Positions 1-64,000 of a DNA stretch of 64,000 nt are shown here, one piece after another. The stretch spans positions 1,390,292 through 1,454,291 of the forward strand of contig NW_004450566.1 in assembly GCF_000321225.1 (NCBI RefSeq), in the 5' to 3' direction. The number at the start of each line of letters is the position of its first letter. Positions within the stretch are counted from its first letter, which is position 1. The DNA is from Odobenus rosmarus divergens (lineage: Eukaryota; Chordata; Mammalia; Carnivora; Odobenidae). A program made the translations under genes and the position numbers. The notes under the pieces are model-generated. The model did not search any database and was not told the origin of the DNA. It worked only from the letters and a program-made list of their open reading frames with translations.

Positions 1-1168
1 GGACTTTTAAATAATCTCTTGTTAATGGAATGTAAATCTTAAAACTGGAATATTTTGATAATGTAGACTTTGACATCCAATACACAATTCAGATCATATA
101 GTCTAATAGAGTGTTTTATCTTTGTTCTTTTAGTGTAGCTTAATATTGGAAGGACTTCTAGTTTAATGTTCCTTAAGAACCACATGAAATAGTAAGCAGA
201 AACCCAATAAGGGTCATAAGGGTTTCTTTGCACATGCATCAGGGTTTCCCAACCTGGGAAATTCAAGGGTTAAGAAAAAATACAATTAAACATCTCAGTA
301 GTTTTGAGAAGTATTAATTTGAATGCTTAGATCCTGAATTCCCAAATTTCTAGTGCAGAGATCAGAGAGAACTATAGTGTGGAGAATTTAAATAGCCAGT
401 TGGTGTGTTGAGTCTGGCCTACAGAAATATTTTGTTTGGCCCGCATGATGTTTTTTAAAAGTGTGAATTAATGGCGGGTGTTTAACAGCTGAGAATTTTC
501 ACACAAAAATTCAGATTTCTAACCTCTGGGAAATTAGAATATCTGACATAGTCAGCCTTCTTCCCACAAAGCAACAGTTAGCTGAGTTGAGTGAGGGCAC
601 CTTTTGGATCATTTTCCAGTTTGTCATATTTCCCATCACTCCCTGTTCTCCATGCACAGTGACATATCTTGTCAGTTACCAGTTACCATTGTGCTTGTGC
701 TGTCACTTTTTCTTGTATTTGATCTCTAGTGATGAGTTTGCATCCCCTATCATAGAGGGTATGTTCTTTCTGGAAAGTCTTTTCCCAGAACCCTCTTCCC
801 AATCTTCACTTAGGCCCTCTCTTCCCAGTGCCCCTATAGCACCTTGTTTATATCTCCCTTTAGTACATACCATATCTTACAGTAAGTGTTCATTTGATAA
901 TTTTCCTTGCTAGGCATGACCTTTTTTAAAATAAGTATCTTATATTATGTTGTTTCCTCAGGGGATTCAGTAGTGTCTGGACACTTAAATAGTGCTGAAT
1001 TTATGCCTGTTTCTTGAAAAATGAGGTGGACTTTGTTTCCTAGAAAAGATAGATTCTAGGATACAAGCGCATTTCCAGGAATAGTTTCATATGAGGCTGT
1101 AATATTTGTTATTAAAACTCATTGAGAGGTCTTCTGATGGCTGTTGCTGAGCAAGGCCAGGGCTAGGG
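1..1168. other. Unique-looking non-coding DNA
   Basis: AT-rich sequence with no repeat I recognise. The 108-residue frame at 587-913 is hydrophobic and Ser/Pro/Cys-rich, with no motif and no initiation context; I treat it as chance. Confidence 0.6.
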
Positions 1169-1273
1169 GGAGGCATGAGAGGTTCCTAGGGTAAAAGTTT
1201 AAGGAGGCACTCCCTTTCAGGGTCAGGCAAGTGCCTCCTTAAATTTTATGCCATAGGAACTTCTCTTGCCTCC
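1169..1273. repeat. Long imperfect inverted repeat (fold-back hairpin)
   Basis: Left arm 1169-1211 and right arm 1230-1273 are reverse complements over about 43 nt, with a few mismatches and small bulges. The inner 14 bp (1198-1211 against 1230-1243) pair perfectly and the loop is 18 nt. The symmetry fits a miniature DNA-transposon relic; a transcribed hairpin such as a microRNA precursor is possible but has no other support. Confidence 0.8.
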
Positions 1274-1608
1274 ATATTACCAGCACTGTTTCTGAATTTT
1301 AGCTTCTAGATTAAAAATAAAATATTTGTTCTGATTGGAAGGGCTATAGAAACAGGAACCTAGATTGTTTTTAAATGAAAAAAAAGACCACAAGAGAATA
1401 TATTTTATTATTTTTAAAAATTTATACTCTGGATGCTTTAAAAATTTTCTCTTTGTCATTGGTTTCTAAGCAAGTTGATTATGATGTTCTTGGGTATAGT
1501 TTCTTCATGTTTCTTTTGCTTGGGGTTTGTTGAGTTTCTTGGATCTCGAAGTTTATAGTTTTCATCACATTTGGAAAAATTCAGACTTTATTTCTTCAAA
1601 TATTTTTT

Positions 1609-1797
1609 TAAAGATTTTATTTATTTATTTGACAGAGAGAGCACAGCGAGAGAGGGAACACAAGCAGGGGGAGTGGGAGAGGAATAAGCAGGCTTCCTGT
1701 GGAGCAGGGAGCTGGATGCGGGGCTTGATCCCAGGACCCCGGGATCATGACCTGAGCCAAAGGCAGACACTTAATGACTGAGCCACCCAGGCACCCC
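1609..1797 (-). mobile_element. Can-SINE (tRNA-derived SINEC), full length
   Basis: Read on the minus strand it has the tRNA-like head (GGGTGCCTGGGTGGCTCAGT), a CT-rich middle and an AAATAAATAAA-type tail. A perfect 16-bp target-site duplication (1593-1608 and 1798-1813) marks the L1-mediated insertion exactly. The reading frame that crosses it (1527-1781) is chance. Confidence 0.95.
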
Positions 1798-1813
1798 TCT
1801 TCAAATATTTTTT

Positions 1814-3415
1814 CTGTCCTCTCTCTTTTCTCTTTAGAAACCCTAATTACACATATATTGGGTTACTTGAAGTTGCCTCACAGCTGATACTCCATTCTTT
1901 TTTTTTTTTCAGTCTTTTTTTCTCTTTGTGTTTCACTTTGGATAGTTTCTATTGCTATGTCTTCAAGTTCACTAATATTTTTTTCTTAGGTATCTAATCT
2001 GCTATTAGTCCTAGCCAGTATTTTTTTTATTTCAGATAGTTTTTACATCTAGAAGCTTGATTTGGGTTTGGCGTATCTTTTACATCTAAACATAATGTGC
2101 TCAATTTTTCCTGTGGTTTCTTTATATATGGAATATAGTGATGGTAGCTATTTTAATGTCCTTTTTTTCTTAAATCTGTCATCTGTGTCATTTCTGGGTT
2201 GGTTTTGATGATTAATTTTTCTCTGCGTATGACTGTACTTTTCTGCTTTTTTGCCTGTCTGGTAATTTTTTACTAGATGCCAGCCAGTGTAATTTTAGTC
2301 TGTTGGGTGTTGTAAATTTTTGTTCCTAACATAGTCTTGAGATTTATCTGTGACTCAGTTAAGTTTCTTATAAATAGTTTCATCTTTTCTGGATGCCATG
2401 GACATTTAAAATGGTGAATGGAAAGGAAGGAAATACCAGGGAATAAAGCTGTGAGAAGAGAATTATCTTGGAAGCTAATGGGATAGTTTTAAGAGATAGA
2501 GAAAGTATATGGATCACATGCTGTTTTACTGGATGCAGAGAATATCCTGCAATCTGGTGAGCAGAAATAAGATTATAAAGGGTTGAGGAGTAAGTGAAGG
2601 GATGTACTGGGGCAGAGTAGATGATGATTTTTCTTCTTCTTCTCCTCCTTCTTCTCCTTCTTCCAGTCTCTTAATTCTCTTTTTTCTTCTATTTTTCTCC
2701 ATTCCTTTAACAAATAGACAAACAACCTTATGATGAAATATACTTTATTTTTAAAACATATACTTTTTAAAAAAATTCAGACATTATGGAAATACCTCTA
2801 CTTTAGGGGGTTATAAGTAACTACCAACCTTTGTTTAATTGGGTATATTTTTAGAGATTGGAAGAATCTATATACCTTTAGCTTTAGGTACCAAACTATA
2901 AAGGAAAATCCTGAGTAAATTTCTCATTGTTACTGTGTGCAGAGTTTCCTAGTTCAAGTCTGAAACAGCAGCTTTGGTTCCTTTCCATATAACATATTAT
3001 TATAATTTCATATATAGCATCAGCCTTCACTGTTAGTGGTAAAATAGGGATTGGTGACAGCCATAGAAGACCAAAGCATTCCTTTATAGATTTCTTCAAT
3101 AAAAAATATAAAAACTTTTTAAATAATAGATATGCTAGAATTAATAAAAGTGGAATTTCAAAAATTTTAGGGTAATTCATCAGATAGTGCTTTCTTTTGA
3201 TAAGGAAACAATAAAGAAGATTTGAGCATGGCCTTGAGCATGGTGTAACCACATAATGTGTAGTTTATTGAGAATGTGTATATAATAAGTTGTGAAATTA
3301 GATCTAAGGAAATGGATTCACTAGTGTTAGAAATAGTTCTGAAAGCATCATTAATGAGTTTGGCTTCTGCCTTTCTCCTAATCTTTATCAATCTGTGATC
3401 TTAAACAAGTTACTT
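1814..3415. other. Unique-looking non-coding DNA
   Basis: AT-rich. A pyrimidine-rich CTT/CCT simple tract lies at 2628-2665. The overlapping minus-strand frames at 2896-3391 show no domain and are not supported as genes. Confidence 0.55.
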
Positions 3416-3424
3416 AAATTCTCT

Positions 3425-3590
3425 TGGGGAACCTAGGTGGCTCGGTTGGTTAAGCATTTGACTCTTGATTTTGGCATGATCTCTGGATCATGAGATTGAG
3501 CCCTGCATCAGGCTCTGCTCAGCCATGGAGGCTGCTCATCCCTCTCTGTCCCTCTGTGCTCCTCCCCCCACCTCTCTCTCTCTTTCAAAA

Positions 3591-3629
<39 letters not shown>

Positions 3630-3640
3630 AATCTTTAAAA
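3425..3640 (+). mobile_element. Can-SINE, sense, with long (AAAT)n tail
   Basis: Diverged tRNA-like head from 3425 (ACCTAGGTGGCTCGGTTGG), CT-rich middle, then an expanded AAAT tract at about 3589-3631. A 9-bp target-site duplication (3416-3424 and 3641-3649) flanks it. Confidence 0.93.
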
Positions 3641-3649
3641 AAATTCTCT

Positions 3650-5096
3650 GATCTTCACTTTCCTTACTTGTAAATTATAGTAAATTTTGACCTTGAAGTT
3701 CATAGCCTGGTCTTGCAGAGCAAATGATAAAAGTGTGACATTTCTTGAAGTACTAGATGTAGTTGTGGTATTTCAAGCCATTAAATATCATCTGTCATTA
3801 CTGAAACTCATTGGGTTCTAATTGTTTTATTAACTTATTTTATCCTGAGTAACATCCAGTTACTGAGTTTCTCCCCTAAAAGTACAGAACAGGGTTATTT
3901 TAAGATAACAATTCTACTTGGAGAAACAATGGGCACTGCAGAGCTGTTCTGTATGTGACATTATTGAGGAATAAATGGGGACAAATTTGAGGCTTTGGCC
4001 ACATTCTTGAGATCCTTGTGATCAGCCACTTACAAAATAGAATTATAATCTCATACCCTATTGAGAATGAATAAAGATAATATTAGTGAAATAGAAATGT
4101 TGATTGCTTTGTTATCTGTGTACATTCTGTGAAGAAAGTAGAAATAAGGAAGAAGGAAGTGGTGATCTTAGACTGCTTTCCTGGTAAATAATTTGTTCTT
4201 GTGATTTATTTTGTAACAGAAAGATTTACTTTGATAATTTTCTATTTTATTATGTGTACTTTCTAAAGCCCATTCATTCCTAGTACTTTGAAGAATTGCA
4301 AAGAATATTTACTAAAATTGTAAATGATAAATTCTTGTATTAAAAGAAATTGAGAACTTAATGTTACAGAAAAATGAGGATTGCAGAATTTTATGAGGAT
4401 ATGTTTAGATTAGAAAACAACACTGGTATCACATAGAGCAGATCTTGCGTATGTTAATGTATAGTAAATGAGAAAAGGTAGATGTTGTTGTGGATAATAT
4501 GAATGGTCTATTTTGTATTTAGAGCTTTTATGGGAATAATATTCACAATCTTTACCAAGAAATCTAAGTTATTTTGTTGCTCTGACAGCAAAATATAACT
4601 CTCATTTGATTTTTTTGCATGATAAAGGCGAAAGTGTAAGGAAAACTTTTACAAACATATCATGATACCTTGGAAGTCAGAAATAACAGAATTTCACAAG
4701 CCTAATAAGATAGACACCATAATGTCAATATTTGTGTACTGATGAATGTGAGTTGTGAAATTTGGCTCCAGTTGCCTGATGCTTTAGAGCCTTGCAATTT
4801 AAAATTACATTAGTAATGAAAACTAATGAACACAATATTTCCATTTTTGAAAATCAGCCCTACCCAACTTGTACCGTTTTACAGAAAAATAACTTTAGTT
4901 TTGGCTAGTGCTGATTAAATATTTGAATCTGATTTTGTGCACATAGGGCACATTTTATTCATTACATTAACCACACAGTAAATAAATGAATACTACAGTC
5001 ATTTACTATGCTTAGTATAACTATCCTATGCATGAAAACCTAACATTCTTGTATCTGCCCTTTACATTTTTCTTGAAATTTAACTTAATAATCCCA
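3650..5096. other. Unique-looking non-coding DNA
   Basis: AT-rich DNA without recognisable repeats, splice-bounded frames or RNA genes. Confidence 0.55.
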
Positions 5097-5311
5097 ATTT
5101 TATTTCTTCTTTTTAAATTTAAATTCAATTTAGGTAACATATAATGTACTATTAGTTTCAGGGGTAGAATTTAGTGATTCTAAATTCTACATCAGTTGTA
5201 TATAACATGCAGTGCTCATTATATCAAGTGCTCTCCTTAATGCCCATCACCCAATTACCCTATCCCCTGCCACCTCCTCTCCAACAACTCTTAGTTTGTT
5301 TCCTATAGTTA

Positions 5312-5633
5312 CCTCTGAAACAAATAATACATTATATGTTAAAAAAAAAAAAAAGAAGAAGATAGCAGGAAGGAAAAAATGAAGGGGGGGAAATCGGAGG
5401 GGGAGATGAACCATGACAGACTATGGACTCTGAGAAACAAACTGAGGGTTCTAGAGGGGAGGGGGGTTGGGGGAATGGGTTAGCCTGGTGATGGGTATTA
5501 AAGAGGGCACAAACTGAATGGAACACTGGGTGTTATATGCAAACAATGAATCATGGAACACTACATCAAAAACTAATGATGTAATGTATGGTGATTAACA
5601 TAATAAAATTAAAAAAAATAAAAAATAAAAGAC
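5312..5633 (+). mobile_element. Nested 5'-truncated L1 3' UTR with poly-A
   Basis: Sense copy of the L1 3' UTR, including an internal A14 tract at 5341-5354, the GGGTGTTATATGCAAACAAT block near 5527 and an A-rich end at 5610-5640. It splits the older antisense L1 exactly where that copy would read on from 5311 to 5641. The internal A tract also falls on the 57-bp phase, but the antisense relative at 9590-9605 has it too, so it is native. Confidence 0.88.
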
Positions 5634-5857
5634 AAAAAAAGAGTCTCTTATGGTTTGCCTCCCTCTTTGTTTTTATCTTATTTTATTTTTCCTTCCCTTC
5701 TCCTATGCTCATCTGTTTTGTTTCTTAAATTCCACATATGAGTGAAATCATATGGTATTTGTCTTTCTCTGACTGACTTATTTCGCTTAGCATAATATTC
5801 TCCAGTTCCATCCACATCATTGCAAATGGCAGGATTTCATTCTTTTGATGGCTGAGT

Positions 5858-5947
5858 AATATATATTATATATTTATATGATATATATATACCACACACA
5901 CACACACACATATATATTTATACACATACACACACACACACACACAC
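5858..5947. repeat. AT/CA dinucleotide microsatellite
   Basis: Alternating TA and CA tracts (5858-5947) inside the antisense L1, replacing the short AT-rich stretch normally present there. Confidence 0.9.
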
Positions 5948-6445
5948 CACATCTACTTTACCCATTTATCTGTCGATGGATGGACACCTGGGATCTTTCC
6001 ATACTTTGGTTATTGTGGATATTGCTGCTATAAACATTGGGGAGCATGTGCTCCTTCCAGTCACTATGTTTGTATCCTTTGGATAAATACCTAGTAGTAC
6101 AATTGCTGGGTGGTAGGGTAATTCTGTTGTTAACTTTTTGAGGAACCTCCATACTGTTTTCCAGAGTGGCTACACCAGTGTGCATTCCCACCAACAGCAT
6201 AAGAGGGTTCTCCTTTCTCCACATCCTGGCCAACTTCTGTTGTTTCCTGAGTTATTCATTTTAGCCATTCTGACTAGTATGAGGTAGGTATGTCATTGTG
6301 GTTTTGATTTGTATTTCCCTGATGCCAAGTGATGTTGAGCATTTTTTCATGTGTCTTTTAGCCATTTGCATATCTTCTTTGGAGAAATGTCTGCTCATGT
6401 CTTCTGCCCATTTCTTGACTGGATTTTTTGTTCCAATTTTATTTT

Positions 6446-6994
6446 TTTGTCTAATTATCTAAAATATAATGGTTTTACATATTTTTTACTCATTCTCTCA
6501 TTTCCTTCAAGTATTTGTTCATATATCCTTTTAATTTCTAAGTCAAAACTTGTGCTTAATTGGCTTTGTTCATAACATTTTAAAAAATAATATTGAGAGA
6601 AGCTTTAATTGTCTTATCAGTGACATAGATCGTTTTCCTCCTGACATAAAACTATTTTAGATATTATTACACATATGACAGTAAATAACTAAATCACAAT
6701 TTTAATGTTACATAGAAGTAATGTATTACCTGAACTTTAATCAAGTGGCACTTATGTTGTTTTCTCTCTTTTGAATGTTTTTTTTTTACATCTTTTTGGC
6801 GTATATATGGAAAGGAATGAGAAGTACACCTTTGATAAACTTCTGGGCATAGATAGGTAGGTTCTTTTAGTCTTCCATTAAAACTGAAAAATTAGGATTT
6901 CAGGTGACATTTTCATTGATAATTAAATTTCATATTTACTGCTTTAAATAAATTTATGTGTAGTTTTCACATAAAACTAAAAATGGTTAGATGG
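6446..6994. other. Non-coding DNA with a weak exon-like patch
   Basis: AT-rich. Around 6816-6859 a short open frame (reading NEKYTFDKLLGID) follows an AG and ends at a GTAGGT donor-like site. The acceptor has no good pyrimidine tract directly before it, so I do not call it an exon. Confidence 0.3.
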
Positions 6995-7303
6995 TACCAA
7001 AAGCACAATAATGGAAACTTTGGTGTATTGGACCCCATCGAAATTTAAAACTTCTGCCCTGTGAAAGACTCTGTTAAGAGAATTAAAATACAAATTACAA
7101 ACTGGGAGAAAATACTACAAATTACAAATTTAACAAATGATTTATATTTAAATAGATAGCCCTCAAAACTTACATTAGAAAAAAATCCAATTAGTATATG
7201 GGCAAAAGACATAGAGACATTTTACTAGAAAGGAGATACAAATATCAAATAAGCACATGAAAAGATGATCAACACTGACTTCATGTCTATTAGGGAAATG
7301 CGT
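6995..7303 (+). mobile_element. Old diverged L1 ORF2 fragment
   Basis: Plus strand resembles the late ORF2 region of old mammalian L1 (segments equivalent to 'ACCCCATCAAAATTAAAACTTC' and 'ACTGGGAGAAAATA'), with many substitutions and indels. No usable reading frame remains. Confidence 0.7.
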
Positions 7304-7340
7304 TTTTTTTTTATTATTATGTTATGTTAATCACCATCAA
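7304..7340 (-). mobile_element. Very short L1 3'-end scrap, antisense
   Basis: A T-run followed by TTATGTTAATCACCAT is the reverse complement of the last ~25 bases of the L1 3' UTR plus poly-A. It lies inside the older L1 fragment and looks like a severely 5'-truncated insertion. Confidence 0.6.
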
Positions 7341-7865
7341 AATGGGAGATGAGTTATTTGGAGGGAAGATTGGTAGCTATAGTTACTGAATGCAAATAAG
7401 ATAAATAATGTAAAATTAAATAATGTAAACAAATAACATCTAAAATTAAATTGATGATAACATATTAAAGAAATCTAAACAAACGTGCATGTAGTATTTT
7501 TTCTCTCTGTAGGAAGCACAGATGATGAACTTTCCTTTAGGCTCATCACATAACTGAAAGACTTATCAGGACCTTGATACTTAGAGAAAATGTTAAAATT
7601 AGACACATTTCCTCATCTGTTTTCACTGATAGCCATTACTGGAATATAGCACAGTATATGGTATATACCTTTCTTTTTCTGCAGTAATTAGAAAGAACTA
7701 TGGTTCAGTAGTCCTTTTTGTTTCGAATGTCTATAAAACTTTTAGGAAAGGGTGAAGTAAAAAAACATCATCTTTGCTTTTCCTTTTAGGATGAGAATTG
7801 GAAAATTTGGCCTGATATGAGGTTGATGATCAGAATACATTATGCTTTAAAAATTTCCCATGGAG

Positions 7866-8055
7866 GGGTGCCTGGGTGACTCAGTCAGTTGGGGATCTGC
7901 CTTTGACTTAGGTCTTGATCTCGGGGTCCTGGGATCAAGCCCCACATCAGGCTCCCTGCTCAGTGGGGAGTCTGCTTCTCCCTTTCCCTCTGCCCCTCCC
8001 CACTGCTCATGCTTGGTCTCTCAGTGTCTCAAATGAATAAAGAAAATCTTTAAAA
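7866..8055 (+). mobile_element. Can-SINE, sense
   Basis: Head GGTGCCTGGGTGACTCAGTC, B-box-like GGATCAAGCCCC, CT-rich middle and AAATGAATAAAG tail. A near-perfect target duplication (AAATTTCCCATGGA before, AAATTTCCTATGGA after) flanks it. Confidence 0.93.
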
Positions 8056-9321
8056 AAATTTCCTATGGAATGGAAATGGAAATGATTTAGTATGAAAAAC
8101 TTAAATCTGGAGTTGAGTTCTTAAGGCAAAAAGAAATTTATTTTAAAAAGAGTTGAGTGGAATACCAAATCAAAATCATACCAAGAAGCTATGTGCAGTT
8201 TCTATTTATTTTAATAAAATGTATATATATATCCAAGCCATTTGACAATGTATGTCCCAAAGCAGAGGTGAATTTACAGTTAAAATAATGAAGTTTAAAC
8301 TTTAGGGCCCCTTACTTAGGTGGGCTTTTTTCAAGGCTGACATGCTGGAAAAAGAGTAAATTAGCATTTTGTCAATAGGAAATGATATTTCAAATAACTG
8401 ATATTTTAAGAAGTGGTCAGAGAGTATCAGCCAAAAAATTTAAGAAAAAAAATGAATTATGGCAATTGTCAGGTAATAAAAACTATTATTTAACTCAATT
8501 TTTGTGAAGTTTTTGTTGTATTTTTCAGCTTTTTAAAATCTCTGATTTGTTTTGCTTTCTTTTCTAATTCTAAACAAATGTTATTTTGTATAAAATTCTG
8601 TATTTGTTACTTTTTTTTTCATTAAAGAAAGGCCCCTGTATTGTAAAACTTCTGGCCTCCCAAAGCCATCAGATAGTTGATAGATTTAAGAATAAGGGAA
8701 TTTCCAAAGTCAAATTCTCATAAAGTATGAGTTACATTTATTTTTAAGTAGTTTCATTTATGTGGATTTTAGTTGTCCAAGTGTAGTACCAGATGTGCCA
8801 TTTTAAATCAAACTGTATGATGCCACCTTGAAACACATAACTTTTTTAGACAAATAAGCAGAATGATTTCATATTGCAGGTTCAGATTTGTGTACTATTT
8901 TTCCTAATATGGATATATTGTTTGTATTTCCAAAGGTAAGATTTTTTTTTTGCTAATTAAGGGTGATATTTTCTGTTTTTACCCCAGGTTAAGTTCTTTC
9001 ATCTTTTTATGCTCCCTGTGTTCCTTTTTTTTTTTTTCCTGTCTTACTTTTTCAGTTGTTTGAATTTTTAAGAAATTTTCAGGAATGATAAAACTTACTT
9101 TAGGAGCATAAAATATTGTCACAAGTACAGAGGAATTAGAATCATCTTGAAAAGACAGAGTTCTTCATTAAATTCCAAATGTATAACATCTTTTCTCTAT
9201 TTTGAATCTTATATTAAGAATATTCATAGGCAATCTATGTCTTTCAAATGTTTCTTCTCTTATATTGTTCTTCAAAGAATTTCTAACCATAACATTTCAC
9301 TTGCATCTCTTTCTAATTGTT
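8056..9321. other. Unique-looking non-coding DNA
   Basis: AT-rich. Contains one half of a 66-bp dispersed duplication (8493-8558). A possible acceptor at 8880 and donor at 8936 bound a 56-bp stretch with no supporting protein similarity. Confidence 0.5.
8493..8558 (+). repeat. 66-bp direct repeat, copy 1
   Basis: Matches 15240-15305 at every base outside one 7-bp window (8512-8518, which is all A at 15259-15265). Flanking sequence does not match. No known repeat family recognised. Confidence 0.9.
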
Positions 9322-9737
9322 TTAAATTTTTTTATTTTTATTTTTTAAATTTTATTTTATTATGTTACGTTAATCACCATACATTAATTACATCATTAGT
9401 TTTTGATGTAGTGTTCCATGATTCATTGTTTGCGTATAACACCCAGTGCTCCACGCAGAATGTGCCCTCTTTCACCCCCAACCCCTTCCCCTCTAGAACC
9501 CTCAGTTTGTTTCTCAGAGTCCATAGTCTGTCATGGTTCATCTCCCCCTCCGATTTTCCCCCCTTCATTTTTCCCTTCTTACTATCTTTTTTTTTTTTTA
9601 ACATATAATGTATTATTTGTTTCAGAAGTACAGGTCTGTGATTCAGCAGTCTTACACAATTCACAGTGCTCAAAAAAAAACATACCCTCCCCAGTGTCTA
9701 TCACCTAGCCACCCTATCCCTCCCACCAAAAAAAAAT
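9322..9737 (-). mobile_element. L1 3' UTR, antisense, 5'-truncated
   Basis: Reverse complement of the L1 3' end, beginning with its poly-A (T-rich at 9322-9358) and running through the 3' UTR. The first two lattice overwrites (9673-9679, 9730-9736) fall in it. Reading frames at 9147-9608 and 9374-9708 are translations of this UTR, not genes. Confidence 0.9.
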
Positions 9738-10888
9738 AGCCTGGTGGTGTAAAATTCTTAGGCAACTTGCTATGAAGGGGAAATCTCTGCAGTATCCTGA
9801 GGGTCTAAGCATGCCACTTTTCCTCACTAGACTTTTTGGGGAGGCATTTCATGGTAGTTGGGGCTTACAACCAGAATGCCTGGGTTTAAATCCTGGCTTT
9901 GCCTCTCATTAGCTGGTGAATTTAGGCAGATCATTAACTTGTCTGTGCTTCTTCCTTTGTCTGTAAGATGCCAATAATAATCATACTCTTAAGATTAGTT
10001 AATGTATTAAAAAGAAAAAAAATAATGTGTGGCACATAGTAAATACACTGTAGACTTGAGTTATTATTATAAAAAAAAGAGAATAATAGATAAATTGGGG
10101 AACTTTGTTCTCAACAGGGGTGGTACCAGGCCTCGTTTCTCTCCAGGAAACGTCAGGTATTTTTGGAATATTTGTATATCATTTCAAAAAAAATGCAGTC
10201 AGCAGACATAGAGGATTTGATCATATTTAGGAGGAACTTTAAAAAGCATGATTACTTTATGAAAATGATTTACTGAAGATAGTTAACATTATTAAGTCTA
10301 AAAAAATTGTGTGAAAGAAAATCATGGATAGGATTTGGATTGTGAACTAGATTGTGATAACTAATTATTGATTAACTTTTAACATTTCTACTCTGAATTT
10401 TTTTTTTTTTTTTAAAAAAAATTTCTGGTGTAGAATCTTACTTTTATCTAATTCTGTGTTTCTACTAAGTGTATTTTTGCTTAGTTATATCACACATTTT
10501 AAGTAAGAAAGTTGTTTATAAACCCTAAAAAAAAAAGACAAATTATTTGGCAATAGACAAAGATGCAGTCATTGAGTTGAGGAGAAGAAAGTATTTAGGG
10601 CCTACCAGGTAGGCTTGCAGGAGAGGATAGGAGAGGCAGGAAAAAAAAAATGATGAAATTTGGCTCAGCTGGATTGGCAAGGGCTTCTAAAGTGCTTGCT
10701 GATTTCAAGTTCAGGGTAGTAAGCAACCTTTGTGAGTGTCAGAAGAAAGTGGAAGAAAAAAACTGAGACTTATTCAAGAAGAGTTTCATTTCTTCTGTAG
10801 TGGTGCCGCCACATATGGTAACTGCCTTGTGGAGAGGGGATGAAGACAAGCTGGGATTGTGTGGTAAACAAAAAAAATTTGGATTCTT
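9738..10888. other. Unique-looking non-coding DNA with lattice marks
   Basis: AT-rich, no recognised repeat. From 10072 to 10870 every second lattice slot is occupied. Confidence 0.5.
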
Positions 10889-11085
10889 TTTTTTTTGGTT
10901 TTAGAGGTAGAATTTAGTGATTCATCAGTTACATATAACACCCAGTGCTCATTACATCAAGTGCCCTCCTTAATGTCCATCACCCAGTTACCCCATCCCC
11001 CCACCCACCTCCCCTCCATCAATCCTTGGTTTGTTTCCTAAAAAAAAGGGTCTCTTATGGTTTTTCTCCCTCTCAATTTTTCAAT
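10889..11085 (-). mobile_element. L1 3' UTR fragment, antisense
   Basis: Same L1 3' UTR block as 5130-5311 and 5640-5670 (GTAGAATTTAGTGATTCATC, then ATTACATCAAGTGCCCTCCT). Its lattice run at 11041-11047 stands exactly where related copies read TAGTTAA, a direct view of a seven-base overwrite. Confidence 0.88.
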
Positions 11086-13277
11086 TTGGATTCTATGAAA
11101 AAAAGAGTACAATTAGTGTAGTTTGTGTCCTAAAGTTCCTAATGCACAGGTCAAAAAAAAATTGCATTCAAAACAAGTGACTGAGTATTTTACAATGTGG
11201 TTGAATCTCTAAAAAAAAAGAAGATTGTAGTTTCCAGGTCCTATCCTAAAGAGTAGTTTAATCCTTTGAAAAAAAAAAAACAAGAGGCCAACCAGAAACT
11301 TCTATTCACAATTTTTCCTTTATAGTTCATTAAAACCTCTCATCTTTCTCTTTTGTGATACATCTGTAGTTCTGTAAATATAAAAAAAAATTTTGGAATG
11401 AGATGGAAGCAAGAGGTGCATCTCTAATTAAGACAGTCAGTGTGAGATGGCTGGTACGTACGCACTGAGGAAGAAAAATGCTACATTACACAAAGAAATC
11501 TTCTGTGTCATATACTGTGCTCAGACCCCCTTTGCAAAATGCTCTTCTATTGTAAAAAAATTTGTAAGAGTCTTCTACAGTGGAGAATCTATGCTAGAAA
11601 CATATAATGGAAAAAAATGTTTTCATACCTTTGCTTCAGGCTTGGGTTTATATTCTTTAGGATCTCTCGTTTTAGGAACTAGTCTGAGGCAACCAGACCC
11701 TTGCTGCTGCCACTCCTGGAGAGAAAAAAAAAAAGGAAATAGAGTTACACAATGTGAAAAGGGAATTTAAGGAGACCAACAAAAAAAAAGCTACTTTAAT
11801 ACCTACCTTCCTTCCTTCCTTCCTTCCTTCCTTCCTTCAAAAAAACCTTCCTTCTTTCCTTCTTTCCTTCCTTTTTAAGATCTGCAACCATTTAGAAAAA
11901 AATGGAACCCTAACAGGAAGACAAGAGAAAGACTGCTTTGGTGGAAGCATGATGAGGCAGCGCTTTATCTTCTTCCTGGTTGTGATTCTGGGAAAAATAA
12001 TTTGAAAACTGATTAATTATATTTAAGAACAAAACCCAGATGTTTAAACAACTTGCTTCCATTTCAAAAAAAAACTCCTAGGACAATGTGAGTGTGCTTA
12101 AAACTCTTCTGGTAATGGGGAAGTTCTTGATATGGATTGCCAAATCTAGCCATTGAAGTTTTAAATTTTCTTTTATTTCTCACTTGCTTTTAAATTACCT
12201 AAATATTAAGTTTGAATATGGTAGCAAAGTTATATGAGTCAATTTTGTTACATGAGTCAGTTTTGTTACCCACCTTTCTTTATAATTTAATATAAGATGA
12301 TATGTATTGTGCACATGGTTCTAAAAGTCTGGTGGATTTAAATTGATACACTTTAAGAAAAACCAAAAGCTTTTTATTTTCTAAGGCAAACCTTTATTGC
12401 ACAACTGCAAAAAAAATACATTAGTTGAAGGTTTATAAATTAATGTACCAAAAATTGAAGATTTAAAAAAAACTTAAAAAATCCTAAATTTCTGAAAAAA
12501 AAATTTAGAGCTTCCTATACCAAAGCTATTTTCTGTTTCTTTTCTATGCTCTAAAGAAGAACATAAATCTGTAATTAGTAAAAAAATGTGTATATAGTAG
12601 CATTACATTATCATGAAATATTTGCCTACTCTAGAAAGCTCTTGTTCCTCTAGAGGGCAATGCTTCACTTTTACATCACTAACCTAGGGAGAAAAAAAAA
12701 ACATCTTTCTTTCTTAAGAGACTAGAAATGTTTCATTCTGCTCGTTCTCTCTCTTTAAAAATATATTGTATAGTTGAGAGATTTAACATGACATGCTTTT
12801 AAACAAAAAAAAAAAAATAATTAGAACTTCCATAAACTAATATTTGATTTGGAATTTTAGGGAAGATTTCTTTGGCTTTCCTTCTTTATTTTCTAAGAAA
12901 ACACAGAAAGAGCTTGACCTAAAAAAAAATTTTAGTTATAATTGAGTTCTCTTTTTCTGCAAGATAAACTTTCTTTCCCTCTTAAAAAACATTTTGATTT
13001 AAGGTTCTGGATTGACCACTTGACTTGCTAAAAAACAGAACAAGACAAAAACAAAAAACCAAAATAAGAACCAAAAGAACTTTCTTCTTTGTTCTACTTT
13101 TCTATTTGTATTTTTCATGCTACTTTAAATTTAATACTATTTCTCTTTTAAAAAAACCTTCTTGTTTTGTGGTAGTTTCACAAAATAAATAGATTTGATA
13201 AGGAAATAAAGGTCTTCTCCATCCCTTACAGCCTACTTTTATCCTATCTTCTTTAAAAGCAAAAAAAAAAATATTAG
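11086..13277. other. Unique-looking non-coding DNA with lattice marks
   Basis: AT-rich. Frames at 11447-11770 and 11754-12005 owe several lysines to lattice As and show no domain. A separate native A9 at 12495-12503 is off phase. Confidence 0.5.
11806..11875. repeat. (CCTT)n microsatellite broken by a lattice mark
   Basis: CCTT repeats run from about 11806 to 11875. The seven As at 11839-11845 interrupt the tract exactly on the 57-bp phase. Confidence 0.9.
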
Positions 13278-13866
13278 TGTGGTAGGCAGAACTCCAAGAT
13301 GGTCCCTAAGATTTCTGGCCAAAAAAATACATACATTCCTTCACCCTATTATTCAAACACTAATCCAGATACTGCTGAAAAAAAATTCTGCAGATATAAT
13401 TAAGATGTCAAACAGTTAATAAATCTTAGGGAGATTATCTGGGTGGGTCAGACCTAATCATATGAGTCCTTTAAATATGTGTTTAGAGATCAAAAAAAAG
13501 TCAGACAGACTTGAAATGTTTGAGGGATTGAATTCGAGAGAGGTTCTCCATTGGTGGTTTGAGATAGAGGCGGCTGTAGTGCAAGGACCTGAGAGTGGCC
13601 TCTGGAAAAAAAGACTGGTCTCCGGTTGATAGTGAGCAAGAAAACCAGGACCTCAGTCCTACAATCACAAGAAACTAAATTCTGGAAGTAGACCCTGAGC
13701 TCAGATGAGAATGAAGCCCAAAAAAAATCTTGATTTTAATTTTGTGTAGGGGACCAGTCAAGCTGTGTATATACTTAAAAAAAACAGAAGTGTAGGATAA
13801 TAAATGAGTGTTGTTTAAAGGCTCTAAGTTTGTGTTAATTTGTTTTGCAGCAGTATTAAACTAATA
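13278..13866 (+). mobile_element. Ancient LTR-like interspersed repeat (MaLR/ERVL type, probable)
   Basis: Starts with GTGTGGTAGGCAGAACTCCA and ends with AATAAATGAGTGTTG...TTTGCAGCAGTATTAAACTA, resembling old mammalian LTR elements carrying an AATAAA near the 3' end. Diverged, non-coding, with many lattice overwrites. Family not certain. Confidence 0.55.
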
Positions 13867-14429
13867 AAATCAAGGTAAGTAAATACCTTTAAAAAAATAG
13901 AGAGTTAACTTGAAAACTGAAAACTCTCATATGATCTGATACTGAAAAAAAAAAGTCAACATTTGGGTATTTGCCTGTTATAGTGGTGGCCAATATCCAT
14001 GCTCAAAAAAACCTGGTAACATTCCTTATTGGGTTGACCTCATGCCTAACTTCAGAGGTGAGACTCAGTTAGCTCAAGTCATTTAGAGTGTATCACCCGA
14101 AGATAGCACATGTGATCTAAACTAGTCCAATAAGAGTAAAACTGAGGAAGATTTTGGTGGGAATACCAGGGCACATACTGTCCTTTCTTTTCTGAACTTG
14201 GTGATGTATTGAGGTTTACAGGTATTGATGCTCCAAGGGAGATCTTGAAGTTTCTCAGAGCCTGTCATATACAGCTTGAAGATTAAACCAGAAAGCACAA
14301 AGCTAAGAAAAGGATTCTGGTTTTGCTTGAGACTTGGATCAAGCTGAAAAAAAATATAAATCTACTCCATGACTGTTCAGTTATATGGGCCAATAAAGCT
14401 TTCCCTTCCTTTAAGAATTTTTTTGTTTG
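13867..14429 (+). repeat. Possible ancient interspersed repeat
   Basis: Text such as GACCTCATGCCTAACTTCAG and the ending TATGGGCCAATAAAGCTTTC resembles an old mammalian LTR or DNA-element relic with an AATAAA signal. I cannot name the family. Confidence 0.35.
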
Positions 14430-14586
14430 AGGGTGTCTGGGTGGCTCAGTCACCCAGTGACTGACTGACTGACTCTTGAGTGTCTGACTCTTGATCTCAA
14501 CTCAGGCCTTGTTCTCAAAAAAAAGAGTTCAAAGCCCCATGTTGGGCTCCATGCTGGGCATGGAGTTTATCTAAAAAAAAAAAGAG
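14430..14586 (+). mobile_element. Can-SINE, sense, short
   Basis: Head GGGTGTCTGGGTGGCTCAGT followed by a small GACT expansion. The lattice run at 14518-14524 stands where SINE relatives read a seven-base GGGTCGT-like block. Flanked by AAGAATTTTTTT-type direct repeats. Confidence 0.88.
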
Positions 14587-16147
14587 AAGAATTTTTTTCT
14601 TTAAGCATTGAGTTGTTGTTTCTTATAACTGAAAAAAACCAAACTGATAGGTCAGTCATTATCTTATTAATTTTCATAATAGCTTTCTTCATCTTTTCAT
14701 AGAATATATTCTAGACTAGTAATCTCTTATCATCTAGACATATTTAAAAAAATCTTTGTCTAGACTTTTAGGTCTAGAAAAAATTATAATAAAATATTAC
14801 AAAAAAAAAGTTTTACATTATCCGATTGGCAGTTCAGGAAAATAGGTATTTTGGCTTATATAACATTTCTATCATAACACATGTTTGAAGAATATTAATT
14901 CATTATTGGCTTTGCCAAAAAAATGTCCTTTTAGAAATGATGTCGATAAAGTAGAACCAATTCTGTTTAGAGGTTTTCTTTCAAGCTAATAAAAATGCAA
15001 ACCATACAATTCTCATTGATTGCCATTATAATTGCCTATAATTCTGTTGGCAGAAACATGTTGAAGATAGTTGTACATGAAAAAAACAAAAAAATTTGTC
15101 TTACTTAAAGATGAAAATAATTGGTTTATATTGCTAAAGTTAGTAAAAAAAACTTCTAATAACAATCTTATTAGAAGTGAATAGATTCTATGATATAAAA
15201 TAAAAAAATGAAGAATAATAGTTCCTTTTTAATAATTTGACTCAATTTTTGTGAAGTTAAAAAAATATTTTTCAGCTTTTTAAAATCTCTGATTTGTTTT
15301 GCTTTAAGTTTGCTTTAATAATTTAAAGTACCTTTGAAATGTGTGTTTTAAATATATGTATGTGTGTTTTGAAAAAAAAGTGGGTTTTTGTTTGTTTGTT
15401 TACTTGCTTCTTATGCTTTAAGGTCTTTTCTTTTGCTTGCAGGCATTATTTTGCCAGAATGTAGTTGTGACAACTGACCTTATTAGTCTTAAGCCTTTCC
15501 TACCTGAGCTAACCCTTCCCTGAGAGTATCTTAGATATTAGTATCTTAGCAGGTAGAATTGACTCAAATAGAGCATAGCAAAAAAAAATTTCCAGTTCTA
15601 AAAAAAATTAAAAGCAATTTTTGGGTGAATAAAATGTACATGAGGTATTTCACATATAAAAAAAATTTCTTAAGGAAAGGCCATGAAGGGAATTTCTAGC
15701 ATAAGAGATACATATTTTTATTATATGAATTTCAAAATGAAATTTGGCTATTCTTATAAAATAAACTGAAATACAAGTTAAGTGGAGAAGGGTTTATTAC
15801 TGATATAGGAATTAGGAGGAGCCAAATAAAAAAAATTTCTTTTTAATCACAAAGATGGATGTATAGAGGAAGACTTAATTTCAAGAAAAAAAATAGGGTG
15901 AATTGGAGTGGCACGGTTGAGGGTGGAGCCTCTGCAAACATCCCTGAGGTAATGGATTTGATTAAAGACATGGCAAGAAAGGCAGAGGGGCAGAAGGGAA
16001 AAAAAATAATGTGTGTCTTTCAGATCAGGGAAATTGCATGAAGTGATAAAAATCCAAAAAAAAGAACAAAACATGTTAGGTATTTATTGTGGTCAGAGAA
16101 CAAGAATCATTGGCCAAGGTAATGGATCAAATAATGAGATGGATTTT
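14587..16147. other. Unique-looking non-coding DNA with lattice marks
   Basis: AT-rich; holds copy 2 of the 66-bp repeat. A native A7 at 15080-15086 and A9 at 15580-15588 are off phase. Confidence 0.5.
15240..15305 (+). repeat. 66-bp direct repeat, copy 2 (carries a lattice overwrite)
   Basis: Identical to 8493-8558 except at 15259-15265, where TTTGTTG of copy 1 reads as seven A. The repeat keeps its length, so bases were replaced. Confidence 0.9.
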
Positions 16148-16545
16148 GTATTAGCTTGCTAGAGCTGCCATAACAAAATGCCAGAGACTTGGTGTCTTAA
16201 ATAATAGACATTTATTTTCCCACAGTTAAAAAAACTAGAATTATGAGATCAAGGTATCAGCAGGGCTGCTTCTTCTGAGAGTCTAAAAAAAGCTTTCTTC
16301 TTCCAGTGTCTTCACATGGTCTTCCTTCTGTGTGTGTCTTTGTCCTATTTTCTTCATATAAGGACACCAGTCATATTGGATTAAGGTCCACCCATATGAC
16401 CTCATTTTATCTTGATCATCTCTTTACAGGCCCTACTCCCAATACAGTCACATTCAAAAAAACTAAGGGTGAGGACTGTTGAAAATATGAACTTGTGGTG
16501 GGAGGGGATACAAAAAAAACCATAATAGACATGTTTATTTCAAGT
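16148..16545 (-). mobile_element. MLT1-like LTR (ERVL-MaLR), antisense, solo
   Basis: Plus strand reads as the complement of an MLT1-type LTR: TAGAGCTGCCATAACAAAAT, then CACATGGTCTTCCTTCTGTG, then AAGGACACCAGTCATATTGG. No internal region; diverged and non-coding. Lattice runs replace several blocks. Confidence 0.8.
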
Positions 16546-17112
16546 TGACTATGAACTTAGCCTAATATGTTGGCCGTGGGAACAGAAGGGAACAGATTAG
16601 CCAATAAAAATAAGAATCATTAAGATAAAAAAATTAGAATGCAGGATAGATGTATCTTTTTAAAACTTTTAAAAAAAGGAAAAAAAAAAATTTGAACAGG
16701 AAAATATATTTGAACCTGTTACTTTTGAGGCAATGAAGGAAAAAAAATTGTTCCATAGATAAATGGTATTGGAGGCCTGGAGAAATGGATCTAGGCAGAT
16801 TTAAACAAAGGGCCTCCTAAGGAACATTATACTTTCATTTCTTCTAGCCTCACAGTGAACGTTCAGGAATATGCTGGAGCTATTAACGCCAGCTCGCTTG
16901 CATAGCAAGTAAGCACAGAGAAGAATCATTTGAGGTAGTAATGAGCATGGCAAGGCCAAACTACTCACAAAAAAAGGAACTCTTTCTTGTACTCTTTGTT
17001 TTTATGGGGACTTGGGGGTATGGGAAAAAAAATCCTTTATCTGTGTTATTGCTCACCTTGTGTCACTTTCTGTAAATTTCCAAAAAAAATGATGGTTAGA
17101 TTTTATATTTCT

Positions 17113-17290
17113 TATTTTTTTTTAAGAGAGAGAGGTGGAGAGGGGCAGAGGAAGAGGGAGAGAGAGATTCTTAAGCAGTCTTTAAGGCCAGCATGGAAAA
17201 AAATGTGGGGCTCGATCCCACAACCCTGAGATGATGACCTGAGCTGAAATCAAGTCAGACACTTAACTGATTAAGCCACCCAGGTGCCCC
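17113..17290 (-). mobile_element. Can-SINE, antisense
   Basis: Begins with the T-rich tail and ends with CCACCCAGGTGCCCC. Lattice As at 17197-17203 replace the GCCC of the usual GGAGCCCAATGTGGGG block with no length change, a clear case of overwriting. Confidence 0.92.
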
Positions 17291-20200
17291 TCTTACATTT
17301 TTCTATTGGCAAAAAAATAATCAACATCTCATAATCCCGTGTAACAAACATGACAGGCTTGATATTAAAAAAAAATAGGAGTCATTCATTTAAGCAAACA
17401 CTCACCAAGTGTCAAATGGTACCCATTTGAAGAGTACTCTTTGGTAGGTAATAGTGTAAGAATATGAGCTGTCAATGGAAAAAAAAAAAAAAAAGAAAAA
17501 GAAAATTTAGCTCCATGGGATGACTTCACTGAGGAGTGGTGTGAAATGTCTCAGAAGGCACGAAAATATCTGGGATTGTGGAGTGCCACCTAAACTAAGA
17601 GAGTAAAAATCATGAAATACTGGCCAAAGAAAAATTAAGAGGATTTGGCAAGAAAAAAATCACTGATGTTTTTAAGACAATACTTTCTTGTGTGATAAGG
17701 ATGGGGATGAAAAAAAGGGTTGCAGTCAGTATATGTTGAGATGGAGAGGTGTTGTAACTAGTGAGGAAAAAAACAGTTTTATCCTTCACAAAATTTATCA
17801 TGATCTTTTCTAAGATGTCTAACATGCTCATTTGTTTTTTATAGCTTACCAAACATTTTGAACTACCCTTGTATTTCAGTAAAAAAAAGCTCGTATTTTA
17901 AATAATATTTAATGATCAAATTATGATTAAACCAAAAACTGCAGTTGTGCTTTTCATTGGTTACTTCAAAATTCCGTGCTTGGGTAAGCAGAGAGAACAT
18001 AGGAATCCTTATAGTCTCAATCCATGTCTAAGTTTTTTGGCTCTAAGCCTTATTCAAATCTGTTTCCAGGACTTTGGGGCTAAACATTTAATCCATGTTT
18101 ATTTCCTTAAAAAAATGGCAGTATAAATTTTAAGGTAGAATCAGTTCAGATGGAAAGGACCAGGGAAAAAAATGGGATTACTACCCCAAGAGTAGTGAAG
18201 TAGGGCCATGGTCTGCAAGAGAGGGGAGACCCAGGTACTAAGACTTGATCACCACGGGGAGGGCTTTCTCTAGCTGAGGATGATGCCAGAGGGCCTGGTT
18301 GTATGGCACCTTTTCTTTCATGAGAACAGAATAATTAAAAAAATAGATTATTTAAAAAAAACTAATATCTGATTCTGTTGTACTGCAAAGTGTTTTCAGT
18401 GGAATTATTTTCCTTCTTTTAATTTTTACTTTTATATTTTAGTTATTAGTAAAAAAATTGTGGAATGTGCCAGGCACTGTTTTACATACTTGGTGAACAA
18501 CTATGAAAATCTCTACCAGACTAGAGCTTACACTTCAGCAGGGAAGAAAAATGATAATTAATAATATAATAATACTAATTTAATATAATACAGTGTTATC
18601 ATATTAATTAACATGATTAATTATTTAATTTTTTATAGAGAGAGTTAATAAGTAAAATAATGTAGTCTGCTAGAAGGTAAAAAAAGCCGTCACCTTCTTT
18701 GTTCACAAAAAGGTGAACTTTATTTTTCTAGATATAAACCTTGATTTGGAACACTATGTTGGCAAATAAAATATATGGTATAAAGTTAAAGCAGCCCATT
18801 TTATAAGCATGAGCAATTGAAACCTCGTGATGCTCTTCAATGTTTATATTTACTCCTTACAAACAATTGGTTTTCAAATTCAGTAACCTTCTTCCAAATA
18901 ATGTAGAAAAAAACTATTAGTTTGTCTTTTTAAATTACCAAGTCATTTGCCCAACTTTCTAGTTAACCTGAACCTCTGTTTCATGAGATCTTTGGACACT
19001 GAGGCCTGCTGGAAGGTTCAGGGTGCTTTTGAATACTCACCAGGATATAATTCTCTCTTCACCTGACAAGAGATGGGGCAGATAAAGTGCCTTTCTTTTT
19101 TCCCCTGGAGTCATGGTACAGCAGAACCTTTACAATTCTGCCCTAAGAGAAAATTGTTGCCTGTGCAAAAAGAGAAGTAAAAGGAAACAAAAAAAAAAAT
19201 GCAAGTCTTAAATTTCTCTCCTTCTTTCTCTCTGGAGTCTATGTATGCATGTTATTTGAAATATTGCTGTTAGAAAAAAAACAAAAACCCTGATTCCTAG
19301 TGTCCTGATTGGGAAAATGAATGTACAATTCTCAATCCGTCAATTCCATAAAGCTGAAATCCAAAAAAACAGATGTATTTTAGAACTCAGAATTTTTTAC
19401 CATGTAGAAAGTGATATAAAAAAAAAACTAGATACTTGTTTTGCAGTGCTCTTCATTTAAAGTTTCTAACCCCAATTCTTGACTTTAATACTATTATTGG
19501 TGGCTTATTAACCTTACTTACTTGGGGTTTCTAATTCTTCAAATGCTATTAATTTAGCAAATGCAGTTAATATTTAATTACTGAGTCAAGAAAAAAAATA
19601 CCTTCTAAACAGATAGTGGAACACAACTCAGCATTACTAGGATATGTAAAAAAATGTATTTTTATGTATGGAATATGTTTATATATAGTGTATATATATG
19701 TATGAAAAAAACTCAGTTTATAAATGTCCTGAAAGGCTTAGATGTATTTTAGATGTAACAAGCTGAGTGGGTTAAGTAGGGGAAATCAATGATTATCTAC
19801 TTAATTTATTTAAAAAATAAAAAAAGTTTTGGTAAACAATAAAAAATGAGTTTTTTTCCCGCAGATTCAATTACAAAAAAAAAAAAGTCAATACATTTAC
19901 TCTTTTACTCCTTAGAGTTTGTGCAGTTAAGAGTAAAAAAATCATGTATGCAAGCAAGTTTTGAGAGCAGTAGTAATTTTTTAGACTAGAAGAGGCTAGG
20001 TCCTCATTTACCTAATGTTTGGCTCCTTTGCTTAGAACTTCATACTAAAAAAATCTAACCACTGAATGTTCATGTTTGCTAATAAACTTTTAGCCTTTAA
20101 ACTGAGATTTGTCTCTGATCATCAGAGAAGTTTCCAGATGTTGCCTTATCATAAAAGTTGAAAAAAAGCAAGTTTTCAGAAAATATATCTCCTCCACCAA

Positions 20201-21813
20201 GCCTTCTATTTTCTTTAAAGTGATTCAACCAAATAATGTGGCCTATCAAGTTGTTTCATCTTAATTCAGGGACAAAAAAAAAATGCTGCTCTGGAGGACG
20301 CTAGCATATATCAAGTATTTTCTCCTTTGCCAAGTGTACAGTTCATTGTTCGGTCACCTGTGTCTGTCCGTTTAGCACATTTAAGGCAGTTCTCAACCAC
20401 CCCCATTTTTCTCTAAAATTTACATGGAGGCTTCAAACATTGTCTGGCTCATTATTTCCCAAGAAAGGTTAAGCCCTTTACTGTCAGACCGGAACCCCTC
20501 ACTAATTAGAGCCCTTGCTTTGGCACTGAATGTGTCATGTCTGCGAGCCTTCCCACTGTGATCAGGGGCATGTTGCTTGCTCACTAAGTGTCCAGCACTG
20601 GGAAGAACTGCCTGCTATTTTTTATGTGACAAATTTTTAACTTGCTAAAATTCTAACTCCTCTTTAACAGGCTAAAAAAAGAATTGGATGAGATATTCAC
20701 TAGTTCACCAAGAAGATTTTGCTTAATCCTAAAAAAATTATCTTCCTTAGTTTTAGTAACGTTGAGTCCACACTAGAATAATGAAATAAAAAAAAATGTG
20801 GGGAAAAAATGGTAACATTTCCCACTCTGTTAAAAATGAGTGTGAAAAAAAGTCATGTTAGGTTGACACCCCGCCCCCAAAACAAAACTTTGGTTCTTTT
20901 GAAAAAAATAGTTACATAACCCAAGAGTGGTTTAAACTATTAAAATGATATCATAAAACTACATTACTTCTTTGATTTTTATCTTTGTTTCAGGTAATAA
21001 TTTATGGTTCCTTTTAAAAAAAATAGGATTTTTATCAGCTGCACAGATAGAAAGACTGAATCCACTGGCAGGAAAAAAACCTTTGCATTGTCAAAGAATG
21101 CTTTTGGGTGTTAAGTTAGGCTTCTCCATAAAAAAACATAGAAGTGCTCCCTTGCCTTCTGTTTGATCATTGCTTCTTTCTTCCACTTCCAGCTTTCCTT
21201 GGTTAGAGCAGGGAGCTAGTCTGAATGATGCAAGTGTCTTGGTAAAAAAATTTGTTATAAGTTAGCTTCTTGAAGAAAATTCTCTACCGTGGATATAGAC
21301 TATACTCTTATATTTGGCTAGTTGATTCACAGGTTAGTTTTACACACAAGATTAGCTAAAAAAACTTAGTGCATTTTTCCTTTTGAAAGAAAGTACATTA
21401 TAAAAGTTTTTCAAAAAAAAAAGATCACTTATTCTTAGGGAAATATACTATGTATATTTATTCATATTTCAAAAAAAACATGAATGTATTGAGATTTCAT
21501 TATACTTATTCTATAAATAGATTGACATAAAAAAATTATAATTTATGATATTTTTGGTTTTAGTCGTCCATTCCCTTGTATAAAAAAAAAAAGAAGGCAG
21601 AAAAAGCAGATACAGTTTAAAGAAAAAAGGAGCTATATCAAAAAAAAAAATTATTGAAGACCAGGGGAGAGATATTTTCTTTCTCATCAAAAAGGAGTTT
21701 TTGTATGCTAACTTTTGGGGGGAAGGGAAGGAAGAGCTAGGAAGCTATAGGAAATGAAAAAAAGAAAGCTCTGAAATTACAAAAAGCAACATACTGGTTA
21801 AGTCAACAACTTT
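17291..21813. other. Long unique-looking non-coding stretch with lattice marks
   Basis: About 4.5 kb of AT-rich DNA with no recognised transposon. Short frames at 17610-17852 and 17923-18126 contain lattice-derived residues and no motif. A good acceptor-like site (pyrimidine-rich, ending TTTGTTTCAG at 20983-20992) precedes a frame to 21166 crossing three overwrites; weak evidence only. Confidence 0.45.
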
Positions 21814-21883
21814 AAAAAAACATAAAAAACTAATGATGTACTGTGTGGTGACTAACATAACATAATAAAAAAAAAAAAAAAAA
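21814..21883 (+). mobile_element. L1 3'-end scrap, sense, with poly-A
   Basis: Contains ACTAATGATGTACTGTGTGG and CTAACATAACATAATAAAA, the last ~55 bases of the L1 3' UTR, then a poly-A merged with a lattice slot at 21871. Confidence 0.8.
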
Positions 21884-22424
21884 TTTCTTTGTATTGATGT
21901 TTCTTGAAAGACTGCTGTAATAAAGATAAAAAAACTTTTTGAAGTATAAATCAATTATAATCTATCAGATGGATTAAAGCTGTTAAAAAAAATTTGTCTC
22001 TTTGGGAAAAGGATAATTCATTGGTTTTTTTTGTACTGGGTTCTGAGTTTTTGTACTTCTCTGCTTACTTTACTAGAACTGAGATTCTGTTTTACCAAAA
22101 AAAAATATTTCATGTTTATACACATGTATACTTTTTGGAGAGGGGTATAGAGTGAGAGTGGCTCTTTTTAAAGTTGTTTTTCTCCTGATTTTTAAGAGAT
22201 AGATGTTCATTGAAAAAAATTTTTAAGAAAAAGGAAGGGGAGAAATCTCGCCAGTAATCCCACATCCTGAAAAAAACAAAACATATTAATTTTCAAATTT
22301 AGTTAGACATTTGTTTTCCTTCTTTTAAAAAAATTTGATTCATGTTTCTAACTCATTTAACCATTAGGGTTTCATTGTTTTTTAAAAAAGTCTATTTGTA
22401 TGAGATAAGCATAAATATATATAT

Positions 22425-22675
22425 ATATCCTCTCTCCCCAAAAAAAACTTTTAATCTTTATGTCAAAATTTTAAATATACTGAGATTAATATGCCATAAA
22501 AAAATTAAATTTTATATTACTTAAAATATATATAATTAGTATATTTAAAGTATGAAAAAAATCAGTTCCTCAGATTATTTTAAAATTTAGAACAATTTTA
22601 AGCTGTACTTGAAAAAAAGTTCTCCCAGAATAATTTAGATTCCAAAACAAAATTCCTCAGGTTCATTTAAAAAAA
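22425..22675 (+). repeat. ~240-bp duplicated segment, copy 1
   Basis: Aligns with 23970-24210 from TCTCTCCCCA to CAAAATTCCTCAGG with a few differences and an internal indel near 22600. Lattice runs in the two copies are offset by 2-4 bases but the spacing of the native blocks is unchanged, which again shows replacement. Family not recognised. Confidence 0.85.
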
Positions 22676-22910
22676 GGCCGCCTCTGTTTTTTATATATAT
22701 ATACATACATATATATATGTATGTAAAAAAAAACACATTCATATACATATATATATTTACTTAAATGGGCAAGTCTATTCATCTTTTAATTTTCTTCATT
22801 GATTTTTATGGTGATAAAGCCCATTCTATGATTTATATTCACTACTATGTTTTTTGACTGTTAATAATTACTTTTTAAATTTTTCATTGTTTTTGAAAAA
22901 AAATATTTTA

Positions 22911-23100
22911 TTTTTTAAGATTTTATTTTATTTATTTGACAGAGAGAGAGCACAAAAAAAGGGAGTAGCGGGCAGAGGCAGAAGGAGAAGCAGGCTCCCC
23001 TCCAAGCAGGGAGCCTAATGTGGTGCTCCGTCCCAGGACCCTGGGATCAGGACCTGAGCTGAAGGCAGACGCTTAACTGACTGAGCCACCCAGGCGCCCC
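22911..23100 (-). mobile_element. Can-SINE, antisense
   Basis: Typical antisense SINE ending CCACCCAGGCGCCCC. At 22954-22960 the lattice turns the usual CACAAGCAGGGGGAG into CACAAAAAAAGGGAG without changing length. It sits between the two copies of the duplicated segment. Confidence 0.93.
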
Positions 23101-23969
23101 AGTTTTAAATTACACTCATAATACAAGAATATAGTCACAGAAAAGATTTAGATAGTACCCATGTAGGTTCTCTTTTTTCTGAAAAAAAATGCCCATCCCC
23201 TACTGATTTTTAACCATGGTCACCAGATTTGTGTATAAATTTCCTGACACTTTTCTTTGCATTAACATATGTGTTAGGCTTTTGAGTGTGGGACTTTTCC
23301 CATTGCTCTGGACTAGGGAACAAAACGAAGGACATATTGGACAGCCGGTATCTGATATTCTAAAGGGAACTGGAGTGTGACAGTCCCTATAGTGCTCAAA
23401 CCAGAACTGCAATTCCTAACACATACCAGACCCTCCTTTTAGCTCTATGCCCTTCCAGTGTATATAAAAAAAATCTAGGGAGGGAGGACATATATATGAA
23501 TATATCTGGAGAGAGAGAGAGAGAAAAAAAATATTTGGCTTCCAAGTGAATTGCTTATAGAGAAGACAAATTCCTGGCAGAACAGTTGGCTTGCAGCTGA
23601 CTGGCTGATTTACTGCATCCTATTTGAGCAGGGGGAAGACAATGGGCGGACAGGGGGCTGTAGGAGTCACCCTGTATTCCTGTGGTTTGATGTGAAAAAA
23701 ATCTGTGAACATTCTGTGGGGCAACTGGATACCATGGTGGGTGGATGGGCTAAAAAAACCCCTTCAATACCTCATTAGAGGGTGGTCTGCTGGTTGAGGA
23801 AACTGCTGTGACATTCAGCACTCAGGTAGTGAGGGAACCCACTTGATATAAGTGCCCTGTGCTAGAGGGGCAGGGTATGGGGCCAGAGAGGAGGGGGAGC
23901 TGGAAGAAGGTAGAACCACCCTAGACCTCCTAAGATCAGGACCTACCACCTTTATTGAATTATCCTCTC
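23101..23969. other. Unique-looking non-coding DNA between duplicate copies
   Basis: Less AT-rich than its surroundings. The 75-residue frame at 23551-23778 contains lattice residues at its end and no known domain. Confidence 0.45.
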
Positions 23970-24210
23970 TCCCCACTGAAAAAAAATAATCTTTATGTCA
24001 AAATTTTAAATATACTGAGATTAATATACCATGTAAAAAAAAAATTTTATATTATTTAAAATATACTATAATTAATATATTTAAAGTATGCTAAAAAAAA
24101 GTTCCTCAGATTATTTTAAAATTTTAAACAATTTTAAACTAACTTGCCCATTTGTTTTCCTAGATGAATTTAGGTTCCAAAACAAAATTCCTCAGGGTTC
24201 ATTTGAGTTT
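23970..24210 (+). repeat. ~240-bp duplicated segment, copy 2
   Basis: Second copy of 22425-22675, in the same orientation about 1.5 kb downstream. The match stops near the GGGTTCATTT at 24195-24205 and leads into the minisatellite-like stretch. Confidence 0.85.
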
Positions 24211-24369
24211 TCACTGACAGTGAGAAACTTGGCTCCCATTATAATTGCCATATCTTTGTTGTTTGTTTGTTCACTCCCTCTGGACATAACCAATGTCTCT
24301 TTCTATGTGGATGCCTTGCTCACCACATCCATGTTCCAACACTCCAGGCCGGGTCTTAGTATCCAGAAC

Positions 24370-24930
24370 TGAGGGGGCAAAAAAAGTACCCCTCAAACCC
24401 CCATGCTCAGGCAACACCTCCTATCAACCTCACCTAAAAAAACTCAGGCTCAGAACCCCTGTGCCTGATTGCTACCCCTTTTGCCCTCCTCAAAAAAAAA
24501 GGTAGTCTGATCTCCATACCAGGCCACTACTCTTGTATAGATGTCCTCAAAAAAAAACAGGCTCAGACCCTCTACAGGGATACCCTCCTCACTCTGCCTG
24601 GGCTCTGACACTCCATGCCAGGGCATTCTTTACCCAGCTAGGGCTCTGAGTTTGGTGGATGCTCCCTTTACTCTCTTTGGGCTCTGATTCTTCATACTGG
24701 GCTGCCATAATCCATGTATTCCTTCCTCACCCTGCTTTGGCTCTGATATCCTACCTTGGGTTGAACCTCCTGTAGGAACCCCTGGTGTCACCCCAGCTTC
24801 TGACTCCCTCTCCCAGGTCACGCACTTACTTCACTCAGGTACTGAGTTGCCTGAACAGCCCTCCTACCTGGACACCTCCCTCACCCTGCTTGGGTTTTGC
24901 ACCTAGATGCCTGTCTTGTTCTGCCCCACA
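24370..24930 (+). repeat. Degenerate minisatellite-like tandem repeat
   Basis: Diverged units of about 55-60 bp share phrases such as CCTCCTCACCCTGC, GGGCTCTGA and CTCCATGCCAGG. About nine or ten units can be followed, GC-richer than the surroundings. Frames at 24293-24505 and 24630-24821 are translations of it. Confidence 0.65.
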
Positions 24931-26749
24931 TAATAATGGTCTGAATTGAAAAAAAAAGAAAGAGGAAAGGAGAAGGGAAAGGGCTATATTTGATTTTTGT
25001 ATTTTCTTTTCTTCCAAATATATTTATTAAATGCAGTTAAAAGGCAAATAAGATAAAGTTACAAAAAAATAGAGGTTTACCTCTAGAAGTGGGGATAAAC
25101 ATGTAAAGATATTATTACCAAAAAAAATGATAATACAGAGCTTTTTCCTAGGATGCTGTGGTGGCAGGTTGGAAGTAAAAAAATCCTGCATAGCAGAGGA
25201 ATTTGGGGGATTTTGATGAGGGTTTAGTCTTTAAAAAAAAGGGGAATCTAAACAGGTAAGAAGGAAGCCAGGGCAGGTTGATGAGCCCACAAAAAAATTT
25301 ACATCAGACTCTTTAGAAATTTAAGTAAGCATCATATTAAAAGTGTTAAAAAAACTAGGAAAATACAAGTAGATTTTATTTATTTAAAAAGCCTTTATTA
25401 ATGAAAAAAAACTCATTACATGAGGAGTTGGGACCTTCTCTGACTTTTTGCAAAACAAGGAAATTAGTTTAAAAATGAGTTCATGCTGCTTTAAGGGCCT
25501 GAAAACTGCCTGAATATGAATTACTAGAAGTACAAAAAAGAATTTTAAATGAAGCCCTAAATATTTTATAATGGGAAAAAAAAATTTATGCTTGGAGGAA
25601 GCATGACAAACTTCTGAATAAAAAGGAAAGGAAAATTATTCTTTATTTATAGAATGCTCTTCTTTTTCTTTTTAATTTAAAACAAAATCAGTAAAGAATA
25701 TTACTAAAGGGGGTTTTCCCCACTGTGGTATCCTTGAGCTTACCTCTGTGACCATGTTATATAGCCAAGAGGTTTGGCTTGGGAAGGACATCATTCACTA
25801 GGTAAAAAAATCATGTTTGGATATGAGAGGCTGATGTGTCTGAGGAGAGGCCTAAAAACGGGACTAGACATTCTATCCCTAGAGGATTTGGGGGGAATAC
25901 ATGGTTAGTTCTCTTAAAAAAAAATTCCTATGCACCTTAATTTGGATATGTATATTTTTCCTGAAAGAAAACTTAATGCATAAAATAACTTATTAAAATC
26001 AAAATTAGATGAATTATGGAAGGTTTTCCTAGCATGAGAAAACAGAATTACTTCCAATAGTGATTTTGTGATTTTGCAAGGCTGAACATAGCTGGTTTAT
26101 AGAATGCATTCTGTTTTCATTTCTTTTCAGAATACCATTGGAAGTAAAAAAAAGTGTGGGGTGAAACAGGCAGTTTTGGTGGTCCCGATCTGTTGGAAAG
26201 GCCCAGGTGGTGGTCTTAAGTATCTGTGGTGGTTGAGGCCCAGGGCTGCCATTCATAAAAAAAAAAATCTTGAGCTAGTTACTTAACATCTCTCAATCTC
26301 AGTTTCATCATGTACAAAAAAAAAATAATAATGTTGAGAAAAATTATGTCCTTTCCCCATAGCATGTTATGTTAAAAAAAGATTACTAGACTCAATGAAC
26401 TGTATGTATGATCCAATTTCTCCACACACAAAAAAAACCCAAATAACTTTATTTTTAAAGAAATCACTATTAATGCACCTACTTCTTAAAAAAAAGTAAT
26501 TTCAGAATTAAGATAATTTTACCTTTGCAAAATGTAAAGAATAAAACTTCCTACAAACTGACATATTAAAAAAAAAGAAAACAAAACTTGCGTTTTACCT
26601 CCTCAGTACTTAGGATTCACAGGAGTAGAGATAATATTTTCATCTGTAATGTAATGTTGATTACATAGTGAAAAATAGCCATGTTGGTCAGTAATAGATT
26701 TGCCTGAAAATGATGAAAAAAATACATAATATTATTTTTTAAAATTTTT
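24931..26749. other. Unique-looking non-coding DNA with lattice marks
   Basis: AT-rich, no recognised repeat. Short opposing frames at 26029-26286 overlap on both strands and have no coding features. Confidence 0.45.
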
Positions 26750-26926
26750 TTAAAAAGATTTTATTTATTTATTTGACACAGAGAGAGAGAGTGGCAGGCA
26801 GAGGGAGAGTGAGAAGCAGGCTCCCCACTGAGCAGGGAGCCCAACGTGGGGCTCAATCCCAGGACCCTGGGATCATGACCCGAGCTGAAGGCAGGCGCTT
26901 AACCAACTGAGCCACTCAGGTGCCCC
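26750..26926 (-). mobile_element. Can-SINE, antisense, free of lattice marks
   Basis: Full-length antisense copy ending CCACTCAGGTGCCCC. The three lattice slots inside it (26773, 26830, 26887) are all unoccupied, so its sequence is readable. Confidence 0.93.
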
Positions 26927-28257
26927 TATTTTTTAACTGTTCTTACAAATAGTGACATTGCTCCTTCTTTGTGTACTGAAATTATGTTATATAAGACATT
27001 GCATTAAAGAGATAACCAGTTGTAAAAACATGATTCTATTAATTCAACAGTTATAATATTTTCAAAGAAATACTGAGTCTAATCATCATATTAGGTCAAG
27101 ACCACCAACACTTTAAAAAAAGTAATTTGCAGATGTAATAAATTAGGGCTCATTCCTGTTACTTCTTTGGGAAACAATTTTATTTTTACAAATATAGCTC
27201 TTTGTCTAGCTACTGGAAAATCTTTTGTTTAGGCAATTTTCTTCTAAAATATTCCAGGTTGCAGTATATCATTCAGTTTTCACGGAAAAAAATATGGTAA
27301 CTGTTTCTGCTAAAATACTTTACCAAGTGGAAATGCTATCAAAAAAAAACACTAAGTGAAAATAGGCATAAAACCTCTGCAAATTTAGTTTGATTTTTTA
27401 AAAACAAATGCGTAGATTTTAAAAATAGAGCTTCTTACTAAGAAAGCATGCTTTAAGATGTTTTTTCTCTTTGAAATTACTTATTTTCTTTAGTCACAAA
27501 ATACACGACGAAAAAAAAAACTATCTATAAACCTGAGGAAAAAGGTAAACTAATTTAATATTTTAAAAAAAAAAAAAATTTAGTACTGTATAAAAACATA
27601 GTAAACTTCCCAGAATACAGAGTTTAAAAAAAAAATTCCACTTTGAGATCTAGAAAAATTATCTTTCCTTTATGGATTTCCATAAAAAAAAGAAGATGTA
27701 TAATTATAAAGTACATATTTTTTTTGGTTACAAGTAAATTTAAAAAAATGAGGAGAGGAATTAAATGCATGAGATTTTAAGATAGATACACAGATTAGTA
27801 CTCACTATTGTTAGTTCAATGTGTAGAGAAAGCATTAAATAAATATCTGTTGGATAAAAAAATGAGTTTTAATGACAAATTAATTATTGTGATCAAATTT
27901 GAAGTTTGCTTTGTACAAGTATAAATAACATAAGCTGGATATACATCTTTTGTTTTCAAAATTAATTATAAAAAAATGATGAACAAAAGACAAGCTCACC
28001 TAAGATAAATTCATACATGGCTGCCATGTGCTGTAAAGTTTCTTTCCAACAGTCTTTACTATGTTGCACTAATTTGGATTTTGAAAAAAAGTATGTGTAG
28101 TTGTAGGTGTTTATGGGTTTTTCAGGTTAAAGAAAACTGTGTTTATAATATGGTTTTCTTTCTGGAATATAAAAATTTGATAAATAACTTTAAAAATATT
28201 TTGAAATAAGAAAGTTTGATATCTTTTCATGAAAAAAGTTGATGGTTGATTTTATTT
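26927..28257. other. Unique-looking non-coding DNA with lattice marks
   Basis: AT-rich and without recognisable features apart from the A-lattice. Confidence 0.45.
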
Positions 28258-28436
28258 TTTTAATTTTATTTATTGTCAGAGAGAAAAAAAGAGAGAGCAC
28301 AAGCAGGGGGAGGGGCAGAGGGAGAGGCAGGCTCCCCAGTGAGTAAGGAGCCCAATGTGGGACTTGATCCCAGGTCTGTGGGATCCTGACCGGAGCCGAA
28401 GGCAGCTGCTCAATGACTGAGCCACCCAGGCGTCAC
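28258..28436 (-). mobile_element. Can-SINE, antisense
   Basis: Runs from the T-rich tail to CCACCCAGGCGTCA. Imperfect target duplications (GTTGATGGTTGATT before, GTTAATGATTGATT after) flank it. Confidence 0.9.
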
Positions 28437-29060
28437 AGTTAATGATTGATTCTTATGCCATTTTTTTGAAAGGTCTCAAAAGTAGCTTTTTTTTTTTTTT
28501 TTTTTGGTTCTTAAGAAAAACAAGGGGATCACATGTAAGAAAAAAATTCTGGGCCTACAGCCTATGGAATTCCCGGCTGATGAATCATTGCTTGTCAAAA
28601 AAATATGGGTATTTTCTATGATTTTCTAGTGATAGCTGTATCTCAAGATATCATTTATTTTGCCTGAAAAATTTTTATTTTCTCCTAAATTTTAACCTTT
28701 AATACTTGGGGTATTGCCGAGGTACTAATTTTCAATCATGTTATTTTACCTTCTGTGCTTTGTATTTAAAAAAACAGGTAGGGGTGACTTTGTGTGACCT
28801 GTCTTTCTATTATCTGTGTCGATTTTATGCCACATGTTGATCTCCTTGGTTTTGATTCTGTCTTGGCCTCATGACCTCAATAAAAAAATTAATAGCATGC
28901 CTGACAATTGGGCATTCTTAGTCTATTCTAATTCCAATTAACCTGGCTACAGCTGTTCAGCAGTAAAGGCCCAAACGTCCTCCCTGGCATCTAGAAAAAA
29001 AATCTTTAATTTACCATGTGATTTGGCCAAAATGAGTTCTCAAATTGCCCATAAAAAAAT
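28437..29060. other. Unique-looking non-coding DNA
   Basis: Contains a T-run at 28488-28505 and lattice marks; nothing else recognised. Confidence 0.45.
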
Positions 29061-29252
29061 TTTTTTTAAGATTTTATTTATTTATTTGAGAGAGAGAGAG
29101 TGTGTGGGGAAAAAAACAGAGGGGGAAGGAGAGGGACAAGCAGACTCAGATTGCACTGAGCCTGACACGGGCTCAGTCTCACAACAATGAGACCATGACC
29201 TGAGCCAAAACCAAGAGTCAACCAAAAAAACGACTGAGCCACCCTACAGCCA
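29061..29252 (-). mobile_element. Can-SINE, antisense, older copy
   Basis: T-rich tail, GAGAGAGAGAG tract and a diverged tRNA-like head (CGACTGAGCCACCC). Lattice runs at 29110 and 29224 replace internal bases. The frame at 29078-29335 is its shadow. Confidence 0.88.
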
Positions 29253-30367
29253 CCATGTAGAATTTTTTTGTTTGCTCTTTTTTCCCCCCAGATATTAATT
29301 CTCCAAAGTGTTGACCAATTTGTAGGAAATTTCATACAAAAAAAGCAAATTATTTTCTAAATGTACTATAGATGCTCTAGAGAAGGAAGTTCCTAAAAAA
29401 AAAATGTGTGAAAAACACTGTATACTTTTCCTTTTCTCTCCAAGATTCATGAAAAAAATTAGTTTTCCAGCGAATAAACCTGTTAAATTTTTTAGTGTAG
29501 CATTTTTGTGAGAGGGCAAGTTTGATTCTTGTTGACAATCTTTGAAGTCATTTTTCTGTGCCTGAAAAAAAATGAGTCTGTTGAAACCTTGTTATTTAGG
29601 GGTAGGCGTGAAGGTTATGCAATGTCCATGTTTGAGGTTTGTGGTCCACTAATATTCTTGACCAGTTGCTTTCCCTCTAAAAAAAAAGAGACTTGGATGA
29701 GGGAGGGTGGAGTATGTTGGGTGAGTGAGTTGTAAGAAAAAAAGTTAAATAAGTGAGATAAATAGCTTACTTTTTTCACTTTGATTGCTAAGTAGTCCTG
29801 GTGTCATTTCTCCAAATAAAAATCTAAGCTAGCTCCCATGATCAAAGCCAGTGGCATGTTATCCAAGAGTCTATTAGCTGAATAGGCCTTGTGCTTGCTG
29901 AGCTGGGATGACAGAAGGAGCTGCATGGGCATGGGCTAAGCAGTGTGAAATTGTGATGAGGGTTGATAAGCAAGACTTTCTAAGCCTGGAATAACATTTT
30001 CACGTTATAATTAGCATATTTAAAAAAATATACCTTCATCTTCCACCAGCTCCTTATGGTGGAGTTGGTTTTATATGGAAAAAAAGAATAATCCAGAAAG
30101 TTTCTTAGTAAATTTAGGCCCCTGGGATAATTTTTAAAAAATTACTTTATATATTCTATTAAGAAATAGTACAGTTTTGCCAACTTATTTGACCTTAAAA
30201 TTCTTTTTGTGCTTAACACCTATTAATGTCCCATAGAACTAGTGTGCTGAAAAAAACTCTTTAAAAACTGTTAAAGTACCTAAATATACCTGCTGCTCAT
30301 TTTGTGAAAAAAATAAAATATAGGAGATATGTTTTCAAGTGAGCATTATTTCTAAAAATAATGAAAA
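29253..30367. other. Unique-looking non-coding DNA with lattice marks
   Basis: AT-rich. Opposed short frames at 29295-29735 include lattice residues; no coding evidence. Confidence 0.45.
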
Positions 30368-30526
30368 AAATTTTTTTAGAGGGGGAGAGGGGTGAGGGAG
30401 AGGGAGAGAGAATCTTAAGCAGGCTCCACACCCAGCATGGAGCCTAAGGCAGAGCTCGCTCTCACAACCGAGATCATGACCTGAGCTGAAATCAAGAGTT
30501 GGACACTTAACTGACAGCCACCCAAA
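30368..30526 (-). mobile_element. Can-SINE, antisense, diverged
   Basis: GGGGAGAGGGGTGAGGGAGA tract, AAGCAGGCTCCACACCCAGC and ATCATGACCTGAGCTGAAAT identify it; the head is partly deleted near 30515. Confidence 0.85.
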
Positions 30527-30604
30527 GTTTATATAAAAAAATGCTTACTTTTGATGCATATTCATGAGATCAATAAGTAATATATTTAGTTAAAAAAAAT
30601 TGAA

Positions 30605-31290
30605 TTAGTTTTCTAATGTTGCTCTAACAAATTACCATAGATTTGGTGGCTTAAAACATCATAAAGGTAATATCTTATAGTTCTACAGATCAGAAGTCTT
30701 AAAATAAAAAAAATCAGCAGGGCTGCATTCCTTTTGAAATTCTGAGGATAAATAAATTTCCTAAAAAAATTCAGCTTCTAGAGGTCACCTGTATTCCTTG
30801 GCTAGTGGTTCTTTCTCTGTATCACTCCAGCCTCTGCCTCTGTCATCACCTTTTCTCTCTGTGACTCTGACCCTCCTGTTTCTGTCTTATGAGGACTCTT
30901 GTGATTATATTGAACATATCCGGATAATCTAGAAAAAAAACTGGATCATCTCAAGGTCCTTAATTTAATCACATCTGCAAAGTCACTTTAAAAAAAAATT
31001 TTATTTATTTATTTTAGAGAGAGAGAGAGAGACAGCAAGAGAGAGTGAAAAAAAGGGAGTGGGGAGGGCAAGAGGGAGAGGAGAGAGAATCCGGAGTAGA
31101 CTCCCTGCTTTCAGAACTCAATCCCAGGACCCTGACATCATGACCTGAGCCAAAATCAAGAGTGGGAGACTTAACCGACTGAGCCACCCAGGCGCCCCTG
31201 CAAAGTCAACTTTTGCATGTAAGATAACATTAACAGGGTCCCAGGATTAGGAGGTAGACATCTTTGAAGGGCCATAAAAAAATTTACTAC
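30605..31290 (-). mobile_element. MLT1/MaLR-like LTR, antisense, split by a SINE
   Basis: Antisense LTR-type sequence (TTTCTAATGTTGCTCTAACA near 30610; CTTAATTTAATCACATCTGC near 30960) continues after the SINE with GATAACATTAACAGGGTCCC. Old and diverged, no coding capacity. The exact subfamily is uncertain. Confidence 0.65.
30990..31198 (-). mobile_element. Can-SINE, antisense, nested in the LTR
   Basis: Antisense copy ending CCACCCAGGCGCCCC, flanked by TGCAAAGTCACTT and TGCAAAGTCAACTT, the duplicated target within the LTR. Confidence 0.92.
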
Positions 31291-32146
31291 AGACATATAG
31301 TTCCATGAAGTATGGAACTACTAATCTCTGACAAAAAAATTCTTATGGTAAGTCAATTTCATCATTGGAAATGAAACAATCTTTCTTACAAAAAAATTTA
31401 AGGAACGCCAACTGCTAAAAATTATACAGGGGATTATTATTATAGAATATGTTTACTAGGAGATCTCTCTTAACTAGATATATTTATTTATTTTTGTTGA
31501 TATAAAAAAATCTTCTTCCTAAATATAGTAGCAGAAATCTCTGAAATATAAGAACATTCTAAAAAAAAGCCCAAATAACAGTGTTCCTTTTCACAAGCAA
31601 GTATTAGAAATTTCTTTAAAAAAATAGCAGGGGGAATATATTAGATATAAAGTAATTTTCCTTGAGCAAATGATAAAAAAAATTGTTGATCATACAGATA
31701 TCCAATGATATAACTGACCTCTTTGTACTTGAAAAAAAGGATGCTTAGAACAAGTTTATGCCCCACATTTGATATTTTTGTTATTTATTTATTTTTGCAA
31801 TTGCTTTTTTTCCCTGGTTTCTTCATTTATATTTTTTCCATCTCAATATACTGCATATATCTTTATGGCTTACCTTAAATCTTTTTTAGAATTTATGTAT
31901 ACATAAATAGGAAAATATTTCCTGTTTGTACTTTGGAGTAGTGTTTTCTGAGGAAACAAAAAAAAACTTTATCCTTGTAAGTTTCTTAATTTGGTTAGGA
32001 TGCCATCAGAATATTTAAAAAAAGAGTTCTGCTTAGGCAAGATTTAAACATCCATTGACATTTACCTTGATTCCTCTTTGTCCCTTCTTAAGGATAATGG
32101 AAATATGAATTGTTTTCCTTTTGGGTTTTATTTTATATTTTAAAAG
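31291..32146. other. Unique-looking non-coding DNA with lattice marks
   Basis: AT-rich; the end (32110-32146) is pyrimidine-rich and leads into the candidate exon. Confidence 0.45.
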
Positions 32147-32313
32147 ACGAGAAGAACTTACGCAGGATCACTGATGTAAAAATGTCTAAAAAAAGACTCA
32201 AAATATCGAGATTCGCTCTACTTGAATGACAGCATCCAAATGAAGGAATTCTTACGTTTTCTGAAAAAGAGTTTGCAGAATATGAAAAAAATGGTAGAAA
32301 GGGGGTTCTGATG
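32147..32313 (+). other. Candidate exon or exon relic (no gene recognised)
   Basis: A pyrimidine-rich tract ending TTTTAAAAG (AG at 32145-32146) is followed by 167 bp and a donor-like ATG|GTAGGT at 32314. One frame runs cleanly into the donor and reads NLRRITDVKMS before the overwrite and FSEKEFAEYEKNGRKGVLM at the end, but it meets an in-frame TGA at 32227-32229. The frame one base over is also open for about 40 residues (YLNDSIQMKEFLRFLKKSLQ). Several CpGs survive here in otherwise CpG-poor DNA. Seven bases (32188-32194) are lost to the lattice. I do not recognise a protein; a decayed exon, a pseudogene scrap or chance are all possible. Confidence 0.25.
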
Positions 32314-34468
32314 GTAGGTAGCAATTTATTTTTGATACATTAAAAAATACTGTAATACTCATGCAATTCTTTACAATTTTTCTCTGTGGTGCCAAAGAGT
32401 CCAAAACTGTCCTGAGGAAGGAAGCATATTACTTCCCTTGCCCTCCCCCCAGTTTTCTGTTTAAATCCTGCTAAAAAAAAGTTTGAGTGGAAAATCATTC
32501 CATTGCCAGTTGGCGACTTATATGACTCTAAAAAAAGAAAGCTATTTAAGCACTTTGAAATCTGCTTAGATTTTCATAGCTGTGTGAAAAAAACAACACC
32601 AGTGTTCCTGGAAAACACTGGGAGGCATGCCATCCTCCCTGACATACTCTCAAATATGACATAAGTTTCATGTCATGGATGCCAGCATAACACAAGAACT
32701 CAAAGGAGAGCCTTAACTCCATCTTGTGAGCTTCCTGACATAAATCTGAGGGGGTACAAAAAAAACTATTACTAGCACACATTAATTAAGCACTAACTGT
32801 AGTGCTAGGGATTGAAAAAAACCTTTAAGTGATTTTTAAATTTAATCCTCACAACTGCCTTCTCAGGGAATTGCTGTTATTATCCCACTTTATGAATGAA
32901 GAAGCTATGAGTTAAGAAGTTAAGTCATAAAAAAAAGATCACATGGCTTGTTAGAATTGTGACTAAATCATATGTGTGTTTGACTAAAAAAACCGGTGTT
33001 AACCCATATGCTGTGACGACTATATATGAGTTTTCACGTATATAAGGAACCATACTATATTGTTGCTGAGACTTGGCTCATGGTTAAAAAAGATGTATAA
33101 AAAAAAGATATGAGTGATATATAGGACTTATCTCTTTAAGTTAAAAAAAAACCCACTTCATTTAATATTATTTTTCTGCTATCAACTAGAGATTGCCTTT
33201 ACATTCTAAAAAGAAATATAACTTCAATATTGAGATTTATGTGGCATCATTGGAGCATAGCATTAGGGGAAAAAAGAATATCTTTAAATCATTTTGATGG
33301 GAAATAGCATAACGAGCAGATGTAATGATGCTAGGAGTGAGGAAATGGATCTTATACTGTGATTCAACTTTGACTCATATTATGAAAAAAAAGAACAACT
33401 CAGTGGTTTAATAGTTTTGATATCTTTTCCTTGAAATGAAGATATGAATAAATATAACATTGTGCTTAAGTGTGTAAGATATGAATTTCCTTTCTGAAAA
33501 AAAAAAACCAGCAACTAGATTGTAGGCTCATAACATCTAAGTTACTCACGTGTGCTGCCCAATTTGGACTTCTCTGTGGACAGGGGAAAAGACCATTTCT
33601 TTTCACAAAGGGAGGAGGGAAGGCTAAGCTTGCCCATGTTGTATACTGGTCTTCAGCTTATGCCTTCTTCATGCCTGACTGGGTACTCATTCTGAGAGCT
33701 CAGAGCTCAGCTTTGAGTTTGGTTTCCAGTTTGACTCTTTTTCCAGACCATTCAGCCAACTTGGCTCTATGCTTAGACTATGTTTGCTACACTCCTCACC
33801 CTTGCCCACCAGTCTGATTTGGGGTATTGCCTTTTACCCCAAAAAAAGAGCAAAACTGCACACAACATTACAAGTGCATGTCTGGCATTCTTGCTTTAAA
33901 AAAAAGCTACTCTTAACCCAAAGCTTAGTGCTTGTCTAAGAGTCAAGTGTTAGAAAAAAAACTAAAAAGTCACTATAAAGGAAAATTTTTAAAAATATTA
34001 TTAGTATTAAAAAAAAAAAGTACTTAATCACAGATGATACTTATTTATATTATTTTTAAAAGAATTTGAAAAAAATATATTTATTTCCTCCTTTCTTCCT
34101 TCCTTCCTTCCACCCTTCCTTCCTTAAAAAAATCCTTTACTCCTTCCTAGAAATTTCAGGAAAGTTTGAACTAGAAGAGTATAAAAAAACTTCCACCTAT
34201 CATAGTGGTTAGAAGAGTGTTTATATTAAATTTTTTTTTAAAAAAACTAGCTGGGTAAATGTGAGAAGAACTCTCATAGTGTCTACCTCAAAACCGCTTT
34301 TATAATTGAGGTTTGACAAAAACTATAAAATTTAACAGAAAAATCCTAGTTTGCTTAATTTTTTATAATTTTTATATTTACAAATATTTTTAATATCCAA
34401 GAATTCATAAAAAAAAATATTATCTAATTTATAATTGCTTGTCAATATTGAAAGTATTGAAACTGCCT
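32314..34468. other. Unique-looking non-coding DNA with lattice marks
   Basis: Includes a TTCC simple tract at 34090-34126 that runs into a lattice mark. No other repeat or gene-like feature recognised. Confidence 0.45.
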
Positions 34469-34575
34469 TTTTTTATAAGATTTTATTTATTATTTGAGAG
34501 AGAGGAAGAGCACAGAGGGAGAGTGAGAGGGAGAAGCAGACTCCCCTCTGAGCAGAGAGCCTGACATGGGGCTTA
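34469..34575 (-). mobile_element. Can-SINE, antisense, truncated (no tRNA head)
   Basis: Tail and middle of an antisense SINE, stopping at GACATGGGGCTT. The head side is missing, and a sense SINE begins about 30 bp further on. Confidence 0.85.
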
Positions 34576-34604
34576 GAACTAATGCTCTGAAATGCAGTTT
34601 CACG

Positions 34605-34797
34605 GAGCTTGGGTGGGTCAGTCAGTTAAGCGACTGCCTTTGGCTCAGGTCATGATCTGCAGGTCCTGGTATCAAGCCCCACACTGAGCCCCACAAAAAA
34701 AATCCCACTCAGCGGGAAGCCTTCTTCTCTCTCTCTCTCTCTCCCTCTGTCCAAAAAAACTGCTTGTTTTCTCTCTCTCTCAAATAAATAAATAAAA
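34605..34797 (+). mobile_element. Can-SINE, sense, facing the truncated copy
   Basis: Head GAGCTTGGGTGGGTCAGTCA, B-box-like GTATCAAGCCCC, tail AAATAAATAAATAAAATTG. Lattice runs at 34696 and 34753 replace internal blocks. With 34469-34575 it forms an inverted SINE pair. Confidence 0.9.
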
Positions 34798-35689
34798 TTG
34801 AAAAGTAAAAAAAAAATACCAAGATATCTGGTGGAAGAGCTAAGAATAACAATGTAGTTATCAAAGAAAAAAACACACACAGGAGGGGAGAGGTTTTGTG
34901 TAAGTGAACCAAAGCCTTATGTCAAAAAAAAAAGTCAGTGGGGATGGCACCTCAATCTGGTAAATCGAGGAGAGAAATATAAAAAAAATTTAGAATTGTG
35001 GGATTAACTACCAGAAGAACATGAACAGAAACAGCAAAGTTTACCTATGGACTCTTGGAAGGAGGAGGGGCTGAATGGGATATTTTCAATTTTTATCATA
35101 AGCATAGGGATTTGATTTTTTTTTCTATTTTCATATTGTACTTTATCATAGAAAAAAATTTTAAAGATATGATGGTCCTTCTTAACTTCTGTTTCTGGCT
35201 CTTCTTTTTCCCACTTGTCTTTGTCCAGAACTTCAGAGTCATCTGACCATTTTCCCTCCCTTACCAAAAAAACAGATCACTTGCCAAATTCGACTGTATT
35301 TGCTTCGATCCCAGGTAACACTAAAAAAAAGTAAGACTTGAAACAATCAAGTTGTTTCCAAGAAACTTAACTGGATCCCAGAACAAAGCTCAAGAAGATT
35401 TATAAGCATACGCAAATATTAAGTGCTCAACAAGGCAAAAAAAGCAGAGTGGTATCCAATCAGAGATGATCAGGCATGCACAGAAGCAGGAAGAGAGGAC
35501 ACATAATGAGAAGTAAAATCAATCAACTGAAACCAATTCAGAACTGATATAAAAAAAATAACTAGTAGGACATTGACATCATTAATATAACTGCATTTCA
35601 TATGTTCAAAAAGTTAAGTAGATAGAAGGTATAGGAAAGATCCAATAGAACTTCTAGAGATAAAAAAAAAAGCTGATGAAAAATACAAG
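34798..35689. other. Unique-looking non-coding DNA with lattice marks
   Basis: Overlapping frames on both strands at 35004-35267 have no domain. Nothing else recognised. Confidence 0.45.
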
Positions 35690-36165
35690 GGTTGGTGTTT
35701 TATGGTTCTCTAGAGAAACAGAAAAAAAGGGATGTATGTGTATGTGTGTAAATATATATATTATTTATTTATAACATAAAAAAAAATATATTCTTTATTT
35801 ATAATTTATTTTAATGAATTGACTCATGTGATTGTGAGGGACAGCAAACCTGAAATTAACAGGACAGGCCAGCAGGTTGGGAAATTCCAGCAGTAACTGA
35901 TGTTGCATTGTTGACTCTGAAGGCAATCTGGAGACAGAATTCCTTTCTCCTTGGGGGAATTCAGGTTTTTCTCTTCAGGTCTTCAACTAATTGAATGAGA
36001 TCCACTTACATTATGGAGGGGAATCTGCTTTCCTCAAAGTCTAAAAATTTAAATGTTAATCACGTCTAAAAAGTATCTTCACAACAGTATCTAGACTGGT
36101 GTTTCACCAAACAACTCAGCAAAAAAACCTAGCAAAGTTAACATATAAAATTAACTGTCACAGAT
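35690..36165. repeat. Ancient interspersed repeat, family not named
   Basis: TGGTTCTCTAGAGAAACAGA at the start and ACATATAAAATTAACTGTCA at the end frame a widely recurring mammalian repeat. It carries no coding sequence. I am confident that it is repetitive, not of its family. Confidence 0.6.
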
Positions 36166-36329
36166 GGGATTAACAACAAAAAAAACATTCAGCAGAAAAA
36201 AATTAGTAAACTTGAAAACATGGCAATTGAAATGATTAAAACAAAAACAGAGAAATGAGAGAATAAAAAGAAAACAAACAGAACACCAGAGAAAAAAAGG
36301 ACAAGTTCAGTCAGCCTAAGTACCTGTAG

Positions 36330-37500
36330 TTAGAGTCCAATGGGCAATTTTCAATCCTTATTAACTTGGCCTTTCAGCAGCATTTGACATAACTCCTAAC
36401 CTGCTAAAAAAATACATTTCCTGTTTTGCTGAATTTGTCAACTCCTCTGGCCAAGTCAGAAATCTGGGCATCTCCTAGACTCCTTTGACTCCTTCATTTC
36501 CTATCAGTGACAAAGGCCTGCTAATTCTAGCTTCTGAATATTTTCTAGAATAGGCATATTCCTTTTATCTCCATTGAAAAAAATTTAAGCTAGAGAGCTG
36601 ATCTTTCTCTTGGCTTATGCCAAAAATATCCTAAAAAAAACTCTGTCTGTACATTTCCCGGTTCTAATCAGTTTGCTATATAGTGAAATGAAAAAAAGAT
36701 GAGGTCATTCTTCTTAAAACCATTTTAGTGGCTCCTACTTCCCTTAGACTGAAGTTGAAATTCATTACAAACATCTGTGCAATCTCTCATTTATCTTTTA
36801 CCACAAAAAAACCACCCTATTGTCTAAGTTATAGCCATACAGAACCTAGAATATAGTTACTGAATTGAATTTGAAATGCATGGATAGGCTTCTGGGTCTA
36901 CCTAAAGCAGTTTTCCAAAAAAAAAAGTGTTTGTGCATTCTCTTCTGTTTCATCACATTCTTTAAAGTTAAAGAATCTGACTCAAGGGGCTAGTTTGGTA
37001 TGGCTGAATTCACTCCATGCTCCAGTTTCTTTATATATCCAAACCTTTTCTTCATCCTTTTGACTTACGGAGAGTAAGGGAGCGACCATAAAAAAATAGT
37101 GCAAGCTGATGAAGTTCTGACTGGGAAGAAACTTCTCCCAAGGCAAATTAAGGCCTTCATTAGCTTGCATGAGGAGGACTGTGATAGTTTCCTAACTGGT
37201 ATTAAAAAAATCTGTCTTCCCCAGTCTTTCCTACAATCTTTTGGCAAAGCCATAAAAGTAAAAAAAAGGTCATGTCATTCCTTATTTAACACTCTTTAAT
37301 GGCTCACCCTGATCTTGAAAAAAAAGTGCAGCCATTTTCACTGTGGCTGAGTTACTCCCTGGTGTGGTCTCTCTGCCTACTTCTCCGTCCAGAGCTCTTA
37401 CTCCTTGCTTCAGCCATCCCAGGTGCTTGCACTTCCTCTAAAAGGCTGAGTTATTTTGCGTCTCTGTTTATTCCACTTATTTGACCCTCTTTTTCCATTA
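36330..37500. mobile_element. LINE2-like remnant (probable)
   Basis: Phrases such as GGGCATCTCCTAGACTCC, CATTTTAGTGGCTCCTACTT and CTGTGGCTGAGTTACTCCCT resemble the 3' region of old L2/CR1-type LINEs. It is interrupted and diverged. The short frames at 36982-37636 are within it and are not genes. Confidence 0.45.
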
Positions 37501-38218
37501 CCATTTCCTTCTTTATGCGTGTTCCAACTTCCATCTTGGGGCTTGAAAAAAATGGGTGCCTGACACATAGGAACTGTTGTATCATGTGGTTTCTGAAAGG
37601 CTGATTAACTGACAGACCAAATGAAGAGATAAGCATGTGGAGTCCATTCCCTCTTGGGAACCAAAACCAATTTGAAATCCTTTCCTTGACAATGCTTATT
37701 CTGCCCTCATCCTAATTTTCTTATTTTCAATTTGGTAACAACCTCTGAAAAGAGTGATATAAAATCCATTGCTTTTGTTTATTCCTCAACCCTTTATAAT
37801 CTGGCTTTTCATAATTTTACTGAAATTATTAAAAAAACATATCCATGTATCCTTCTTGCTATATTAAGTGCCTTTCTCTTTTGTATTCTCCTTACTTTCT
37901 CTCCTTTTGCATATCCTATCATCATCTCAAACTCAGCATGTCTAAAAAAAAATACTCTAAGATTCTTTTCACATCAATTTTCCACCTATGAACTTCTTTC
38001 TACAGTTGTGGAACTGGTCACCCAATCTCAGATCCTTGAGTTTAGTATCCCTCTCCTTATCCACTGAACTATTCGGTTTTTCTGTTTGTAATATCTCCTT
38101 TCATTCTGTACCATAAAAAAAATTACCACACTAGTCCACAGTTCTATCATTTCACTGATGCATGTTTGCAATAAAAAAATAGTTCTCTAATGAAATATGA
38201 GACACATGCATAATTTTT
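37501..38218. other. Pyrimidine-rich non-coding DNA, possibly more old LINE sequence
   Basis: TCATCTCAAACTCAGCATGT near 37922 resembles the same old LINE class as the preceding region. The 111-residue frame at 37732-38067 is hydrophobic, includes lattice residues and lacks motifs. Confidence 0.35.
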
Positions 38219-38429
38219 TTAAAAAGATTAAAAAAATTTAGAGAGAGAGAGAGAGAGAGAGATAGCGTGATGGGGAGAGGGACAAAAAAAAAAGAAGAGA
38301 GAGAATCTCAAGCAGACTCCCCACAGAGCGCAGAGCCCAACACAAAAAAAAGTCTCACAACCCTGAGATCATGATCTAAGTCAAAATCATGAGTTGGATG
38401 CTTAACCAACTGAGCTACCCAGGCTCCCC
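38219..38429 (-). mobile_element. Can-SINE, antisense
   Basis: GAGAGAGAG tract, AAGCAGACTCCCCACAGAGC and ATCATGATCTAAGTCAAAAT identify it. Lattice As at 38344 replace the usual GGGGCTC-type block. Confidence 0.9.
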
Positions 38430-40177
38430 AACATATATAATTTTAAATTGTCTAGTAGCAGCTTTTAAAAACATGAAAAGGTGAAATTTATTAATATATT
38501 TTATTTATCCCAGTAAAAAAAAAATAGCATTTCAAAATGTGATTAACATAAAAATTAATGAGATTTTAAATAAAAAAATCCTAGTCTTAGGAATCCAGTT
38601 CATATTTTATACTCAGAGCACATCTCAAGTTAGACTAATACATTTCCAGTGCTCAATAACTACATATAACTAGTGGCTGCTACAGAAAAAAACACAGAGG
38701 CTAGCTGGTCTCCTTTACTCCAAATTTTTACTTTTTCCAATGAAATCTGCATCCCACCAGCAGACTAATTATCTTTCAGCACTATTTTCATCATGAACAA
38801 AAAAAAAAGACTCTATGGTTACCTTCATTTGGGTTCCCTGGAAAGACCTGATCTCTAAAAAAAATTTAATGCAAGGATCTCCATCAATTCTTTTCATATA
38901 GCCAACATTATTTAAAAAAAACCCAGCATTACTTCAATTTATTCAACATTATACCACCAGACACAGTTACATTGGTCTTTTTCAGTCACTATTCTGTGAA
39001 CATGTCTGCCTCATTCTGCTTCTATGCCTTAACTCACACAGTTCCTGTTACTTGTCTGGTTTCCTCTCTTCTTAGCCCTCAACTCCCAGATCAAATTCTT
39101 TCTTTACGAAGCTTTACCTGACTAGTACAAGTAGAGGGGAAAAAAAAACTTCTGATGTGAGCATATCAATAAATTATGTAATTAACAATATTATTAAAAA
39201 AAAAATTGTTGCACTTTCTTTAATGAAATAAGAAAATATTGACAGCATGGAAAAAAGTACTCTTCATTAAAGACTTATCAATAATTATATAATTATTTAA
39301 TTGTAAATTATTAAAAAAAACTATTATTTACTATATACTAAACACTATGCTAAGTGAATTATGTGCGTTAAAAAAATTAATTCTCACAAAAATATGGGGA
39401 AGTTTCTATTACCCTATTTTGTAGCCAAAAAAATTGAAGTCCAGAAACATTAAATTGTCTGGAAAGAAGTGAGTGCAGGATTTGACACCTAACTCTTTGA
39501 CTACTGCTTTTAACCACAAAGTAACAGGGCCTTCTCCATGAAAAAAAATTGCCCCTAGGAGACTAAAAGAGTCTTCTAAATATAAGAATTATTGCAAAAA
39601 AAAACTCATTGGTAACCTAGACATCAACCCAGATACTTTCGTTAAGATATTGCAAAAAAAATATGATACATTATCTCAACTAAGATCTGATAAACTTTTC
39701 TGAGATTGTTTAAAAAAAGCTCTGCATTTATAAAAACTAAGCTTTTTCAACTTTTACAATGTTCATTAAAAAAAATAGTAAGCAGTTTAGAAATAGAAAT
39801 ACACATTTCAGATTCAATATGCTAGTAACATAGAAAATTTAAAAACACAGCTTGGAAAAATTGTGTGACTTAATCTAACGTTATCCTGTCCCCTTCTAAA
39901 TATTCTCTCATATGACTAAATTCAGCCTATGAGTTAAATATAAATTACAACTTATATAGATAAAATTCTTTCAGTAAAATTATTTTAGCCAAAGCATCCC
40001 ATTTGTGACATAGATGGGGAAAAAAGAAATAGGTCTAGAAATCGATCTATTTTAAAAAAAGATGATCAGATATCATGTGGTTACTGAATAAAAACTCTCA
40101 TAAATAAACCTTAAAAATTAGTATTATTTATATCCTATGTCATTTATGTCTTACAATTTGTAAGGTGAAAAAAATTT
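38430..40177. other. Mostly unique non-coding DNA with lattice marks
   Basis: AT-rich. 38980-39130 has a CT-rich character like the old LINE remnants upstream; otherwise nothing is recognised. Confidence 0.4.
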
Positions 40178-40389
40178 TTTTTTTAAGATTTTATTTATTT
40201 ATTTTAGAAAGAGAGAGGTAGAGAAAAAAAACAGGGGGAGGGGTTGGGGAGAGGGAGAGAGAAAATCCTAAGCAGGCTCCAAAAAAAACGTAGAGTTCCA
40301 CGTGGTGCCAGATCCCATGACCCTAAGGTCATGACCTGAGCCGAAATCAAGAGTTGGATGCTCAACTGACTTAGCCATCCAGGTGCCCC
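40178..40389 (-). mobile_element. Can-SINE, antisense
   Basis: T-rich tail to CCATCCAGGTGCCCC. The run at 40282-40288 stands where relatives read a CACTCAG-like block of equal length. Confidence 0.92.
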
Positions 40390-40400
40390 AAGATGCTCTT

Positions 40401-40650
40401 ACTTTTTTTTTTTTAAATTTTATTATGTTATGTTAATCACTATACATTACATCATTAGTTTTTGATGTAGTGTTCCATGAGTCATTGTTTGCGTATAACA
40501 CCCAGTGTTCCATGCAGTACGTGCCTCTTTAATACCCATCACCAGGCTAACCCATTCCCCCACCCCCTTCCCTCTAGAACCCTCAGTTTGTTTCTCAGAG
40601 TCTGTAGTTTCTCATGGTTGTTCAAAAAAATCGATTCCCCTCCCCTTACT
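40401..40650 (-). mobile_element. L1 3' UTR, antisense, 5'-truncated
   Basis: T-run, then TTATGTTAATCACTATACAT and GTTTTTGATGTAGTGTTCCA: the reverse complement of the L1 3' end. It begins 12 bp after a SINE. The frame at 40477-40659 is its translation. Confidence 0.9.
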
Positions 40651-41849
40651 TTTAAATAGATTGTAGTTTCCAAATTGATACACAGAAAATTCCATTACTC
40701 CTTCCTTTACAACAAATGGGAATGTATCATTAAACTTAAAAAAACTCCCACTTACTTTTTATAAATGTATCTGTTGCAAAAGAATATGTAGTTCAAAAAA
40801 ATGTTTTCCAAACAAATGTCTTGTTCAAGTCATTCATATAAAGTGTGTGTTGAATATAATCTCTTGATATTCATTCATCACTGAACAGAAAACAGTTCTT
40901 TTATCTTAAAAAAAAAGGTCTTGAACCATTTGATCTTTCTTATCCCTATGTCAGAGCATTCTCCAACTTGCTTTCCTCTGAAAAGTGGAGTTCTAGTCAG
41001 TACTGGACAGATTAGAATAATGAAAAAAATTTACATGGAGTACTCACTCCTTCTAATTGCTAAATGCTTCATCTTGTTTTTGCATACTTTATTACCACAA
41101 TAGCCAAATTCTTGCTTTGATACTGACCAGGAGAAAAAAAAAATGTTTATTTTACAGCATATAATTTTTCTTCATTAAGAGGGTATTTACATGAAAAAAA
41201 ATCCTTTGTTCCAAAATATTTACAGTTTCTGCCACCCTAAATCTCTCTGGAAAAAAATGGGACTGCATTAAAATGGTAAATTCAGGGGAGGGTTGAGAAC
41301 TTTTATTCTTTTAGTTTCTTCCAAATTCTGTATACTTTAAGAGATGCTGGCTCTTTCTACATTAAAAAAAATGAAATGCTTTTGTCAGACCCACATTCTG
41401 CACACATGGCATTAGCTATGTGTGCAGAGTGAATTAGCTGCAATAATATTAGGTTGGTTTTCTAATTTATTTTTCTACATTTTAAGTTGAACTGGAAAAT
41501 CCAATGCAAAAGTTTTTAAGAAAATAGGTGCCTATATTATGAATTGCTTGAGATTTCCTTATAAAAAATAGAAATTTTGGAAAAGATGATGTCATTTTGT
41601 AAGTTAAAAAAATACCTCTACCTACTTATTTTACGTTGATCCCAAAACTCTTTAAAGGAATGCAGCCATGAAACCAAATGGGTTTATTATTAATACTTTA
41701 AAAAGAAGGCTGCATTTATACTTCATGACACTTTATGGGGAATCTTTCTTGATAAAAGAATGTAAAAAAATAGATGAGATGTGAGAATCTGGGCAGTCTT
41801 TTCTATTCATAGGATCATAATCTCTTCAACATTATCTTGTTTTTTAAAT
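40651..41849. other. Unique-looking non-coding DNA with one small hairpin
   Basis: AT-rich with lattice marks. A hairpin at 41397-41428 is listed separately. The frame at 40921-41103 has no domain. Confidence 0.45.
41397..41428. repeat. Small perfect inverted repeat (stem-loop)
   Basis: TCTGCACACAT (41397-41407) and ATGTGTGCAGA (41418-41428) are perfect reverse complements around a 10-nt loop, extendable outwards by a wobble and two pairs. Confidence 0.8.
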
Positions 41850-42039
41850 TTTTAAAAAAGATTTATTTACTTATTTTAGAGAGGCGGGGAGGTGCAGAGG
41901 GAGAGGGAGAAAGAATCTCGAGCATACTCCCCACTGAGCCGGGAGCCCGACACTGGGCTTAATCTCACTGCCCTGAAAGCATGACCTAAGCCGAAATCAA
42001 GAGTTGGATGCTCAATGGACTGAGCCACCCTGGTGCCCC
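41850..42039 (-). mobile_element. Can-SINE, antisense
   Basis: AGATTTATTTACTTATTTTA tail, GTGCAGAGGGAGAGGGAGAA middle, CCACCCTGGTGCCCC head. Confidence 0.92.
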
Positions 42040-43344
42040 TGCAGTATTTTGATTTTTAAAGTAACTATTTCTATTATTCCACTTTTCAGTGCAGAATTAT
42101 AACTGTAATTATACCTAGGTGGGGATAAAATTCTACCTCATTTCCCTAGCCCCAGATGGACTAAAAAAATCAGAGAGATGTGGTTTCGAAAGCTTTTTTA
42201 CTTGAAGAACATTTTAGAGCAGAGCTATGTATACACGCTTGTTAAAGATGTAAATTTTGTACAACCAATCTTAGAAAATTGTTTAGTAAGGTCTTGTAAG
42301 CTTCTATTTCTAAAACATGTTAAATTATTCTTATTTAATTTTTAACTCACGTGACTTCACTTAATTTAAGCCACCTCAAATACATAGTTTAAAAAAAACA
42401 TAGGTTTGTCATCAATGTTTTGTTGTTTCTGGAAACGTTGAGAAAGGAAAAAAAAAGCCAAGTTTTATCTAAACCAAAACAAAGTCTTTTTTTTTTTTTT
42501 TTACAAAAAAATTATCATCTTGAAATTTATTCTCTTTCTAATTGAATTGCTTGGAAAACATAAAAAAATAGTTAATAGCTTAACCTCTGATGTATACATT
42601 ATGCTGTTAATGGAATCTAAAAAAACCTATTTTACAAAAAGAAATTCTTAATTGGCTAGAAAAACCCAACTTGTGAAAAAAATGTTGCCTGATCTGAAGT
42701 AATAAAGTGTTGAAATGTACTAGGGCCTACAAAAAAAAATGCAAAGAAACTGTCAGGTACTTCTTTTCTCTACTGAGATTGTGAGGCTCGGGTTTTATTT
42801 TTGAAATAAACTTTTCTTGTAAAAAGAATAGGGAAATATAAAGATGAAAAAAACTACTATATTTGATTAAATCTAAGATGCTATGGATTATAAATTTCAC
42901 TATAAAAAAACGCACTTCTAAGTAAAAAAAGCATTACCAAATAAACCATGACATACCCTAGTTTGAAATTCTCATCCTAATTTTGAATTGTTAAAATGTG
43001 AAAAAAGTCATTGTAAAAAAAAAAAGATACTACATTTTTATACAATCTCCTAATCCAAACTTTGAGACTTATCTCATTAAGATTGTTTGACTCTTTGGTT
43101 AAAGCTTAACTTAACAGAAATGCATGCATGATGAAATTAGAAATCCTTTTAATTTTTTTAAACTGAAAATTTAGTTTGCTTGATGATTTTAAAGTGAGAG
43201 AAAGTTTAAATGTCTTGTGCCCTTAAAAGAATTAGCTGGTAAATGCCTATTGACTATTCAAAGTGAGAGACCCACACTAAAGTTGTTAGGAACAAAGTTG
43301 GAAAAAAAATAGGAACATTCATTTTAAAAAGTTAATTCCAAGGA
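42040..43344. other. Unique-looking non-coding DNA with lattice marks
   Basis: AT-rich, with a T18 tract at 42485-42502. No recognised repeat. Confidence 0.45.
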
Positions 43345-43545
43345 AGGGTGCCTGGGTGGTGCAGTAGGTTAAGCATCAGACTCTTGGTTTAACTTAGCTT
43401 GTGATCTCAGAGTTGGGGAATCAGTCTCACGTTGTCAGGATCCATGCTCAACGTGAGTCAGCTTGCGAGTCTCTCTTCCTCTCCCTCTGTGCCTCTACTT
43501 GTGTGCACGCTCTCTCTCAAATAAATACCTAAAAAAATTTTAAAA
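43345..43545 (+). mobile_element. Can-SINE, sense, diverged
   Basis: Head GGGTGCCTGGGTGGTGCAGT and tail CTCAAATAAATACC. Flanked by AAAGTTAATTCCAAGGA and AAAGTTAATTCAAAGGA, its target duplication. Confidence 0.92.
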
Positions 43546-44084
43546 AAGTTAATTCAAAGGAGAGGCAAAAAGGCCCTCTAGATAGTTGGTGGATAGCTAA
43601 GAAGAAAATGGTATCTTGAATGGTTTATCAGTTCTCTTTTGGAAAAAAAAAGAGATGATAAGGAGGTATTAGCAGCTATATTTCATGTTCCATAGGCAGA
43701 CTAACCTCACTAATCTAAAATTGAGAGAGCCCTGAACTAGTTTGTGGATTAAGAAGGTGAAATAGAAAAATATTTTGAATGGTGGAAGGAAATGGCACGT
43801 TACTTAATTGGGATATGAGTTTTTGTCTCTTTCAAATCTTCTTTTAATTATTTCCTTTTCAAGAGCTTTACAAAAAAAAGTCATGTCTATTTACAATATT
43901 TGTGTACTGGAGTAAATAATTTTGACAGTTTATGATGTAATTTGAAGCTTTTTCCACTTGGTGGCTACAGTGATTAAAGTTCTGATAAAAAAAATTTTGA
44001 GAACCTTATTTAATTTAAAATTAAGATTTAATTATCAAAACTATGTTAAAAATCTTTATTATGCCTGTTTCTATTTTTCTTTTT

Positions 44085-44262
44085 TAAAAAAGATTTGAGA
44101 AAAAAAAAGAGAGAGGAGGATTGGGGTGGGGGGTCAGAGGGAGAGGGAGAGGCCAACAAAAAAATGAGCAGGGAGCCTGACTCTAGGCTCCATCCCAGGA
44201 CACTGGGATCATGACCTGAGCTGAAGGCAGATGTTTAACTGACTGAGCCACCCAGGTGCCCC
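44085..44262 (-). mobile_element. Can-SINE, antisense
   Basis: Antisense copy ending CCACCCAGGTGCCCC. The lattice run near 44158-44167 replaces the CTCCCCGC-like block of its relatives at equal length. Confidence 0.92.
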
Positions 44263-45052
44263 TTATTCTTGAAAAAAATTTTCTGAACATATTATCACTA
44301 TTGGCATCAAGTAGCTCATATTACATTCTTGGAACCACACTTTAGGGAACTTTTTTGAATTTGGGGTTTTTAAATATTAGAATATTTTCTTTCCATGTAG
44401 TTTGAGAGTTGAATTGAATCAAATTGCTGAAAGTAGCTAATATATAGTTTTGGTTTTAAATAATTTATGAATTTTCAGTTTTAATATTGTGAGCAAAAAA
44501 TATTCCACCTAATATTTTGACTTGGGAAATGGATGAAAACATTATTCAAGTGTGCTAAAAAAAGTAATATCATCTCTTTTGCTTGTTTCCTTTTAATAAG
44601 AGCATATTTATCTAAAAAAAAAATATAATTTTATAGAATAAACTCTGAAGGAAAAGCATCATGTTAATCTGATGTAAAGTCAAGTCCTTTCTCAATGTAG
44701 CTCTAAAAATGTATTAAATACTACATCTTAAACCTTGTCTTATATATTACCATTATGTGTATTATTATCAGTATGCATCACATTAAAAAAATTTCATGAT
44801 ATATTTTTCATGGCATGTTTTCAGTCATATATTGCTCTAAGAAAAAAAACAGTTTATTTTTTTTATTGCTAAGCTTAAAAAGCTTCCTTTTTCTGGAAAA
44901 AAAAATGTGACTATTATGAAGTTATAGGATTTATTGTTTTCAATAATAGCATTTATATTTATGTGAGATTCATATATTACTGACAATTAAAACAAAGGCC
45001 TTGTCTCCAGTGAACTTAAAATAAGATACATATATATATATTTTATACAGTT
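44263..45052. other. Unique-looking non-coding DNA
   Basis: AT-rich flank of the L1 insertion; only lattice marks noted. Confidence 0.45.
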
Positions 45053-45064
45053 AAGATTTCTTTC

Positions 45065-45950
45065 AATCAGAGGAAAAGATGGCGAAGGAGTAAGGGACCC
45101 TATTCCAACCAGTCCCCAGAATTGAGCTGGATATCTACCAGACCACTCTGAACACCGACAAAATCAGCCTGAGATATAAGAGGATATATCTTGATCTCTA
45201 CAAACAGAATATCGCAGGCAGTTGGTTTTGAGGTATGAAGAAAAAAACCATGATTCTGTGGGCATATATCCAGAGATGAAGGGGGAGAGAGCTGAGCCAT
45301 CAGTATCCTGTACGGCTGGGGAACGATAGCCTCCTGTGCTGGGGACAGGGCACAAACTCACAGACGGGTACGGCAGGGAAAGGACTTTAGGGCAGCCCCC
45401 TGGACTGAAACCTGGAGCCGTGGGTCCATGCATGGGAATTGGGGGCGGCTGGCAGTTTTAGAAGCCCAAAGGGCACAAATGTGCCCTGACCTGGAGGCAA
45501 GGACTGGGAGTACCGCTAAGCGGTGCGCAACCCAGGAAGCTGCAGTTTTTAGCAGCATAGACAGAAACAGAGATAGTGTGGCCTGGAGAGCTCACTGAAG
45601 AACAGACTGCAATTTCTCTGTTCTGAGGCAGAGGGTTGGAAACGATCTCTTCTGCTCGGACTCTAGGAAGAGACCCGGAAAGCTGCCAGAGAACAAAAGG
45701 CCCGCAAAACCGGTTCTCACTGAGCCCATCCCCCCCCACAGGGGGCAGGGCAACTCTGCCCAAACATGGTTGCCTGAGTAACAGCGCAGCAGGCCCCTCC
45801 TCCCAGAAGAAAGGCTGGGAGAACAAGAGGCCGACAACCCTAAGTCCCCATAAAACAGGTGCATCTTGCTTGGGTTGTGGTCAGTAATTTGGACTCTGTA
45901 CATTCCCTCAACCACCCCTCAAGAAAAAAAATAGGAGGAGGAACCCCCAA
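45065..45950 (+). promoter_or_regulatory. L1 5' UTR (internal promoter region)
   Basis: About 0.9 kb, clearly GC-richer than the surroundings, between the 5' target duplication and ORF1. In L1 this part carries the internal promoter. The motif AAGATGGCG at 45076-45084 is of the YY1-binding type known near L1 starts; use here is inferred from the family. Confidence 0.7.
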
Positions 45951-45961
45951 AATGGGAAAGA

Positions 45962-46815
45962 TTCAGAGACTGTGACTTCTGCCACAGATTTACAAATGGA
46001 TACAGATAGAACCAAGATGTTGGAAATGGAATTCAGGGTAGCAATTGTGAAGACAATAGCTAGAATGGAGAAATCAATTAATGGCAACAGAGATTAAAAA
46101 AAGGCAGAAATGAAAACTGAACTGGCAGAACTTAAAAATGCTATCAATGAGAAAAAAAATAATCTAGATAATCTAACAGCTAGGGTAAGCGAGGCAGAAG
46201 AACGAATTAAAAAAAAAGAAGACCAATTGATAGAAAATAAGGGAAAAGAGGAGGCTGGGGAAAAACAACTCAGAATCCATGAAAACAGAATCAGAGAAAG
46301 AAGTGACACCATGAAACGTTCCAAAAAAAAAATTATTGGGATCCCTGAAGGGGTGGAGAGAGAGAGAGGACTTGAAGATAAAAAAAAGCAAATCATGCTA
46401 AGAACTTCCCTAATCTGGGAATGAAACAAACATTCGTAAAAAAAAGGCAGAGAGGACCCCTCACAAGATCAAGGAAAATAGGCCAATGTTCCGGCATATA
46501 ATAGTAAAACTCACAAATCTTAGAACCAAGGAAACCATCTTAAGGGCAGTTAGGGGGAAGAGATTCCTTACATACAGAAGGAGGAACATCAGAATAACGT
46601 CAGACCTATCCACAGAGACCTGACAAGCTAGAAAGGCTGGCAAGACATATTCAGGGTACTAAAAGAAAAAAACATGCAGCCAAGAATACGTTATCCAGCA
46701 AGGATGTCATTTAGAATGGATGAAAAAAAGCAGAGCTTCCAAGACCAGCAGAAACTGAAAGAATATGTGACCACTAAGCAAAAAAAGCAAGAAATATTAA
46801 GGGGGGTTCTATAAA
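45962..46815 (+). pseudogene. L1 ORF1 (nucleic-acid chaperone), broken
   Basis: ORF1p is the trimeric RNA-binding chaperone of the L1 particle. One frame runs from about 45962 (reading DSETVTSATDLQMDT) to a stop at 46422-46424. It includes a coiled-coil-like Glu/Lys/Leu-rich stretch (about 46110-46300) and the block IIGIPEGVERERGLE. The single internal stop, TAA at 46095-46097, is formed from lattice As, so it is not evidence of decay. After 46424 matches to the RNA-binding and C-terminal parts continue in other frames (RPMFRHIIVKLTN; NMQPRIRYPARMSF; LKEYVTTKQ), ending near 46813. Real frameshifts and lattice damage cannot be fully separated here. Confidence 0.8.
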
Positions 46816-46894
46816 AGGAGAAAGACCCCAAGAGTGAAAAAAAACAGAAATTTACAGGGACAATCTATAGAAACAAGGTTTTCACAGGCAACAA

Positions 46895-49800
46895 AAAAAA
46901 AATAAATTCATATCTTTCAATAATCACTCTCAATGTGAACGGCCTAAATCAAAAAAAAAAATGGCACAGGGTTGCAGATTGGATAAAAAGACAGGACCCA
47001 TCCATATGCTGCCTACAAGAGACTCATTTTGAACCTAAAGATACATCCAGACTGAAAGTGAAGGAAAAAAAATCCATCTTCCATGCCAACGGACCTCAAA
47101 AGAAAGCTGGAATAGCAATTCAAAAAAAAGACAAATTAGATTTTAAGCTAAAGACTGTAGTTAGAGACACAGAAGGACACTATATCATTCTTAAATGGTC
47201 TATCCAACAAGAAGATCTAACAATTGTAAATAGCTATGCCCCCAACAAGGGAGGAGGCATCTACATAAGCCAATTGTGAACCAAAATAAAGAGTCATATT
47301 GTTAACAATACGTTAATTGTAGGAGACCTCAATACTCCACTCTCAGCAATAGACAGATCATCTAAGCAGAAAATCAACAAAGAAACAAGAGCTTTGAATG
47401 AAACACAAAAAAAGATGGACCTCATAGATACATACAGAACATTCCACCCTAAAACAGAATACTCATTCTTCTCGAGTGCACATGAAACTTTCTGCAGAAT
47501 AGATCACATGCTGGGTCCCAAATCAGGTCTCAACCGATAACAAAAGATTGAGATTATTCCCTGCATATTCTCAGACCATAATGCTTTAAAACGAACTCAG
47601 TCACAAGAAAACATTTGAAAGAAATTCAAACACTTGGAAGCTAAAGACCGCTCTGCTCAAGAATGTTTGGGTCAACCAAGAAATCAAAGAAAAAAAAAAA
47701 CAATTCATGGAAACCAATGAGAATGAAAACACATCGGTCCAAAACCTAAAAAAAACTGCAAAGGCAGTCCTAAGGGGGAAATACATAGCCATCCAAGCCT
47801 CATTCAAAAAAATANNNNNNNNNNNNNNNNNNNNNNNNNNNNNNNNNNNNNNNNNNNNNNNNNNGGGAAATACATAGCCATCCAAGCCTCATTCAAAAAA
47901 ATAGAAAAATCCCGAATTCACCAACTAACTTTACACCTTAAAGAACTAGAGAAAAAGCAACAAATGATGCCTAAGCCATGCATTAGAAGAGAAATAATTG
48001 AGATTAGAGCAGAGATCAATGAATTAGAAACCAGAAACACAGTAGATCAGATCAACAAAACTAGAAGCTGGTTCTTTGAAAGAATTAATAAGATCGATAA
48101 ATCACTGGCCAGACTTATCCAAAAGAAAAGAGAAAGGACTGAAATTAATAAAATTATGAATGAATGGGGGGAGATCACGACTAACACCAAGGAAATAGAA
48201 ACAATTATTAGAAATTATTACCAACAACTATATGCTAATAAATTAAGCAACCTGGAAGAAATTGATGCCTTCCTGGAAACCTATAAACTGCCAAGACTGA
48301 AACAGGCCAATAACATGAATAGGCCAATAACCAGTAACGAGATTGAAGCAGTGATCAAAAACCTTCCAAAAAACAAGAGTCCAGGGCCTGATGGATTCCC
48401 TGGGGAATTCTACCAAACATTCAAGGGAGAAATAATACCTATTCTCCTGAAGCTGTTTCAGAAAATAGAAACAGAGGGAAAGCTTCCGGACTCATTCTAT
48501 GAGGCCTGCATTACCTTAATCCCCAAACCAGGCAAAGACCCCGTCCAAAAGGAGAATTTCAGATTGATATCCCTGAAGAATATGGATTCCAAAATTCTCA
48601 ACAAAATCCTAGCTAATAGGATCCAAAAATACATTAAAAGGATCATCCACTACGACCAAGTGGGATTTATCACCAGGATGCAAGGGTGGTTCAACATTTG
48701 CAAATCAATCAGTGTGATAGAACACATTAATAAGAGGAGAGAGAAGAACCATATGGTCCTCTCAATTGATGCAGAAAAAGCATTTGACAAAATACAGCAT
48801 CCTTTCCTGATTCAAACTCTTCAGAGTGTAGGGATAGAGGGAACATTCCTCAAGTTCATAAAATCCATCTATGAAAAACCCACAGCGAATATCATCCTCA
48901 ATAGGGAAAAGATGAGAGCATTTCCTGTAAGATCAGGAGCATGTCAAGGATGCCCACTCTCACCACTATTGTTCAACATAGCACTAGAAGCCCTAGCCTC
49001 AGCAATCAGACAACAAAAAGAAATAAAAGGTATTCAAATTGGCTGAAGAAGTCAAACTCTCTCTCTTTGCAGATGACATGATACTTTATGTGGAAAACCC
49101 AAAAGATTCCACCCCCAAATTACTAGAACTCATACAGCAATTCAGTAACGTGGCAGGATACAAAATCAATGCACAGAAATCAGTTGCTTTCTTATACACT
49201 AACAATGCAACTGTAGAAAGAGAAATTAGAGAATCGATTCCATTTACAATGCACCAAAACCCATAAGATACCTCGGAATAAACCTAACCAAAGAGGTAAA
49301 GGATCTATACTCTAGAAACTATAGAACACTTATGAAAGAAATTGAGGAAGACACAAAGAGACAGAAAAACATTCTATGCTCACAAATTGGATGAATAAAT
49401 ATTGTGAAAATGTCTATGCTGCCCAGAGCAATCTACACATTCAATGCAATCCCTATCAAAATACCATTGACATTTTTCACAGAGCTGGAACAAACAATCC
49501 AAAAATTTGTATGAAATCAGAAAAGACCCCGAATCACCAAGGAAATGTTGAAAAAGAAAAACAAAGCTGGGGGCATCACGTTGCCCGATTTCAAGCTATA
49601 CTACAAAGCAGTGATCACCAAGACAGCATGGTAACTGGCACAAAAACAGACATATAGACCAATGGAACAGAACAGAGAGCCCAGATATGGACCCTCAACT
49701 CTATGGTCAACTAATCTTCGACAAAGTAGGAAAAAATATGCAATGGAAAAAAGACAGTCTCTTCAATAAATGGGGCTGGGAAAATTGGACAGCTATATAC

Positions 49801-50720
49801 AGAAGAATGAAACTCGATCATTCTCTAACACCATAAACTCAAGATGGTTGAACGACCTCAATGTGAGACAGGAATCCATCAAAATCCTAGAGGAGAACAT
49901 AGGCAGTAACCTCTTCGACATCAGCCACAGCAACTTCTTTCAAGATATGTCTCCAAAAAAATGAACTTTTGGGACTTCATCAAGATAAAAAGCTTCTGCA
50001 AAGCAAGGAAACAGTCAACAAAACAAAGAGGCAACCCACAGAATGGGAGAAGATATTTGCAAATGACACTACAGACAAAGGGCGGATATCCAAGATCTAT
50101 AAAGAACTTCTCAAACTGAAAACCCAAATAACAAATAATCAAGTCAAATAATGGGCAGAAGACATGAACAGACACTTCTCAAAAGACAACATACAAATGG
50201 CTAACAGACACATGAGGATATGTTCATCATCATTAGCCATCAGGAAAATTCAAATCAATACCACATTGAGATACCACCTTATACCAGTTAGAATGGCAAA
50301 AATTGACAAGGCAAGAAGCAACAAATGTTGGAGAGGTTATGGAGAAAGGGGAACGCTCTTACACTGTTGGTGGGAATGCAAGTTGGTACAGCCACTTTGG
50401 AAAACAGTGTGGAATTTCCTCAAAAAATTAAAAATAGAGCTACCCTATGACCCAGCATTTGACCTATTAGGTATTAACCCCAAAGGCACAGATGTAGTGG
50501 AAAGAAGGGCCATGTGCATCCAATGTTCATAGCAGCAATGTCTGCAATAGCCAAACTGTGGAAAGAGCTGAGATGCCCTTCAACAGATGAATGGATAAGA
50601 AGATGAGGTCCATATATACCAAGGAATATTACTTAGTCATCAAAAAGGATGAATACCCAACTTTTACATCCACATGGATGGGACTGGAGGAGATTATGCT
50701 AAGTGAAATAAGTCAAGCAG
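46895..50720 (+). pseudogene. L1 ORF2 (endonuclease and reverse transcriptase), broken
   Basis: ORF2p nicks target DNA and reverse-transcribes L1 and SINE RNA. Endonuclease signatures appear in order: LNVNGLN, QETHF, NSYAPN, VGDLNTPL, RIDHMLG and SDHNAL, at about 46930-47585, in more than one frame. The N gap follows. A clean 360-codon frame (47964-49046) holds the reverse transcriptase with [29 protein letters not shown] and [11 protein letters not shown] frameshift near 49040 moves the catalytic FADDMILY block to the next frame (49039-49266). C-terminal pieces follow to about 50720, with [21 protein letters not shown] near 50310-50370 corresponding to the Cys-rich end. The start codon region is under a lattice mark (46894-46900). 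Confidence 0.92.
47815..47864. other. Assembly gap, exactly 50 N, with duplicated flanks
   Basis: Fifty N separate two copies of the same 39 bases (47776-47814 and 47865-47903), so the two contigs overlap and were joined without merging. The gap lies in ORF2 of the 45-51 kb L1, between endonuclease and reverse transcriptase domains. The A-lattice stops here, which ties it to the left contig. Confidence 0.95.
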
Positions 50721-50734
50721 AGAAAGTCAATTAT

Positions 50735-51049
50735 CATATGGTTTCACTTATTTGTGGAACATAAGGAATAACATGGAGGACATTAGGAGAAGGAAGGGAA
50801 AAAGGAAGGGGAGGGAATCGGAGGGAGAGACGAACCATAAGAGACTATGGACTCTGAGAAACAAACTGAGGGTTTTAGAGGGGAAGGGGGTGGGGCGATG
50901 GGTTAGCCCGGTGATGGGTATTAAGAAGGGCACGTACTGCATGGAGCACTGGGTGTTATATGAAAAGAATGAATCATGGATCACTACATCAAAAACTAAT
51001 GATGTATTCTATGGTGACTAACATCACATAATAAAATAAAAGTAAAAAA
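50735..51049 (+). other. L1 3' UTR and poly-A end
   Basis: Purine-rich 3' UTR (GAAACAAACTGAGGGTTTTA near 50858; GTGTTATATGAAAAGAATGA near 50952) ending in ACATAATAAAATAAAAGT and As. Same block as the truncated copies at 5312, 9322 and 40401. AATAAAA near the end is the probable polyadenylation signal. Confidence 0.9.
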
Positions 51050-51061
51050 AAGATTTCTTTC

Positions 51062-51921
51062 TAAAAAATTAGGTGGAGAATTTAGCATCTTTACTCAATT
51101 TTTTTGAGTAAATTGACTCAATTTACTCACATTACTCAAATTCACTCCATTGACAATTTAATTACATAAAGTTTGTAAGAATTTATTATTAGAGGACTCA
51201 AACACACATGATCACATTATCATTCTTATACAGGTTTTAATTTATCTTAGAGGCAACAATAGCCTCACTTTTGGGGGAAAATTCTAGGTGTTTATCACTG
51301 ATCACTATCTCTTGCAAATTCTCTAAAAAAACTGTAAAATTCTCCTCAATAGGCCGAAACACCTGGAAATTTATCATGCCTTTTCCTTTGCCTTCTGACA
51401 ATGTTCATTTTCCTGTTTACTAGGTTGTTGGTTGTTCTCGCAACTTGCTGCATAAATGTCTCCCAGGAAATTCTTTTCATCATTTTCCTAGGAATTCCTT
51501 TTGCTTCTCTTGAATTTAAATCCCCTGTCTCTACAATCCCATGTCTTTTTTCATAGTGAACTTCCTTGTTTCACTGGAAACTCTGCAAAGTGTCCATGCT
51601 GAAGGAATTGGAGAAAATTTCTCAGAGGAAATAAAAATTGAATTGGATTTGAAGAAGGTGTAAAAAATTTTCCAGAAAACACTCTTCCATCGGAGAAAAT
51701 AGCATGTATAATGACTCAAGTATTAAAGAATTTGTAGGTGGATCAGTGAGAAAGTCAATAGGGTTACTAAGTATAAGGATTTGGTGAAGTATAAGTTGAT
51801 GTGTGTGGCCAAATTTTGAAGAATAATATGTGACATGCTAAAGATTTTGAAACATCTTCTTAAAGATAATAGTGATATGAAGAAGTTTTTAAAAGAAGAG
51901 CCATGATTATATAATAAATCC
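51062..51921. other. Unique-looking non-coding DNA
   Basis: No lattice here. TTACTCAATTTTTTTGAGTAAATTGACTCAATTTACTC around 51090-51135 forms small fold-backs; nothing else recognised. Confidence 0.5.
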
Positions 51922-52122
51922 TTTTTTTTAAAAAAGATTTTATTTATTTATTTGACAGAGGGAGACACAGCAAGAGAGAGAGAACACAAGTGGGGGGAGA
52001 GGGGGAGGGAGACGCAGGCTTCCCGCTGAGCAGGGAGCCTGATGCAGGGCTTGATCCCAGGACCCTGGGACCATGACCTGAGCCTAAGGCAGACGCTTAA
52101 TGACTGAGCCACCCAGGCGCCC
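51922..52122 (-). mobile_element. Can-SINE, antisense
   Basis: Full copy ending CCACCCAGGCGCCC, flanked by ATAATAAATCC and ATAATAAAACC as target duplication. Confidence 0.94.
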
Positions 52123-54599
52123 ATAATAAAACCTTTCTAATAAGGGGAATTCTGGGAGTATTTGGGAGCAGAGTGGAAGCAGGTGTGGACAGGAACAGCA
52201 ATTAGGAGACTATTGAATCAGTCTCACTGAGAGATGATAAAGCAATTTTAAGTAAATATGGACTCCAGAAGGTCAATTAGTTTTGAGAGAATTTTAGAGT
52301 TAGAATTGAAAGGATATGCCAGTTCATGAAAGGTTTGGGGGAAAAGGTGTCTTTAGAGGGAGACTGCTGGTCTGGTAAAGATTATATGAGGAGGAATAGA
52401 CTAACGATGGAAAAGAAGAAAATAGTTTAATATGTACATTTTAAGACCATGACAAAGCATTGAGGTGGATATACCTGGTACCCAAATGAAATATGAAAAG
52501 ACTGTTATTATCATTATTGTGTTGTGACCATATAGGATTATGAGATTAGTTGGTTGGATTTATCAGCTGATTGGTTGGAGAATTTATCAGCATCACCTAG
52601 AGAATATTTTCCAAAATAACCCCCCTTTTCCTTTTCTGGAGATTCTGATATATTTTCTCCTAGGTGAAATAAGGAATTTTATTCTTATGATTTAGCTTCT
52701 AACTCTCTTTTTAGTAGGAGAAAATAATCTTGGATATGTGTTGTTTTGTAATGACCTTTAGATTTTGTTTCTGATCTTTGTATATTTGTTGTTCTCTTGG
52801 AATAGACATAGAAGCAGTTGTTCCAGAAAAGGGATATGCTCTTTAAATTCAAATTTCAATTTTTTTTTCAGGCCAAAATTATCACTCTATAACTCGAATG
52901 ATAGATTATCTATATGAAATGGATTTGACCTGACTAAAGCCATTAAAGATATTTTTGAAGAAAAAATAAGCTTGATTCTTTTCATTTATCTAAACCTAAA
53001 ACCTCCATTTAGATTTTAAATTGCTCTCAATTACTTGCTAATGTATTCTTGCAGTTAAATTATATATACTTACATTGTCATATTCTGAGTATTGCTAAGT
53101 TTTGATAAGTCACACTGACATAGGCAAATATTAACCTTATTTTATTTGTAGAAGATGGAAACCTAGATTTCAAATGAATTTTTCAAGTGAGTAAATGACA
53201 GTTTGGAATAAAACTTTAAATTTTAACATCTGCCTTATCATCTGGAAAATACCTTTGTGAGCGAATAGCATTTTCCCCCAAACACCTAAAATCTGCCTGT
53301 ATTTTCCTAGGCCTCACACACAGATTGTGAACTGAATGAAAGCAATCTTTTTTACTAGCTATGTTTTTCTAGGGTGTTGTCTTATTTGAGTAGTTTTCAG
53401 GGTTAACCATTTAACCATGTCACCTTTCTTGGAAGCATTTCTGTAAAAGTTTCCACAATACAAAAAGTGACAGCATGAATTGACTTGATTTGGTGAGAAG
53501 GAAATGAGCCAAGGGTGTTCTCATGGAGAGTTCCGTAAAGTTGTTTTAATTCTTCTGCTCATATCACAAAACAAACCAGAGCAAAATACCATCTGATTTC
53601 TCAAGGTTAGTGTCTTCTAGAAACTATATTAGGATCTTCTCATTGACTGGCTTTACAGCTTTTATGTTTGAACATAATTATTCCTTTCAAAAAAGAATGT
53701 ATTTACTGATCATTGTCAAAATGCAATTATGTTATTCCTGTGGCTTATTCAATATTTTAACAAATATTTACCGAGCAGTTACTCTGTGCTGGGTAAGTCA
53801 TTATTTTGTTAGAGTACATAAAAGTACCTGTTGCTTTGGTAATTTAGGAGGATCAAACTACTTGCTTTCAAGATGTCTGTAAGACTTTATCTTTCTGATA
53901 AGGGCATGATGGAATTGCTGACTACATAATAATTATTTCTATTTTTAGTTTCTAGGTTGAATGATATAGAAATCTGGAGCATACAAAATCAAACTTTTAT
54001 ATATGTAATGTATGAAATTTATATGTAATATACATTGTATTTTATATATATAAATCATGCATATATTACTTAGTATCTGGTATTTGCCTTGGTGAAGCCT
54101 ATAATTATTAAATAATAAATTGCCAGATTATTTCTAACTTAATCCCAGTTTATTTTATATACATAATGTATTATTCTAGTCATACTATTTGTCCCCATTT
54201 TCCCCTTCCCTTTCAATAAGAGAACACTATAAAAACTGTTTCAATGAGGAAAAGTCATTTCTTCTCTGAGCATTCTTGCTTGTAATGCCTTCATCAAGAG
54301 TATTTGCTTTGCAAATATCCCTTTGCTAGAAATCAGTTATGACAATATAAGTGATAATAATAACTGTTGTGATTTATTAAATACTTAATATATGCTGGGC
54401 ACCATGTAAAAACTGCCTATATCATCTCAAACAAATAAGCAAAAGCCCAGGGTGACTCCATTATTTTTAGGTACATCATCTTTTGACCCTTATTTTCTCT
54501 TGGCAATCAGTTGTTGGTTATTGTTTAACATTGTATTTCAAGGCTTTTTAAGATTTTTTCCTTTTGTTCTGTGTTAAGTGGGAAATTAAAGACAAACAA
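52123..54599. other. Unique-looking non-coding DNA
   Basis: About 2.5 kb of AT-rich DNA with an AT tract at 53995-54065. The 90-residue frame at 53610-53882 has no motif. Confidence 0.5.
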
Positions 54600-54920
54600 A
54601 CAAAATTCCTTAATAGTATCCTTTATTATTCCTTAGATGAGAATCACATGCAAGTCCACAGAGCATCTTTATATATACAAATCAATTTAATGTTTTCCTC
54701 CTCTATAATGTAACAGTGGGTCAGACAGTGATGGTTCCTCTTCTCACTTGGCCATGCAGTGACTGTACTACTGATGTGCCTTCCTCTTCTCACTCTTGCT
54801 CTTTTGAGAGGCTTGGCTAGTTTCAGGGGCACTGTTATTGGATTCAGCATTGCATCTAGACTTGGGGGTCCTTTCTTCATTCCTGGTTTGAAAAGGGATG
54901 TTTGAATGGCTTTGTCTCTC
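54600..54920 (-). other. Candidate terminal coding exon with poly-A signal (no gene recognised)
   Basis: On the minus strand a strong acceptor (pyrimidine tract TGTTTCTTTTTT, then CACATAATTAG ending at 54921) is followed at 54920 by an open frame of 50 codons to TAG at 54768-54770. It reads as a charged, Ser-rich tail (NEERTPKSRCNAES, then ETSQASQKSKSEKRKAHQ), typical of disordered nuclear-protein C-termini. AATAAA on the minus strand lies at 54622-54627, about 140 nt after the stop, giving a short 3' UTR. A second frame in the same stretch is open further, to about 54644. No lattice marks occur here. No matching upstream exon was found, so a pseudogene fragment, a non-coding RNA exon or chance remain possible. 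Confidence 0.35.
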
Positions 54921-54924
54921 CTAA

Positions 54925-55662
54925 TTATGTGAAAAAAGAAACAGGGCTAACAGTTCTATGAAAACCTTAATCTGTGTTTGAATTAATGTCATAATAAATG
55001 CATGTAACCAAGACCAGTATTGACATTACCTTCTAGTTTTGCGGCCTAATAAAAATTTTAATCTTTCTCAGAAAATATGGAATTGCCATGTCAATAAATC
55101 TTGTCAGATTCCTAAACAAGAAGTCAATATTTATTAAATAGACACAAGAATGGAACTTAGTCTTCTGTATGTTCACTATAAAACCTAATATACTGATAGT
55201 ACTCAGCCGATATAAATGTTATTCATTAAATGTTCTTAACTAGGCAAAACAGATTATCTAGGAACATTAATAATTACTAAATATGACTGGAATTCATTTC
55301 AGTTTATAGTGGAATTCTATATCCTCCAAGGAACTTTCTATCAGTATCTACATTGTACAAAAATTCAATATTTTCCAATAGTTTTCCTTCAATAAAATGA
55401 GTTGTAGTCTTCTCTGGATGATGTAAACTAAGGATGACCCACCCCATTCACAGTTAATCCTGTGTTTGTGTGTATGTGTGTGTGTGTTTGACAAGATATT
55501 TAAATTGAAGAAATTAAAATGAAAGTTTCAATTAAGTATCAAGATAAAATAGATATGGAAGGAAGTGAGATGAAATAATTTGTGAGTGAATGGAGGAGAA
55601 AGAATGGATTTTTTAATAGATAGCTGATGCCTTGTTTAAAGTCCCTGGAGAATGAGATGAAT
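54925..55662. other. Unique-looking non-coding DNA with a GT tract
   Basis: A GT-rich microsatellite lies at about 55461-55489. Otherwise nothing recognised. Confidence 0.5.
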
Positions 55663-55680
55663 TCTAACTCCTAACTTTTA

Positions 55681-55885
55681 TTTTTTATTTTTTTAAGGTT
55701 TTATTTATTTATTTGACAGAGAGAGACACAGTGAGAGAGGGAGTGTTGGCGGGGGGAGTGAGAGAGGGAGAAGCAGGCTTCCCGCTGAGCTGAGCTGCTA
55801 GCCTGATGTGGGGCTCCATCCCGGGACCCTGGGATCATGACCTGAGCTGAAGGCAGACACAACGACTGAGCCACCCAGGCACCCC
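55681..55885 (-). mobile_element. Can-SINE, antisense, young-looking
   Basis: Full copy ending CCACCCAGGCACCCC with a perfect 18-bp target duplication (55663-55680 and 55886-55903). A GCTGA triplication (GAGCTGAGCTGCTAGC) distinguishes it. Confidence 0.96.
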
Positions 55886-55903
55886 TCTAACTCCTAACTT
55901 TTA

Positions 55904-57464
55904 GAAGAGTATCTTTCCAAAAGCGTAAATGGTGAGCTGAAGATGTCTCTCTGATAACCAGTGTGCTGGGGTTTGACTCTGCTGGAAACCTGAAAAGATG
56001 AGGTTGGGATGACAAACTGCTTTGAGAGTTAAGCCTGGAGAATGCTGCTTGTTGGGATCAGCCCCTACTTTGAGAGTTTGTCCAGTCAAGACGTACAGGA
56101 ATGCTCCTATAGAGCTGACATGGGTCTTGCAGGAGAGCAGGTATACAGTCATCTGGGTTCTTATCCAGGTCTCCTGGAGTGGTAGAAGGACTCCTGTGGC
56201 CAGAAAAAGCTGGGATGTGACTGTGTAGAGACTGAGGAAGGAGTAGTACGTGACCACCTGGCATAGAGGTGCATCTGCCTGGTTGCAGGTTACATAAGAA
56301 AGAGGGGTCCTGCAAGACACTTCAGGCAAGCTTCTGAAAGCACCACATGACACAGAAAGGTTAATGTCCTCCAGCTTTGGGGAGTGCAAAGCCAGTCTAA
56401 GGTGGTATTAGTTCTTCCTTCCACTTGCTACCAGAGAGGGATTGCAAAAAGTATTGTCCAGCTGGGAATGTAGACTGGGGAAAAAAAAAAAAAGGAAAGG
56501 ACCATCCCCTTCTGTACTTCTGGCTCTGAAACAGAACTGAGCCAGGGAAGGGGAGATCTTGATTAAAACCTTGAACTTTCTATTTACTGAATTGAGACCC
56601 ACTGAGATTATTTGCAACTGCAGAACTGTCCATTGCATAAGAATGAGCTGAAGACTCCAAGGGTCTGCTATAGTTTCATCTGGGGACAGGCAATATTTCT
56701 TCCACTGAATACATTTCGAAAGGGAAGAAAAAGGAATAGCTAAAGCAAGCCTGGCAAAATCCTGATAACCACTGAATATGGGTGGTGAGTATATGGGTGT
56801 TCATTATATTCTCTCTCTGCTTTATATGTGTTTGAAAATTTTAAGAAAATATTTTTAAAAGTAAAGGAACAATAGAAAAAAAGATAGACTACATTTTTAT
56901 TACCACTTGTGCTTTTTTAATACATGGGTATAATTACATGTGTATATATTTTTGTGCTTATTTAAAACCAATTTTTAAGTTAAACTTGAAATAGAATCAA
57001 ATTAACTTTCTGCTAGGCTTTTGCTATAGAATGTCAAAAAATGAGAAGTGAGAGTTATATTTTTATTAGAATCATCAGGCTTTGTTTTACCAAAATTTTG
57101 GTTGGACACTATTTTTTTTTTACACTCTATGAACCATTGCCAGTATACATAATTAATTCACAAACATGTTGAGAATCTATTTTTGAAAGATACTTAGTTG
57201 TTTTTATTGCAAAACAAACTTTGAATAAGGTATGGATTTGGAGAAGCAGAATGTGATAAACAAAATGGGTTGGTAACATAGAAGGAAAGACTAATCCAGA
57301 ATGGGTTATCCTTCTTAGGAAAGGTGGCATTTTAGTTTCACCGCGGAAGATGGTTGGGTTCTCCAAAGGCTTAAATGGGCTAGAGTATAGGGCATTACAG
57401 ATAAAAGAGATAAAAGGCATAAGATAAAAACAGTCAGGCACATTATACAAATGAAAGCACTGTA
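55904..57464. other. Unique-looking DNA with a long unassigned minus-strand frame
   Basis: The minus-strand frame at 55901-56389 (162 codons) is the longest non-L1 frame in the window. It is Leu/Ser/Thr-rich with no recognisable domain, overlaps another frame at 56058-56315, and has no promoter or splice support. The stretch is GC-richer than its surroundings and may be an old repeat. Not called as a gene. Confidence 0.4.
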
Positions 57465-57480
57465 CAAAAATGCTGAGATA

Positions 57481-57672
57481 GGGGCACCTGGGTGGCTCAG
57501 TCGGTTAAGCGGCTGCCTTCGGCTCAGGTCATGACCCCAGGGTCCTGGGTTCGAGCCCTGCGTCGGGCTCCCTGCTCTGCAGGGAGCCTGCTTCTCCCTC
57601 TCCCTCTGCCTGCTTCTCTGCCTACTTGTGCTCTCTATCTCTCTGTCAAATAAATAAATAAAATCTTAAAAA
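57481..57672 (+). mobile_element. Can-SINE, sense, young and nearly consensus
   Basis: GGGGCACCTGGGTGGCTCAG head with intact A-box-like (TGGCTCAGTCGGTTAAGC) and B-box-like (GGTTCGAGCCC) promoter elements of its tRNA ancestor, then a CT-rich region and AATAAATAAATAAAATCTTA. A perfect 15-bp target duplication (57466-57480 and 57673-57687) flanks it. The least diverged copy in the window. Confidence 0.97.
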
Positions 57673-57885
57673 AAAAATGCTGAGATAGAAATAGGCAAAG
57701 ATGGGTTTGGGAAATTATCTACCTGGCCTGATTGGAGTTCAGAGATTTAGTGAGAGGAATATGGCTGGAAACTTAAGTTGGAGTAAATTTCCGTGGGATT
57801 TTATGCCTTGATACAAAATTTAGACTTTTGTTTTAAAGATACTGAGGAACATAGAAGTTGATTTGAACATGGGAATAATATTGTC

Positions 57886-58245
57886 CAAGTCTGTTTGGTT
57901 GCCATAGCAGAATAGCTTAGACTGGATGGCTTTTAAACAACAGAAATTTCTCTCTCACAGTTCTGGAGGCTGGAAGTCCAAGATCTGGGTGCCAGCAGAT
58001 TTGGTGTCTGGTGAGAACCCCCTTGCTGTTTCATAGCTGGCCACCTTCTTACTGTGTCCTCAAATGGTGGCAGGGACCATGGAGCTGTCTGGGCCTACAT
58101 TATAAGAGCACCAGTTCCATTGATGAGGGTTACACCCTCCTGACCTAATCCTCCTCAAAGGCCCTACCTCTAAATACCATCACACTGGGGATTAGGTTTT
58201 AACATATGAATTTGGGGAGGAGGACATAATCAGTCAGTAGCAGAT
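57886..58245 (-). mobile_element. MLT1-like LTR (ERVL-MaLR), antisense, solo
   Basis: Plus strand reads GTTGCCATAGCAGAATAGCT, TTCTGGAGGCTGGAAGTCCA and AACATATGAATTTGGGGAGG, the complement of an MLT1-type LTR. No internal sequence, no coding capacity. Confidence 0.85.
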
Positions 58246-59524
58246 CTATTCAATGCAAAACATTCTTGATATTTAATTAAACCTCAGGGTGACGTGTATT
58301 AGAAAGGAGCGAGATTTCATAAAGAGAGTTAAGGCTTATAATATATCTCAACTGAGAAGTACTGAATGTGGGTGTGGGAAAATGGAGTAAATGGATAAGA
58401 TAGAAGAAACATATGAATCACACTATCTTTGTAGATTTTGGAGTGAAATGATTGGAATCAGGCATTATTTAGAAAGAACCAGATCATTTAAAAATGATCA
58501 TCTGCTTTTTGGGTGGAATAATTTCTACTTAGCTTGATGGCTAAAAGATGTATAAAAACACTCCAGTATCACTATAAGGAAATTAATTTTAACAAGATTA
58601 ACAAATTGACTTTTCTGTTGAACCGCATAGACTATTTTTTATTTTTCATAACAGTATCTTTGAAATGACTTTGTGATCTAGAGAGAAGGAAAGATCCACA
58701 TTAAATTGTTTCATTTCATTTAGAAGCACAGTTAAGATGGCATTTTTTATTTAGTCCTGCTTCCTGAATGAAAATAAATGTTGAGGTAGTTACTGGGTGA
58801 AGTGTAGGTATACATTGGCTGATAGACATCATATTACACTTGGTAAGCAAATAATCAGATAGAAAATAGACTATGTAGGAATACATTATAAAAATGGGTA
58901 GAATTATATATTTATGCAGGAACAATTTTATTAAGCTATCTTGATAATATTGATAGGGATTACTACTAAGCTATTTGAAAATGAAACATTTCCCTAGGGG
59001 GGTGGAAAACACATACCAACAAAGATTTTGGATAATGCAACCTTTCTCTAACAGTTTCCTTTTAATTGGAGGTAAGCTTAGTAAAGATTGATTAGCTCTG
59101 GGAATGCTTGATATTGATACTTTACTTCAGGGCTACACATCATGTATTTTGTGGAATATGTATGAATTATAGTTGATGACCTAGAAAGAAAATTTATTTT
59201 AATTTATATTTTTCTTTTAAATATACATTTGTTAATAATCCTATAGGGCTTTTCATTTTCTTTTCATGTGTTCATTTGCTGCTAATCTCATGGCTGTGAT
59301 GATATACTCATTTTCCCCCAATATTTTCAAGGCAATCCAATTCCAGTGTCATTCAGAATGAGGCTCAGTGAAATTTGGCATCGTGGGGGGGGGGCAGAAT
59401 TTTAATACTTTTTGATTATTATGAGTAAACTGGTATAGAAGGATACTATGAAATATGAATTGGAAGGATAGAAGATCAAAGTCAGGGGGATCAATAAGGT
59501 GGCTTTGTAACATCCAGGCAAGAG
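58246..59524. other. Unique-looking non-coding DNA
   Basis: AT-rich with a G9 run at 59385-59393. No recognised repeat or gene. Confidence 0.5.
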
Positions 59525-59866
59525 ACATTCTTTAAATGTTTGGTAGAGGGGCACCTGGGTGGCTCAGTCAGTTAAGCATCCGACTTTGGCTCAGGTCATG
59601 ATCTCAAGGTCCTGGAATTGAGCCCCACATTGAGCTCCATGTTGAGCCCTGTGTTGGGCTCCATGCTAAGTGGGACATCTACTTGTCCCTCTCCCTCTCC
59701 CTCTGCCCCAACTTTTGCTCTCTCTCTCTCAAATAAGTAAATAAAATCTTTATAAATAAATAATTTAAAAAGATCAATGTTTGGTAGAATTTACCTGTGA
59801 AGCCATCTAGCTCTGGGATTTTGTTTGTTAAGAGTTTTTTGATTACTGATTCAACTTCATATGTCT
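59525..59866 (-). mobile_element. Inverted L1 ORF2 piece split by a SINE
   Basis: 59525-59547 and 59776-59866 together read as antisense L1 reverse-transcriptase sequence (GGTAGAATTTACCTGTGAAG, AGAGTTTTTTGATTACTGAT). It abuts a sense L1 at about 59867, the geometry of a 5'-inverted (twin-primed) insertion. Confidence 0.8.
59548..59775 (+). mobile_element. Can-SINE, sense, inside the inverted L1 piece
   Basis: GGGGCACCTGGGTGGCTCAG head, an internal duplication around TGAGCTCCATGTTGAGCCC, and tail AAATAAGTAAATAAAATCTT. ATGTTTGGTAGA flanks it on both sides. Confidence 0.94.
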
Positions 59867-60508
59867 TCTGAGGCAAGGGAAACAAAAGCAAAAGTAAACT
59901 ATTGGGAGTATGTCAAAATAAAAAGTTTCTGCACAGCAAGGAAACAATCAACAAAACTAAAAGACAACCTATGGAATGGGAGAAGATATTTGCAAACCAA
60001 ATACCTGATAAAGGGTTAGGATCCAAAATATATAAAGAATTTATACAACTTAACACCCAAAAAACTAATAATTCAATTTAAAAATGGGCAGAAGACATGA
60101 ATAGACATTTCTCAAAAAAAGACATACAGATGGCCAACAGATACCAGCATCACTGATAGGAAAATGCAAATCAAAACTACAGTGAGATATCACCTCACAC
60201 CTGTCAGGTTAGCTAAAATAAAAAAACACAAGAAACAACAAATGTTGGCAAGGATGTGGAGAAAAAGGAGTCCTTGTGCATTGTTGGTGAGAATGAAAAC
60301 TGGTACAGTATGCACGTTCCTCAAAAAATTAAAAATATAACTACCCTATGATCCAGTAATTCCACTATTGGGTATCTATCCCAAAGAATAAAAAACACTA
60401 ATTCAAAAGGAAATATACACCCCTATGTTTATTGCAGCATTATTTACAATGGCCAAATTATGGAAGCAGTCCAAGTGTCTATTGACAGATGAACAGATAA
60501 AGAAAAGT

Positions 60509-60509
<1 letters not shown>

Positions 60510-60543
<34 letters not shown>
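60510..60543. repeat. (CA)n microsatellite within L1
   Basis: About 17 CA units. The frames at 60403-60738 translate through it as Thr-His or Val-Cys runs and are not genes. Confidence 0.95.
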
Positions 60544-60545
<2 letters not shown>

Positions 60546-60751
60546 GAATATTATCCGGCCATAAAAAAGAAAGAACTCTTGCCATTTGCAATAACATGGA
60601 TGGAGCTAGAGAGTACAATTCTAAGCGACATAAGTCAGTCAGAGGAAGACCAAATAACATGATTTCACTCCTGTGGAATTTAGGAAACAAAACAAACAAA
60701 GGGTAAAAAAAAAAAAAAAAGAGAGAGAGACAAACCAAGAAGCAAACTCTT

Positions 60752-60951
60752 TTTTTTTTTTTAAAGATTTTATTTATTTATTTGACGGAGAGAGACACAG
60801 CGAGAAAGGGAACACAAGCAGGGGGAGTGGGAGAGGGAAAAGCAGGCTTCCTGTGGAGCAGGGAGCCCGATGTGGGGCTTGATCCCCAGACCCTGGGATC
60901 ATGACCTGAGCCGAAGGCAGACGCTTAACGACTGAGCCACCCAGGTGCCCC
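60752..60951 (-). mobile_element. Can-SINE, antisense, nested in L1
   Basis: Full copy ending CCACCCAGGTGCCCC with target duplication AAGCAAACTCTT (60740-60751 and 60953-60964), inside the L1 tail region. Confidence 0.96.
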
Positions 60952-61384
60952 AAAGCAAACTCTTAATTAAAGAGAACTGTTGGTTACCAGAGGGGAGATG
61001 GATGGGTGGTTGGATGAAATAGGTGTTGGGAATTTCACTATATTGTACACCTGAAACTAATATAACACTGTATGTTAACTATACTGGAATTAAAATAAAA
61101 AACCTTTATAAATAAATAAATATACATATTTTAAAAAGTCTTAAATGCAGAAACAAAAGTAAAAAATCAATGCATTTTTTTTAGTTTCTTCCTTATTTTA
61201 ACTTTTATTCAGATTGCAGACTTGAATAGGTATTTTAACATTTTTAATGATTCTGGCACAAAATGATCAATATCATTTCTTTCACAATTGCTAATTATAA
61301 AATGATGGCAAGGAGTAATATGTACACAGAGAATTTGAATTATTCTACTATTTCAGTAACAAAATATTTCATTTGGATAGATAC

Positions 61385-62625
61385 CCAATAGTGGAAATCA
61401 ATCAATGTGATAAATCACATCAATAAGAGAAAGGATAAAAACCATATGATCATTTCAGTAGATGCAGAAAAAGCATTCAACAAAGTATAAATCCATTCAT
61501 GATTAAAACCCTCAACGAAGTAGGTTTAGAGGAAACATACCACAACATAATAAAGGCCACTGAGGAAAAATACGGAGCCAACATCATACTCAATGGCAAA
61601 AAATTGAGAGCTTTCCCTCTAACATCAGGAACAAGACAAGGATGTCAACTCTTACCACTTTTATTCAACATAGTACATAGTCCTAGTCAGAGCAATTGGA
61701 CAAGAAAAAGGAATAAAATTTGTAGAGGAAAAAATCTTTCACCATTTACAGATGACATGATACTTTATATAGAAAACACTGAAGACTTCACCAAAAAACT
61801 ACTAGAACTGATAAGTAAATTCAGTAAGTTTGCAGGATACAAAGTCAATATACAGAAATCTGCTGCATTTCTATACACTAATAATGGAGCAACAGAAAGA
61901 GAAATTAAGAAAGCAGTCCCGTTTACAATTGGATGAAAAACAGTAAGATACCTAGGAATAAACCTAACCAAAGAAGTGAAAGATCTGTACTCAGTAAACT
62001 ATAAAACATTGACAAAAGAAATTGAAGATGACACAAATGGAAAGATACTCCATGCTCATGAATTGGGAGAACAAATATTGTTAAAATGTTCATACTACCC
62101 AAAGCAATCTACAGATTTAATGCAATGCATATCAAAATAACAACAGCATTTTTCACAGAATTACAACAAATAATCCTAAAATTTGTATGGAACCACAAAA
62201 GATCCTGAACAGCCAAAACAATCTTGAAAAAGAGAAACAAATCTGGAGGTATCACGATACATTTCAAGTTATACCACAAAGCTATAGTAATCAAAACAGT
62301 ATGGCACTGCCACAAAAAGAGACACATAGATCAATAGAATAGAATAGAAAGCCCAGAAACAAACCCATGATTACATGGTCAATTAATCTTTGACAAAAGA
62401 GGCAAGAATATGCAATGGGAAAAAGTCTCTTCAACAAATGGCATTTGGAAAACTGGACAGCTACATGCAAAAGAATGAAACGGGACCTCTTTCTTACACT
62501 GGACACAAAATAAAATCAAAACAGACTAAAGACCTTGAGACCTGAAACCATTAAAATCCTAGAAGAGAGCACAGGCAGTAATTTCTCTAACATCAGGTAT
62601 AGCAACATTAAAGACTTTTTTAAAA
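61385..62625 (+). mobile_element. L1 ORF2 middle part, sense, broken
   Basis: Runs from reverse-transcriptase sequence (TTTCAGTAGATGCAGAAAAA) to the region just before the late ORF2 part seen at 59867. The frame at 61499-61936 (145 codons) holds TSGTRQGCQLLPLLFN and [15 protein letters not shown], with Thr in place of the Ala of the usual FADD catalytic block. It stops short of the 3' end and has no poly-A tail. Confidence 0.88.
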
Positions 62626-62696
62626 GATAAGTTTTGGAAAAAGTAGAAGAATTTATTTTTAAAATAACTTCTCCATATTGGATTTTTATTTATTAT

Positions 62697-62891
62697 TTTT
62701 TTAAGATTTTATTTATGTATTTTGAGAGAGCAAGAGAGAGTGAGAGAGAGAGAGAGCGCACGCGCACACATGAGGGGGAGAGGGGCAAAGGGAGAAGCAG
62801 TCTCCCCGCTGAGCAGGAAACCCACAACAACCCTGGGATCATGACCTGAGCAAAAGGCTGACACTTAACCGACTGAGCCACCCAGGCGCCC
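62697..62891 (-). mobile_element. Can-SINE, antisense (first of a tandem pair)
   Basis: Tail AAGATTTTATTTATGTATTT, a GA-rich middle with GCGCACGCGCACAC, and head CCACCCAGGCGCCC. Confidence 0.94.
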
Positions 62892-62937
62892 TGGAATTTT
62901 ATTTTATTTTATTTTATTTTATTATTTATTTATTTAT

Positions 62938-63133
62938 TTTAAAAAAGATTTTATTTATTTATTTGACAGAGAGAGAGATAGTGAGAGCAGGAACACGAGC
63001 AGGGGGAGTGGGAGAGGGAGAAGCAGGCTTCCCGCCGAGCAGGGAGCCCGATGCTGGGGCTCGATCCCAGGACTCTGGGATCATGACCTGAGCTGAAGGC
63101 AGACGTTTAATGACTGAGCCACCCAGGCGCCCC
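62938..63133 (-). mobile_element. Can-SINE, antisense (second of a tandem pair)
   Basis: Full copy ending CCACCCAGGCGCCCC. TGGAATTTTATTTT precedes the intervening T/A-rich spacer at 62892-62905 and follows the element at 63134-63147, consistent with its target duplication. Inserted next to the first SINE, same orientation. Confidence 0.95.
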
Positions 63134-63317
63134 TGGAATTTTATTTTTAAATAAAGTAAGTATTAAGACTGACTTGTAAAGCAGCTCTAAGGTAAATGTA
63201 TAAAGTATTTACTCATTCCTTTTGAGGGAGTAGATTCATGAATTATTACGAAATAAAATGTAATGTGCTTTGTCCATTTCCCATATTTTCAATATTTTGA
63301 AAACTTGGAAATTTTAG

Positions 63318-63515
63318 GGGCACCTAAGTGGTTCAGTCTGTTAAGCATCTACCTTTGGCTCAGGTCCTGATCTCAGGGTCTTGGGATCAAGCCCCACATC
63401 TGGCTCCCTGCTCTGTGGGGAGTCTGCTTCTTTCTCTCTCTCCCTCTCTTCCTCTCCCCCAACTCCCAGCTCATGCTCTCTCTCTCAAATCAATAAATAA
63501 AATCTTTTTAAAAAA
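63318..63515 (+). mobile_element. Can-SINE, sense
   Basis: GGGGCACCTAAGTGGTTCAG head, GGATCAAGCCCC, tail CAATAAATAAAATCTTTT. Target duplication CTTGGAAATTTTAG before (63304-63317) and after (63517-63530). Confidence 0.95.
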
Positions 63516-63530
63516 GCTTGGAAATTTTAG

Positions 63531-64000
63531 ATGATCATTTCATTAAATGGGGATTTTTTTTCCCTGCTTAAATGGAATATGGTGTATAAACATGGAACAT
63601 GCCAACCACAAATATGAGAAAACATTTTGTTACCAGTAACTATGAGAATAATATGTGCCCTGTTTTTAGTTGTATCTGTCTGGAATTCATTTGCTTTCTG
63701 GTGAGAAATATGCAGAGTGGTGTACCTGAGGTCATATGTTCATTTATAGTGAGCAATGGCCAAATGGAAGTGTTAATGTTTTGGCATCATTATTGCTAAG
63801 CATGGTTAAAGACATGGTATGATATTAAATACCAATAAACAACTAGTCATATTTGTTATGCCATATCTTTTGTCAGTATATTTTCTAAATGATTTTTGGA
63901 TTTTATGCATGTAATTCTGCTGCTTATTTAATAATGGCTACTGAACTTCATCTTCCTGTTCCTATTCTAGTCATCTTATAACCTCCTGTCTATAAAGAAG
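63531..64000. other. Unique-looking non-coding DNA
   Basis: AT-rich; the short frame at 63599-63799 has no motif. Confidence 0.5.

Follow-up and report, generated by a model that had tools for sequence, protein, structure and literature searches.

Why does a run of seven A's (A7) recur every 57 bases over 38 kb of the Odobenus rosmarus divergens genome record, and what could have placed it there? A sequence-only reading of the window (the whole 64,000-nucleotide stretch analysed here, scaffold C303:1390292–1454291 of a record of 2,377,615,816 bases in 2085 sequences) had claimed an exact lattice of such tracts, and that observation is confirmed. A7 is present at 332/670 of the positions 9673 + 57k (k = 0 to 669; we call each seven-base slot a cell), versus 1/451 same-phase positions in the rest of the window. 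When the 160 kb of scaffold flanks are joined to the outer window, 7 of about 3259 in-phase cells (our own tally from the scanned range) carry A7. In a scan of periods 20–399 and homopolymers of 4–7 bases, no signal inside the region comes near that of A7 with period 57, and the window on either side of the region contains no comparable periodic homopolymer.

Some details of the earlier description need revision. It had the lattice running from k = 0 to k = 669 without a slip; there is indeed no phase slip across this range, but no more than roughly one cell in two is filled and the last of the filled ones is probably native. It had also stated that A7 runs start only at lattice positions, which is true of the register of the tracts and not of every run. 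Taken modulo 57, as that reading had suggested, 223 of the 366 runs of seven or more A's in the window start in one phase, one of these (5341) lying outside the region, while a further 110 begin 1–4 bases before the phase position because native A's lie directly 5′ of the tract. Off-lattice runs number 14 inside the region (0.37 per kb) and 20 outside (0.77 per kb), so that the claim of off-phase runs at about the outside density does not hold exactly; 6 of the 14 inside had been listed. The tracts are exactly seven bases wide, with A not significantly enriched at columns −1 and +7. The last in-phase A7 (47806, k = 669) sits within a 39-bp sequence that is repeated past an assembly gap, where its copy at 47895 is off the lattice phase. 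This A7 is therefore probably native rather than forced, and the last certain forced tract is at 47749 (k = 668; Table 1).

Table 1. Features of the locus, in window coordinates
Feature	Position	Strand	Basis or remark
Forced A7 tracts forming a lattice of period 57 and width 7	9673..47755	+	331/669 cells filled (k = 0..668)
Tract within (CCTT)n microsatellite; repeat phase continues as though 7 bases were replaced	11839..11845	+	direct reading
GC-rich block, 0.105 of 19 cells filled	44950..46000	+	block limits picked after viewing the occupancy map
L1 ORF2 endonuclease frame; ungapped alignment to solved L1 endonuclease	46905..47273	+	alignment with 2v0r_A
39-bp contig end, exact repeat after the gap (unmerged contig overlap)	47776..47814	+	sequence comparison across the gap
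In-phase A7, k = 669, probably native	47806..47812	+	same A7 at 47895, within the repeat past the gap
50-N gap closing contig and lattice	47815..47864	.	scaffold C303:1438106

The lattice is present in the genome record, and one of its two ends lies at an assembly boundary. Window and record are identical letter for letter over window positions 8173–13500 (5328 bases compared), and positions 9673–12000 match the record at 100%. The lattice is confined to a single 50.7-kb contig (scaffold 1387398–1438105), in which it starts at scaffold base 1399964 (contig base 12,567) and runs on to the contig end. Its left edge (9673) is interior to the contig, with no junction visible there, and its right edge coincides with the contig end at a 50-N gap. 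The 39 bases before this gap are repeated exactly after it; two contigs therefore overlap here without having been merged. We found no lattice at any period of 20–299 in the 160 kb of flanks or in 40 kb from the scaffold start, and none in four 10-kb samples from this and three other scaffolds, although these 240 kb outside the window make up about 0.01% of the genome and do not establish how rare such lattices are. A comparison of positions 9673–12000 with the animal's own genome gave 44 matches from the 40 of 3629 candidates that were scored, and no second copy of the unique DNA is among these.

We compared filled cells with related copies of the same sequence. The modal length of the copies at the cell is seven letters for 19/22 filled cells when the window alone is used and for 28/32 once 200 kb of DNA and eleven more loci from the same genome are added; in a few of the 32 cells, part of the letters so counted are themselves masked tracts. 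The remaining 4/32 have modal lengths of 0, 1, 1, and 6. Within the L1 ORF2 frame (Table 1), query residues 6–128 align gap-free to 2v0r_A and also match entries named as LINE-1 ORF2, such as 1vyb_A, and the filled cells k = 654, 656, and 657 read as lysine-rich triplets that replace other residues. Insertion of A7 into the sequence is ruled out by the seven native letters that related copies carry at most tested cells. Judged against these copies, the A7 tracts evidently substitute for native bases one for one and add no length.

The other 338/670 cells are empty. They are ordinary in composition and in 1-, 2-, and 3-mer content, which rules out the idea that filling was decided by what the slot contained. 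Their identity to related copies is 80.0% (2492 columns), versus 80.2% elsewhere (26299 columns). Neither edge A runs of 3 or 4 nor A-rich cells are in excess among them, and an edge A run of 5 occurs in seven, a slight excess over the 3.6 expected. As far as can be seen, each cell is either fully overwritten or untouched.

The succession of filled and empty cells looks random and resembles a series of coin flips. It contains 323 runs, versus 336 expected (standard deviation 13), and has a linear complexity of 338 over 670 cells, with 335 expected of random bits and no short register; there is little autocorrelation. Read as 7- and 8-bit characters at every offset, in both bit orders and inverted, the series yields no string with more than 85% printable letters. 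A search through parity rules, two-base XOR rules, and sequence classifiers found no deterministic rule of filling: the largest deviation among simple parity rules is 51 of 335, within our estimate for so many tests, the largest among two-base XOR rules is 112 (about 121 expected), and under cross-validation no classifier exceeds an AUC of 0.62.

Filling is nevertheless associated with the surrounding base composition. In the first test, GC content over 25 bases on each side is 0.343 for filled versus 0.375 for empty cells, the most negative difference among 670 circular placements. At 50 bases, occupancy correlates with GC at r = −0.160, below all 669 circular shifts, the largest positive of which is 0.154. 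The effect lies mainly in the highest fifth of GC, where 0.336 of cells are filled, compared with 0.50–0.56 in the other four fifths. Among cells in unique DNA, the filled fraction is 0.68 of 56 where GC is below 0.25, compared with 0.24 of 33 where GC is 0.5 or more, and it does not change smoothly at intermediate GC (0.45 of 121 at 0.25–0.30; 0.60 of 129 at 0.30–0.35). Outside the two GC-richest blocks, whose limits were chosen post hoc, the effect is weaker (r = −0.12, P = 0.003 at 50 bases), and with the same blocks left out it fades when GC is taken over 200 bases (P = 0.11). The left flank contributes more than the right (z = −3.2 and −1.3, respectively). Considered in rings around the cell, z is −2.15 at 0–25 bases, then −1.4, −0.16, and 0.63, followed by −1.86 at 200–400 bases and +2.37 at 400–1000 bases. 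The positive value of this outermost ring is without explanation. The effect of repeat copies does not stand apart from that of GC (z = −1.1 versus −3.6 for GC). Beyond GC, the residual correlation between neighbouring cells (lag 1) is 0.022 (standard error 0.039), and lags 3 and 4 give −0.078 and 0.076. Cells in GC-rich surroundings are less often filled, an association of only moderate strength because the top fifth carries most of it and because of the size of the largest positive shift. This association, the half-occupancy, and the contig boundary are additions to the earlier reading.

We consider it nearly certain that the lattice is a stride-based digital overwrite of the tail of one contig, whether it arose as an unintended fault or as a mark made deliberately or for a test. 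We place the overwrite on assembled sequence because a single phase is kept over 38 kb through repeats, microsatellites, and L1 codons, because bases are substituted only, and because the lattice ends at a contig boundary. The sequence-only reading had likewise proposed that the tracts were laid down digitally on assembled coordinates, as data corruption or a deliberate mark; exact phase without slip, one-for-one replacement, and the stop at the contig end bear out both the proposal and the class of explanation. The specific mechanism it had put forward, N or masked bases stored as A, is a candidate.

Under this overwrite, a routine stepping by base index through one assembled contig would have written A, the letter commonly coded as zero in 2-bit storage, over 7 of every 57 bases. 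The overwritten span would begin near contig base 12,567 and end with the contig, with about half of the cells carrying the overwrite and the rest native. The routine probably worked on an unwrapped per-base array, since a byte stride in wrapped FASTA slips at each newline and since 57 bases leave partial bytes in 2-bit packing. It probably ran at or before scaffolding. For the half-occupancy, our leading sub-model is that all cells were blanked and that those with enough read support were then restored, which would account for the lower occupancy in GC-rich surroundings; alternatively, cells may have been filled by coin flip from the outset. Several observations sit poorly with the overwrite. 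If read coverage set occupancy, neighbouring cells should correlate, yet the lag-1 value is close to zero; four of the 32 copy-tested cells have a modal length other than seven; and the lattice starts inside the contig without a junction. Our search also brought up no program in which a fault of stride 57 and width 7 is known.

Fault and mark are about equally likely sub-cases of the overwrite. A fault of the pipeline or of data transfer at the contig stage, with blanks stored as A and about half of them restored by read-based correction, is a serious possibility. It agrees with the lattice ending where the contig ends, next to a gap across which a 39-bp overlap was left unmerged, with the more often native state of GC-rich cells, as coverage bias could produce, and with the all-or-nothing state of cells, bar the slight excess of edge runs of five. 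A possible further lead comes from mail encoding. In base64 mail, each line of 76 characters encodes 57 bytes, and a per-line base64 error on data with one byte per base would give period 57 without slip; this lead leaves the width of 7 without explanation. Width and start inside the contig stay unexplained under a fault, the neighbour correlation is absent at lag 1 beyond GC, and no such fault appears among the titles and abstract openings that literature searches listed.

Quite as conceivable is a mark set on purpose, as a canary or a planted test pattern might be, with cells filled by coin flip or by message bit. Its parameters (57, 7, and one half, with 332 of the 670 cells filled) look hand-chosen, the run count and linear complexity are those of coin flips, and the agreement between window and genome record is compatible with a plant. 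Against this, the 7- and 8-bit readings hold no text at any offset, in either bit order, or inverted, and occupancy is tied to local GC, unlike a message or a plain coin flip. For a mark blind to content, we found neither a decodable or structured bit string nor independence from the local DNA. It seems unlikely that a deliberate binary mark of 670 cells, keyed or biased to local base composition, would have been set in a mammalian genome record and gone unnoticed.

Explanations outside the overwrite fare much worse. A sequencing-chemistry artefact, in which failed cycles in reads were called as A, is very improbable: some instruments can call no-signal cycles as A, but reads start at random, and no read-level fault keeps one phase for 38 kb, unless every read had been cut from a single sequence at a constant 57-base step. 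A real biological feature, in which phased A tracts would govern how DNA bends or where nucleosomes sit, can in practice be excluded and is the least probable of all, for although A tracts bend DNA and disfavour nucleosomes and filled cells are commoner where the surroundings are AT-rich, the lattice crosses L1, microsatellites, and repeats of other kinds without any slip, overwrites L1 coding codons and letters common to repeat copies, stops abruptly at an assembly gap, and has no counterpart in the 240 kb sampled outside the window.

The overwrite matters for users of the record. Up to 2324 letters (332 × 7; fewer where the native base is A) would be forced within 38 kb, and in analyses that trust the record they would pass as false variants, as A-tract or poly-A signals, or as lysine codons. 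Phase-locked homopolymers can be searched for in assemblies at little cost, and such a scan would reveal faults of this kind.

Finally, we compared the lattice with known systems and public sequences. Rfam gives 0 matches at the gathering score, phage records give no match to window positions 9673–17672, and literature searches, by titles and abstract openings, showed no description of such a lattice. PMC13308446 deals with crafted sequences placed in the data on which DNA models are trained. Such artificial or poisoned sequence resembles the present case in placing non-biological letters within natural DNA; by its abstract, that paper's subject is not a lattice in an assembly, and the lattice here has GC-associated occupancy. 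We also assembled a comparison set of public contigs in which three A7 lie 57 bp apart (at least 115 prokaryote and 20 viral stretches), all short contig pieces, and tested them for A or T tracts in 57-base phase. None of the strongest 25 of 135 loci resembles the lattice: 23 have units that are 0.63–0.98 alike and span no more than 798 bp, while L014 and L021 hold just 4 and 3 tracts, respectively, in dissimilar DNA, numbers that coincidence could produce. Tandem repeats of 57-bp units share A7 at 57-bp spacing with this locus, but here neighbouring 50-mers between cells are 28% identical over 38 kb, which rules out a tandem repeat or satellite. With 2-bit storage that writes ambiguous or missing bases as A, the difference is that we know of no source that would yield seven-base blanks every 57 bases and fill half of the cells; the likeness is that in such storage blanks become runs of A on one strand.

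The 50-N gap at which the A7 lattice ends is flanked by an exact repeat (Table), which is an unmerged contig overlap, and such a flanking overlap occurs at only 1/5 gaps in scaffold positions 1290292–1514291, namely this one, after 47814.

Features discussed, in window coordinates
Feature	Position	Strand	Details
39-bp exact repeat	47776–47814 and 47865–47903		one copy per side of 50-N gap; inside an L1
Candidate internal exon, 87 bases	11629–11715	-	29 codons; AG before, GT after
AT-rich direct repeat pair	22426–22668 and 23961–24204		spacing about 1.5 kb
GC-rich block, few filled cells	44950–46000		0.105 of 19 cells filled
GC-rich block, few filled cells	23300–25050		0.40 of 30 cells filled

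Both AT-rich repeats are traversed by the lattice, with identical absolute phase in each. A lattice tract also breaks a second CCTT-rich microsatellite (34069–34190). Few of the 7-base lattice slots (cells) are filled with A7 in two GC-rich blocks, whose limits were set post hoc, with the map already viewed.

The minus-strand candidate, with hand-counted bounds, is likely an internal exon. The cell within it (k = 35) is empty, and the tract at k = 36 hits its acceptor pyrimidine stretch.
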